Source of the DNA: Paramacrobiotus metropolitanus
Taxonomy: Eukaryota; Tardigrada; Eutardigrada; Parachela; Macrobiotidae
Length of the DNA stretch: 64,000 bases
Assembly: GCF_019649055.1 (NCBI RefSeq)
Contig: NW_026570254.1
Coordinates: forward strand, 62,001-126,000
Direction of reading: 5' to 3'
Position 1 is the first letter of the stretch. Every line of letters starts with the position of its first letter. The notes below the pieces were generated by a model that was given only the letters and a program-made list of their open reading frames with translations, was not told where the DNA came from and searched no databases. A program made the translations under genes and the position numbers. Shown here in pieces: positions 1 to 64,000 of the stretch.

Positions 1-1256
1 AAATTTGAAGTTGTACAACGTATTGTCACTGATTTTAGGATACGTCCGGTACATTACGTCCGATTTCAAGACGAATAGCCGTCCCGCTGATCTTATTCAC
101 AAACAATTATTTAAAAAATGCCTAAATGGACTTTTTTTAAACATTGTCGAAACATACAATTGTTGTTGGCTGTATGAGTTACAAATACCGTACTGGAATG
201 TACGCAGCAACAGATTCAGTTAGCGAATTGCAAAGCAGATAAGAAAAGGAACGGTTCAATAAGAATAGATATGTGCGCAGGAATTTCATTTTTAGTGCAA
301 TAAGAAATTTATTATAAAGGAATGAATTGCTAAAACAGGTTAATGCTGAAATTAACGCAGAAATCGGCAGCTGTAGCTTGACTGGCGTAAAAAATGTACT
401 GTAACCGTTTCTTAGATATGTAAAATTTAAGAAGGTTTAATAGCTTAGTTTGTTTACTGTCGAATAAGTGCATAAAATTAGCATTAATCGCCTGGTAGGT
501 CTTTTTACGATGGACATTTTCACACTGGTCAGTGACCAGTGGTCACATTACCATAAATTAAATACCCGATCAGTGTTAATGTTTTGAATATGTTCGGTTG
601 CTAATTTGTTACTGATAGCAGTAACAAGAGAAGACTTATCAAACTCAGATAAACAAGTAAAACACATGATTAATAATATTATTTTAATAAAATTTTGGTT
701 TGGTTTGGTTTTGTTTTGTTTTATAAAACAAAATTATATCACCAAGCAACGAACATCAAATGCTGCATCAAACGACATTGATTTTATTTGCCAAGAAGAC
801 TCCTTAGAAAAATAAAATTTTGGCATAAAAATTTATGGATCCAGAAGCACATTGCAAAGTGACTTTGTGAAAGCCTTTACTAAATTAACGAACCACACAA
901 TTTTTAGTAGCAAATTATGCACAGGATGATAAACATACTTTAATTAACCAGTTGTACATATACCGGTAAACCGCTTACCCAATTTTGTTTTACATTCAAT
1001 TTTGTCCACGGGCATTACAGTACACACCTGAAGCAGCCTTCGGTGAATGCGAAATTAGTGGTTACTTTTCGAATTTACGTAATTGGTTAATCTAGTTCCG
1101 CAGCTGACTTGAATAGCTCTGTTGTGCAAGTAACGGAGTTCAGTTGGCGTATCTTCTGGGAGTGCGTGATCTCCCAATTTGATTGCAGTAATTTTGCTGC
1201 TTTTGCACTTGCAACTATTTTCGTAAATTTGATTTCATTTGGGCTGTCAGAAACGT
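1..1256. other. Upstream region of NT5C3, no gene recognised
   Basis: AT-rich sequence with only short open frames that show no codon bias, motif or plausible splice partner. It should include the promoter and 5' UTR of the nucleotidase gene that starts at 1257, but I cannot point to a specific TATA or initiator element. Confidence 0.5.
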
Positions 1257-3263
1257 ATGGCGAATCCTGGCGTGGTAAATCAGTGGACGTGGACGGGAAG
1301 CGAGTTACTCTCTGCCTATGTGCCAACCGTAGCAGTGACAGTGGTTGGTCTGATTAGTTCGTGGAAGTTTTACAAGTGGTATAGTCGAGCCACGGATCGT
1401 AATGCACGTGCCCATCGTCTGCTGCAGAAAGCCAAATCATCTCCGGGAGAACTTCCGCTTGTGCGGCCAATAACGATGGGAGGCGAAGAGGCTTTCAGGA
1501 ACTACATTCGTTCGTCGAGACTGAATAAGGAGGTGGGTGCTTCGCTGCGACTTGTATAATTCAGCTGCGATACTTGTATACAAAAATTTGGATTCTGATA
1601 AACTGCGTCACCTTGCGTGCTTGCAGCTCAAGGACGCCTTATGTCGGGATGGCGTATTCATAGGCAACCCTGAATATGTTGTGAGCCTTCTGGAAAAAAT
1701 GATCGCAGATGGTGGTGAACGTTTCCAAGTTGTTAGCGACTTTGATGCAACTCTCACCAGATACCATCGCGAAGGGAAGCGCTGCGATACTTCATATGGT
1801 AAGCAACCGCTCAGTCTGCATGCATTTGTACTATCATTGCATATGAACGGAAGTACTGATATATTTTTGTGGATACTGTCAAATTGCACCTTCTAATGTG
1901 AGATATCAGGCATGGTATTTTTCGTTTAGGGATTCTGGATACAAACCAGCGTATGCCCTCGTGGTTTAGGGAAGAGGTGAGTTTTGCCTAGGTGGTTAAT
2001 GAATTTCTGAAAAGGTGCAGAAATTAAAAACAATGATTGTACCATTATTGGCCAGTCACAGCATCTGTCTTATAGTGCGACAAATTAAGGAAAAAGTACT
2101 ACCCTATTGAACTGGATCCCCTGTTATCGGTGGAAGAAAAAGTGCCTCACATGCGAACCTGGTGGACGAGGGCGCATGATCTGCTGATTAAGGTTAACTT
2201 CGAGCTGTCCTGGCTGAGTAAGATGGTTCAGGAATCTTCGGTTGAGCTCAGGCAAGATGAACTGTATTTCTTGTTAGAGTTCTGCAGTGCCGTATATCGG
2301 AAATGATCGTAATGAAAATTATTTTCATTTGCAGAGAGCGCACGGGTGTTTTATTTGCAATTATCGATCACTGTGGAATTCCTTTGTTGATCTACTCGGC
2401 AGGAATTGGTGATATTATTCGAGGTGATCCTGGAAATTGCGACATTATATAATTTAATGCAGTACCTGACTAGAGCGTCCAATTGTCAAATTGGTGTCTG
2501 CTTTTGTAGAGGTGCTTTCGCAGAAGTGCACGTTCAAGGCTTTCCAGCAGCAACCGCTTATCGTGGCAAATTATATGCGATTCAATAACAGGGTAAGCTT
2601 TTCCATGTTGACTGGCGGTATAAAATTGGTTATTCCAAGTCATAACATTCTTTTGTGATTCTGTAAAGATGCAGCGCAAAATGCGAATGTATGCAAATAC
2701 CCAGGCTGTACAACGATAGAAAATAGTTGTTACGTATTACCGACGTCTTATAAAAATTTCGTCACTGCCTGAGTTAGAGTAGTCTTTTTATTGTTTGTCT
2801 ACCGGTAGTACTTCCGACGTTAATAAGAGAATTTATCGGCAGCTTCTTTAATATTTTTCTTTTCACAGGGATTATTAGAAGGATTCAGCGAAGAGCTTAT
2901 TCACACTTTCAACAAAAATGAAATCTTTCCTCACCATCGAGACTATTTTACCAAACATGAAAAACGGAGGAATGTTATGCTAATGGGAGACATGTTGGGA
3001 GATCTCCGTATGGCGGATGGCATGCGTGCCAAAGAAAACGTTATCACAATCGGATTTTTGAATTCCAAGGTAAATTGCTACCTGTGCATGCTTGTGGCCC
3101 TTTGTTTTGTTGGCTACGATCTGTTTTTACCTCGATGTGACTGATGGGTGATTTCACATGATATTTGTAGGTGCAGGATTCGTTCCCTCTATATCGAGAC
3201 AGTTTCGATATTGTCCTCATGGACGATCAGACCATGGATATACCGGTTAGCTATTGCACATGA
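1257..3263 (+). CDS. NT5C3: Cytosolic 5'-nucleotidase III, 8 exons
   Basis: Haloacid-dehalogenase-type nucleotidase that removes the 5' phosphate from pyrimidine nucleoside monophosphates. Exons: 1257-1532, 1627-1798, 1930-1976, 2076-2251, 2335-2423, 2510-2592, 2869-3069, 3171-3263. They join in phase to about 378 codons, slightly longer than the usual 300-340. The catalytic motif I (DFDATLTR, followed by GKRC) is in exon 2, motif II (IYSAGIGD) in exon 5 and motif III (MGDMLGDLRMADG) in exon 7. The ATG at 1257 gives a hydrophobic N-terminal segment (AYVPTVAVTVVGLISS) followed by basic residues, which would anchor the enzyme to a membrane, as known for some vertebrate isoforms. Intron 4 (2252-2334) begins with GC rather than GT and keeps the frame across the join. 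The last exon ends shortly after the usual SFDIVL motif. A further exon replacing the last few residues cannot be excluded. Confidence 0.93.
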
Positions 3264-4907
3264 GTACAGTACTTCTACTGACCGCAGCATGCGTGCAGTG
3301 TGAAAACTGAAAAGTGAAATTTTTGAATTTTTTGATAAAACTTAATTTTTTGTAAATTTTGACTTTCCGCAGCATACGTGTTGCGTAAAAAAAAAATTTG
3401 ACTTGATAGCAGAGTATGAGCTTTCGTCGCAGACAGGCAAAGGGGCGTAAACGTATTCCACGTGATAGAACGATACAATAATATGTTATTATTATTATTG
3501 AATTTATTACAGTGAATGTCTGTCTGTACTTTAATGTCGGCAACTAGATAACCGGTCACTTACCTTATGTTCTGATACAATGTACAATAGTCTGCTACCA
3601 TTAAATAGTTACCTATCTAAAAAACAAAAATTTTTTGTGCTTAAAACGCATGGTTTTTGGGAACTTATCTGTAGTCACGAATCGAAGGTGCATTTCTGAA
3701 ATCGTTGGTACATTACTGGGTGCTTCAGGCGCAAATCGTGGTACATGATTAGCTTTGAAAACGCTTTGCTGTTGTTTTAGATTGCTGTAGTGGAGAGTGT
3801 CATCCGATCGGCGGGTTAAATAGCAGCAGCGACATTGTTCCTGGTTTCTGGTGAATGGCTGATCCGGAACATCCGCCCGGTTTCTTTACCGTTTGTTTCG
3901 GTTGAATTTTGACTTTTTGATCTGATTCGGTAGCGTTGTAGTGGCTATTTTCGGTTCGCTTATGTGGTTTTCTCCGATTGTTTTGTTGGTTTTCTGAGTT
4001 TCTGTCACTGAAATTCTTCCTGCAAACTTTCACACAAATATTAATCGAATTAACTCATGTGCCCAAGAAAAAAACCTACGGTTCTAGTACGTTCCACTAC
4101 GTATAATACTGGTATATATAGATAGTATAGATATTTGTTCACCAATTTATGCTGTATTAAGGCAATTAGACGAATAGGTATTTCTCAGTGTTCTTCATTG
4201 GTATGCGCTATCCCCGACGTACTGACATGGGGATAGTTTCAGGATCTGGAGCCGAATCACGACCGTGAATTCCGTATTATTACAGCAATTTGAATTTAGT
4301 ATGTCGATGTTATTAATTCCAAAGTTTAAACGAATAATGAGAACCAACAATGACGTTCTCATTACTATACTAACTTTGCTGGCACTGGCAGTGCCACAGC
4401 GCGCCTCAGAAATCGCTGAGAGATTTAACTGATGAGTGATGAGTCATATTCGTATGAACGTCTAGAAACCTGGCTTCGGCTCTAAAATTAGACGTTTGGC
4501 AACGTACAAGTGCGTCTGCTATTGGCGGATGCCGAATAAGACGGTGGCAGCCGGTCCGGTCTCTGATGGTCATTTGAATTAAAAATTTAGCCGTTTAACA
4601 ATGAATGCACCCATATATCGCAAATTTTGCGGGTTACCATAAGAATCGATGCCAAGAGCTGATCGAGAAAACGATCACTGTCAGTCCAGTGATTAACGTA
4701 CTTCCTGATGGCTGTGATCTTTTGATCGTTTACGGAAGCTACTTTTGCATTTTTCCTTTCCTGTTTTTTCTCTTTTCTTTGCCGAAATTTCCGGCTTGAA
4801 TTATCGTTGTTTTTTTCGCCAGACCTCGTTGGCTGGGAAGTTACCGAATCCGTCGCCCTAATTATCACCAAGTATTGTTAAACAGTAGAACGGTGAAAGT
4901 GGAAAAA
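3264..4907. other. Intergenic, NT5C3 3' end to NHL gene promoter
   Basis: No coding region recognised. Short frames on both strands (for example minus 3800-4033 and minus 4587-4871) are rich in low-complexity Asn, Gln and Lys codons and lack splice partners. The NHL gene promoter should lie in the last few hundred bases. Confidence 0.5.
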
Positions 4908-7900
4908 ATGAATGGCTCCAGGGATAATAAGTGTGTATCACCCGTCATCGCAACCGCCAGCGACAACCCTTCCCCAGTAATCAACGGAAAAAGCGGATGG
5001 GAAGACGTTAAGAGTTACTTGGAAGAAAGAATGAAAAATTACGTTAAAGCGTTGATGGAAGAGGAAATGTCCCCACTGCAGCGTACGCTGGCGCAGTTGA
5101 ATACTCGCATCTGCTACTTGGAAGGAATTCAACCAATGCAGAATGGAGACGCCATTCCTACAATCCAGGAAAATCACAGAGAATCCGATGAAATGCCTGT
5201 AAGTGGATAGAATTTTATTTATTAGAATAGACCATTCAGAAATCAGTAGTACTGGTATAAAAGTATTAATTCGTAATCATTATGACATTATGCCAAGAGG
5301 AAGTACTCAGATTGCGTGCAACCATAATGGCAACCGGTGAAAACGGTTACAGACACACAATAACCTTAGTGATAAATAGTTGTGCAAGTATGACATAATT
5401 TCGTTGCGCTAATTATACTAAGTTAACGAAATTTAATTTCATGTAGCTTTTAAAGAAACATTTCTTTCGCGTATCTTTATAGGGCTACGATGCGTGCTAC
5501 TCTCCGAATGTGTCTGTCCCATCTGGCGCTGTCACACCATTCACGTCACCAGGTCGTTCAGGGTTTGGCAATATGGCGGAACAGCCTCGTTCCTCGGCTT
5601 ACGATTTTCTGCAGTCACGTCCAAATGTGTAAGCTGTTGCTTGTGCACAAATGGTCACTGCAACTACTGCATTAACAAGTTGTGGTAAAACTGGGAAATG
5701 TTTATCTCTGAACTAGATTAATTGTCGAACAAAACTATAGACTTCTATAATGCGAGAAGTCAAAATATATTAATTGGTAAGTACTAAGTATCTACTTTGC
5801 AGCGACTTCTTTCGGTCTTGCTCGGATAATGATTCACTGGACGGACACAGTAACGGGACGAATGGCAATGGCTTCATGTGCCTGCCCAACTCTTTGGCAA
5901 AGCGTAAGAATTACTGCATTTATCAGTTATGATGGACAGTCACTGTCCATAATATGGACAGTGTGCGGTACATGTTAGTGTGTACTTACTTATAAAGACA
6001 TGGGTTTCGTTCGTTGTACGCACGTGTTCTGCCGGTGGGTGTACTTGGATTGATAAGTTGGGCTATTTGTTTACGAATGTTTTGCAGGTGCACAGGGATT
6101 GAACGTTGTCCCGGAAAGTCGCGGTGGATCCACGTCCAGCATCGCGGTGGTTGGTGGTTCTAGCCTACGTCGCAGCAATTCGAAGAACAGCCGACGCAAT
6201 CGTCGCATGTCACTGCCAGATGCTTTTTCTGTCAATCGATCAGGCTGGCCGGTTGCCGCATATTCTGGTCGTCCAAGCGCTGGAAGTTTCAGTAAGAATA
6301 ATCTTAACGTTAAATATCTATTGCGCCACAAAATGCAGGTCATATACCACGGCAAGTGCTCTTTGCTTCCTTAAACTAGTCGGGAATGGAAGTGAAGATT
6401 TTGGCGAAACTGGAGCTGACGAAGCGTTCGCCGCCAGTGAAACTGTTACGCGCAGTTCCAGCAACATGCAAGAATTGGAAATTCGGTAAGCTTATATCTT
6501 TTATTATAAATCTCAATATTCTGGACAATACATTACTTTTTGTTATACAGTACTTACCGTTAATGTTGACACTTATCGATCTTCCGCTCATAACCGCGCC
6601 AGACACCTATAAATGTGCTATAAGTTTCGCTTCGATGTTTGTGGAAATATCCCAGTGTGCATATTCTGTATTCATTGAAATTGGGTGGTACAGTATATCT
6701 GTAGTGGTACGGTGGTACCTAACGGAAGTCGTAAGACGGTGAATTTCATGTTCATAAAGCGGTAGCGGTCAATGTATTCTTGATTTTATCACTTGGCCAC
6801 TGGATTTTCTGTGACCTTGTATGGTATTGATGGTGTACTGGTGGTATTTCCATTCATATTGGGACAACGAAAAGGCGGTATTAATGGCCATGGTATGGCG
6901 AAATAGGAGATAACGCATACTTTTGCATTAGTATAATGCAAACACTGCAAGCTTTTGCATCAGCATTACGAACAGGAGGAAACTGTTAGCACAGGATTCA
7001 GTGCAATTTGTTTTAATTGTTAGCTAACTAAAACGCAATTTTTGCCTTTTTAGTTGTCGTTTTGGAGAATTAGGTCAAGGAAGAGGCCAGTTGAATGCTC
7101 CTCATGGATTCTGTTTGAGCGAAAATCAGCAGGAGATTATTATTGCAGGTAAGATCAAAAAAGGGATTCTGATTTGGTTTAAACTTTGAAACTGCTTTAG
7201 TCATAAATAGTCCATTACCACACACGAATAGATAATGATAAGTCATAAGAACACACAACGGTGTTTGTGCTTTTGTCGTGAAATTAATAAGTAAAACGTA
7301 TCTCAATTTTGGCTTGTTGCAGACACAAATAACCATCGCATTCACTCGTTTGATCAACAAGGCAATCTGCGTTGGACGTACGGAACGCCTGGTCGGCGAG
7401 ATGGTCAGCTGTGGTATCCGCGAAAAGTGGCGTGGTTGGGTGAAACTCGATACCAGCCAGCGCGTTTGGTGGTTTGTGACCGTGGGCAGGAGCGTTCGCG
7501 TATTCAGATTTTCACTGTCCGCCGTGATTATTGTGCATTCAGCCGAGAAAATGTGGGGAATCGCGATCCTTTGGCGTATCAGCAGACGATTCAGGTGGAT
7601 TACGTTGCTATCGTTGCGGGGATGACAGTCTACCGTAACAGAGTACGTCAAAACTTCCATTTAATTTGATCTAACCATGGGTGACTGTCGTCATCTGTGA
7701 TGCGTTTCAGATTCTGATTGTGGACAGCGTCCACCCGGCTTGTTTAGCCTTTGAGCCCAATGGCTATGTGACATTTTGGTTTGACTGCTCTACACACATG
7801 AAGGAGCCATCGGATATTGTGGTGGCCAACGACCATTTCTATATTTGTGACTTCAAAGGTCACTGCGTGTGCGTATATAACGGCAAGGGCGATTTTGTGA

Positions 7901-8416
7901 CACGCATTGGGGATCACAATATCATTAATTTTCCTAACGGCATTTCTGTTGGACTAAATGGAAATGTTTATGTGGGCGACAGTCATGGCAATCGTTTCCA
8001 TGTGGCCGTGTACAGCAACGACGGAGAATTTTTGTCGGAGTACGAGTGTCCGCATATGAAGGTAAAATAACTCTGCATATATAAAATAAAATATACATAT
8101 AAAATAACTCTGCATCTGGTTATTAGTACATAACGCCCTAATCTAAAATCCTTCTTGTACTACATCACGGAGAAAAAGTCAGCACTCGGACTCGAAGTAA
8201 AGTTGAAAAGCATGAGCAAATCTGCAAATATGGCTTCTGGTGCATTAGGTGAGCCGCTGCTGCGGACTGGTGATGACACTGGAAGGATGCATCATTACAA
8301 TTGCGAAGAACAACAACTTCATTTTGATTCTGGATCGCATTGAGCGCCAGGGAATGATTCGCGAACGCGCTATGGAGTTGGTGGCGGAAAATTTGCAGGA
8401 GCTGGTCCCCTTCTGA
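4908..8416 (+). CDS. Brat/NCL-1-like NHL-repeat protein, 9 exons
   Basis: Exons: 4908-5198, 5483-5628, 5803-5903, 6088-6291, 6380-6485, 7054-7148, 7323-7642, 7711-8061, 8249-8416. All joins keep the frame and give about 496 residues. The N-terminal third has a short coiled-coil helix (LEERMKNYVKALMEEEMSP) and a Ser/Gly/Asn/Arg-rich linker containing an SLRRSNSKNSRRNRR basic patch. The C-terminal 300 residues form an NHL beta-propeller, starting at CRFGELGQGRGQLNAPHG and including DTNNHRIHSFD, CDFKGHCVCVYN and FPNGISVGLNG blades. In the family this propeller binds RNA or partner proteins in post-transcriptional repression (Drosophila Brat, C. elegans NCL-1). I see no RING or B-box upstream, so it is either a domain-reduced member or has an unrecognised 5' exon. 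It is convergent with YY1. The family is secure; the exact orthologue is not. Confidence 0.9.
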
Positions 8417-8868
8417 GCGGATTAGCTCTAGCGTTGCGCATTTTACGCTGTGTAGTGTTGATTCCTATTGGATAGTATTTAACTATTGCGCATGGCTGCC
8501 TTTCATTGTCTTGTTTTAATATCTTTTAACGTTTAACCTGTCCACTTTGTGGCATACTAATCTTAATATTGCATTGTATTTACTGTTTTCGCTATTCGTG
8601 ACCGTATCATTTGTAGTATCTATATGCACATATTTGTGTATCTGTACTCTGTAGTATCTTGTTGCATTTCACTTTTTTGCGGTTGATAGTTGAGCTTTTG
8701 TTAATTTTGTTACGGATAGACTTTTCTGAATTTCATGCTCCTTGTTGGCGGCATTTTTGGTAACCCATGGTTTTAGTATTTTTATATAGTATTTTCGGAA
8801 TGTTTATGGTTAGTATCTATACTGTTGTTATGCGAAGATAAGTACGCAGTTGCCCTACGATGCATTTG

Positions 8869-8874
8869 AATAAA
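8869..8874 (+). terminator. Polyadenylation signal AATAAA, NHL gene
   Basis: Canonical AATAAA about 450 bp after the stop codon at 8416, followed by a T-rich stretch. Confidence 0.6.
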
Positions 8875-9058
8875 AGAATTTATTCTAATTTTCTGACAAT
8901 GTCGAAGACCGTTGTCAGCTGGCTGGCGATTCATATGTTTTTAAAAAGAGAATTCAAACAAGACTATACTGCAGATCGGTAATCACGTAAGAATAATTGT
9001 TTAAATCATCGTCTTTGGGCTTATTACCTTTTGAAAATAATCAATTTCATGATCAAGC

Positions 9059-9064
9059 TTTATT
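9059..9064 (-). terminator. Polyadenylation signal AATAAA, YY1
   Basis: TTTATT on the plus strand, reading AATAAA on the minus strand, 259 bp past the YY1 stop. Confidence 0.5.
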
Positions 9065-9322
9065 ACATTACAACTCACACTTTTTAAAGTACAAATCGTA
9101 TCAGGAAATTTGCAACACTGGATTCCATCGAACAATCGATATAAAAAATAAACAAATACAGGGAGCTCTGACATAGCCATGTGAAGCTGTTAATCAACCA
9201 TTCACGGCAAAAAATAATCATTCCCTTTTGGCAACTCACTTGCAAAAAGAAGACCAGAATAATGCTGAAACCAAAAATCCAAAACTAGAACGCAATACAA
9301 TAAAAAAGAGAACGACTTAACG

Positions 9323-11896
<2,574 letters not shown>

Positions 11897-13841
11897 GCGA
11901 TAGAATTCAAACTTTTGTGAAAAGCATTCGCCATTATTTTTAACATGCAGATTACCAACAAAAACTGCAAATTGTAAACAGACTTCACTTTTGTTAAAAT
12001 TTAAACCGTGTGCAGTGCAGGAAAAATAAATAAATAAACTGATTTAATTAAACATGGTCAGAACCTGGTTATAGCAAGTGGCTCGGCTCAAAGTTATGCT
12101 ACTGCACATGCGTAGCGCGCAGCTTTGAACGTCGGTGACTGGCCTGTGTATATTCAGTAGGCGACTAGGCGTGCAGTTGCGAGGTACGGAATAGTTTTTA
12201 GTCCTGCAGCTTGCCATAAGCATGTTCAAATGCGGCATCCTTATAATAAGTGTGCCATGTAAGCCGCCATTGCTGATTTGTTACTTATTGTTTTCTACGT
12301 GACTGCATCCCTAAGGGTGGTTTTCGGCTAGGCGGGTTCGCTCGAAATTATTGAACTTTTTTTCCGGGAAGCACAGTTCAACGATAAATTTTTCATCGTT
12401 AGAAATTTTGGACATACACAGAGTACCGCAATCCACAATCAGGCATGCAATTCGCCGTCGGTGTCGCTGCAAATTCCCAGTATACAATGGATCGTGCGTT
12501 TCCTCAATGGATCTCTTTGCTGATCCACGTTATCGCGTCGCCAGACGTAAATTGCAAGCATGGCTCGAGTCACACAATACGTAATATCTCGGGATTTTTC
12601 TGTTTCCTGGCGGATAGTTTTCCTGGTTCACTTATCAGGCAAGTTGCTTCCGGTCCGCATAGCACGAGAACGTCAAAGCCTAGCGTGCTGCATAAGTAGT
12701 CGGTAGTCCAGCGAGATGTTACGGTACTAGCACTTACTCTCCGATCTTGTTCGGCTCTGCTTGTGCTGCTCCGGCCCTAGTGAGAGCTACGGTGACGCAC
12801 GCGACAGGGCCCTATAGTGCTCAAACTGGTTGACTTGGGATGTGCCTCACTTTCCCCTTTCCCATGGCGTTAGTGTCGCGCCCTCTGGTCGCTTGCCATC
12901 TGTTAACGGGAATTTCCAGGAAGTTCTCGTTGCGTTTCTGTTCCTGCCGAGGCGAATGCGCGCTTTATATCCGCATTTAGATAGGCGTAAATCGGTTTCC
13001 GTTCCGCGCTAAGCTTGCACCTGATAGCCGCGCTCGTCCGCAGACCCGATCGGATGAACATGCCGTGCACACAGACGCAGCGCTATAGAATCGTAAGGTT
13101 GCAGTGGGTTAGTACTCGTGGATTTCCGTACTCGTACTCAAGGGATGCTTCCGCGCGGGAACGCTTGGAGCCGTGCACTGACCCCTTAAGCTTGGCCATG
13201 GGTGCTGTGTCCTGACGTCCGCATGCAACATGCGCGCCTGGGCGATGTCACCGCTAAAACGCTTTACAGCAGTACGTACTTTATAACCGGGTCTTCCCAT
13301 TTAATTCCCATTTTCCCGCTTTCAGGCGAATGAAGAACTTGAAGGATATGAAATCGCGCAAGGTATCTTGGAGGTTCACTTTTTTGTCATATTCTTAATC
13401 AAGGAACGCAGGCCTAGAAGTACATGTTTAGTGCTTACTTTCAGTGGAATATACAGTGGAATATTAAATATGTTGCTTATATATATCATGAGATATATCA
13501 TACAAGAAACAGCCTCGGCTTCGCCTCCGCGTTTCTTGGGTTCTAAACTCCTACGCCCGTTTACGGATTGTTAACTTAGAACGGATAAATCTGAAGAGCC
13601 CGATAACAAAAATTTTATAAAAAAATGGATGTTTAGGTTTCGTGCAGTCGAACGCAATTACTTTTACTTTACAGATCATTTTTTGTTAAATTTTCGTAGC
13701 GAAAAACCATCCGAATCTAATCACCCATGAGAGTACCACATTACAAACTAAAAGGACGCTAAGACTAGACAATGGTGCTAGGTAGGTCACCCACTAAGAA
13801 CTTAGCGGGCCCTCTTCTATTTTGCTCAGTAATATTGCAGT
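11897..13841. other. Gene-poor stretch, locally GC-rich
   Basis: Upstream of YY1. The 12.7-13.3 kb part is visibly richer in G and C than its surroundings and has several short open frames on both strands, but I see no domain, splice pattern or RNA gene. Part of it may be an old transposon fragment. Confidence 0.4.
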
Positions 13842-14580
13842 TTGGTCATACGTTCACCTAACGGGATCTATGCACTGGACAGTAGTTGTAACTCGGTCAC
13901 TAGATCACTTAACGGAGTTTATGCGCTAGACAGTAGTGGTAGCTCGGTCCCTAGAGCATTTAACGAAATTCGTGCACTGGACAGCAGTGGTAGCTCGGTC
14001 ACGCGTTCACCTAAGGGGCTCTGTGCCTGGACAGTAGTGGTAGCTCGGTTACCCATCTACCTAACGGGATCTATGCACTGGACAGTAGAGATAGCTCGGT
14101 CACTATATCACTTAACGGAGTTTGTGCACTGGACAGCAGTGGTAGCTCGGTCACGCGTTCACGTAAGGGGCTCTGTACCCTGGACAATAGTGGTAGCTCG
14201 GTCACTAGATCACTTAACGGAGTTCGTGCACTGGACAGTAGTGGTAGTTCGGTCACGCATTCACCTAACGGGCTCTGTGCACTGGACAGTATTGGTAGCT
14301 CGGTCACCCATCTACCTAACGGGATCTATGCACTGGACAGTATTGGTAGCTCGGTCACCAATCTACCTAACGGGATCTATGCACTGGACAGTATTGGTAG
14401 CTCGGTCAGCCATCTACATAACGGGATCTATGCACTGGACAGTAGTAGTAGCTCGGTCACTAGATCACTTAACGGAGTTTGTGCACTGGACAGTAGTGGT
14501 ATCTCGGTCATTCTTTCACCTAACGGGTTCTGGGCACTGGACAGTGGTGGTAGCTCGGTCACTTACTGACCTAGCAATTT
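13842..14580 (+). repeat. 51-bp minisatellite array, about 14 copies
   Basis: Tandem units about 51 bp apart (for example GCTCGGT at 13942, 13993, 14043, 14094, 14145) with core TGCACTGGACAGTAGTGGT. One subset of units carries a TAGATCACTTAACGGAGTT variant and another CATCTACCTAACGGGATCT, so higher-order alternation is visible. Because 51 is a multiple of three, the array is open in frame for about 247 codons on the plus strand and for shorter runs on the minus strand. The encoded 17-residue repeat has no recognised fold and I do not treat it as a gene. Confidence 0.9.
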
Positions 14581-14930
14581 TTTGAAGCACTCAATCACTA
14601 GGTGAGTGACTGACCGAGCTCCACCTGTCCAGTAAGAAAAATCGCTGGGTAAGGAGAAAAATCGCTACTCGTAGGTGAGGAAGTGACCCTGCTACAACTA
14701 CTGTCCAGTGCACAGAGCCCGTTAGGTGAGCAAGAGCAAAGCCCGCTCGATGACTCACTCACCTAGAATTCCGCTCAGTGGGCAGTTATGGTGTTTCGGT
14801 CACTCACTTGTCTAGAGATTTTTCGTACTGGTCAGTGGTGGTAGCTCGGTCACCCACTCATCTAGAGATTCCGCTCAGTGGTCGGTGATAGTGTTTCGGT
14901 CACTCACTCGTCCAGTGATTTTTCGTATTG
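14581..14930. repeat. Degenerate and inverted minisatellite units
   Basis: Downstream of the main array the same core appears in reverse complement (ACTGTCCAGTGCACAGAGCC near 14701) and then again as diverged direct copies with a TCTAGAGATT spacer. This arrangement suggests an inversion within an older array. Confidence 0.7.
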
Positions 14931-17670
14931 ATTTTATATTTCATATTTTTACATTTATATCGGTTGATTTTAAACGTGTTTCGAGCTCGGCAACACCGGC
15001 AGCAATGTTTGAATAACGCGAGTGTTTGAATAAGTACAATAATTTATTTATTTTTCGGTTTAATTAGTGTAATAAGTATGTCAATTGGTGTTTTGTATTG
15101 TATCTAGGCAAATATTTCTAAGTTTCAAGGTGACCTTTAAGATGGGTTGGATCAATCTGGTCCTGATGCCGGCTTGATGCGGCTCGATATTTTCATAAAA
15201 AAAACACATGCCGGCCACTTCTGAACTATCCCGGATCTAATGGCGTTGTCCGTTTTTCCAGAAGTTTTATGGTTATAGAGATCTCAAAACTATGGGGCGC
15301 CGCGCGTAGTATAGATCTTGTACTTAATATGTAATTTTGAGTGACTTTCGACCAGAGCAACGTGAACTTGACGTGCGTATGGTACGTTTGGTAACTTCTA
15401 CTAACTTGCAGTTGGTACAGTACCTTGACTCCTCTTTATTAGCACAAGCCAGGCACAGTGAGCAAATCCTGTAACAAAACAAAACTGATCAGTGATTATA
15501 ACAACAACAACTCTTTAAAATTGTCCGTTCCGTCCATGGTCCCGCGAACGGAAACTGCGTTGACCGTTGTATTTGATCGGCACGCGTTGGCGTAGGATTC
15601 TGTGTAGAAATTGTGTATATAGTATATAGATATAAGCGAGGTTCACGGCCAGTGTGCTGCTTTAGCCGCCTTCCGATTTCCTTAATTAAAATGGAAGCCG
15701 ACCTTCCCAAAGGGCCGAGAGTTTCAAAACCTACTCTAGCGGAGCAGAAATGTATCTTCCCTCAAGATATGCGCATAGTCTCGATTTCTTGTCTTCGGCC
15801 TGGGCGGCGGCGGATTCCGCGTCCCGGAAGTGGACTTGATATGTGCGATGGGGCGACCGAGTCCAAACAGGTAACGTCTGCCAAACATGTCTACCGCGTT
15901 TCAGGCGAAGGTGGTGCATCCGTCTGGGCGACGATCGGACGTATGAGATGTACCGCTGGGCTTGAATTTCACTGGGATGCCCGCTGATTGTGAAACCAAT
16001 TAATAACGGCACACAATGCGGTTCACCTTGACGTAACAGTTAGGCAATGTACCAGACTAACTTGTAAGCGAAATTATTAATTCAGTATATGGAGAACTGA
16101 TATTAATGATACTTACTTCTACTTATATCTATATAAAACTTGAAACAGAATTTTTGTGCTGGCTGTAACAGTGCCAGTGTGAGCATTATTCTAATGTGGA
16201 GTAGAAAATTCGCGTCTGAATAGCTTCTAAAATTGTTTTTTCAAAAATATGTCGGCTTATAATTAAGAGGAAAAAACAGTTACCTTTGTTTGGTTAGAGC
16301 TGCATTTCCATACATAATACACTATAGGTTTTGTTAACAATAAATGCAAGTGAAAAATTAATACAATGGTTAATTATAGTGAACAAGAACGCATAAAAAT
16401 ATCGAAGAACCAATAGGTACTATGATTACGTACTATGATTATTACCCAAAAAGGATTTTTTAGGTTATCTGTATATCAACGTATACGGCTGATTGTATTG
16501 GACATGTCGATCTCGGTCATAATTTTCATCCGTAATAGAAGTAGTCATAATGTTTTCAGGTTCCGTAAATACATTTCTGTGTTGCAGCCTGTATGCTAAC
16601 GTGGTAAGTTAGGGAAGATTGCGGCACTGTGTGATGTGTCACTTAAATTATTAGACTTCTGTTATCTCTGAACTGTATCGAGTTTTTTCGGTCAGACAAC
16701 TGTCGATCAAGTCTAGACGCAATTGTATGTGCTACTATGTACGTGCGATTCGATTAAATTTGTGCCCACCATGATGGCACCATCAGTGCAAGTGGTTTTG
16801 TCCCCACTTTATCATTTTTGTCCATCACTAAGGGTTCGAACCCAGAGATTTCGGATAGTTTTTTTGGAATTCCCAAGATAACAGGTTATTCTACATCCGA
16901 AATTTAGTCTAAAGGCGATCGTTGTGACCTTTGCCACCGTTCGTACATGCAGTCATAATAACAATGACTGAACTTGAAGTAATAATTTGTGATGTGATAA
17001 CGTGGCTGTTAACGTTGAACGTAAACTGTGGCACCTTGCTAGCGGCATATTGTCTCCGTGACCTGTCGGCAGTTTAGAGGAATCACCAGTTAAACCTTCC
17101 GTATCCACTTTCCGTAGGCAGTCCCTATTGTTTTTGTGGATATTTACTTCATTGATGTCTATAACACTTTGCAGTTTTTCTAATTTGATTTTCGAAGCCT
17201 CGGTGCTTGAAAAAATACCAGTCTTGGTGCACGTACGGGCTACTTTCAAGTTTCAACGTATAGGTTTCGGGGCTTGCCACCATGTGCTTTTGCGAAACCA
17301 ATCTTTGTTTATGTGGAATGGTTTGCACTTTTGCCTGTAGGAATATTTTGCAACCGGTGAGTTAATATCGCATTAGTGCATTATCGATATCGTATTCTTT
17401 TTGCAGTTCGCATACTACCCAGTAGAGCATGATTTAATACGACACAATCATGGTGTTCCAGTTCCATTACTGCTTCTCGTATCACGAAATCATCAGAGTA
17501 TTGGGAGCAGGCCGAGAAGTTTTCGTAAAAAATTCAGTTAGTTTCTCGCAGGAAGTTTGCTGTACCGTTTTATTTGGGGCAGTTTGTAAAATTAGGTACA
17601 ACACCTACTCGTACCGTACGTACTGTACAGTTAGCTTTGTCAATAGATTCATATATCCTTACGTCCTTAT
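14931..17670. other. Gene-poor stretch
   Basis: No supported gene. The open frames at 15613-15987 (plus) and 15731-16012 (minus) overlap each other and lack splice sites or motifs. One possible Pol III-type element is listed separately at 16783-16867. Confidence 0.4.
16783..16867 (+). ncRNA. Possible tRNA-like Pol III element
   Basis: An A-box-like CAGTGCAAGTGGTT, then about 30 bases later a B-box-like GGGTTCGAACCC, then a run of seven T that would terminate Pol III. No acceptor stem or cloverleaf can be drawn, so it is not a tRNA gene. It may be a SINE head. Confidence 0.3.
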
Positions 17671-17671
17671 T

Positions 17672-17940
17672 TTTTGGAAATTATCTCCTAAATCAAGATT
17701 GATTTTTTCAATTAATCGATAATTTTATAAAATAAAGCATCGCACAAACGTTCCTACCATTATCTTTAAAAAAATCTTAAGTTTTGGAGAAGGTCTAAAA
17801 AAATTTTTAGAAGTTGTAGTACTTAAGGGTTGTTAGTACTTAACGGTTGCTAGTTTTGGAAATTATCTCCTAAATCAACATTGATTTTTCCATTAAGTTG
17901 TTAATTTTATAAAATAAAGCATCTTCCAAAGCTTCCTACC
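17672..17940 (+). repeat. Two 87-bp direct repeats 182 bp apart
   Basis: Copies at 17672-17758 and 17854-17940 start TTTTGGAAATTATCTCC and end TTCCTACC, with about 85% identity. The copies have the same length. No coding content. Confidence 0.8.
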
Positions 17941-18284
17941 TGCAGCTTGGAAAAAATTTCTAGTTTCCGGAACGTTTTCAGAACCCTTTCAAACTTTCTG
18001 TACTTAGCGTTTAAAGTTCATAGAAATTTCCAGTAAGTACTGGAAATGTCTCGAATGAGCAAATACAAGTTTCGCAGCTTAGCAACATACATAAACTACA
18101 GATCTGTGTATGTTATTTGAATTGTCAATTCCATCAAAATTATAACTTTTTTTAAATTCTTGAAACCTTTAAGATGTTTTTAAAACATGTTCGAATACCT
18201 CAAAGTAACTATTAATTTCTCCAAAGTCGGCTCCAAAGCTTTTACGTTTCCAGAATTTCTAAATATTTCTAAATATTTCGACTC

Positions 18285-18303
18285 GGCCCCGCGCAGCGGG
18301 GCC
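18285..18303. repeat. Perfect GC hairpin
   Basis: GGCCCCGC, a 3-base loop GCA, then GCGGGGCC, in strongly AT-rich surroundings. Confidence 0.7.
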
Positions 18304-18387
18304 GTTACCTCTAATTTTTTGAGCCTCCAGAGTTTCGAAATTTTAAAAATGTCTAGAAATGTCTGAGTACCTGAATATCTCGCGGTC

Positions 18388-19462
18388 TTAAGGGATTTGG
18401 CACGGTACATAGCACAAAATTTGTATATATCCACGGCAACTTCCGCTGTCGCGCGCTCTCAAACCCTAATTCTCATAACGGTTCTCATACTCAAAACGGC
18501 TTTCATAATCATATTCACACTTTGATCCTACCGGTTATCATATTTTTGTTCATAATCATAACTCAAACTTTTACCGCTACTCATACCAGTGCGCTACTGC
18601 GCTTAATGTTATTAGTAAAAGCATTATATTATTTATTAATCGTAAAACCGTATTATTGACACTAAGTAGTAATAGCTGTTGCACAAATTGTGCGCCGTTC
18701 TTGAGTTTTTTCATTTTTTAGATATTTTTTTTTATATCTGCTTTTGTCCTGGCTAGCAACGATTAAACTGCGTTATTACTGTTCCTGTGTTCCATTGCTG
18801 TACAGTGTACACGATGCTTTCGAAATTTAGTTTTGTGGAAATAAAAAGTTGACGGCCCGTTCACTTTTTGTTTGGTGGAAACTACATAGTAAGCCCATTT
18901 CAGGTTTTTTTATCATTAGGACTAGTTTAAAAAATGGTCGAAAGTGGACAACGGTAGATTTTCTTGCTCAGTTTTTATATGCAGATTAAATTACTTAGCT
19001 TTCGGTACTCACAAGTCAGTTCAAGTTTACTGAAGTGATTTTGTAATGAAGCCATTTTCTGATAAATATTTTTTCGCTACTAATTCAGATGAAATAATTT
19101 TTTCGAGTGGACGAAAGCGGGAGGTTGAGTAGATTTACATGAACACATGTTTGTAATTGAATATTACATTTTTGACACACCAGCATGAGTAATGGTTAAG
19201 ATATGAACTATAATTATGAATAAATTAATATGATGACCGGTAGGACCAAAGTATGATTATGATTATGAGGGCCGTTATGGCTTATGAGTATGTATTCGGA
19301 ATTAGGAGTAGGATTATGAGTATGAGTATGAGAGCCGTTATGAATATTAGGTACATACCTAGCCATGCAAAAAAGTGTTTAGGATTGCGCGACAGCGAAA
19401 GTTCCCGTGTATGTACCCGAATTTGGTACTATGTATGTGGGTATTTGGGCCAGATCCCTTAA
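18388..19462. mobile_element. TTAA-flanked inverted-repeat element, non-autonomous
   Basis: Both ends read TTAAGGGATYTGGC inwards (TTAA at 18388 and at 19459). Imperfect inverted similarity continues for over 100 bp, including CGCTGTCGCGC and CATAACGG blocks on both sides. TTAA targets are typical of piggyBac-like transposons. About 1.07 kb with no transposase ORF, so a MITE-like derivative. Family assignment is inferred from the TTAA only. Confidence 0.6.
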
Positions 19463-20125
19463 TTGTCTAATTTATATGTAAGTTCTAAATACTGAAGTAT
19501 CTAAAAGCCGGCCCGCGGCCCGTTTACAGTATTCACTCACGTGGCCGGTGGCGGCTCTGTGATACTGGTGGTAGCTTGGGCATTCACTAACCTCGAAATC
19601 TAATAAACATAAATTTATTTTATTTTAATAAATACTGAAGAGCTTGACTGATGGCTGAAAAAATCTTACAATTAGTATCTAAAGATGCAGCCTGCAAGGA
19701 CGCCTTGGGCGACCGTTAACTGTTCCCCGCAAGTTTCCATTAATTCTGCGCTGAAAAAATGATTTTTTATGGGCATCGTGTGCAGATATATGACCCCACT
19801 CAATCCATTTTATCACCGTTAAAACATTATCTGTGGTACCAAAAAATTCAAGTTTTCAGTTCGTTAGATCGGTAATATAAAGTTACATTAAAAACGCGAT
19901 GAAAAACCATGAAAAAAGAAGAACTTACGGGTGCTTTCACAGTTTTCAGAAAATGGGCGAATTTAACCGGAAAGCTTGAAAAAATTCCGCATTTCTACAT
20001 GTTTAAAATATTTTCGTAGCTGGCCTCACTGGGTTTTATATTTGAAATATTTCTGAAAAATTTTTTTATTGCTGTACGAAGTATATTTTGTATTTCTTTC
20101 ATTCTTCCATACCTCAAACACAACT

Positions 20126-20145
20126 GGTCGCGCTATAGCGCGACC
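20126..20145. repeat. Perfect 20-bp palindrome
   Basis: GGTCGCGCTATAGCGCGACC, fully self-complementary with no spacer, in AT-rich DNA. Confidence 0.9.
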
Positions 20146-20465
20146 GATACTTGTATCTAATGTTATTACGATTAATATTGCAGAACGTTCTCTATGGCAA
20201 AAATCTTTTGGCAGTACCACTGTTTCGTACATTACCACTAATGAAAAGGAATCGTCTTTTGCTGTCGCGTCAATGCCAAAATATGCCAACTTGCCACCAG
20301 CAGGGTTGCACATGTAATCGTCATTATAATTTACGATAGCGTAAAATTGGGTTTTACTTTCAACATAAATGTAAATTTCACAATATTTCCAAACTGCAGT
20401 TTATTAATTAATAATCATTAGTCTCCCGATCTTCTCAAGTTTTCTTTAATTTGGTAAGTACAAAG

Positions 20466-20970
20466 CAGACTTGGCCCATTTTCGATTTTTCCACTTTCAT
20501 CCCACCCCCACCTTCGCAGTTTAATTCCAGCCCAGCCCACCTCCGGCTACTCAAATTTTCAGCCCATCTCACCTTTTCGATCCCATCTTCATCCCCATTT
20601 TTTACAGGCTCAACGCAGCTAATTTTGCAAGTATACCGCATACGATAGAGTTGCCGGGCGAAAAAAAATTTCGGTTATTAAGAAAATATGCTCACTCATT
20701 AACAAAATCCGCGCGGAGCGCGAAATTTTTTTGTTTTCGGAGCTCGAATGGTGCATTTTTACATGCTCCTAGCGTGGAAAACAGATGAAAATATCAACAT
20801 TTTTTATTTCTATTTGTTTTCTTGGTCCCATCCCATCTTTCAACAATCCCAGCCCATCTCACCTCATCTGCGGCTCTTTCCCACCTCATCCCCATTTTCA
20901 CCTAAAAGATGAGATGGGCTGGAAAAAATGGAGAAAATTTTCACCTCACCCAAAAGATGGGCCAAGTCTG
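20466..20970. mobile_element. hAT-like MITE with 8-bp target duplication
   Basis: Perfect 14-bp terminal inverted repeats CAGACTTGGCCCAT / ATGGGCCAAGTCTG, flanked by an identical 8-bp direct repeat GTACAAAG (20458-20465 and 20971-20978). Eight-bp duplications and CAG...CTG ends are typical of hAT transposons. The 505-bp interior has repeated CCCAGCCCATCTCACC motifs and no transposase. Confidence 0.85.
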
Positions 20971-20978
20971 GTACAAAG

Positions 20979-22714
20979 TTAGTTTATCCTTTTACGAGCC
21001 AGATATTCTGTAATTTGTATTTGTACAACCTAACGGGTGACAAATGCGGTACTTACAAAAAAATGTTACAGTAATTAACTCGATCTACTATTAGCGTGAT
21101 GATTATTCAAATTTGTTTTCACTCATGAGGCTTTGAAAATGATGTACAATACATATACTCTATTTTGAGTTTACAGTTTTAATACTCATATATAAATTTC
21201 AGATGCCTCGTGTATATGCGGCATCCACAATAATCACTGGAGCAGATTGATTAGGAACAAACTGCCGATAAAAAAGCGCCAGGGCAGCAGCGGCAGCTGC
21301 TGCATAATTAAGTACGGCGCGTGTTCCAGTGTCGGCGGAAACGCTCTGATAATCGTAATAAATAGAATTATTGTTGTGCACCATGCATTTGGCCTACCGG
21401 CTATTTGGCGATGTAAAGTAGGTACCAACATGCATAAATTGTAAGGATTTTCAAAGGGAAACTAAATCGAACTCTATCGCTACAACAATACCGTGTTTTC
21501 TATTTTTATTCATAGTCACTTCGAGAGTGATTCAGAATCTGGCTCAAAATTTAAAAAGGTACATTAATAATGCCATTCTCATGAAGTTAATACACAGAGA
21601 ACGCTTAAGCGAAACTGTCATCTTGTGGATATTATTGTATCGTTGCAGCAGTAACGCATATTTCGACTCAGTTATTCTCAAGCTGTCAAATTTTATTAAG
21701 TGGTCCAGGTAGACTACTGCAATGCGATCTGATTAATATATATTGCACCTTGAAGTACGTTACACGGAGAAGCGTGAAAATACCACGCTTCCCATCTGAC
21801 TTTCCTTTGTATTCTGAACTCTCGAATGTAATTTTCAAGATGCCGATTTAATAATGTGCCGGCAATATATTACGCAGTACCGTGTCGCTTTCTAAGACAC
21901 GCACAGATTCTATTAAAAATTATTAGAGTAGTTGCAGTAGGACTATCTAAGCGCTGTCGATTTCAAGAATTACTGTAATACTCTGTACTTTGTACATAAG
22001 AACTAATGGTAACAAGGAAATACGAGCAGCACGATCATCTTTGCATCCATTGCACCCCACGATACTGATGTGAACTACTCTCAAATAGTAGCCTTTTCAT
22101 TTTTTACTGCCTGCACAACTTTTTCTTCTAACAAATTTTACGTATAGTTCATTTTGAAATTATTATTTGGCCAAGCACTGATATTATAATAAATTGGTAC
22201 AGCGTATATTGTAACAGAATAAATGAAAAATTGAATTACCGCAGTTATGTCCATAAACGTACCAACATTGGCTTTATTGCGTAAAAATAGCCATGACGGA
22301 AAGTAGTAACTTTAAGGAGCGAATATTCACCTTCAGTTAATTCATGTTACAGCAGAGCCTCGGCCAATCTCCGCGAAGTGGCCACGAGGTACTTTTTTTC
22401 GACTCGTTTTTGAGCGGTCTCAAAATCGATTTAAAATTTAAGTTTTGAAACATTATTACAGGCCTTTGCTTATTTGAAAAAGTTCGACTGTGATCACAAA
22501 CCTGCAACCTTCCTTATCAAATGTAACTACAGCCAGGTCAGTTTGGTTTAGTGTAGTGTTACGGCAAAGTGACAGGAATAAAATTACAGCAACTACCGCT
22601 AAGCTGTCTAATATTGTATTGGTACTTATAAGTCAAAACGTTATCTCGCATAGGTTCGCTCAACCACTAGATAGCGATATTTTTGTTTTTAGTTTTATTT
22701 ATCTGTGGTTGAAT
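20979..22714. other. Gene-poor AT-rich stretch
   Basis: Only short open frames without motif or splice structure. Nothing supported. Confidence 0.5.
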
Positions 22715-22721
22715 AATGTTT

Positions 22722-23227
22722 AGGTGAAGGCTCCTCATACCACCTTTTACCACCTTTGGCTCCTAATACCACCTTTCATACCACCTTTGGCTCCTAGTAC
22801 CACCTTTTGCACACCACTTTTGACTCCGCATACCACCATTTATTTAATACTTAAAAACTTTTGCATGTGTCTATCCATTTTGGGTGTAGATATGGGTGTA
22901 GCTTGCGCAGCTACACCCATATCTACAGATCCCGCATCTATAGCGGATACGAAATCAAACCCCGGATTGGTAATTCTCTCGGCTTGTCCTCCGGTGCGTC
23001 TTTTAGTGGAAGCAGCAGTTTTTTTCTCAAAACATTTTAAAATCCATTGTCGAATACTTTTGCCGGTATATGATGTCTCTGCCGGGCTTCTTTTGTGGAA
23101 AAGGTCATATGGTGGTATGCGGAGTCAAACGTGGTGTGCAGAACGTGGTATAAGGAGCCTAAGGTGGTATGAAAGGTGGTACTAGGAGCTAAAGGTGGTA
23201 TAAAGGTGGTATGCGGAGCCTTCACCT
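22722..23227. mobile_element. MITE with long composite inverted repeats
   Basis: Ends read AGGTGAAGGCTCC inwards on both sides, followed by repeated ATACCACCTTT and GGCTCCTA blocks for about 80 bp. A 7-bp direct repeat AATGTTT flanks it (22715-22721 and 23228-23234). A TA dinucleotide is also present at both ends, so a mariner-type TA target is an alternative. No transposase. Confidence 0.8.
22886..22926. repeat. 18-bp perfect hairpin inside the MITE
   Basis: GTAGATATGGGTGTAGCT at 22886-22903 pairs fully with 22909-22926 across a 5-base loop TGCGC. It lies inside the element that starts at 22722, so the element is a hairpin nested between inverted ends. Confidence 0.9.
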
Positions 23228-23889
23228 AATGTTTAACGTAAAGTTGTCCGTAATTATTAACGCCGGTAGACTCTGACAATGCGGTTGGAGTAAGTACAAG
23301 ACATACCTCTTTATTGTAAGAAACCGGTGTATGAAACTGTTGACCTTTAATACTTGCTCGCCGATAGTTTGTACACACATTCTTTTGTAGCTTAGTAATG
23401 TTTTGACTATCTGTGGTTTTCATTTCGGAACTGCAACGAGAAAGTAGGGTAATATAAAGTACTGCAATATAAAGAAGGTAGTGACAGATGCGGAATCAAG
23501 GAATATTCGGTAATTTTATCAGTCAGAATTTTTTTGCACAATAAGTAATTGTGTAAGAGGAAATGGTATATGGTTATATATATAATCAGCAGTTAGCAGA
23601 AACTTATCGATAGGATAGCACACAAGAATTAACTGCTGCTGCCGTTGTTGCATAACACCACACGTTAATTATAATGCATATGGGATTTGCAGTCCACATG
23701 TGTATTCGCATAATATATCCCCGCTACATTAAAACTGAAAAAGAAAACTAAAATTTCTATTCCGTATCCTCCCTCGATCGCGAGTAAAAAACAGGCAAAG
23801 TGCCGAAAACAACCAGCTTATTTGTTAACCGGTAACTACAGCGATCTTAACATTTCTTTTTATAACGTTTGTGGCTTTGTTAAAAAGTT

Positions 23890-24449
23890 TCAAATGGAAT
23901 AAAATACAAGAAGCTTTAAAAATTCCGTGGAACAGACGTTAGTGTAATGCTTTGTAATATTTCTGTTGTCGAAACCAAGTAGCACTTTGGACATTTTCGA
24001 TTTAGTCGCATTAGAGTGGCGTTGTATTATAGTATAATTCGCGTGTTCTAGCACTTGTAGAGAACTATATTGCGCCCAGATAACGTTAGTCCAGTCGACC
24101 AACGAAAAGTTAGCCACCGGTAGATGTGGGCCGTACTTCTGAAACACGTTAGTCATATCCCATGCGGTTGGTCAGCGAATAGACTCACAGTACGATAATG
24201 TCGTGTTAGCGCGCGAAAGGACGCGATTGAGAAATTCATAATTCTTGTCGGCTCCGAATTCCCTTAGCAGATTGTTATTATTTGATGTTCCGTTATATTT
24301 TACTGTATATATACAATCTGTACAGGTACTGGCATATATATGACCGCACGTGCAAGGATAAAAGACGTTCTGCAACAGCAGTTGAGCTGCGATGGTCAAT
24401 GGAGTACACCATACACGTGATGCATTTCTTATGATTGCTGCTGATTTGG
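23890..24449 (-). CDS. Possible exons of an unidentified gene or gene remnant
   Basis: A minus-strand frame opens after an acceptor-like TAACAG near 24450, runs with normal-looking composition (WCTPLTIAAQLLLQNVF, several Cys and Asn-X-Ser/Thr sites) to a stop at about 24172, then continues in the same frame for another 88 codons (VDWTNVIWAQYSSLQV). Either a short intron or a nonsense mutation separates the halves. I do not recognise the family. Its 5' side would overlap the NELL start, which favours a remnant. Confidence 0.3.
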
Positions 24450-24510
24450 ATGGGCGCTGTTATGGAGAAAATATGTTTTATGAAATCTTATTTATTAAAC
24501 TTCGCTGAGG

Positions 24511-27500
24511 ATGGAAAAACAGATTCTTATAAGCTTTGTTAGCCGCTTGGCGTTTTGTTTGCTGATTCTGATACCAAAAGCCGGTGGCCAGATGACCAAG
24601 GCAAGGAATTATCAAGGTAAGCAAATGTGCGCATATGAGCTGATGCTCGCCAAGAGAAAAATAATCATGGCGTTAGATTCTGCTGCTGCAATCCTTTTTT
24701 GTCCCATTTAAATTTGTGCTATTTATTGATTAGCTACTTATTCATTATGCCCTTTGCCCCAGCATTGTTCGCAATGAATTATATGCCATAATCGGGATCT
24801 TACCTTGCGACATTCATGTTTTCAACAAGATTCGCATATATTTGTGTGCTTGGTAAAGGGTACCAGAGTTTTTTCGAATGGTATTATAGAACAGTGGAAG
24901 CATTCAGGTTCATTTTAAATTTGATACTCTAAAAATTACCACTTAAAAATTTGTCTAATTAATGTAATGGGTACATTTTAGAAAAAGTTGCTATCATATG
25001 TCTGTGGGGCACCGAATTCAAGATTTCTTTCATTTACGACTCTTATACGACTCCTAGGTAGGACGTAGCCATAAGTAACCTTATTTTTGAAAATGGCGGT
25101 AACATGGCGATAAACAAGATAACCCATATTTCCGCTTTAAGAAGTGAGGAGGAGCGGATTTTTGAATCATGGCGATACTGTATCATTAAAATATGGTGCA
25201 TGTATCGAATAAACCGATGATCGCCGGCCTTTGTGATGCAGCATAATATTACATCTGATAAAAGGTCGGAAAGTTCATACATGTGTATCATGTTACCCTA
25301 CCAAAGAGTGCAAATTTTGCAATCGGGGCTGCACACTCCGAAATGCGTCGCAGTGTGGAGTTGATGACGCCCGGATGTGGAAAATATTTCCATGCCATTT
25401 CATAAGAATAGCTAAATGTCATTCAATTTCCCAAGGCAGATGACGCGACCGCCCATATCATCCGTAATAAATTATTATAATTTCCATTGCTGCGATGAGG
25501 GAGGTTGGCGATGACCAGCCTCCCATTAAGGGGCTGCAGTATTTGGCACGGCCATCGTAAAGTTTTGCCATTGCTGCAGCCGTTTTTTACCCGTAAGTTT
25601 CATAAATAAAGTAAATGGTGGTCATTGTTTTAATTACTTTTGTTATTTGTAAGTAAATGTATTAAGCTTTGACCGTATCTTTATTTATTATAAGAGAAAA
25701 GGTTTATTATAAGAGAAAAGGTCATCAGCAACCAGTTTACTAGTTATTAAAGCTGTTGGCGATCCATTATCCGCATACTTTAATTACACTTCAGTTTTCT
25801 TTCTCCGGCTGGGCTGACTACTGTATTAAGTTGTTAAGCGCTCTTGGCTGATTCTCGGTTTGTGTATTTGAGGTTGGAGAACTGCGTTTATTTTACAATT
25901 AGGCTGTCAATTACTCGTATGTTTAAAATTTTGTGCACAATGCCCGGGCTGTTTTTACTATCGTCTCGAAAACATGAAACAATATGGTTACACTTATCAA
26001 AGCGAAGACAACGTGAACTGTGAATAACGCCGCTGTTTAGCTCTTATAGAATCGACGATCATGATGATTATGCCATTTCATAAATGTCAGAAAAGTCCGA
26101 ATGCGGCTTTGCCGATAATTAACATTTGGCGTTGCTGTGCCCTTACAGTTAGAGTAATAATATGTTCGAAGCATTACAGCTTCGTGCAGCGGAACAGAAT
26201 AAAATATTCCAGTCTTAATAAATGAATCTCCTATAAATACAGGCTTAACTGCATAATCAAACAGCTCAAACTGTTCAACCGGTTAAAAATTACACTATTC
26301 CTGTTTATCTTGCAGTTATCGATCGTAGGATCGGGCAGCAGTATCCAAATGAGCTGGATTTATTACCGCGACTAGTAATACCTAATAATGATTCCCAGAT
26401 TGCTCGTCAAGCTTATCCAGCATCCGTTACGAGTGGCGCGGCCATGGACCGGAATTCGCGAGCAGTTTTATTAGTTGGTAAGCCAATGCTTAATATCGAT
26501 TTGCCTGTTCCCAAGACCATTAAACAGCATGATTCGGGAAATTATGAGCCTGAACTGGCTGCTGTATTCACCGGATCATGTTTTACTATTTTAAAGCGCT
26601 CTCTATCGATATGTACTTTTCTAAATGTGGCATTAAAAGGTACAATGAAATTGTCAAGTGCTAATTGCTATGTTTATTTTACTTTGACTACTCTTGTTGC
26701 AGATGGACACCGGCAAGCCGACGTCACCCAGAATTCCTCACTTGCCCAGCGTCTGCAGCGGCTGCTTATAAATTCTACCGACATGACGTTGCTTCTGAAA
26801 TTACGCCAGAATTATAATAACACCGGCGCATTGCTTGCCATGGACATCGATACTTTTAGGTACAAAAATAATTGTGACTGAGCCAACATAGAATCTTAAC
26901 CGTTTATAAAACTTGTGCATATGCAATTTATAGAATGATAGAACTGATCAGCCGAGGAAAACTCAGCGAGCTGATATTGCTGATGCGCAATGGAACAAAC
27001 TTCACAGCGGCGGTAATTCCTTATCGTCTGGCCGATAACCAATGGCACAGTATTGCCATGACCTTGGAGTCCAGTCGGGCGGTGCTCCGTCTGAATTGTA
27101 AAGTGGTTTTTGAGTGCCCTTTGGCCTCCGGTGTATTTGACATGATCCGGTATCGAAATGTATCGCTAAGAATCGGGGAAAGCAATCTGGAATCCGTGCT
27201 TGGCAAAGAACAATTCAAGGTTAGTCATGCATAACCGACATATAATTAGCGTATTTGAATATTAATACCACAAATATTTATGTCGAAAACCTCATCCGAA
27301 ACAATGAACAACTGAACCGAAGAAGAGCCAAACTGGTCAAGGTTTAAGCATATTTAGTTAAATGTGAAGATGACTGATCTAACAGCAGTGCGCTAGAAAT
27401 AAATTAATTAAGCAACTCACAACTTTGTAATCATAAGTTATGTTTAAATTAATGTGCCTTGTAAAATGTTTAGAGCGAATACAGCAACAGTCAAGTTTTG

Positions 27501-30500
27501 GAGGAGCAGTGAGGTTGATTAAGACCGAAAGTGCGTGATTAATACTGACCAAGCTTTTAAATATTCACCGAGAAGATCATGAATTTATTATGAATCAATG
27601 CTGACAGTTTTCGAAATTCCCAGGTAAATTGCGCACTTTTCATGGTCAGATCAGGCTGTGGTATTGCACATGATGTTGCCGTGATGGCATTGATTCCTCG
27701 TAGTTAGACGCACGGTGCATATGCACACCATATATATACAAACCTGCAGACCCCGCTTTTGTATGCATTTTGATATACGTCTATGCGATCTGCACGAAAA
27801 CAAAGAAAACTAACAGGACATTAGATCAGTTTTTCTTTCAATTGCCGATCGGTCGGCAGATGCTTTTGTCCTGTGATTCATTTCGGTTTGACCAAATGTT
27901 CTTTCATCACCCACCGTTACTCGCTGTCAAAGCAACGCAGACGCAACAATTACCACTTACGGATTGCAACTATTGCTAATTCATAAACCTCCAGACACCG
28001 AATTTTTACGCACTCAATGAAGCGCCATAAAGATTAAGAGAAAGCGCTGTGTGTTCATTCATAAGATAAGGAACAATTGTGCTACCTCGAGTCATTCACA
28101 TTTTCTTGCGAATCATCAGTAGCGCTCGCCCGGACTGCTTGGGTGGCAAATTGACATGTTTTAGCCCCTTTATTAAAGGAGGTTCCCCACACTTCGCCGT
28201 CTTATCACTGGCACACATACAAAGCGTATAAACATCAACCAGTTTATGGCCGCTGTTTACGTGACGAAAGCCAGTCAAGATATTTATCATTTAATAATCT
28301 GTCCACAGAAACACTGACAATTGCATGTCAAATATGGCTCGCGGTTGTATCATATTTCTCTCGCCACTTGCAACTGCAAACGGCCCCCTTAATTGCATCG
28401 CGCTTGGTCCATATACTGCACTTCCAGTTCGGTCGTCTGAACACAACAAAAACTGTGGAATAAAGCAACAATAAAAGAAAATGTATTCTTGATTTTGTTG
28501 TACTTAGTAACATTTTCATTAACGCAGCGGACTTTAATGTATGAATGCAACAGGTACAAGAGAAAAGCAGTGGTTTAGAAACTTGTCGTAATTCACGGTC
28601 AGTATCGCACTACCATGTAGGTCCTTTTTGGTAATGGATAGAGAAATTTAACGTTGACCGAAGTCAACATTAAGAAGACTACTTCTATACTTTCAAGTTT
28701 CAACTATGCACTTTTGATCAGTTCCTAAATATGTTATTGGGGAGATTTTTTTCTTGCATATATGCCAGTGTTGTTTTAAGATTTTCGCTTGCACTTGAAG
28801 CCGTTCACAAGCCTTATGCATGAAACACACATGTAACACGCGAGCGGTTCCGGATTGCGCATACGAGCATAAGCCGACCGGCCGCGGTCACCTGCAAATT
28901 GCTAGGTGAAGCCGCCCAGTGTCCAAATTGAGGTTAACTAAGAGCAGGAGGGTTCCGTCTATGGTGGGGGAAGGAGCGTGCCTGTAAAGTTCAACTATTA
29001 TTAGCGTTAATGTGATCGATAGAAGACATAATAATATTTCATGAAGGCAGAAGTGCGCCGCAGATAAAGAGAGATGAGTCAAATGACAGGAAGCAAAGAA
29101 GGCGTGAAGGTGTAATTGCAGCTTGCTTACTTTGCCTGCTGCTACATTGTGTGTTTCGCTCCAGTAGACAGCCGTAAGCCTGAATCGGATGATGAGCAGG
29201 ATGATCTGCGCATGGGTCAGCCGATCCAGATGTTAAGCAAATCGTTTTAGCCTCACAAACAGACATCCAGGTGTCTTGGCCTTTCTTGACCGATTTGAAC
29301 TTCGCTTTCCATCATTTTCATTTTTCCATTCATACCAACCCATACGCTACCGTATCAATCTTCCTAACCTGTCGGCTGCTGCGCCAACCGTTATCTGCAT
29401 ACGCTCGAGAAGATCGGATAATACCCCAGTCATAACCGTAGTTGACGGCAATCTGTTGCTTTGACCTTCGCGACTTGACTACCTGTTTGCTGCGTTCACC
29501 TTTAATTTGATCCCGTACCTATTATCGATAACTCTTTATGAACTTGAAAAGTCCTGCATATCAAACAAATTCTGATAAAGTAATTTACAATTTGCCTTTT
29601 ATTTATAAACTTGTAGGTACTGTAAAACCGATAAATCAATGGGCTGATTTTATAACTTTATTATGTGCTTAATATTTGGAAAGTTTCTGAAAACAATTTG
29701 ATATAATCGTGCGAAACTGGCAGCAGAACTTTTTGAATATATGTTATGTATATTTCTGTAACAGAGGACCACCTGTATAACTCAGTCAGATTGTAATTCT
29801 GACGAGGGTCATCATTCACTGGTGGTGCATTTGATGACATATTTCGCAGCGGGAAGTCGTGATATATAGCTGCTACAAATTATAAGCCGTAGGGATAATA
29901 TTTACGGTTGGGAAAAGATGCAGAAAAATGAGAGAATCACTTGCTCGAATTTTCATACGCCTTCTGTACTCTGTGGATACTTTGTGCTCTTATTTTAATG
30001 TATGTCTGTGCTCTTGTTTTAATGTATGTCGAAAGCGCAGTTAAAATGGGTAGATTGTTCAGAAATTAGCTCAAGCAATCGCAGAGACTTGGTACTGATC
30101 ATGATATAAACCTCATATTATTATAGCATTAACATGAGATTCCTTTCCGACGGATGGTTTTTTATTTTTACCCTATTGGAAAGGGCGTATTATTGTACAC
30201 AAAGTCGATTATATACACCAAGAAATAAGTTTGACACTTTTGATACTTCGGTAAATCGACGGTTAACTTTTTGGAAAATGGCAGAGTTGCCACTAGCCAG
30301 CGCTTGGAGTTCACAGCAGCTAAAGTACACCGAGCCACAAAGCAGAAGTTTCGTTCTATTATTGTTACTTAATTCGGTGGCAAATGAACTGAGATCAACA
30401 GTTGCCAGCGTTAATGACAGAATATGCTCATCTGCGTAGAAAAGCAAACTATCCAGGACGCAATATTGCGCTATGGAGCTGCGAGCAATATTTGCAGTGG

Positions 30501-33500
30501 AGGAAGTGAACAACCGTACATGCCATGTGTTCATTCCATCGTTTTGTGCCAAGGAGTAATAATAATAGGGGATCAAACAGCATTTGCATTAAAGAAAGGC
30601 AATTAATGCAGTAGCTGACGGAATGGACCGGATAGTAGCCATCTGCTAACATCATATCGACATAACCGTTTAAGCATGTTTGCGCAATTCGAACAGCTTG
30701 TCAGCTTGGTGACGTAGAAAACCGGCAGATCATGTTCTTTCGGAATGTTAGACAGCGCACAGCAGATTCAAATGGTCTGCAACTTGCCGGAGCTTCTTTT
30801 CACCTGCTCACCAAAAAAAGTAATTTCTATGCAGATAGCGCAGATAGCGCTATCCTCATAAAATAGTCCTGCAAATAAAAACTGTACGTCTGCTCTTCAG
30901 TTCCTATCACTGCACGTTAGGCAAAACTGGTGGTTTATAATAATTATCTCGGCTGTAGTCTGCTAACCGATCCGCATGCCAAACTCATTAAACGGCAGGT
31001 GGATATAGCTCGTATCACCGTAGGCTGTCCAAGTAGTATTCTTATCCATGACCTTTTAATCTGTCGGTAAATATACAGTACCATTATTTTATCAGATAAT
31101 TTTGACGCTTGCCGTATGTGGCGCGTTTATTATATTGTTGAGCATCAGCTTAACTCCTATTGAGAAAACATTTGCCTTGTAAGCAATTCTTAATATGTGT
31201 GTTGACTTTGCAGGGTGCATTACTTGAGGCCAAAGTGCGGACGGGCCCCAATGCCTACTCATCCCAGTGTCCCAGAGAAGTATCCGCTAATAAAGTCCAG
31301 TCAGCCCCGACTGCCGCAGGTAAAAAGGCCGATCTCAATCACTTCTACGTGATTCACACTTTGATTAGCGTATTTAATCGGCGACGTGTGTTGTGTTAAG
31401 GTAAAAGCGACCTTTCTGCTTGTAGGAGCCACTGAGGAGAATAAGTTACAGAGACGAGTTGACAGATTAGAGAACACCGTAAGATTACTGGAAACAAAAG
31501 TGAGTTGGGGTTATCGTGTTTGTCGTGAGTAAATAACCGCAAAAGTTGAAAGTTGAACGACGTCGATGTCATAATTCTGTACCCGGCAGATGGCCAACTA
31601 CGCCAACCGGGTGCTGTACTTGGAGGCCCAACTGCTTGGCTCATGCCAAACATCCACTGGACTTATCAAAAGAGATAACGAAAGCTGGGAAGAGAAATGT
31701 CGGAATTGCACATGTCGGAATGGAGTGCGCGACAGCTGTCCGGAAATCCCGTGCCCGGATGTGTGTCCTCCCGGGGAAGAGGGGAAACCGTTCGAGTCGT
31801 GCTGCCCGGTCTGTCAAGGTCAGTAAGCGCGATAGACTCTAGCGCAGTGATACAGTATGAGAGATAATTCGCAAGAACTAGCCCAGTTATTATTTTGTGT
31901 TGTTTTCCATAGTTGAACCAAATATTTATCAAAAATACTTTTGCTGTTTTGTGAAACGATAAAAACTGGAAAATTCGGTGATAAGTGGTAACCATTCGAT
32001 TCGCTCAGTGAACTCTGTCGCGTGCACATTTACAACAGGATGTTGTTGTTTCAGCCTCCTGTAATCTTATGGGTGAAGTTTTTGCGCACGGTGATCCCAT
32101 ATCGTTATCCAAGGAGCGCGGCGCTTGTCTGCTCTGCCACTGTGTCAATGGTCGCATTGATAACTGTGCATCGAACAGCGAAATTTGTCCCATCCTTCCA
32201 TGTCCGGAGGATCAGCAGATGCAGGAACCGGGAAAGTGTTGTAAAAGATGTCGGTTGACGAAAAGCTGCGGAAAGATTGCTCGGTGCCACGAAAACGCTA
32301 CCTGTGTCTTAACACCGATCGGACCGGAATGCCGATGTAAACCGGGATTCGCCGGAAACGGGAGCTCGTGCGAAGGTTAGTGCAGTGGAGGAAATTGTTA
32401 TGAAAAATACCCTATTACTGAAATTATTTAAAAAAACATCTGTACAAACGTACGAGTTTGGTTAGAAACTTAAATTTGAATGTTATTGCGGAGGCTTAAT
32501 TGGTGAATGAAAATTCAAAAGATTTGGCTGTGTTGAATTAAATAAGTACTTCTATGCGCACGCGTTCGGAATACAATCAATCACAGCTACTTGAACATAA
32601 CTGATGAAGGAAACATATGGGCGTCAAGGTAATCAATAACCGTTAACTTGGTGCAAAGGCGCATTATTCCTGAACAGACTGACGGCACCGGGTAGTTAAT
32701 AGGATTAAAACTCTTGTTTGACAAATGCAAAATCTTCGCTCTAATGTGCAACTGGTCTGCGCAGGAAATTCTTTGCTAATTGTCAAATGTTCTGTTCGGA
32801 CTGCCATGGTTTTACGTTAGTCCTTTTATGAATGGAATGGCGCTTTGCAGTTCGAATTCCTGTTACCACCTGCCAGCAAATATAAATGAATTTTAAACTT
32901 GCGAGCGCTTTATTAACTATATCGATCAACCGTCGGAAGAATAATATGCGCGTAATAGTTGTCGATCGACGCCAGACAACGGTAAAGTATTCCACCAACA
33001 ATGCCCACTGACCGTTGTCCATAATCAGTGTTCCGATTAGTTGATTGTGATTTTTCCTTATTCTTGACATTTTTATAGATATTGATGAATGCACAATGGA
33101 AAACAGTGGACCGAATTCTACTGTCAATCACTGCCGCGCTAACACCGTCTGCAGTAACACTTTTGGAGGTCACCATTGTGAGTGTTTACCGGGATATAAC
33201 CATACCAATCCTTGGTCTTGCCAAGGTATGTATGGGTTACGCTTGGCTAAGCTATTATGTTTAGGTTTTGTTTACCAAAATTTAAATGCTAATTGCCATG
33301 TTTGCCCAGACATCAATGAATGCCAGAACGGATCGAACCTATGTGCTGGTCATGCCAAATGTATGAATAGCGAAGGGAGCTATAGTTGTCAATGTTTGCC
33401 GGGTTATGAAGGCGATGGATTCACTTGCACGCGTAAGGACAAGAGTATTTCTCTGCGTATTTGCAAATTTCAACTGATACCCGCAATATCAGGTTACGCA

Positions 33501-35655
33501 TATTTTCCTTTTGCAGCGATTTGTGAGCCGGTGTGTCAGAACGGCGGCCACTGTTTTGCTCCCAATACCTGCGCTTGTCAAGGGGGATTCTTCGGTCCTG
33601 AGTGTCAAGTAGGTAAGATTTTTCAGTTCGGCTTGGGCTTCTGCATTTTGTTGGTTTTTGTTTGTTCTTCTCAGTCCTTTCGTTTTATTCTCGGCTAACT
33701 TAAAACGGTTGTATACCTGTTCCGTTTTTTCTTTTTTCACGAGGGATCTGCCAAAACCTTGCATCCGTGCTTTGCTGTGCATGGTGTAATTTCTAGTAAC
33801 GTCGCCTAAACTGAGTCGGAATAATTTATTGTGATTGTCTTATTGTGATTGTCCTTACGTGAACCATACTGTTACGCGAACTATAGAGCTTACGGGCCCT
33901 TACCTCAGCATGGTTTTTGTGTAATCTGCAATAATGCGCATGTACATTTCCCTGCCCAACGCCAATGTTTTTGCGTTTTTGAATTGTTTTGAAATATTAT
34001 CCTTTCGTAACATTTCTTCTTTCCATCAGACGTGGATGAGTGCGCGTTTAATATCTCCAGCTGCAAAGCTAATTCCGTATGCGTCAATACACCTGGCAGT
34101 TATTTCTGCGAGTGTATGGATGGCTATAAGGCCGAGAATCCTTATTTGAGAGAGCCAGTGTGTCAAGGTGTGGTCACTCTTTCGCGAGCATTATGCAACT
34201 GGTAGAGATAATTAGCCATGGTGACTTAATACGTAAAACTTCCATTAGATATTGATGAATGCTATTCCGGTGCCCACTTTTGTCCTCCATTAACCCGGTG
34301 TCAGAACGTTAAAGGATCGTGGAAGTGTTTGTGCCCTGTTAACGAGACATGCGATATGAGTAAGCACACGCTGTTCCCATGACCTTGCTGAACGGAAGTG
34401 TAATGCACTTTTCCGGGTGCTCTAGCTTGTACAGAAAACCGATCGCCGCATGCGCCCAATGTTTATGGTGACCGATGCCAAAACTGTACTTGCCAGGTTA
34501 GTTTCGTAGTAAACATGTACATAAACATAAATTTCTTCCAATGCGTAAAAACGAAAGCGTAAATAAATCATCGTAGACAACCTGTGTTGTATACGGAAAA
34601 CGTTTTAATGGCAATAGCCACCCAAATAATAATAACTGCAAGCTCTGGTACACTACTTAAAAATTAGGTCTGTAGATAAATTACGCGTCTACAAATCAGC
34701 CATGAGTCTATATAATTACAAGATCCTGGCAATAAGGAACGGATAAATACGAAAATTCTGATAGCTTGTTTTGTTAGGTGAACGTATTTAGCACGTTAGA
34801 TATCTGTATTCCCTTGCGAATTAAATTAATGGACTTTTACAGAAGCAATTAATGTCTTAACGATGTTGTTCTGTTCGTTTGAGTAGGACGCTGTGTTGCA
34901 GTGCCGACCGGTTGACTGCGATTGCAAGCACGGTGAACGCGACGTTCTGGACGGATGCTGTCCGGGTTGCAACGTGAATAGAAACCTCCCATTGTGCTAC
35001 GATGCGGTAACAAATGCTTCCTATCCAAGTGGCACCTACTGGTTTGAAAACTGCCGATCTTGCGAATGCAAGGTGAGTAATGAAAACATGTACACGATGC
35101 CGGACAGTGTACATTATCTGTATCATGCTATAACGAGAATTCCTTTTCTCAAAAGTCAGACAATTATAACTATACGGGAACCGATTTTATAGCTGGGAGC
35201 AGTCCGATGCACTGATGTTAAATGCCCACTTCTGAAATGCGCACCAGAAGAAACAGTTACCATTAAGGACGGTGCATGCTGTCCAGTCTGCCAAAGTACG
35301 AGATTCCCGGATCGATGTCTGGCTGATTTAACGCGGGAACCGGTCCGATTTTCCTGCGAAGCAAAGCGCATCGGAATGGGATCCTTCTTTAGGGAATGGA
35401 CAGATATTTTAGATGTGTGCACCTTATGTGATTGCCGGGTACGTAATCTTGTAATTCGTTACTTTTGTAATATGTGTGCAAAATCTGATGAAATGCTTAA
35501 CCAGATAAGCTTAACCAGATAAGCTTAACCAGATAAGCTACAAAAAATTTAAAGAAATTTATTTTGGATCATTTTAGGATGGTTCCATATGCTGTACCGT
35601 GCAAAACGGTTGCCGACTCAGAAGATATCGATTGATCCGAATCCGGAGCAGTTAG
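24511..35655 (+). CDS. NELL: NELL-type secreted VWC/EGF protein, 17 exons
   Basis: Exons: 24511-24616, 26316-26477, 26703-26859, 26934-27219, 31214-31319, 31426-31499, 31590-31818, 32055-32375, 33079-33225, 33310-33432, 33517-33612, 34030-34167, 34249-34359, 34435-34496, 34887-35072, 35193-35438, 35578-35655. All joins keep frame and give about 875 residues (human NELL1/2 are about 810). Order: signal peptide (FVSRLAFCLLILIPKAGG), laminin-G/TSPN domain (LADNQWHSIAMTLESS), a coiled coil (LQRRVDRLENTVRLLETK), two VWC domains, six EGF modules of which four start D(I/V)(D/N)EC (calcium-binding type), then VWC-like modules (CCPGC, CCPVC). NELL proteins are secreted oligomers that signal to Robo and other receptors. 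EGF exons share phase 1 boundaries, allowing module shuffling. Intron 4 is 4 kb and intron 1 is 1.7 kb; the rest are short. Confidence 0.95.
25685..25722 (+). repeat. Tandem duplication of a 19-bp unit
   Basis: TTATTATAAGAGAAAAGGT occurs twice head to tail in NELL intron 1. Confidence 0.85.
27220..31213. other. NELL intron 4, 4 kb, nothing supported
   Basis: Contains minus-strand open frames (28096-28290, 29039-29266, 30190-30576), one with a GTAAGC donor-like end near 29130, but no chain of exons or recognisable domain. A nested minus-strand gene is possible but not shown. Confidence 0.4.
35495..35537 (+). repeat. Three copies of a 14-bp unit
   Basis: GCTTAACCAGATAA repeated three times in the last NELL intron. 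Confidence 0.85.
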
Positions 35656-36401
35656 CTCTGTCCAGTCTCACAATCAGCTCACCTCGAATCTGCTCCCTAT
35701 ATAAGTCTCCGTGTGAAATCCCACTTCGTCCTTCTCATGATCTGGAAACGTTTTTTTATTGACAGAGTTTATAAAATTTTCTCGCCCAAATTTGAAAGTA
35801 CAAAAACTTTTCTTGTGCAGATTGTTGACGCTGGTATGTGACCCTACAGTAATGTTATGATATCAGCAGCTGTTCTATGACTGTTTGCAATCTGATTTGG
35901 ATCCGGCAGCTTACAGATTTATGCGTTGCATTTGTATGTTTTTATAAAAAATTTTTAATGTGGTATTGTCTCAGCTTTGAAAAGCTTTAACTTGTTCATG
36001 TTTGTTGAAGGCAAAAATACGACGTTGCAAATTCGAGTTATGCGCCAAGAGGCGTGTAATGAATGTGATACTTGTTAACTTGACTTAAATAATTTGAATA
36101 ACTTGCGAGCACGTTTAAGCAGATCTGCCGTATCTATGCATTATGCAAGTTATTCTTATTAATTTTTATGCCTGGACTAGAATAAGGTACACTGTGCAAT
36201 TATACACATAACATTGTACTCCTAAAGAAAAATTACCCGTCTTACTGAACTAGCTGCCTCTGCACAATTTTGGGATTTCAATTGTACGACTGCATATTAT
36301 TCCCAGATTGTTTTCAGTTTTAATAAGATTCCATTACAAAACCCAAGTAAGTAAAGAGTAATCATTGTAACTTTTAAGACTAAAACCGATGCAAGACAAA
36401 C

Positions 36402-36407
36402 AATAAA
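36402..36407 (+). terminator. Possible NELL polyadenylation signal
   Basis: AATAAA about 750 bp after the stop codon. It is the clearest signal before the RNase H-like exon and the retrotransposon. Confidence 0.35.
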
Positions 36408-36900
36408 AAAGAAACAGAGGACGCCTGATGAGACACCGGGAACACTATCACTTCACTTCGAAACATACCGAATATGTGCATCCAGAGATTCCAGACAGAT
36501 CACTGGACACGTCATTCAGAATTAGAACAAACCATAACTAGTAAAAATCAGAAAACCGACTCGTCTGGATCTGACAGAGTCACAATCAGCAGCCTAATGT
36601 CACAATGTCACATGGAAGGCATGACAAAAGGCAAAAATCGCTATAAAAATCGTTCATTTTGCGATTAACAGTATTTCCTTACAGCTCACCAGCTAGACAT
36701 ATTTCTTTGCCGCAGCGGAAGGGTTCCAATCGGCTAGTGCTTTGGCTCGTTGAAATCCATGGTCACTCCAATCCCAGACGTGCTCCTACGGGCACAAAAC
36801 AACAATAAAGTATCCCATATACGGACGAATACAGCAGCGTTCCAAAATAACAACAGCTCGTCCGAGCAGCTGAAAATTTCGTTCAAAATTACATTAAAAA

Positions 36901-36904
36901 CGTT
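36901..36904. repeat. Target site duplication CGTT, left
   Basis: Matches CGTT at 61269-61272 directly after the right LTR. Four-bp duplications fit gypsy-type integrases. Confidence 0.85.
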
Positions 36905-37476
36905 TGTCGTGTATAAGCGTTCACACCGATTAGGGTTCCATGAACAATCTTTACTCTTCCACGCCTGTAATGCTCAGTCGGTAGGCACTCGTACTCTCAA
37001 ACTGTAACAGATAAACTACGGTGGAACGACGGACGACTCGGGAACACGAGAACTCGGGAATCCCTAGCGAAGAGTCCAACTACGATCTCCGGTCGCAGTT
37101 TCTACGAGGATCAACAAGAGCTAGGACGATTGTGTCACGAGCAAACCTGTATACTAAGCGATAATCCGGGAACGATTATGCACTTCCGTAAGAACAAGTA
37201 TTGCTGCCTCTTTATTAATACACTTCGTAGTCCACAACACTAGGAAATCGTAATTAGAAAGCAGTCTCAGAAGTAAATCTCAGACTACTGATGTCGATAT
37301 TAGAAGTGACTGGAACTTATATAGACTCTGCGCTATGACATCACTTACACCACTAGTAAAAGAGAACAGCAAATCACAGCATTGATTGACTAGATTATTC
37401 GTATGTTTGCAGGTGGAAGGCGGACAGTCAGCATCCGTACGTACATCCCGGCGTGTGATCCTACTCCCACACGTCA
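36905..37476 (-). repeat. 3' LTR (left copy), 572 bp
   Basis: Starts TGTCGTGTATAAGCG and ends CACACGTCA on the plus strand, so the ends are TG...CA. It appears identical to 60697-61268. On the minus strand it contains TATATAA (37323-37317) and AATAAAG (37216-37210). Confidence 0.97.
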
Positions 37477-37487
37477 CCCCCACGAAC
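37477..37487 (-). other. Polypurine tract next to the 3' LTR
   Basis: Reads GTTCGTGGGGG on the minus strand immediately before the LTR's TGACG. It sits where plus-strand DNA synthesis is primed. The G run is short for a polypurine tract. Confidence 0.6.
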
Positions 37488-38153
37488 GATGCTTGGCCGT
37501 GCCAATATAAGCAATCCATCCCGCAACATCCCAGTGCGATTGTGCACTTCCATCCGTCCTGATCCCGATCCACCGCACAATCCACGTGTCCATCCGATGC
37601 CCGATGTGACTGTACGCCGCGATTCCGAATGAGTTAGTGTGTGGAATCCTTGGCGAAATGGCATCCGGAAGTCCACGGGTTTGGCAGGGCGGAGGTCCAA
37701 GGATCCAGGAAGGCGAACTATGAATTACTTGTACTGCATGTGCCGTTTTTAGATGGTGTGGTTGTATATACAGTACACGGCATAAAGCTTTACTAATGGT
37801 ATGATTAAAACTGAAAAATAAAATTACACTCGACTCGATGTTGTTGTACTATGGTTTAAACAAACGGAACCGTGAAATCAACCGGCTGGTATTCTTACGA
37901 ATTCTCGAAGACCAGTGACCACAGCAACAAGGTCAATCAACAATAACAAACAAGCTAAGCATAGTAATATAAAGATCATAAGTGCATAATATGGGTCAAC
38001 CAACACGAAAGTAGAAACCAATAAAAAGAGCAACAACAAGGGAGAGTAATAGAGCTCCAATGCATTAGAGTGATATATAAAACGGCACAATAACCAGTAA
38101 TAGCGGTGAGATCAAAAGGAAACAACAACAGATCATCGAAAGGTTATTTAAGG
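37488..38153 (-). other. 3' non-coding part of the element, with a hydrophobic frame
   Basis: Mostly without supported coding. The minus-strand frame 38108-37878 is open for about 76 codons and encodes two very hydrophobic segments (YSPLLLLFLLVSTFVLV and MIFILLCLACLLLLIDLVAVV). It has no good ATG and no obvious acceptor, so it is either the last exon of a spliced product or a composition effect. Confidence 0.35.
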
Positions 38154-38936
38154 TTACTTGCCAGCGCTAGGAGCCAATGAGAACAATCCGGTGATACCAG
38201 AACCAGACGCAGCGGCATCCAAACGGCGAGAAACATCCGCAGCCATCTGGCGTCGGCGATCTGCATCCAATTCACGCTGCTGCTGCTGAGCCAAATATCC
38301 AGGCACAAAATTGTGCTCAGCAGAACCAACAGGGCCGGAAGGCGCAGACGGCGCACGTGGACGATCAGCTGGAGAACGGTCACGGGCATCACGGATAATC
38401 GGCACCTCAGGCAACGGTACAACATTCGGCGGCAAACCCGGAAATTCAGCGTTCTGCTGCAGAGGCGGAATTACAGCCGGAGGAATAACAGCGTTCAAGG
38501 CTGGCGGGCCAGGTAAATTGACAGCAGGGTCGACAGCATGGGGCTGACCTGGAACCACAGCTCCGCCGCCTTGGACCGGATTCGGTGCATTCGGCGCTTG
38601 GTTTCCCGGGAGATCAACCTCCATGTCTGCGGCGGCAGCTTCCACTGGTGCAGCTGCGTTAGGAGCTCCATCAGGTATTTCAATAATCTCCGGTGCGCCC
38701 AGATGTCGGCCATTACGACGCCAGTGATCGTTTCCGCGACGGAGATTATTGTCTCCAAAATTCCGATGATTTCCTCTGCCGTACGGACGAAAGTTGCCAC
38801 GGAAAGTGCCACGGCCTCCACCCCTTCCTCGGTGATTATAACCGGCATTATACTGCTGTTGGTGCTGGTTAGAAGACGAATGAAAAATGGCGTCTACCAA
38901 CTTATCAAAGGCACGGTTAGGATCAATAGGCGGCAT
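38154..38936 (-). CDS. Accessory ORF: RGG-box, Pro-rich disordered protein
   Basis: About 260 codons from the ATG at 38936. Residues 30-80 are Arg/Gly/Asn-rich with RGRGGGRGTFRGNFRPYGRG, a typical RGG RNA-binding tract. The middle is Ala/Pro/Val-rich (PPALNAVIPPAVIPPL) and predicted disordered; a helical QQQQRELDADRRRQ segment lies near the C-terminus. No homologue recognised. An RNA-binding, nucleocapsid-like or condensate role is inference from composition. It is the accessory gene nearest the 3' LTR. Confidence 0.7.
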   Translation of the reverse strand: MPPIDPNRAFDKLVDAIFHSSSNQHQQQYNAGYNHRGRGGGRGTFRGNFRPYGRGNHRNFGDNNLRRGNDHWRRNGRHLGAPEIIEIPDGAPNAAAPVEAAAADMEVDLPGNQAPNAPNPVQGGGAVVPGQPHAVDPAVNLPGPPALNAVIPPAVIPPLQQNAEFPGLPPNVVPLPEVPIIRDARDRSPADRPRAPSAPSGPVGSAEHNFVPGYLAQQQQRELDADRRRQMAADVSRRLDAAASGSGITGLFSLAPSAGK

Positions 38937-39413
38937 GCCCAGACTCAAGAAAACTAGTGACCTTTTAACGCAAAAATGAAAAAGAGAGAAGCGTCAAAAA
39001 TCACACCTGAAGAAAGCAGAAAATCTAACACGCTACTGCGCTGAAACGAAAAATCCACAATGCCGATTTCTGCACGCTACACGCAAGTGATTTTATACCG
39101 GTCTGCCAGAGTGAAAGTTCAAAATGCGGCAGATTCCACAGGTAGAAGAGACGACCAATCAGCGCTTCGCGCTATATCCTTTAATTCAACTTAATCAGGA
39201 GATCAGATCTGTCTAGGCACAAAGGAAGATTCAGCACTAACGATTACCGCAAACACAACGACCAGTTCATTGACTCGAAATACCGCATCGAGGAATGAAA
39301 ATAGAGGTAAAAAGTGAGCAGCGCCTAACTCCTCAAAAACTAAAAGCTTAGTTTGTGCACAAATAGCAACAGAAATACCCGAAATACCAATAGCACCACG
39401 AAATGTAGCATGA

Positions 39414-40937
39414 CTACAACTCATCGGAATGTGGCTGCTGTTGACCGCGAGCCACCGATTCAGGAAATTCAGGCGAATCCTCATGGACAGTAGCTGGAAC
39501 CGCGGGAGCAACTGGTTGCATCGACGGCAGTGGATCTACTTCCATTTTCTCCAAGTCAGATCCATTATTGTCGTCAATTTCCATGTCGTCCTCCGCCTCG
39601 TCATCAGCGTTTTCATCAGCAGAGACGTCCGCAGCAGGATCGTCACTGCCATCATTATCCGAAACCGAGACTTCGCTTTCCGGTGAAGACGAGGACGGCG
39701 AAACCTCCTTGTATTTGCGCTTTTCTCCACGAGTACGAAAATAATAGGGACCGGCCGAAGTGGATGCCTCAGGTTCAGCATTCTCCGCAGCAGCAGATAC
39801 AACAAACGCTTGACGGGCAACCGCATCTGCCTGCTGATGCTTGGTGATTTCTTTAAACAAACCAATAAAAACAGGATTTAAATACAAATATTGCCGGCGA
39901 AGTTCAAGTGCAATTGGCGTAGGTAATCGAGAAGTGACGGAACAAAGATCAAAACGATGAATTAAAGTTCCATTCGGATATAAAAAGTGAGATAGGTACA
40001 ATTCCGAATAGCGGGGATGGAAGCGATTAAGACCAGAGAAATAGGCCTGCGAAATGACCACATCCTCACCATTCTTGTTCGGCATAGCCATTCTGGGAAA
40101 TACTCCGGAATGAGCTCGCTTGCGAGCCGTCTGCTTGGTTTTGTAAACCGGCCGCGGTGCCTTTGGATCGTACGGCACATATAAAATCCCGCCACGATTT
40201 AAATGCTCCTCATCTAGCAATAATGAAAGCCAGCAATTAGCTCTACACATTACGCGTATGCAACACAGTGACGATGGCTTAACATCAGCTAAATATCATA
40301 ACTGAGCATACAGATTCGTAAATGGTCATGACTGCAAGTGCGGGTAAAAACAACACAGGAAGAACCGAGTAAAATGCGGTTCTCGTTGTTATTCCACGAA
40401 AACAGACTACCACTACCCAATTTTTGCGAAAATACCTCGCTTTGCCCGCACAGACGGGGTTTCAGACGACGGTGGTTCCTCGTCCGTAAGATCCGGGGTA
40501 CCCAACTGTTTCTCCGCTTTCGTCTGCAATTTCTTTGGAGCTGGCGAGCGGATCTCAACGTCAGGATCAGCAGGGAATGATCCGCGGCGATCATGACGGC
40601 GAACCACAGCTGCATTACGCCGAGCAATAGTGCGTCGCTTTGCTTCGCGATATCGGTACTTTAGCGCACCAACTATGGCCTCAGTCCTACTAGTTGAAGG
40701 TTTAGGACTCTTTGCTGCCGTCCGACTTCCCGATGGCTCAGCCGACTGGGCAGAAAACGCTGGCTGCGACGACGTGCGCCGAGAAACTTGTGATCGAGTG
40801 ACTCTGCTGGAGGAACGAGCTTCATCGCTGTCAGGCGAATAACCAAACGACAAGCTTGACACTTCTCTGCGAGAGCGAGCCACAGGTGTGACCGTTTTGC
40901 GCGCAGTCGGAGTGAGCTTCTTCGGAGTTGACGACAT
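39414..40937 (-). CDS. Accessory gene, two exons, basic N-terminus and acidic C-terminus
   Basis: Exons 40937-40436 and 40213-39414, joined in phase 1 by a GTATTT donor and a TTGCTAG acceptor, about 433 residues. The first exon is Ser/Thr/Arg-rich with basic clusters (KYRYREAKRRTIARRN) that look nuclear-localising. The second has a folded-looking middle (GGILYVPYDPKAPRPVYK, FSGLNRFHPRYSELYLSHF) and a Glu/Asp/Ser-rich tail (ADENADDEAEDDMEIDD). No known domain. Presence of a clean intron means it is expressed from a spliced transcript, separate from the genomic RNA. Confidence 0.75.
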
Positions 40938-41528
40938 TTTGGTAACTCTTAGCGTCAAGAAGGAAAAATGCCAGAAGAAGGCAAAAATCCAGAAATATGC
41001 ACAAGGCGAAAAACCACAACAAAAAGTGACCAAGTTGCAGTACGGTTAATCCGGCACCGCCACCGGAAGTTGAAAACACAAGTAGTCAACCACACAGCGG
41101 TTGACAGGCGACAAGCCGATTTTCCGAATTTTCACTGTTTAGAGTGTCGGAGGCTAAACAATGAATATCCTCGATTCTTTCCTTAAAAGTATTAGGGATT
41201 TAGAGAAGAAAAACTATAATTTCCACGAACGTACAGCTTCACAGCAATAAAAATAGAGGAACAAAGCTCAGAAGACGCGGCTGGGAAATATTCAGAACAC
41301 AGACCGGAAACTACGTAGTTTCCGACGAAGTTGCCAGCGCGAGGCGATCGACAGGCGACAGAGTGCCGCATTGCAAGCGCAACAATTATCAGCTGTTCAT
41401 TACTTCATATCCCGAAAAGTGAAGAACCCTACAATACTTTATTATTCTGTGGTGACGGTTTTTCCTCTGTTTATTACTATCCTTCTTTTATTTATTTCAT
41501 TTCGTATTTTAACCAATCTTATAGTGTA

Positions 41529-42900
41529 ATGGCTGCATTACCCGGAGAACCATCAGCAGAGACAGATGCGATTGAACACGCTCGATATTGGAAGGAGCGC
41601 ACGCGAGAATCCGTGCAGTTTGCGATGGATGCACCTTTTGTGGAGAACGAGACCGCTGAAAGCCGTCGTCAACTGGCTATGCACACAGCCGCGCACGCCT
41701 GCATTCTCGAAGCAGATATTACCGGTTTTTATGTGGATATTGCCCACATCAAGCAGTTCGTACAGGATATGCACACGGACTTCACTGCGGATCGAGTCGA
41801 AGTTTTCTTAGAAGATGCCATTAACGCTGGAATTCTGCTGAAGAAGATGGCGCGCGACGGGCGCTTCGTTCTAGAAGTCGCGGAAGACGTGTACAACAAC
41901 CGGCAGGTAAAGATCGTGGATACTTACAGCAAACTTCGCTGTATGATACGAGCAATTCTTTATCACGCCCGCTACGCCATGAGTCGACCGGAAATTCAGC
42001 AGTGGGCTACCGGAACATACGATCTCCAGCTCGAGAACTATGAGTACTGGTTCAACCGTGGCCTACATCGGCTGCTAGAAAGGAAACGAATCGTGATGGT
42101 TTATGGGAATCTGTACGTCCACAGCTGCATTGATCTATGGTTGCGGAGTATTCGCGGTTGCTGTCTGTGTGACACGTTGGCGCAAACAATTAGTAAGTGA
42201 TTTCCTGTATTTACAAACACGGAGCGAGGCGTCTTGTCTATACTCTGTCTGCGAGTCTGCACTAATATTACTCATTTGGACAAACAGAGAAAACCTTCAC
42301 TTTTCTTCAATATGATGATTTATATAATTTATAGATGTGAAGATGGGAACGTTAAAGATCGAAAGGAACGGAAAAGAGCTGGAACAGCAAGTAACCGATG
42401 CTAGTTTCGGCCATGTTGGCGAAGACGTGGAGTTAATCATTGACGGGGTGATGGAGCGCCTGGACGCCATCGAGCCAGCGAAAAACAACACTATCGGAGC
42501 CAACCTGCTTGTTCGCTCCAACAAGGACGCTCGGAGCAAGCGCGAGCCAATCATCACACTGAGTCAACTGAAGGAGATGAATGCTCGTCCGCGATATGTA
42601 GCACCCAAAAAGGACGGACAGCGTGAAAAAGGCAAAAAGAACAAGGAACATGGCGCCACAAAAGCTGAAAAAGCCAAGGCCAAAGCTGAAAAACCAGGCG
42701 ATGAGAACGCCGAAGACATCGATAAGCTGCTGAGGATGGTCGAAGGTGAGCAGGACATCATGAAGAACTGTAAAGCGCTGGTGAACACTCTAAAGGCACG
42801 AGTGTACACCGGCATCGATCAGATGAAATATGTGCGCGAGGCTTTGGAACAGCGTGTAGCCAATATCAACAATGCCAAAGAAGACGTGGATTTAGATTAA
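41529..42900 (+). CDS. Antisense two-exon gene inside the retrotransposon
   Basis: Opposite to all other element genes. Exons 41529-42192 and 42335-42900, joined in phase 1 by a GTAAGT donor and a TTTATAG acceptor, about 409 residues. The ATG at 41529 follows a T-rich leader. Exon 1 is alpha-helical and contains HARYWKERTRESVQFAMDAP and VEVFLEDAINAGILLKKMAR. Exon 2 is charged, with Lys/Glu/Ala-rich linker and a C-terminal helix (MKYVREALEQRVANINNAKE). No family recognised. In the +1 frame near 42103-42195 there is an excellent membrane segment (ALIYGCGVFAVAVCV followed by RWRK), which the spliced frame does not use; an alternative product is possible. Confidence 0.75.
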
Positions 42901-43319
42901 TTTACGGCGTTTTATGCATTTCTGGCGGCTGTTAAATAATTTGTTGGTAGCTGGACCGGTTGTTTGTATATCCTGGTTGTATCTTACTTTTGGATCTGAG
43001 TTTAATTTCGCTAACTTCGAAACCGATGCTCACGTAATTTCTGATTATCCTGGTCGTACGGATCTCATCCTTTGAGTTTAATATGAATTTTTATCAAGAG
43101 AATGTAATTGCCGGTCGTAATAATGTTGCCGGAATCAATTAAACGAATTTTAGCCGTAGACCTTGTGCATTACTAGGCTGTAGCACATTAATAAGAAAAT
43201 TAACCGTACTTTGTAATCGGGGCAAATTTAATTCCCAAAGATACAGCACATCCGCATAAATCAGCGTCGGCAAAGACCAAAAAGAGATAAAAAGAAATTT
43301 TATAAGATACAAAATGGGT
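42901..43319. other. Spacer between antisense gene and tRNA-like array
   Basis: No ORF or motif supported. Should contain the 3' end of the antisense gene. Confidence 0.4.
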
Positions 43320-43325
43320 CTTAAC

Positions 43326-43390
43326 GTGGAGTTGAACCTGAGAACTAGCTGCACGGCTACATCCTGTTCTTGCCACTACGCTAGCGTGAC
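43326..43390 (-). ncRNA. tRNA-like unit 1
   Basis: A box CTAGCGTAGTGGC (43384-43372), B box AGGTTCAACTCCAC (43339-43326). T-rich block follows near 43280. Confidence 0.6.
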
Positions 43391-43584
43391 TACGCACATT
43401 TCCAAACAATTATTTAGACACCGTAAGCGCCATGTGTATATATGATATGACTACATTAAAGCGTTGAGCAACCTATACGTTGCTTTTCCAGTTGAGACAT
43501 CAAGTTCAGTATCTCTTTGTGGCATAATTTCGTTCCACAATTATGCAAAAATATAGAACCGAAAAAGAGAGCTCTGAACATGCA

Positions 43585-43662
43585 ACATGCAACCTGAGAT
43601 TATCAAAGAGGTAGTAATTGTAATGAATGGCCATCATTCCAGCCACTGTACTACGAAGTCAT
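43585..43662 (-). ncRNA. tRNA-like unit 2, weak B box
   Basis: A box CGTAGTACAGTGGCTGG (43655-43639); B box degenerate, ATCTCAGGTTGC near 43600-43589; TCTTTTTC follows. Confidence 0.4.
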
Positions 43663-43841
43663 TCGATTGCAAGTGAAGACACGAGCATGCGCACTGTCAC
43701 TTCAAGAATATACACCATCATGCGCCGGTCTTCCAATTTAATTCTGCAATTCCAGAAAGTATTGTCAGTACTTTTCAAGGCGATTATAAAAATATAAAAC
43801 AAGAAAAAGTAGATTTCCCAGGAAATGCAATTCAACTGTGA

Positions 43842-43920
43842 GGGACTGAACCCGAAACCTTTTAGTTTCCCCGTTACTGTAGTTCAACGGTGCAAAGCAC
43901 TACACTACGACATTCTACGA
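43842..43920 (-). ncRNA. tRNA-like unit 3
   Basis: A box CGTAGTGTAGTGC (43909-43897), B box TTCGGGTTCAGTCCC (43856-43842), then ACTTTTTCTT near 43805. Confidence 0.6.
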
Positions 43921-44050
43921 CGGTACTTGTAAGTTGCTCAACGGAAACGATCGCAAAATGATCTTTGACAATGTCAACACATTATTCCCCATTACCATAA
44001 AAATATAAACCCGAAAAAGAAGGTTTTCAAAATTCGCAATTTTAACTTTA

Positions 44051-44122
44051 GGGATTTGAACTCTAGACCTGTGAAGCAGTTGGAGAACGAGAATTCCCGG
44101 CCGAGCCACTACGCTACGAGGT
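44051..44122 (-). ncRNA. tRNA-like unit 4
   Basis: A box CGTAGCGTAGTGGCTCGG (44118-44101), B box CTAGAGTTCAAATCCC (44066-44051), then CTTCTTTTTCGGG near 44014. An LTR/PBS-like stretch lies just upstream at 44148-44178. Confidence 0.65.
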
Positions 44123-44147
44123 GCTTTACGTAAGAGCCCCGTTGACT

Positions 44148-44178
44148 TTGACACCGGAAGCGCCATGTCGTGTATAAT
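44148..44178 (-). repeat. Internal copy of the PBS/LTR junction
   Basis: Plus strand GACACCGG, two bases, then GCGCCATGTCGTGTATAA, matching the real PBS/LTR junction at 60682-60714 except for three bases in the middle. Weaker relatives lie at 43418-43437 and 44893-44922, each just upstream of a tRNA-like unit. Confidence 0.75.
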
Positions 44179-44261
44179 TTGTGATAGCTCATCTGGTGGC
44201 TAAATTCAGCGTTCAGGTACAAAAATACTGCGAGAACAAAAATTTTGTAAGTACAATTTCA

Positions 44262-44331
44262 AAAGAGTTTCGATTAAACGGTGTGGACTAGCTCCTTCTT
44301 GTGGCTCTGGAAGTGAGCCACTATACTACAA
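44262..44331 (-). ncRNA. tRNA-like unit 5b, weak B box
   Basis: A box TGTAGTATAGTGGCTC (44330-44315) directly abuts unit 5a; B box TTTAATCGAAACTC is poor. Confidence 0.35.
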
Positions 44332-44396
44332 AATGAACCCGAGACTTCAGTAAGTAATTTCCTTGATTATTTGCTCGGCCACTACTCTACGAAATC
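44330..44396 (-). ncRNA. tRNA-like unit 5a
   Basis: A box CGTAGAGTAGTGGCCG (44391-44376), B box GTCTCGGGTTCATTTT (44345-44330). No terminator between it and unit 5b, so the two could be co-transcribed. Confidence 0.5.
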
Positions 44397-44593
44397 ATTC
44401 GACAGAAAGCACAGAACTGAAACATTACACTTGATATACATACAGCAACAGCATAATGTGCACTTGATTTATAAAGCCGCTCCCTTGAGGTAATTGCAAA
44501 ATTCGAATCGCCAGCGCGAATATCTTAAGTGAGACACTAATGAAAATATAAAAACCAAAAAGTAAGTGTTTCGAAATTACGATTTAATTCTAA

Positions 44594-44672
44594 GGGGTTT
44601 CGAACCCAGCACCTTCCAATTAACCATTGTCGTAGTTCAACAGGTCAAAGCACTATACTACGGCGTTCTACG
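44594..44672 (-). ncRNA. tRNA-like unit 6
   Basis: A box CCGTAGTATAGTGC (44663-44650), B box GCTGGGTTCGAAACCCC (44610-44594), an almost ideal B box, then CTTTTTGG near 44557. Confidence 0.65.
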
Positions 44673-44803
44673 ATGTTAATTTCGAATTCCTCCATCGGAA
44701 GTGATCGTAAAATTGTACTCGTCAAAGACAACGCATTTGTCAGCATTAATGTAAAAATATGAGACCCCAAAAAGAAAATTCTCGAAATACGCAATTTAAC
44801 TTG

Positions 44804-44876
44804 AGAGACTTGAACTCTAGACCTTGACACAGCTGATTAGCGTGGATTGTCGGTCTAACCACTACACCACAGAATA
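44804..44876 (-). ncRNA. tRNA-like unit 7
   Basis: A box GTGGTGTAGTGGTTAG (44870-44855), B box CTAGAGTTCAAGTCTC (44819-44804), then CTTTTTGGGG near 44769. The D-arm-like segment resembles tRNA-Val or tRNA-Asp heads. Confidence 0.65.
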
Positions 44877-45063
44877 TCCGCCATTATAACTTGACACCGG
44901 AAATGCGCCAACGTGCGTATAATAGTAACGCGGCCGGACATACGACTCCTTCGCTCATTCATTGTGATGGCAAAATTCAAAAGAACAGCACCAAAATATT
45001 GATATGTTACCGTATAAAAATATAAAATCGAAAAAGAAGGTCTGACAAATTGTGCATCAATTG

Positions 45064-45140
45064 TGGGGGTTTGAACCCAAGGCCTTAGATCAACCGGGTG
45101 GTCACAGAAATTGGCCACACGACCACTACACCACGAGAGT
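45064..45140 (-). ncRNA. tRNA-like unit 8
   Basis: A box CGTGGTGTAGTGGTCG (45135-45120), B box CTTGGGTTCAAACCCCC (45080-45064), then CCTTCTTTTTCGA near 45031. Confidence 0.65.
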
Positions 45141-45328
45141 ATCTGGCAAAATTACTATCAAATAATGTCGTACGGTTAACGTCGTTATAGTTTCCACTTT
45201 TGTAGCGATCTGTCTCAATGTAGGATAAGCCGTAATTCACATTATTTAATCCCGTGTCCTAAAATATGAAAGCATAAAATAATAAAACCAAAAAAGGAAA
45301 GTGTATTTACAAAATCGCGTTTTTATAT

Positions 45329-45390
45329 GGATTGGAACCTCCGACCAACACGAAGCCAATAACGGGAGCCAGTACTATACCAGCGGGGTC
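45329..45390 (-). ncRNA. tRNA-like unit 9
   Basis: A box GCTGGTATAGTACTGGC (45384-45368), B box GGAGGTTCCAATCC (45342-45329), then CCTTTTTTGG near 45290. Confidence 0.5.
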
Positions 45391-45395
45391 GCTCT

Positions 45396-45935
45396 ACGCA
45401 AAATGCAGGATAATTGCACACCTAGAACGTACCGCTGCTTGCAACGAGAATGCACAGTGTGCTTATCAGCCACCTGCCCGAGTAAGGGACTTCGTGAACA
45501 GTCAAGAAGGGCTACTAACGTAAGGAAACGATTGTTCGGTTGCAGACTACAGCGTTCCAAATTTGGCCACCGACAACACAAGCCGCAACTACATGAAATT
45601 TATTACATTCGCAGTCCGCAAAATAACCAAACGTTTGGGCAAACGAGGGAACACAACGCAATAACCATAGTGTTATCCAGTCGGAAAACAGCAAGAACTC
45701 ACATAACAAAACTAAAACCAACACAAACCATACACACCAGCTGAAGTAAAATTCTAAACAGAACCCGAGAAATACGAGATCATAAAAAGAACATACAACC
45801 GAGCTGCAATTGAATGACAAGACTAATAAGAGTAAGATGCTCGAGAAAACACGGGCAGAAGTGTCCACAAGTTTACCATTTTGAAGCAACGAAAGGCAGA
45901 ATCCCCTTCAAAGACTCCATTGAGTCCAAAAACCA
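45396..45935 (-). other. A-rich/T-rich interval with a hydrophobic frame
   Basis: The minus-strand frame 45889-45515 (about 124 codons) is very hydrophobic with several stretches of Leu, Phe and Val (FVLVLVLLCEFLLF), but has no ATG and the strand is T-rich, which alone yields Phe/Leu/Val codons. Treated as unproven. Confidence 0.3.
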
Positions 45936-46118
45936 CTACGGGTTCTTTAACGGGAGTTTCGAAACAGCTTCCTTCACTGCAATCTTTTTCCGCTCGAAGC
46001 GATGTTGGGCTTCAGTGCGTAGAGCCATCTTCTGGGCCACACTCATCGTCCACGCCGTAACACGGGTTTCCAGGGCCTGCTTGACCGTTTCCTGTCTCTC
46101 AGAGGCTGGGGGAGTCAT
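45936..46118 (-). CDS. Possible 60-residue helical ORF
   Basis: ATG at 46118, stop at 45936. Charged and helical (TAWTMSVAQKMALRTEAQHR). It starts 15 bases after the stop of the membrane-segment frame at 46134. No family. Confidence 0.35.
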   Translation of the reverse strand: MTPPASERQETVKQALETRVTAWTMSVAQKMALRTEAQHRFERKKIAVKEAVSKLPLKNP

Positions 46119-46133
46119 CTGATTAAAATAATA

Positions 46134-46376
46134 TCACGAAGAAGTATCCGACGGAACACAGCGTGAATTTATCCAAAGGAAGTAGAAAATCAAAGTGGAT
46201 AAAAGAAACAATAACGAGAGGACTACTGGGATACATTCAGGATGCTGGCGGGGTTGCGACCGCCCGCTTAAGGCAGTGAGAAATTGTCGGACTTCGCTGG
46301 CTGCGAAGTTAACGCCAACGGAATCGCCTCCTCCGGTAGGGAGCACATTGGACAAATTCCGAAATAGCTTGCACCG
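46134..46376 (-). CDS. Possible exon encoding a single membrane segment
   Basis: Minus-strand frame open from about 46376 to the stop at 46134. A polar N-terminal part (PTGGGDSVGVNFAASEVR) is followed by one strong membrane segment (VVLSLLFLLSTLIFYFLW) and a short tail. No ATG in frame, so it would need an upstream exon. It might be part of an envelope-like or membrane accessory product, but this is inference. Confidence 0.35.
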   Translation of the reverse strand, partial: RCKLFRNLSNVLPTGGGDSVGVNFAASEVRQFLTALSGRSQPRQHPECIPVVLSLLFLLSTLIFYFLWINSRCVPSDTSS

Positions 46377-46690
46377 AGATCTTAATTTTCAACCATTTAT
46401 TTGATTTCAGAATGATATCACCATATCACTAAAAACCATACAAAATTATGGCAGCATCAGGAAAATTATTAAGCCACTAAAAAGTTCACAACAACAGAAA
46501 GCCTTAACAATCAGGCTTATCACAACTTGAGAGAAAACATAATCCGTTATTAAGGTGAGATTTAAACGACAAAACATACAGTGCAAAGGGGAATCATCTG
46601 CACACCGTACCACAACGCGTTAAAAAGCCTGTACAGAGTTTATCCACATCGCCGCTTACAGAATACCCGAATGGCCGATGGTGCAATACA

Positions 46691-47469
46691 TTATTTCCAA
46701 TAATTGTGAGGAATGCCGCGCAGGGAGTGACGTTGCCCAGAAATGTGTTTACGCTTCTGCTTGGGTGTCTGCTCAATGCCAAGTTTTTCATCCACCCACA
46801 ACGCATTTTCCGGCCAAACCTTCAGTGGGTCTGGAGTGTCCAGCTTGTTCTGTTCCCACCAGTCATCAAGATCTGGAGCAGGCTCCTTCCAGTCCTCCAG
46901 CTCGCCAGATCCCCAGATATTCGGGATTGGTTCATCAATTTCTACCGCTGGCTCAGCTGGTTGCTTAACTTCTGGCTCAGACCATCGAATACGACCACAG
47001 GTACCTGGGCCGAAATTCTCGCAGTCAACGCAACAGAGTTCCTCCTCCATGCGTTTTTTCTCTTCAGCTTCTTCGGCTTGTCGGCGAAGACGGCGAGCAC
47101 GCGGAGATTCTGGCTTAGGTGGCATCGGCGAAAGACCCAAGTCTTTACGAATGCGATCCATTGCAGCGCGAACCACCAAGGTATCGGGTCCGGGCCAGAT
47201 TCCTCGACGGACGTAGTAAAACTCCGTCTCGTCCGCACGGATTTCATGCACCGCATAATTAACAAACATTTCGAACCTTTCGGGGTTTTCCACTGTAATA
47301 CACATAAGAGAAGAATCTCATTATTAGAATGAGGATGAGATCCTTCTCGAACCGAGACATAGGAGAATGTCAACAACAGACACTTACGACGTAATTTCTC
47401 CGCATAGTCGTCCGAAATAATGCGGCCAACATTGCTTTTACAACTGAAGGGACCCGTAAAAGTATCCAT
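46691..47469 (-). CDS. Accessory gene, two exons, Cys cluster and Trp-rich acidic tail
   Basis: Exons 47469-47388 and 47292-46691, joined in phase 1 across a 95-bp intron with GTAAGT donor and ATTACAG acceptor. About 227 residues. Motifs: a helical Arg/Glu segment (RARRLRRQAEEAEEKKRMEE), a Cys cluster (CCVDCENFGPGTC) that could bind zinc, then an acidic Trp-rich region (DDWWEQNKLDTPDPLKVWPE) and a basic tail. No family recognised. Confidence 0.75.
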
Positions 47470-47854
47470 TTGTCAAACACAACGGTGTGGGTATTAATTT
47501 AAAGCAACAAATGAAAGTTTTAATTTAGAAGTAAAGAAGAAGTCGGAATGGAACGCCTGTGCAAGAAAATTGCTGGCACACTGCAGACAGACCGGAACCG
47601 GAAGTAGCTGAGTACGCAAAACTGCCACTGCCCTAACATTCAGCTACATACGGGCGGTTGCAGCGATCACAGGACATTACAGGTTGAAACATGAAATCTA
47701 AGATCTTTTATGAATTTCAACGACAACTATCTTTGTAATGGCCTCTAAACTATTTCTAGGAATTTATCAGCGGATAATAATAATTTCCGATCCATTGCAC
47801 GAGATTTATTATTGAACAACTCCCATCAGTTTTACACAGGTAAACGGTAAAGTA

Positions 47855-47901
47855 AACAGCAGATATTACGTAAAGCTCGTAACAGCAGATATTACGTAAA
47901 G
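47855..47901 (+). repeat. Two 21-bp direct repeats
   Basis: AACAGCAGATATTACGTAAAG at 47855-47875 and 47881-47901 within the otherwise featureless 47,470-48,072 spacer. Confidence 0.85.
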
Positions 47902-48072
47902 TGCTGCCAGACGGCTAACTATACGACTGAAGCAAAAAGGCTCTCTAACAAAATTCTATAAACTAAAAGAGGCCGTCTTATTCCGTAGAACTAATGCTAC
48001 TTGTAGACAAGAAGGTACAAGAATAAAAACCAGATATGATAATGACACACTGTGCTTGCAGAAAGGACTTTA

Positions 48073-48930
48073 CTACAATGCAGCGCCCGTGTTATCATCA
48101 TCATCACGGCGTGGACGGTGGCGTTTGGCAATGGAGGCGTCCAGCCTGCCTGGGCCACGCTTCTCCTGTCCTTCTTCCAACAGCCAACGGGTTTGTTGTA
48201 ATTCTTGCCATCGTTGTTCTGGGGAACGCGGGTCCGCTGCATTCAAACGATCATTCAGACGATCATAGAAGCGTTGCTCCGCTTCCAAACGTAAGTGCTC
48301 ATCTACATAGGACAATTCTTCCTCAGTATGTTGATTGTACGCATCAACCAGCGTGACTACAGCACCACGGTCTCCTGTTTCCCCTGGAACATAATCCAAC
48401 GCGGTGAGAAACTCAATAGGATTACGCACAACATTAATTCCGTAGTTTCGCCGGAGTTCGCAGACAATCTGCCCAATGAGCCATCCTTGACGGAAATCCA
48501 CCCGCAGGTAACGAAGTAAGGCATAATGCGCATCCTTTGACAGATCCAATGCGTGTACAAAGCGGTTATACTTATCCAGCGTCATTTCAGAGCCATTATG
48601 ATAGATCTTGCCACGGAAACGCAGGCGAGTTTCAGGATGAAGCTCCACGTAATCAGTGTCTGGATTGTGGGGAGAATGAATCAGACCAGACGGAGAGACG
48701 TAACTCTTTCCTCCACGAGCATAATCATATGGAGACGGTGGAATGCCACAATCAACCATGCGAGTCGACCATTCAAATGTTGGTTCTGGCCATCCGACAT
48801 GAGGATCAGGATACATTGGCGGCTGAACATCCGTCAAAACATCTGCCAAAACCTGCACCGAATCCTCCGAGGAACTGGTGGTATCCTCGTGCTGATAAGA
48901 AGGATGTAACGGCACTTTCGGGCGATGCAT
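48073..48930 (-). CDS. Accessory ORF, 285 residues, unknown family
   Basis: ATG at 48930, first gene after pol. The frame is open further upstream without a better start. Segments that look folded: WPEPTFEWSTRMVDCGIPPS, NRFVHALDLSKDAHYALLRY, EELSYVDEHLRLEAEQRFYDR. The C-terminus is basic then acidic (KRHRPRRDDDDN). No recognisable domain and no signal peptide or membrane segment, so not an obvious envelope protein. Confidence 0.7.
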   Translation of the reverse strand: MHRPKVPLHPSYQHEDTTSSSEDSVQVLADVLTDVQPPMYPDPHVGWPEPTFEWSTRMVDCGIPPSPYDYARGGKSYVSPSGLIHSPHNPDTDYVELHPETRLRFRGKIYHNGSEMTLDKYNRFVHALDLSKDAHYALLRYLRVDFRQGWLIGQIVCELRRNYGINVVRNPIEFLTALDYVPGETGDRGAVVTLVDAYNQHTEEELSYVDEHLRLEAEQRFYDRLNDRLNAADPRSPEQRWQELQQTRWLLEEGQEKRGPGRLDASIAKRHRPRRDDDDNTGAAL

Positions 48931-49267
48931 TATAACGGTATGCCAGAAATTGTTAGGCGAAGAGTCAGAGTAGAGAAGGAGCAAACCCGCACGAGACTAA
49001 GAACGACACATGGATAACACCAATTTTGCAGGTTCAAATTTCGCTTGACTACCTTCCTACAATTTCAACGCAGCTACTGACCAAATGGAAGCAACGAACG
49101 CTACGTCACTGCAGACTATCCAATGGCGAGTGCGCACACGCAAGCTGTACGTACACATAAGTTTTGGGAAATTTTCCAGGTAATTGATAGATTAAGATAT
49201 GAAATTTGCATTTTTTAAAATTCAAAGATAAAAATAAATGTACAAATTTACACGGCCGCTCAGCCGT

Positions 49268-52200
49268 TTAATCCAAGTTACATAACGTACAAATCCGACT
49301 GAATTTCGCTAAATCCGATTTCATTTCTGGCCAAAAGAATCTCAGGTTAGAATAAAGATAATCGTATGGTGATGTCACGCTATTGTATTTATGTAATAAT
49401 CGGCGATGCACGGATTCCACTAAAATTTTACGCCATTGGAACGGAATTAGGATTCTGGGGATTCTTTTACCGATATCTTCTTTTTCTCCGTAATGACAAA
49501 TAATGCCATTAATTTTCAGGACCAAGGGAAGGTGCCAAGCCGCGTAATGGGATTCCTCCAGAGTGTAGCCTCCATCTACAACTGCGTCCCAGATCATCAT
49601 ATCACTACACTCCATCTGTCGATATTTCCAGAATTCTTGCTTGTCCAACACATCGTCGGTGACTACGCCCTGGGGCCAAAACTGCTCAACTGGACGCGCC
49701 CAAGCCGGAGCTGGAAGAGTTCTGTCTTCTTCATTGACCGGGGGAGTTTTCGTTGGCTGTGCCGGGCCGATCTCCATAGCATTACAGGTAATTGGCGGAG
49801 TGTCACTGGCCAACGGCTCAACTGGTTCAGATTGGCCCCCTCCCGGCTGGGATACATTCAGGACAGCCGGGTTTCTACTGTTTGTTGCCATACGCTTTTT
49901 GACGTCGACCGATGGGTCTCTCTTGCGTTTTTTGTCGTTATTTTGATTGATAAGTCTCTCCACAGGTTTCACCACACGCCCAGAGCGGGTCTTCAAAAGC
50001 GGTACCTCTTCCAATTGTTTATCCAGATATTCCGCATACTCAGCATCAAGGCGCGACGATGCTGAGTCAACGGACGGAACCACCGGCGGCGGCGCGGGCG
50101 CCTCAACAATTTCATCGGGACATTCCTTCTCCACGCAATCCAGTAATTTAGGTAACTGTTCATCTTGTAGGATAGTATCAACATCGCGGAAGTTGTAGGG
50201 TTTCAAACGGCTAACGTGGACTGTGTCAGTTTTGACATTCCCGCGCCGATTACTCTTCACAACATAATGCACCGGTCCTGACGGGCGAACAATTTCCCAT
50301 CCTGCAGTCCAACGGGGCATAAGCGACGGATTTTTGCCCACTTTTCGGTGAAGGACGTAAACCAGCACCTGATCTCCCGGTTTGTACAAGACGTGTGATA
50401 TATTCGCGTCATAACGAATTTTGTCTTTTAGTTTATGCCGGAACTCCTCGGCGTTTACCAGATCCAAAGCCTCACCAAGGCCGCGCTGCATTTGCTGTAC
50501 GAAAACGTGAGCGGGGACGACAAAGTCTTCTTCAAAAGGCAAAAAGTTGTTCACAGGTAATCGCATCTCGGTGCCGTGCATCATGAAGAATGGTGTGCGG
50601 CCCGTTCGTTCCACAACTTTACTGTTAAAGGCAGCGCAAAGTGCCGGGAGAAAAATGTCCCAGTCACTTTGCTGCTCATTAACGTATTTCGCCAATGCCT
50701 TCTTAATTTCTCCGACACGCTTCTCGACCAAACCATTCCCCTGCTGGTGTCCTGACGCCGTGGGTGCGTGAGCAACACCCGCAAGAGCAAGAAGCTCCCG
50801 AAACATTTCTGACATGAAATTGCTGCCACGATCTGACGTAATGTGAATAGGCATCCCGAAGACCGTTAATATCCTTTTATAAAAGAATAACGCCAATGTA
50901 GCAGCATCATTTCTTTCTACAGCTTCTGCCACGATATATTTACTCCCATAATCGACAGCTATAATTATGTTTTTGTTTCCAGATTCCGTCGTTGGAAGAG
51001 CCGGGGCGACATCGATTGCCCACACTAATCGTGGAGGAACTGTCGGGTTCGACTGCAAAGCCCCAGCCGGAGCTGTAGCGGGGACATTCTGAGCAAGACA
51101 TGCCGCACAGGATGCACAGTAATTCCTGACTGACTCAAACATCCGTGGCCAATAGAAGTACTTATACATCCGTTTGTAAGTAGCCAAGACTCCCAAATGT
51201 GCTGCTAAAGGTGAGTCGTGATTATCTTGAAGAAACTGAAGGCGCCAATGCACAGGCACGTACATACAGTAATAGATTTTGCGGTTTAATTCGAACTTAT
51301 AATAAACGACTCCCTGTTTAACCACAAATTTATTTAGATGTAATTGCTCGTGCTCTGACATCTTTTCCTTTTTGTTTTCTAGAAGCAACCTCCAACGGAC
51401 AATGCGCGCATCACGAGACTGCTCTTCCGCCCAATACGAGGCTTTATCGTCCGTAATCAACTTCTGGACTTTATCTGCATCGAAGGCTCTCATGTCCTCT
51501 TCAGAAATGGCTTTCACTTCGGCCGACATCATCTCAAAGCGGATATCCGCATAGTCTCTTTCCAAAACCGCAAAACAGCATTCAATCATCGCTGCATCAC
51601 CAGCGAAAGGGTAAGTCTGCCGATAATCAAACTCAATATCCGAATCGTCAGAGTCGGGTTCCGGTTGTTCTCCGGGGTTTCTGCTTAAAGCGTCAGCTAT
51701 TACATTCTCTTTGCCCGGGATATGGACCGGTTTAGTATTAAACTGCTGTATGTATAGTGCCCAGCGCCCAAGGCGGCCAGCGGCATCGCGCATATTATTA
51801 AGGAAAACCAGAGCCTGATGATCGGTCTGGACTTCAAACTGGTAGTCAGACAGATAATGTTTCCACTTCTTTAAGGCACAAATGACTGCATAAGCTTCAA
51901 GTTCTGTAGGGAAGTACAACCTTTTCTGGGTCTCTGTTAACTTACGACTTAAATATGCGATAGGCCTCCAGTTCGTTGCCACGTCCGTCGGGTGATCCCG
52001 AGGGCACTGCATAAGCACTGCACCCACAGCGATAGTGCTGGCATCCACAACAACTCGCGATAAAGCCTCTGGATCATAACGGGCCAAAACCGGCGCCGTC
52101 ACTAAGGCTTCCTTCAACTGTTCGACTGCGCGACACTGATCAACTCCCCACTCAAAGGTAACTTTTTTAGGAATAAGTTTTTGAAGCGGTTCTGCAATTT

Positions 52201-52840
52201 CTTGAAAGTTCTTAATAAATTGACGGTAATATCCTACCATGCCCAAGAAGCGCAAAATGTCTTTTTTATCTTTAATAGGGCCGAATTCCTTTACCGCCTG
52301 GATCTTTTCGGGATCCGTACTGATACCGAATTGATCAACAGTATGTCCCAAGAATGTTATCGAATTGACAAATAATTCAGTTTTTTCAGGATTAATAGTC
52401 CAACCGCACTCCTGGAGCCTCAGAAAAAGCTCCTGCAAATCCCGCATATGATCGGCTAAATTTTTACTAAAGACGATAATGTCGTCTATGAAAACAAGGA
52501 CGTTTCTCCATTTCATGTTGGCAAGCGTTAAGTCCATCGCACGCTGAAAAGCGGAAGGCGCGTCCTTTAAGCCAAATGGTAAGACTTTGTATTGAAACGT
52601 GAACTCTTCTCCGACCATCGTAGTTTTACAACGGTCTTCTGGCTTAATCTTTTTCTGCCAAAACCCCGACTTAAGATCCATTTTACTAAACACTGTGGCT
52701 TTATCTAACGCATTAAGAATATCATCCACTCTGGGCAAAGGATAGCTACTGCCCATTAACCGTTCATTTAATTTACGGAAGTCAACAGTTAATCGCCGGG
52801 ATTTATCCTTCTTTTTACTATACAAATAGGACTTCCCCAC
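49268..52840 (-). CDS. pol: ORF2: pol (RT, RNase H, integrase, extra C-terminal H2C2 module)
   Basis: 1190-codon frame entered from ORF1 by a -1 shift. Reverse transcriptase: the active-site motif FIDD near residue 117 (Phe replaces the usual Tyr), with the FxLP-type GFWQKKI and LPFGLKDAPSAFQRAMD segments. RNase H: VVVDASTIAVGAVL near 265 and ELEAYAVICALKKW. Integrase: H2C2 zinc module near 540-580 (HDSPLAAH... CASCAAC), core aspartates near 607 (AIDVAPAL) and 668 (TSDRGSN), and glutamate near 705 with exactly 35 residues between the last two (D,D35E). After the integrase C-terminal domain, an extension of about 250 residues ends in a second H2C2-type module (QWRKILVESVHRRLLHKY... CTLC, residues about 1090-1187). 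No chromodomain seen. Confidence 0.95.
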   Translation of the reverse strand: MGKSYLYSKKKDKSRRLTVDFRKLNERLMGSSYPLPRVDDILNALDKATVFSKMDLKSGFWQKKIKPEDRCKTTMVGEEFTFQYKVLPFGLKDAPSAFQRAMDLTLANMKWRNVLVFIDDIIVFSKNLADHMRDLQELFLRLQECGWTINPEKTELFVNSITFLGHTVDQFGISTDPEKIQAVKEFGPIKDKKDILRFLGMVGYYRQFIKNFQEIAEPLQKLIPKKVTFEWGVDQCRAVEQLKEALVTAPVLARYDPEALSRVVVDASTIAVGAVLMQCPRDHPTDVATNWRPIAYLSRKLTETQKRLYFPTELEAYAVICALKKWKHYLSDYQFEVQTDHQALVFLNNMRDAAGRLGRWALYIQQFNTKPVHIPGKENVIADALSRNPGEQPEPDSDDSDIEFDYRQTYPFAGDAAMIECCFAVLERDYADIRFEMMSAEVKAISEEDMRAFDADKVQKLITDDKASYWAEEQSRDARIVRWRLLLENKKEKMSEHEQLHLNKFVVKQGVVYYKFELNRKIYYCMYVPVHWRLQFLQDNHDSPLAAHLGVLATYKRMYKYFYWPRMFESVRNYCASCAACLAQNVPATAPAGALQSNPTVPPRLVWAIDVAPALPTTESGNKNIIIAVDYGSKYIVAEAVERNDAATLALFFYKRILTVFGMPIHITSDRGSNFMSEMFRELLALAGVAHAPTASGHQQGNGLVEKRVGEIKKALAKYVNEQQSDWDIFLPALCAAFNSKVVERTGRTPFFMMHGTEMRLPVNNFLPFEEDFVVPAHVFVQQMQRGLGEALDLVNAEEFRHKLKDKIRYDANISHVLYKPGDQVLVYVLHRKVGKNPSLMPRWTAGWEIVRPSGPVHYVVKSNRRGNVKTDTVHVSRLKPYNFRDVDTILQDEQLPKLLDCVEKECPDEIVEAPAPPPVVPSVDSASSRLDAEYAEYLDKQLEEVPLLKTRSGRVVKPVERLINQNNDKKRKRDPSVDVKKRMATNSRNPAVLNVSQPGGGQSEPVEPLASDTPPITCNAMEIGPAQPTKTPPVNEEDRTLPAPAWARPVEQFWPQGVVTDDVLDKQEFWKYRQMECSDMMIWDAVVDGGYTLEESHYAAWHLPLVLKINGIICHYGEKEDIGKRIPRILIPFQWRKILVESVHRRLLHKYNSVTSPYDYLYSNLRFFWPEMKSDLAKFSRICTLCNLD
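52789..52840 (-). other. ORF1/ORF2 overlap with -1 frame change inside RT
   Basis: The RT domain passes from ORF1 to ORF2 within this 52-nt overlap. At the point where similarity switches frame the minus strand has a run of five A (T5 at 52812-52816) followed by purines. That is one A short of the classical A AAA AAG slippery heptamer. It may be a programmed -1 shift or a one-base loss. Confidence 0.7.
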
Positions 52841-55800
52841 GCCGAATTAGTCGGTTCTATGATGCCGTCCTTAATCATTTCTTGTGTTTTAGCTTGGAGC
52901 CATTTTCTATCTTCAAACGATGTGCGATACGGAGGAGTTCGAACCGGCAAACTCGTTCCCGTGTCTACCGAGTGCTCATAAATGGTACAACATCCGACTG
53001 GACGAGCTTTCGTTGGTAGAACTGACTTTGCTTGATAGACGATCTGTTTAAGCTCTTCTTTGCTTGGGCAAATCTCACCGACTTTAATTTTGGCAAACGT
53101 TTCTTCCGTTTCAGGATCGACAGCACAGGGAGCGGAAGACTGCGACTGCATCGCGACACATTCATTAATTTTGTCCGGTATCGGAACACCTTTTTCATCG
53201 CGTGAAACGCCGCAAGAGTCACCGTGACAGCTTTCCTGAAATTCTGGAGAGTCCATCTGATACACAGCATCAACTAGTACTACTTCACCAAGGTTAGTTT
53301 CTTCGTTTAAAACCAGTGGTTTGTCGGAAACGTTGACGACACAGAGCCGACAGTTGCCATATTCGTTAAGCGTCAAAACGCCATCTAGTAAGACAGCGTT
53401 TTTATTTGATTCTGGTATTTTTCCTTCGTAGAGAAATGGCTGAGTATATAAATACTCATCCTGGAATTCCATAAATTGTTCGTCCGACATGGCTGTTGTC
53501 GCCCGAATAATTCCCTGCGAATGGGGCTGAATTATCACCGGTGAAGCCGGAAAGAGCTCCATTTTGAAGCAATCAATTGGACCAGGTTCAGGCTCAAAAC
53601 GGTAAATGTCATGTTCCGCTAAATTAATTTCTGTCTGGGCTTGTGCTTGTTTCAGATGGGCGTCCCTGTACGCCAACTCAATGACATCCTTTGTGTAAAC
53701 ACATGCCGGAATATCCGTGGATTCACGAACATCCTGGGACCGTTTTGGTAGGTTTTTAGGTACTTGCTGCTGCACCGGAGCCGGTTGCACTGTCTCGGCG
53801 GACATCTGGCTTGCCGCATCTCTTTCCGCATATTCGCGTTTAATTCGTCGACTATAACTGGACTTTTTGCGCCGGGGCGAACTCCTTCCCGAGCCCTCCG
53901 ATACCTGTTCGTCATTTCCCACGGTGGGTTGTGCTGTATTAACTCCCACAGACTCTCTCAACGCTTTTTGTTTTTGTATTTCGTTCCAGATTGCCCACTG
54001 TTCGTTAATATTTACATCGGTGGGGGTATCATATGTTGCCCTGACAGCCGGAGGAAGCAAGTCTGACATTTGGTCACTAATCAACTTATGCTCCTGGGGT
54101 GAGTTGCCAATCAATTGAGAGTTAACTTCCCTTTGCTTCTCCGCCTGCTTATCTTCATAGGAAACCGGGCAAGGGCCAATATTGATAGGCTTCATGCCGT
54201 CCGCAGGAATGAAGTTACCATCCTCGAAATCACCAGCAGGTGCCGGATTATCCACAGAAAAGGTAACTTTACGTGTTCCTGTTGCTCTCTGGGCATGCAA
54301 TTGTTCCTTCCGTTTTGTTAATTCAAAATGTCGCCGATCGTTTACCGAATTACGACATATGTCGCAGTTCTTTTCGTATCGCTCGATTTCAATAATACAA
54401 TCTGGCCAGTAAAAGACCTTAATTAGATACGGATATAATTTTTCGCACCGGCCGTATACCTGTTTATGCACTAAAATATCGTGAAAGCAAGCTATTAATT
54501 TTTGCCGCCATTGGTGTGGCACAAAAATCCTCGGGCATGCGCCAGAGTGATCGGGCACTCTGCACAGAATTCCTTCACAAATAATCAACCGGTTAACCTC
54601 ATATTTTGTGTAATTCGTATTTGCATGCGCCGGCTTCTTGTACATTTTATACCACATACGGCTGTCCACACACATCTGTTGAGTTTCTCTCCAGAACTGT
54701 GGATCGCGAAACATTTTTTCTGTAGGGAACAAGCTTTTATCCTGTGGTCTATCCATCGGTGACATCCACCTTTTCAACTCTGGATTCCGTGCCATGAAAG
54801 ACGGATAATCATGGACTTCGTCGGCGTCTCTGCAGTCACGTTCAACAGGTATGACATTTAACAGCTTATTATCCATGCTGAGGCATTCTACTGACTTAGA
54901 CGATTTTTCCAAAACACCCAAATACAGATATTTTGCTGCAGGATGCTGCTGTAGGACTGCGTCCAAAGATGAAATCTGAATGGGAAGTTGTAAGGGATCA
55001 TCACCCCCACGAACTTGACGTGAGCCAGAATTGGGCGCGGGACTAATCGATACCGAAGGCGAGGTACTCGAACTGGATGCTGGCGACGGCTGACGGATTT
55101 TTTCTTGTTTAATTGGCGGCTGGGGAGACACTTGTTCTCTCCCCCACGAACTTGACTGCATATTATGTACAATTATTTCGCCGCCTCCCCCACGAACTTG
55201 ACTTGGTTCTGGGATTTTTTCCGTCTTAATTTCTTTTTTAATTACAGGTTTGACCGGTTCGTCAGCGACGGAAGCCGCTTTCGGGAGATATTGACGAATC
55301 ATCTCCTGAACTACACTACGGACAAACTCCTCATCACGTTGATCGGATCCTTTCTTCGACGGTGCCGCTTGTACGGGCACAAGTTCCTCAATTTCCGGTT
55401 TGATAGGAGCGTCCGCAACTTTTATCGCCGGTGGCGATTGAACTGGACGAGGCCATGACTGTTTGGCTTTCTGTAAGTGTAGGATGCAAATCTCCGGATC
55501 AGCTTTTGCCAGAATTAAATGTGCGGATTCGTATGGCACAAATTTTGCCTCTTTAGCGACGCCAATTCGTTCAGTCAACATCAGCGCTGGAATCAAAGGA
55601 GACGGTTTGACTCCAGGAGGGATTAAGGGGTCGAAGTCGTGTGAACGGATAACATCCGACATAAGGTGAGTTTCGCGACGAAGGAATACTGGCGCACCAG
55701 GCGGTCTACGCGAGAGATGCCACGTCATCGTATTCATGTCTAAAACAAATGGTTTTGTAGCTAAAAAGTCTAAACCTAAAACAACGTGGTCCCTGTCGAA

Positions 55801-58800
55801 GGTGGAACTCACCAAAACTGCGTGCTCAAAAGCCATCCCGAATTCATGGATGGTGACCACCACCGACAATGGCTCAATCAGCTGTCTTCCCTGGTAAGCT
55901 GTGTGAACGACTCTACCTTTAATGTGGTCCGGACAGCGGTGGATATTTAAATTTAAATCCTTCGCCATTTTTAACGACATAACGGAAATGCTAGAACCGG
56001 TATCTAACATTGTCTTCACTTTCTGATAATTAATGTCGATTACAGAGTACCAAGCCTGGGCATCCAGCGTTGGCAACAGACAAACGTGATCCGCAAGTGG
56101 GTACTGGGAAAAGTCCTGGATTTCCATTTTATTACACTGAGGTCTCGGGGAAGACAAACCTGCTGGTAAGTCTAACTCCATCATATTAATCTGTTGTTGC
56201 GGATTGTTGTATCGAGCCAACAATTCTGCAGACGGCTCATACTGACGTGGAAGGACGAACTGGTTCGTACAGCCTGCTGCCGGGTGTAACCCATGGCAGC
56301 GGAAACAAATCTCAACTCCGCGGTTTGTTCGCCATTTATCTTTTAAAATGTTACGCTCATCAAACGGAGGTTGATTACCAGCCTGCTGTTGCGGGCGATA
56401 ATTCTGACCTGGGCCATTCTGATATTGTTGACGATTATTATTATTATTATAGCCTCCACGCTGATTATTATTCCCACGGTAGTTATTATTTGGGCGGTAA
56501 TTCCCACGATTATAGCCGCCGTTATTATTATTATTATTATTCGCAGGAGCGTTCTGCTGGTACTGTGGATCAAGATTCTGTACTGGCTGCTGATATTGCG
56601 GTTGCATTACCGGTATCATTGGATTCATCATCTGCACAGGAACAGGCATAGCAGCTTGCATCGGGATAGGCTGCTGAAAGGTCTGCGCAAATTGTACTGG
56701 TTGTTGCTCAACAAATTGTGGCTGTTGATAAACCGGAACCGGGACGAACTGCGGCTGGGACACACTCAGGATAGGCTGCACTGGGGCCACAGAATTTTGC
56801 TGCTGTGGGATCACAGTTTCAGTGTATGAACGGGAATATCCTCCGCGATTATTCCCATAATTTCCACGACCCGCGCGAGTTGGGTAATAATTTCCTCTTT
56901 GAGACGAGCCACCACGGCCGCCTCGGTTTTCGTAATTCGAGTTATTTCCAGCACTCCTCGGTTCTGCTGGTATATTCCTTTGGGTAGTTTCGGGCGCTTT
57001 CTTATCTTTATTCATACGTTTCCACAGTTTCTCACAGTCCTGTAGTTTCTTTTCAAATTCTGAATAATTCTTTGGTGATGCGTTGTAGATCTCGCGGAAC
57101 CATGCCGGCCGGTGATCCTGAACACCCTCCAAGAGTGCTTCAACCTGCTCTTCACCTGAGATTTTTAGCTCCTCAAACCATGGGAGGAAACTATCCAGGT
57201 AAGCACGAACTGGCTCATAAAAATCCAGTTTACGATTGTTCATTTTTCTGCGTATATCCGCTTTAGACAATGAGCCATTAAAATGCTCAATAATTGCCGG
57301 TTTAAAGAAATCAGACCATGATTTTCCTTTATTGTCCTTCCAGAATTTTTCAAACCATTGAAAGGATGCTCCAGTGAAAGCACCGGTTACTCTACGGCAA
57401 GTAACCTCATCATTCCAATTATTCGTGGTTCGACATTGCTCCACATTCATAAGCCACTTCTGGATTTTTTCTGGATGGGAATCGTCGAAGGTAAGTAATT
57501 TCATACTGCCTTCGGCTTTATCGTTTCCTTTGTCCGCAAGTTTCGAGATTAATTCGACAACGCATTCTTGTGTAAGCGCTGCCCTATCCGATATTTGCGT
57601 TTGCTTGATTAACCATTCCTCCAATTGTGTGCTTCTGGAAGTGGATTCATTACTGGCTGTACTACTAGGACGGCGGTGTTCGTCATCGGCCAGTATATCA
57701 TCCATCAGATCATTTTCGATATCAGAACCGTCCCTGTTTTCCGATTTGCGCACATGGCGACTAACGTCATCGGACGCCCTTTTAAATATCTCTTGCCGCA
57801 AATCTGTTGACCGATTTTTCCTTTGATTAGGCGGCACTGTTTCCTTAGGAATCTGGCTTTCCGAAGACGAACGGGGCATTGCATGCGCTTCTGAAAATTC
57901 AACCCGTGATTCCTGTCTGGGCTTCCGAAGGATACTAGCCGGATTGGTTACAACAGCTGAAGGCTGTTCATTGGATGTGGAGAAGTTCTGGGGGTCAAAC
58001 AAGGAAAGAGGAGTGGACCGCAACACATCACCTGTCGCTACCGGCGCCTCCCTTTCAAAATGTCTTTGACCTCCTCCAAGAGCAAGACCAGAATTTCTGA
58101 ACTGGAGATGTTCATTGCACGCTTGCTTAAATTCATCCTCCAATTTGGTGAGTTGATCTTGTTTTTCGTACCATTCATCACGAAGCTGTTTGTTTTCTTC
58201 ATATAAACGGTTGCAATTTTGATCTTTCTCGAAGGCGGCAGCTTGTGCGTTCCTCTTCGCTTTAATTGCTGATTCACAATTAGCGCATTTTTTATTATTT
58301 TTTATGTCGCTCAGTTCCTTCTGGACCTTGCGATTATTCTCCTTTTCGGCATCCAGTAATCCTTCGAGCCGTTCAATTTCTTTTTGAGACTGCTCATCCT
58401 TTTCCTTAGGAATATGCATCGGGCCAACCGTAGACAATTTGTTAAGCTGTACATTTGCTTTAGTTAGGTCCCGCTGCAGGGTGTCCTCTTTATCTTTAGC
58501 GCGCTTCTTTTCATCATCTAAATCCTTAGCAAGCTTTTGAGACAGATTTTGCGCATCCGCTAAGTTTTTATTGGTCATCTTGTGCGCGTCTTTTTCCGCA
58601 TTCAGGTCCCGCTGGGCTTTCGTTAATTTCTGGTCTAGGTCCATAACCTGCTTCGTCGTATCAGGGAGCGTTTGTGCTTTAAAACCGTCAATGGTAACTT
58701 TCGCCGCCGACAGCTCCCTCTGAGCTTCCTCTAACTGTTTTTCCAAATGCCGATTAGCGTCTTTTAATCCGTCACGCTCATCTTTCACAGCATTGAGAGC

Positions 58801-59943
58801 ATTTTGTGCGTTTCTGCCAACATCTCGTGACTGAGACAAATTATCGGCGGCGATGCGTAGTTCATTTACCAAACGATCATTTTCGGTTTGTTCATTTTCG
58901 AATTTAATGCGCATCTCATTAAAGTCATTCTGGAATTTTAATTTCAGATTACGTTCTGCATCCACACGAGCGTCCAGGGACATAGAGTTCCCCATTTCGT
59001 CTACTTTTGATTTCGTAGTTGCGATCCATGTCCGCAGACCCTGGAGCAGCACGGGCATCGTCTTCCGGGCGACTAATCCCACATCTTGATCGGTTTGTGT
59101 AAGGGCTAGAAGCCCATCAACTTCCTTTGCCTTAGCCAGAAATTCCTCATCAGGTTGTTCGAAGTCTTTTTCCGAAACAAACGCATGTAATTTCAATTGT
59201 GTCGGGTGAAAAGACATCCCGCCCCCCATGATACTTTTCTTTCTTGCAGATGCTTCCGGAGCTATATCCGCATTTTCACCAAACGCCATGTGAATGGGCG
59301 TATCATCCTCTGATCGGATATCCTCATCCATATCAAAATCTGGGAGAGGTTGTTCCTTGTTAAAGAGGCTTTCCTCTGAAAGTGGCTCTACGAGCTTAAG
59401 CGGTTCTGTATTTGGTTCACTACGAGTAATTTGTTCTGTATTCTCGGTAGTTTTCGATTTTGCCGCCACCGCACGCTTGGGTCGATCGTCAGAAACGGAC
59501 TCCTTTGGTTTTATTCCAACTTTTGCAGCTGCTTCAAGCGCAATAATGGCCGCTTTTCTACGATCTTCCATATTTTTCTTATATTCAGGTAACCACTTGT
59601 AAGCTTTTTTAACTGCTTCATTAAACTGTTCATCAGTGATATCCAGGTAGTCTTCTGGAATACACCGTTCAGTCTCATACCATCCATTGTAGTAAAAGGG
59701 TGCCCTTTTGTTTGGGTCCACCGATTTCCCCAACTCCTGGAAATCTACCCACGGCTTACCACAATAAGCTCTGGAACCTTTGGGTGGTTCTAGATTGAGT
59801 GCGAAATACATCAAACCTAACGGTATTTCGTCGGGTTTGAATTTAAACCTGGTTTGTGTCGCCGCGCCTTCATATGGACCTTGTATAACCTTATCTTCTG
59901 GAACTTGGCTTAGCGCCTTGTTCTTATTTTCTGGATTGGACAT
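52789..59943 (-). CDS. gag-pro: ORF1: giant gag-protease with coiled coil, zinc modules and RT N-terminus
   Basis: 2384 codons from the ATG at 59943, several times longer than a normal gag-pro. Order: N-terminal globular-looking region with CGKPWVDFQELGK and YNGWYETERC; long coiled coil about 320-630; Ser-rich linker; retrotransposon gag (capsid) domain about 815-980 (GAFTGASFQWFEKFWKDN); Asn/Gln/Gly-rich segment about 1040-1180; zinc knuckle near 1213 with spacing CX2CX3HX4C, one residue shorter than standard; aspartic protease with DTGSS near 1314 and LGLDFL; a 450-residue linker; H2C2 zinc module about 1775-1865 (QWRQKLIACFHDILVHKQ... CDIC); another linker; RT N-terminus ending at 52789. 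ORF2 continues the RT in the -1 frame. Confidence 0.95.
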   Translation of the reverse strand: MSNPENKNKALSQVPEDKVIQGPYEGAATQTRFKFKPDEIPLGLMYFALNLEPPKGSRAYCGKPWVDFQELGKSVDPNKRAPFYYNGWYETERCIPEDYLDITDEQFNEAVKKAYKWLPEYKKNMEDRRKAAIIALEAAAKVGIKPKESVSDDRPKRAVAAKSKTTENTEQITRSEPNTEPLKLVEPLSEESLFNKEQPLPDFDMDEDIRSEDDTPIHMAFGENADIAPEASARKKSIMGGGMSFHPTQLKLHAFVSEKDFEQPDEEFLAKAKEVDGLLALTQTDQDVGLVARKTMPVLLQGLRTWIATTKSKVDEMGNSMSLDARVDAERNLKLKFQNDFNEMRIKFENEQTENDRLVNELRIAADNLSQSRDVGRNAQNALNAVKDERDGLKDANRHLEKQLEEAQRELSAAKVTIDGFKAQTLPDTTKQVMDLDQKLTKAQRDLNAEKDAHKMTNKNLADAQNLSQKLAKDLDDEKKRAKDKEDTLQRDLTKANVQLNKLSTVGPMHIPKEKDEQSQKEIERLEGLLDAEKENNRKVQKELSDIKNNKKCANCESAIKAKRNAQAAAFEKDQNCNRLYEENKQLRDEWYEKQDQLTKLEDEFKQACNEHLQFRNSGLALGGGQRHFEREAPVATGDVLRSTPLSLFDPQNFSTSNEQPSAVVTNPASILRKPRQESRVEFSEAHAMPRSSSESQIPKETVPPNQRKNRSTDLRQEIFKRASDDVSRHVRKSENRDGSDIENDLMDDILADDEHRRPSSTASNESTSRSTQLEEWLIKQTQISDRAALTQECVVELISKLADKGNDKAEGSMKLLTFDDSHPEKIQKWLMNVEQCRTTNNWNDEVTCRRVTGAFTGASFQWFEKFWKDNKGKSWSDFFKPAIIEHFNGSLSKADIRRKMNNRKLDFYEPVRAYLDSFLPWFEELKISGEEQVEALLEGVQDHRPAWFREIYNASPKNYSEFEKKLQDCEKLWKRMNKDKKAPETTQRNIPAEPRSAGNNSNYENRGGRGGSSQRGNYYPTRAGRGNYGNNRGGYSRSYTETVIPQQQNSVAPVQPILSVSQPQFVPVPVYQQPQFVEQQPVQFAQTFQQPIPMQAAMPVPVQMMNPMIPVMQPQYQQPVQNLDPQYQQNAPANNNNNNNGGYNRGNYRPNNNYRGNNNQRGGYNNNNNRQQYQNGPGQNYRPQQQAGNQPPFDERNILKDKWRTNRGVEICFRCHGLHPAAGCTNQFVLPRQYEPSAELLARYNNPQQQINMMELDLPAGLSSPRPQCNKMEIQDFSQYPLADHVCLLPTLDAQAWYSVIDINYQKVKTMLDTGSSISVMSLKMAKDLNLNIHRCPDHIKGRVVHTAYQGRQLIEPLSVVVTIHEFGMAFEHAVLVSSTFDRDHVVLGLDFLATKPFVLDMNTMTWHLSRRPPGAPVFLRRETHLMSDVIRSHDFDPLIPPGVKPSPLIPALMLTERIGVAKEAKFVPYESAHLILAKADPEICILHLQKAKQSWPRPVQSPPAIKVADAPIKPEIEELVPVQAAPSKKGSDQRDEEFVRSVVQEMIRQYLPKAASVADEPVKPVIKKEIKTEKIPEPSQVRGGGGEIIVHNMQSSSWGREQVSPQPPIKQEKIRQPSPASSSSTSPSVSISPAPNSGSRQVRGGDDPLQLPIQISSLDAVLQQHPAAKYLYLGVLEKSSKSVECLSMDNKLLNVIPVERDCRDADEVHDYPSFMARNPELKRWMSPMDRPQDKSLFPTEKMFRDPQFWRETQQMCVDSRMWYKMYKKPAHANTNYTKYEVNRLIICEGILCRVPDHSGACPRIFVPHQWRQKLIACFHDILVHKQVYGRCEKLYPYLIKVFYWPDCIIEIERYEKNCDICRNSVNDRRHFELTKRKEQLHAQRATGTRKVTFSVDNPAPAGDFEDGNFIPADGMKPINIGPCPVSYEDKQAEKQREVNSQLIGNSPQEHKLISDQMSDLLPPAVRATYDTPTDVNINEQWAIWNEIQKQKALRESVGVNTAQPTVGNDEQVSEGSGRSSPRRKKSSYSRRIKREYAERDAASQMSAETVQPAPVQQQVPKNLPKRSQDVRESTDIPACVYTKDVIELAYRDAHLKQAQAQTEINLAEHDIYRFEPEPGPIDCFKMELFPASPVIIQPHSQGIIRATTAMSDEQFMEFQDEYLYTQPFLYEGKIPESNKNAVLLDGVLTLNEYGNCRLCVVNVSDKPLVLNEETNLGEVVLVDAVYQMDSPEFQESCHGDSCGVSRDEKGVPIPDKINECVAMQSQSSAPCAVDPETEETFAKIKVGEICPSKEELKQIVYQAKSVLPTKARPVGCCTIYEHSVDTGTSLPVRTPPYRTSFEDRKWLQAKTQEMIKDGIIEPTNSAWGSPICIVKRRINPGD
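55003..55197 (-). repeat. Three internal copies of the polypurine-tract junction motif
   Basis: CCCCCACGAAC occurs at 55006-55016, 55141-55151 and 55187-55197, the same 11-mer as at 37477-37487. The first copy extends to 14 bases (TCACCCCCACGAAC) that include the last three LTR bases. In ORF1 they encode or overlap a QVRGG-type repeat. Confidence 0.8.
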
Positions 59944-60071
59944 TCTTACGGTAAGTACAGTAACTATTGTGCTACAGCTTACCGTAACTTGGAAAGTTAC
60001 AATTATGCAACTCTATTTCGCTGGACAGTCCTCCTTTAAGGTTTGAACTGCTCAGTGAAAAGATTCAATCA

Positions 60072-60598
60072 CAGCCGACCTTTGCGGTTCGGCTGCAAAA
60101 CTAACTCTTAAAATTCTTTGCTGCACTTTGCGTGCTGCCGTAATTTTAACTCACAGGTCAATCACCGTTTGCCGGTGTTTACCTTTTCACGATCAACTAT
60201 CTCTAGCTGCTGATTTTGGCTACCGCTTGCGGCTTGCCTTTATCGAGCTGCTGGAGATCGTTATCTTACCTGGCCACTGACAGTGGCTCAGAGCTTACTA
60301 TCTGATTTATCTGCCGGCCAGGTACACTGACACAACAGTTCACAGTTTATTCGCCGCGGTTACTGCTTTGCGCAGACAACCCGGAAATTACCCACGAAAC
60401 ACCACTCAATTCACACAGTCGACCTTTGCGGTTTCGACTGTTTTTCCCTACGGTCCGATTAAATTAAATTTAAATTTAATTGGCGAGGAAGCTCACCAGT
60501 GAGGAAGCTCACGATTGCGAGGAAGCTCGCCAAAATAAATTAACTAGGCCAGATCAGGAACGCTGACCTCCTTCGGCGCACCTTTGCGGTTCGACGCC
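60072..60598 (-). other. Leader hairpin family A, loop ACCGCAAAGG
   Basis: Hairpin A1: 60072-60078 pairs with 60089-60095 (7 bp). A2: 60415-60422 pairs with 60434-60441 (8 bp). A3: 60575-60578 pairs with 60595-60598 plus a wobble. All have the same loop (ACCGCAAAGG in element sense). Stems differ at paired positions and stay complementary in A1 and A2. A2 and A3 are also followed by a shared TTTCC...TACGG block. Confidence 0.75.
60482..60530 (-). other. Leader hairpin family B, tetraloop CUUC
   Basis: Three adjacent hairpins at 60482-60497, 60499-60512 and 60517-60530, each with the loop CUUC in element sense. Stems GUGAG/CUCAC and GCGAG/CUCGC show a compensated pair change; the first is closed by a U-G wobble. 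Confidence 0.8.
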
Positions 60599-60681
60599 TT
60601 TCCTATACGGACCACTTTTACTGTAAATTACCACCAAACTTTCCACCAATAATTTTCTGTTACATCGGGAAAATTAAAAGA

Positions 60682-60696
60682 CACCGGTGGGCGCCA
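60682..60696 (-). other. Primer binding site, tRNA-Lys-like
   Basis: Immediately inside the 5' LTR, the minus strand reads TGGCGCCCACCGGTG. TGGCGCC complements the 3' end GGCGCCA of tRNA-Lys. The inner part fits an acceptor stem beginning GCCCACC. Confidence 0.8.
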
Positions 60697-61268
60697 TGTC
60701 GTGTATAAGCGTTCACACCGATTAGGGTTCCATGAACAATCTTTACTCTTCCACGCCTGTAATGCTCAGTCGGTAGGCACTCGTACTCTCAAACTGTAAC
60801 AGATAAACTACGGTGGAACGACGGACGACTCGGGAACACGAGAACTCGGGAATCCCTAGCGAAGAGTCCAACTACGATCTCCGGTCGCAGTTTCTACGAG
60901 GATCAACAAGAGCTAGGACGATTGTGTCACGAGCAAACCTGTATACTAAGCGATAATCCGGGAACGATTATGCACTTCCGTAAGAACAAGTATTGCTGCC
61001 TCTTTATTAATACACTTCGTAGTCCACAACACTAGGAAATCGTAATTAGAAAGCAGTCTCAGAAGTAAATCTCAGACTACTGATGTCGATATTAGAAGTG
61101 ACTGGAACTTATATAGACTCTGCGCTATGACATCACTTACACCACTAGTAAAAGAGAACAGCAAATCACAGCATTGATTGACTAGATTATTCGTATGTTT
61201 GCAGGTGGAAGGCGGACAGTCAGCATCCGTACGTACATCCCGGCGTGTGATCCTACTCCCACACGTCA
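60697..61268 (-). repeat. 5' LTR (right copy), 572 bp
   Basis: Appears identical to 36905-37476. On the minus strand, TATATAA at 61115-61109 is followed about 105 bases later by AATAAAG (61008-61002), giving a normal U3-R-U5 layout. Confidence 0.97.
61109..61115 (-). promoter_or_regulatory. LTR TATA box
   Basis: TATATAA in the 5' LTR, correctly oriented for ORF1/ORF2 transcription. The plus-strand antisense gene must use another promoter. Confidence 0.7.
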
Positions 61269-61272
61269 CGTT
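61269..61272. repeat. Target site duplication CGTT, right
   Basis: Partner of 36901-36904. Confidence 0.85.
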
Positions 61273-62052
61273 TACACAAATTAATGATTTAAGGAATCCT
61301 CATTCTTCAACTTACATAGAAAATATTTTGTTCTCCAAAAGCATCAATGGCAGCACTTAATTTCCAAAGAACATCCCGGTTTCTAACAGTTTTTCCTCGT
61401 TTAGATTTCCAGTTATTCATCTGCCAGGTTTTCATCCATTTTCCAGGACCTAAAAAGAAAGTACCAAAACATAATCATTAATGCAATTATAATTTTAAAC
61501 AATTTATATTGGCCCACTTATTTGGACATAGAAAAGCAGTTTCCATTTCTCAGTTTGTCGCACGTTCAAGACGCCAGCAACGATATCTTTATTTAAATTT
61601 AAAAATTAGGTCTAAACGTGCTCAGTTGTTAGTAACACTGGCAAAAACAAGAAAATTACATTTGAACGCGCATGAATTAAAAAAACAAATAACGCTTAAC
61701 TCGGTATGTGAAATTAATCGTATTAATACAATAATTTTATATTACGTATTATGATAATACCACATTCTTCGTACAATTCAACGCATAGGTGTTCGCGCAA
61801 CAGATAACCAGCGAATTAAACCCTTGAGAAGTCGCCTCACGCACTGCCTCCAGCACACCGAAAAGCGCAGCCCGGTTGGAAGTATCACCAGGGTGACCTC
61901 GGCTCCCAGCTAGGCTGCCGGTAGTGTTCTTGACGGTCATAGAATTATTGCAGCCCCATTACAGCCCGTAGCAAGCGCGTCGCGGAAGGCTATGGCTGTG
62001 CTGGTTTGAGCATCTCCCGTGGACGTAAACTACCCCGCGCAGGTCCCTATTG

Positions 62053-64000
62053 CTGCGGCCAAAGCGGTCGTAACCCCAGTATTGTGTCAGGAAATTAACA
62101 TGTCTGGTGCAAGCGAATTCTTCGGCATCTTGCTCGCAGTGGAATGGACCAATTTCTGTGTCCCTGAAAAACCAATTAAACCAATTTCGTTTGACACCAT
62201 GCTTCTACGCTTATGCCTGATCATTAAAATGTCGCAGTAAATACATACAGACATACATATGTGTGACCTTTCCCAAAATAATCCTCTAATCAGGCAGTAA
62301 CAGCACTGCTCTATAACTCAGCGCATACGCAGAACGAATCAAACTTACCCAGATCTTGTCGCCACATAGAAATTCCCGTTCCTATATCTTACATAGCTCC
62401 AATCCATTGTTGAACGATGGAAACTGAAATAAAGTCTGTGAATTATTAATAGGTAAACCCCTGGGTACCTGATTGATACCTTTATTAAAAACCGTTCTTG
62501 TGGTATGTGGTTTTTAAACTTTTTATCCTACTTTGATTGCGTCGAACATGTTTGTTGCAAAACAGTACATTAACGTGCTTTTCATTAATGAAATGCAGTG
62601 AATAAAATTATGTTTTATCAAGTCATACCTCCGCTAAATTTATCTGAAATTAGGCACTATCCTGGATAGAAAAGCATCGATGATTGTGCGGATTCACAGC
62701 CCAGATTGAGGAATCCACTTTGCAGGGTTAAGCAGGGATACTTGATCTATCTGTACTGTCGAAAAAAGAACTTTGGTGGATTACAATAAACTACGACTCA
62801 GAATGCGCCAGTCCCAGACAAGCAGTTGCCGACACAAACTAGAATAAACTGTACAACATACAATACTCATTAATCTTTCATATTTTATAGTAACCGTAAA
62901 TACACTGAAATAATCGTGTTTCTAATGCAGAACATAGTAAATTAGTAATTTTCATCACTTCCTCATGTACCGTATTTCGAGCCAATGGTCTGTTCAGAGG
63001 CCGTCGGCCTGGCTGCACCGCAGGACCTGCAAATTTTAGCTCGAACAAGTATGACGGCAAGCGCAGCATTTGACGGGATGTGTCATATCATTCAAATGCT
63101 ACCAATACGACGTCCGCCCAACGTTAGACCCGATTCAATAGGAAGATAAGTAAGTATTGTAAGTAATAAGTATGCGTGTTCAGGTATAAATATAGCTATT
63201 AATTGCATTTGCCGCTTGAAGCCCATGCTGAAAAGTGAAACGCTTCATATTGGGAAGTTTGTACTCGTACGAGTTTAGACCCGGATGATTCACAAGCCGA
63301 ATATTGTACGTAGTACCATGTGATGCAAAACCGGCGAAACTGATTCCATTGTGCTAAAACTTTAAAATTAATGCTAATTTTATCTGTACATAATATTATA
63401 AGTAATCTAGCCGTACACGTATTTAATGATTAATGTACAGCAATATTTTTACCCAGTAATTGGTTGTTGTTGTTGCTTGTTGTTGCGTTTAGAATTGCGT
63501 TGCGTTGCGCTGTTGAATTTAGCGTTTTTTTTTAAATTTATGCGTAGAGCATTAAATTTTATTACAGTGTAAATACGTAAACAGTGAATTGAATGCAACG
63601 ATGTCGAGATGGGCGGCATGTGCCAATCGGCACTTAACGGTTCTGGAGCACCAACTTTCTTCTTGGATTCCACAACAAGCGAAGGATCGCTTCCCGATGC
63701 TTGCCATTGGCCGGCCACGAATAACCGTAAGTTGCCTGATCTTGAGAGCGTTGTTTACGAGATCCCAACAAGGCTTTGGTTCTTGATTTTGAGCTGTTTC
63801 GTAAAACGTTTTGAGTTGCTGATGCCAACAATCTTTGACTGACTTGAGGAACTCAGCATTGTTGGAATTTGCATGTAGTTGGGCTGTTTGGCCACGAAGA
63901 TCCATCCCTGGATTGATACATCAAATGGGCATCGAGTGTTCATTAAACGCGATGATCAAACTGGGTCCGTTCTTGGTGGCAACAAGGTAGGAAATGAATG
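62053..64000. other. Right end of window, no gene named
   Basis: Should contain 5' exons of the RNase H1-like gene if they survive. The minus frame ending at 62878 starts MLRLPSYLFELKFAGPAVQP with a GTGATG after about 37 codons, and could be a first exon. The minus frame 63905-63552 opens after an acceptor-like ATCCAG and reads FLKSVKDCWHQQLKTFY. Neither matches a family I recognise. Confidence 0.35.

What the first reader, a model, noticed from the sequence alone, without database searches (positions are those of the whole stretch)
36905..61268. A 24.4-kb LTR retrotransposon with about 11 kb of accessory genes
The sequence shows apparently identical LTRs, a TSD, PBS, gag-pro and pol, plus at least four accessory genes with start codons or clean introns. 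Ty3/Gypsy elements normally end shortly after pol or carry one env. Three accessory genes have introns, so the element must make several spliced mRNAs and still keep an unspliced genomic RNA. I know of no described element with this gene set.
Basis: partly seen in the sequence, partly recalled or inferred. Interest (0 to 1): 0.92.

Follow-up and report, generated by a model that had tools for sequence, protein, structure and literature searches.

The report
Giant tardigrade retroelement with tRNA-like array
A tardigrade genome carries a family of 24,000-base virus-like jumping genes that hold six extra protein genes preserved by selection, one of them on the opposite strand, and a recurring array of tRNA-like promoter sequences that the cell's tRNA-making machinery would likely bind, which suggests that such elements can carry far richer gene programmes than usual.

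Summary
The element at 36905-61268 lies on the minus strand: identical 572-bp LTRs, a 4-bp TSD, a tRNA-Lys PBS, Ty3-type gag-pro-pol, then 11.8 kb between pol and the 3' LTR. The host is the tardigrade Paramacrobiotus metropolitanus. Two introns are conserved across copies; the third is absent to the base from two copies, as expected if spliced RNA was reverse-transcribed. One two-exon gene is antisense. LTR pairs are 99-100% identical in 10 of 10 copies, so the family moved recently. The accessory proteins match nothing convincing; one has a weak linker-histone-like match. I read it as a complex-retrovirus-like Ty3 element with spliced regulators, an antisense regulator and a TFIIIC/Pol III array. 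No RNA data were available: expression is predicted, not shown.

The parts
36901..36904 (.). target-site duplication CGTT (one copy; the other at 61269-61272)
   Evidence: read; exact 4-bp TSDs also in 7 of 10 other copies
36905..37476 (-). 3' LTR (element sense is minus)
   Evidence: identical to the other LTR over 572 bp
37477..37720 (-). conserved noncoding stretch next to the 3' LTR, ending in the G run CGTGGGGG taken as polypurine tract
   Evidence: 89-98% identical to the window in 10 other copies (284-nt alignment that takes in 20 nt of LTR); no excess folding (z -0.63)
38154..38936 (-). acc5, 260 aa, RGG-rich then proline-rich, predicted RNA-binding
   Evidence: found in 9 of 10 other copies; alignment; median dN/dS 0.20
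40436..40937 (-). acc4 exon 1 (Arg-rich)
   Evidence: found in 9 of 10 other copies; alignment; median dN/dS 0.22
40214..40435 (-). acc4 intron, GT..AG
   Evidence: GT and AG kept in the 9 other copies that have the gene
39414..40213 (-). acc4 exon 2 (acidic C-terminal half, ends HSDEL); spliced product 433 aa
   Evidence: median dN/dS 0.15
41529..42192 (+). acc3 exon 1, antisense gene, weak linker-histone-like match
   Evidence: found in 10 of 10; median dN/dS 0.06
42193..42334 (+). acc3 intron, GT..AG
   Evidence: GT in 10 of 10, AG in 9 of 10 other copies
42335..42900 (+). acc3 exon 2; spliced product 409 aa
   Evidence: found in 10 of 10; median dN/dS 0.12
43314..45401 (-). array of tRNA-like A-box/B-box units followed by T runs; A boxes at 45401 (weak), 45133, 44869, 44660, 44389 (weak), 44116, 43907, 43653 (weak), 43383
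45936..46118 (-). acc6, 60 aa, newly found
   Evidence: found in 10 of 10 other copies, partial in two; median dN/dS 0.14
47388..47469 (-). acc2 exon 1
   Evidence: same N-terminus in four other copies, a different one in six
47293..47387 (-). acc2 intron, present in the window and two other copies, absent to the base from two others
46691..47292 (-). acc2 exon 2, Cys-rich LCCVDCENxGPGTCG; spliced product 227 aa
   Evidence: found in 10 of 10; median dN/dS 0.20
48073..48930 (-). acc1, 285 aa
   Evidence: found in 10 of 10, broken in some; median dN/dS 0.11; at least 40 genomic places
49268..52846 (-). pol frame: RT, RNase H, H2C2, integrase
52789..60012 (-). gag-pro frame, 2407 aa, protease near residues 1326-1418, runs into the start of RT; frame broken inside RT in this copy
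60680..60696 (-). primer binding site, tRNA-Lys(CTT)
60697..61268 (-). 5' LTR

Best explanation
This is a young, multi-copy Ty3/Gypsy LTR retrotransposon family of the tardigrade Paramacrobiotus metropolitanus that likely runs a programme like that of a complex retrovirus, with six accessory genes under purifying selection and an array of tRNA-like units that the host factor TFIIIC would bind. How it would work: the 5' LTR makes one full-length RNA, which serves as genome and as gag-pro-pol message (inferred from the family). Splicing of part of that RNA gives messages for acc2 and acc4; the conserved GT..AG sites and the exact absence of one intron from two copies indicate that splicing happened in the past. 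acc4, a two-exon protein with an Arg-rich first half and an acidic second half, is my candidate for a Rev- or Tat-like regulator that lets unspliced RNA leave the nucleus or raises transcription (predicted). acc3 would be made from the opposite strand as a separate spliced RNA (inferred from its orientation and intron) and, by its weak linker-histone-like match, would act on chromatin or on the element's own transcription (predicted). The tRNA-like array sits between the sense genes acc1, acc2, acc6 and the antisense gene acc3. Its A and B boxes would recruit TFIIIC and Pol III, giving short RNAs, a boundary between the two blocks, or both (predicted).
For: Ten other copies: LTR pairs 99-100% identical; nine lie at 22.4-24.0 kb LTR spacing, the tenth at 44 kb. 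Each accessory gene is found in 9 or 10 of 10. Median dN/dS: acc1 0.11, acc2 exon 2 0.20, acc3 exons 0.06 and 0.12, acc4 exons 0.22 and 0.15, acc5 0.20, acc6 0.14; the acc6 stretch read in a wrong frame gives 1.56. Introns. Array: 7 hits in the window's array region against a mean of 0.22 and a maximum of 3 in 300 Markov shuffles; 5-8 distinct units in the homologous stretch of each other copy (66 in all, overlapping pairs counted once); in 11 array zones, two of them cut short, 68 sense against 3 opposite hits. In unit 3, found in all 11 copies, the A and B boxes are 98% identical between copies, the rest 74%. A probe from one unit finds only 11 genomic places. acc3 exon 1: 7 of 10 members match Pfam Linker_histone, best E 2.3e-4.
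Against: No RNA evidence of any kind was available. ARAGORN and Rfam call no tRNA in the array; RNAalifold shows no cloverleaf, and two of six unit classes fold clearly better than column shuffles (z -3.1 and -4.8; the others -1.7 to -0.25). In classes u1 and u10 the boxes are not clearly more conserved than their surroundings. The same scan also gives background: 8 sense hits outside the array and 5 opposite-strand hits in the ten 8-kb pieces. T runs are common in AT-rich DNA and were required by the scan, so they say little. The acc3 histone match of the window member is below Pfam's curated cutoff (17.1 against 22.4 bits). The other accessory proteins match no Pfam family convincingly, so the Rev/Tat role of acc4 rests on composition alone. 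Both structure predictions, made without alignments, failed. Some copies lack acc4 or acc5 and several have single genes broken. The window copy itself has a broken pol frame.
Confidence: 0.8

Rival explanations
1. The array is not a set of RNA genes but a cluster of TFIIIC sites that works as an insulator or heterochromatin barrier, separating the sense block from the antisense gene and keeping the element open to transcription.
For: The boxes look better conserved than the tRNA fold, most clearly in unit 3. The array lies between two oppositely oriented gene blocks in the copies read. tRNA genes act as barriers in fission yeast (PMC2040200, abstract seen).
Against: Barrier activity there did not depend on tDNA orientation (same abstract), whereas here 68 of 71 hits share one strand. 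Class B keeps an anticodon-stem-like pairing between the boxes (z -4.8), which bare TFIIIC sites would not need.
Confidence: 0.35
2. The array is a decayed satellite of tRNA-derived repeats carried passively, kept similar only by recent amplification and exchange between copies.
For: Units form a degenerate tandem repeat with a higher-order period near 750 nt; tandem repeats sit between pol and the 3' LTR in about half of recently active Retand elements (PMC11963269 abstract). Two unit classes show no excess conservation of the boxes.
Against: Strand and box spacing recur in copies whose LTRs differ from the window's by 3-14%; unit 3 keeps its boxes at 98% identity against 74% outside.
Confidence: 0.2
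3. The accessory block is a chance capture of host genes or of another virus by one copy.
For: Orphan proteins; acc1, the only one searched, has no match at E 1e-3 in a database of 5.8 billion proteins, 4681 candidates scored.
Against: Each gene is in 9 or 10 of ten other copies, with purifying selection at synonymous distances up to about 2; acc1 has at least 40 genomic places. An ancient capture by the family's ancestor remains possible.
Confidence: 0.02
4. It is an endogenous or still infectious retrovirus (errantivirus-like) whose envelope is one of the unknown proteins or part of the long gag-pro frame.
For: Burro elements have an Env-like region inside ORF1 (PMC6431247, passages). Here about 900 residues between protease and RT are unexplained apart from an H2C2-like match.
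Against: No envelope family among ten proteins scanned with Pfam; no accessory protein looks like a membrane protein to me by eye (no predictor was run). A hydrophobic frame at 38111-37878 is not kept open in distant copies.
Confidence: 0.1

Closest known systems
Burro giant Gypsy-like elements of planarians (PMC6431247, passages seen)
   Same: Internal region of up to 25 kb, very long first ORF, extra domains and accessory ORFs in a Ty3/Gypsy frame
   Different: Burro puts MATH, BIR, BCL2 and Env-like domains inside ORF1; Pfam finds none of these in the 2407-aa frame here. No antisense gene or tRNA-like array is mentioned in the passages I read
Retand/Ogre elements of plants (PMC11963269, abstract and Discussion seen)
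   Same: Long pol-to-3' LTR region with antisense ORFs predicted to bind DNA and, often, tandem repeats
   Different: There the region is 2.9-6.6 kb with mainly antisense ORFs; here it is 11.8 kb with five sense genes and one antisense gene, and the repeats carry A and B boxes
Cer1 of C. elegans (PMC10309623, abstract seen)
   Same: LTR retrotransposon with a spliced accessory protein, CERV, needed to export the unspliced genomic RNA; the functional model for acc4
   Different: One spliced accessory protein in the abstract; no array and no antisense gene mentioned there
Helenus and Ajax TRIMs, Cassandra (PMC10886601, abstract and outline seen)
   Same: LTR elements that carry a Pol III promoter from a small RNA gene
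   Different: Short non-autonomous elements with such a sequence in the LTR; here an internal array in a coding element
TMERs of murine gammaherpesvirus 68 (PMC8223928, passages seen)
   Same: A viral set of tRNA-like Pol III units with A and B boxes (their number, eight, is recalled)
   Different: TMERs continue into miRNA hairpins; here a T run follows the B box within 7-46 nt, which leaves little room for them if it ends the transcript
HTLV-1 HBZ and other antisense retroviral genes (HBZ recalled; antisense genes of HTLV and STLV named in the PMC11963269 Discussion)
   Same: Spliced regulator encoded on the strand opposite to gag-pol
   Different: No sequence relation tested

Membership tests
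Ty3/Gypsy (Metaviridae) LTR retrotransposon | pol order RT, RNase H, integrase | tested here: met
   Pfam; best solved structure Ty3 Gag-Pol, E 1.9e-89
Ty3/Gypsy (Metaviridae) LTR retrotransposon | paired LTRs with TG..CA ends, short TSD and tRNA primer site | tested here: met
   exact 4-bp TSD in the window and 7 of 10 other copies; 1 imperfect, 2 not readable from the alignment ends
Ty3/Gypsy (Metaviridae) LTR retrotransposon | gag with capsid domain and zinc knuckle, aspartic protease | tested here: inconclusive
   protease met; no Pfam capsid match at E up to 1, though a gag-like stretch and a CFRCHGLHPAAGC word are seen by eye
Retrovirus or errantivirus | envelope gene | tested here: inconclusive
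   no envelope family among ten proteins; no confident fold
Burro | MATH, BIR, BCL2 and ankyrin domains in a giant ORF1 | tested here: not met
   none at E up to 1 in the 2407-aa frame
Retand/Ogre | antisense ORFs between pol and the 3' LTR | tested here: met
   acc3
Retand/Ogre | RT lineage and TRP28 domain | not tested
   no reference RT set or TRP28 model was used
Pol III type 2 (tRNA-like) transcription unit | A box and B box at tRNA-like spacing followed by a T run | tested here: met
Pol III type 2 (tRNA-like) transcription unit | occupancy by TFIIIC/Pol III and transcripts | not testable with these tools
   no expression or ChIP data held
Functional tRNA gene | cloverleaf with anticodon | tested here: not met
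   ARAGORN none (bacterial-code setting), Rfam none, no cloverleaf in RNAalifold
TMER | tRNA-like part followed by miRNA hairpin in one transcript | tested here: inconclusive
   T run 7-46 nt after the B box; the sequence beyond the T run was not folded
SINE | many dispersed copies outside the element | tested here: not met
   11 places for a probe from one unit, the window and three of the copies read here among them; other units not probed

The most novel reading that the evidence does not exclude
The first LTR retroelement found to carry its own battery of RNA polymerase III genes: about eight tRNA-like RNAs, made apart from the LTR promoter, that blunt host silencing or divert host factors while spliced and antisense regulators time the element's own transcription, a gene programme as rich as that of a complex retrovirus plus a herpesvirus-like small-RNA cluster, evolved in a tardigrade.
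Probability: 0.4. Interest if true: 0.93.

Novelty: new variant of a known kind. Interest (0 to 1): 0.82.

Why it matters
It shows that a Ty3/Gypsy element can hold six constrained accessory genes on both strands, with introns, and still move: every LTR pair read is 99-100% identical. If the array is active, LTR elements would join herpesviruses in carrying clusters of Pol III units, and the old question of why some retroelements keep large 'non-essential' regions becomes testable in an animal. The exact intron absence is a natural record that fits reverse transcription of partly spliced RNA. The orphan, strongly constrained proteins are also fresh candidates for RNA-export and anti-silencing factors.

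Tried and rejected
Rejected: chance capture by one copy; a common SINE as the source of the array (one unit only); a structured export element next to the 3' LTR (strong conservation, but folding z only -0.63 on the window strand and -1.53 on the alignment, so a CTE-like function stays a guess); a small membrane protein at 38111-37878 (open in close copies only); true tRNA genes (ARAGORN and Rfam call none). Thought unlikely, not tested: TMER-type hairpins beyond the T runs.

Led nowhere: AlphaFold2 on single window sequences of acc3 exon 1 (pLDDT 46.7) and acc1 (37.3), so no fold search was made; PDB profile searches of acc3 exon 1 and acc1 (best E 0.38 and none); the protein search with the acc1 profile (none; the other accessory proteins were not searched, the cap being reached); the pol search (120 listed relatives at 27-43% identity); Pfam on acc6 and on four sequences of acc4 exon 1 (nothing convincing). 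The acc6 stretch was first read in a wrong frame and redone, and the mistake serves as a control. One search returned nothing because of a wrong option and was redone. One paper search was malformed.
Full report
WHAT IS THERE. The element spans 36905-61268 and reads on the minus strand. Its LTRs (36905-37476, 60697-61268) are identical over 572 bp, begin TG, end CA, and are flanked by CGTT. The primer site abuts the 5' LTR and matches 13 nt at the 3' end of a host tRNA-Lys(CTT), CCA included. A 2407-aa gag-pro frame (60012-52789) and a 1192-aa pol frame (52846-49268) carry protease, RT, RNase H, H2C2 and integrase domains in Ty3/Gypsy order; the closest solved structure is Ty3 Gag-Pol (E 1.9e-89). 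Between pol and the 3' LTR lie 11.8 kb.

THE HOST. The window is part of contig 34 of a 169.8-Mb assembly in 533 contigs. The RNA polymerase II gene on contig 20 is 99% identical to that of Paramacrobiotus metropolitanus over the 561 residues compared, and the contig length of that record, 1,459,995, equals that of contig 20. The host is therefore this tardigrade.

OTHER COPIES. A probe from the LTR found 41 places (173 candidates, 40 scored). The window and nine others form LTR pairs 22.4-24.0 kb apart, and an eleventh pair lies 44 kb apart. I read pieces of the ten copies other than the window. Their LTR pairs are 99.0-100% identical (0-6 mismatches; in one copy only 321 bp aligned), and their LTRs are 86-97% identical to the window's, so several lineages moved recently. 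Exact 4-bp TSDs are seen in 7 of 10; one is imperfect and two could not be read from the alignment ends. The PBS is the same in 9 of 10. In the eight copies where both sides of the RT junction were found, six have gag-pro and pol in one frame there, three of these with another frame change nearby; the window and two copies are broken at the junction; in two copies one or both sides were not found. This is described only; no repair was attempted.

SIX ACCESSORY GENES. acc1, acc2, acc3 and acc6 are found in 10 of 10 other copies; acc4 is missing from one copy and acc5 from another. Several copies have single genes broken by stops or frameshifts; only frames covering at least 60% of the window's frame entered the dN/dS sets. 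Median pairwise dN/dS (Nei-Gojobori) and number of sequences, window included: acc1 0.11 (10), acc2 exon 2 0.20 (11), acc3 exon 1 0.06 (10), acc3 exon 2 0.12 (11), acc4 exon 1 0.22 (10), acc4 exon 2 0.15 (10), acc5 0.20 (9); acc6 0.14 (11, two of them partial). Pairs with saturated dS were left out: 2, 5, 23, 27, 0, 0, 0 in that order, so the acc3 medians rest on 22 of 45 and 28 of 55 pairs; none was left out for acc6. The pairs are not independent. The acc6 stretch in a wrong frame gave 1.56. A scan of all window frames of at least 40 aa shows that frames overlapping a real gene also look conserved, so openness alone was not used as evidence.

INTRONS. The acc4 intron keeps GT and AG in the nine other copies that have the gene. 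The acc3 intron keeps GT in 10 of 10 and AG in 9 of 10. The acc2 intron is present in the window and two copies and absent to the base from two others, whose frame runs straight from exon 1 to exon 2. Six further copies have a different N-terminus of acc2 without an intron there, so they say nothing about loss. Exact absence is what retrotransposition of a spliced RNA leaves; a single intron gain in an ancestor of the three carriers is the alternative. acc3 runs on the plus strand, so its message cannot come from the LTR-driven sense RNA (inference from orientation).

THE ARRAY. On the minus strand from 45401 to 43314 are tRNA-like units. With A box TRGYNNARNGG (up to 1 mismatch), B box GGTTCRANNCC (up to 2), 28-75 nt apart and TTTT within 90 nt, the array region has 7 hits; 300 Markov shuffles give a mean of 0.22 and a maximum of 3. 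The whole element has 9 sense hits and 2 antisense hits; 36.9 kb of left flank has 2 on both strands together. In the other ten copies I count 5-8 distinct units in the homologous stretch, 66 in all with overlapping pairs counted once; the same ten 8-kb pieces hold 8 more sense hits outside the array and 5 on the opposite strand. In the 11 array zones alone, two of them cut short by my slice, there are 68 sense and 3 opposite hits, with the T run 7-46 nt after the B box. Box distances are mostly 32-34 or 42-45 nt. In unit 3, found in all 11 copies, boxes are 98% identical between copies and the rest 74%; in classes A, B and u2 the boxes exceed the rest by 0.07-0.18; in u1 and u10 they do not clearly. 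Units were chosen by their boxes, so this comparison is partly circular, least so for unit 3. Two of six classes fold better than column shuffles (z -3.1, -4.8), none as a cloverleaf. ARAGORN and Rfam call nothing. One unit used as probe finds 11 genomic places, the window and three of the copies read here among them.

PROTEINS. acc1 has no relative at E 1e-3 in a database of 5.8 billion proteins, 4681 candidates having been scored. acc3 exon 1: 7 of 10 members match Pfam Linker_histone, best E 2.3e-4, the window member at 17.1 bits against a cutoff of 22.4. acc1: 5 of 10 have a weak winged-helix match, best E 0.011. acc2 exon 2, acc4, acc5, acc6 and acc3 exon 2: nothing convincing in Pfam. 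By eye: acc4 is Arg-rich then acidic and ends HSDEL or HSEEL in the nine of ten members that reach the C-terminus; acc5 is RGG-rich; acc2 has a Cys cluster. Single-sequence folds failed.

HOW IT PROBABLY WORKS. Shown: gene content, selection, intron conservation, strand, box array, recent movement. Inferred: a full-length RNA for gag-pro-pol and genome, spliced messages for acc2 and acc4, an antisense message for acc3, TFIIIC/Pol III on the array. Predicted with least support: acc4 as export or transactivation factor, acc3 as chromatin regulator, array RNAs or boundary as protection from silencing.

KNOWN RELATIVES. Burro (PMC6431247, passages) is as large but packs extra domains into ORF1. 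Retand (PMC11963269, abstract and Discussion) has antisense ORFs and tandem repeats in the same place. Cer1 (PMC10309623, abstract) has a spliced export factor. TRIMs with tRNA-like LTRs (PMC10886601, abstract and outline) and MHV68 TMERs (PMC8223928, passages) are the nearest for the array. A tardigrade repeat study (PMC11071193, passages) covers Hypsibius and Ramazzottius; the words Paramacrobiotus and giant do not occur in its text. In the listings of my searches I saw no LTR element with an internal array of Pol III units; each listing shows only the top papers, and subscription papers and preprints are not held, so this is not proof of absence.

VERDICT. A real, recently active family, known in kind (giant Ty3/Gypsy), new in its combination of six constrained genes, an antisense spliced gene and a tRNA-like array.

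Noticed in passing
43414-43435 and 44147-44168 (minus strand reading): Words like the primer binding site (TGGCGCTTCCGGTGTC against TGGCGCCCACCGGTGTC) sit 48-49 nt before the A box of some array units; 14 in 11 arrays against 1.05 expected, found in 9 of 11. Upstream promoter element or PBS relic; unexplained.
   Followed up: partly
37477-37720: The stretch next to the 3' LTR is 89-98% identical to the window in copies whose LTRs are 86-97% identical to it, and it is not one open frame in all copies. It lies where some simple retroviruses keep an RNA export element (recalled), but its folding is not unusual.
   Followed up: partly
46691-47469: acc2 has two unlike N-termini among the copies (MDxxxGPFSY type in the window and four copies, MEMEFYKSE type in six), joined to the same Cys-rich C-terminal part, which suggests module exchange between element lineages.
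   Followed up: partly
52789-60012, residues 1831-1888: A second H2C2 (integrase zinc-binding-like) match lies between protease and RT, and a similar-looking stretch closes pol by eye; about 900 residues between protease and RT are unexplained.
   Followed up: no
39414-39431: acc4 ends in HSDEL or HSEEL in the nine of ten aligned members that reach the C-terminus, which resembles an ER-retention signal although no signal peptide is seen by eye.
   Followed up: no
13844-14573: Tandem array of a 51-bp unit (14 copies, 80% matches) in the left flank.
   Followed up: no
22729-22837 and 23111-23220: Two 31-bp-unit arrays whose units look like reverse complements of each other, possibly a foldback repeat.
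   Followed up: no
33051-33698: Open frame with calcium-binding EGF domains, the clearest host gene among the eight flank frames scanned.
   Followed up: no
G000 contig 201: One copy has its LTRs 44 kb apart instead of 24 kb, probably through a nested insertion; acc4 is missing from it.
   Followed up: no
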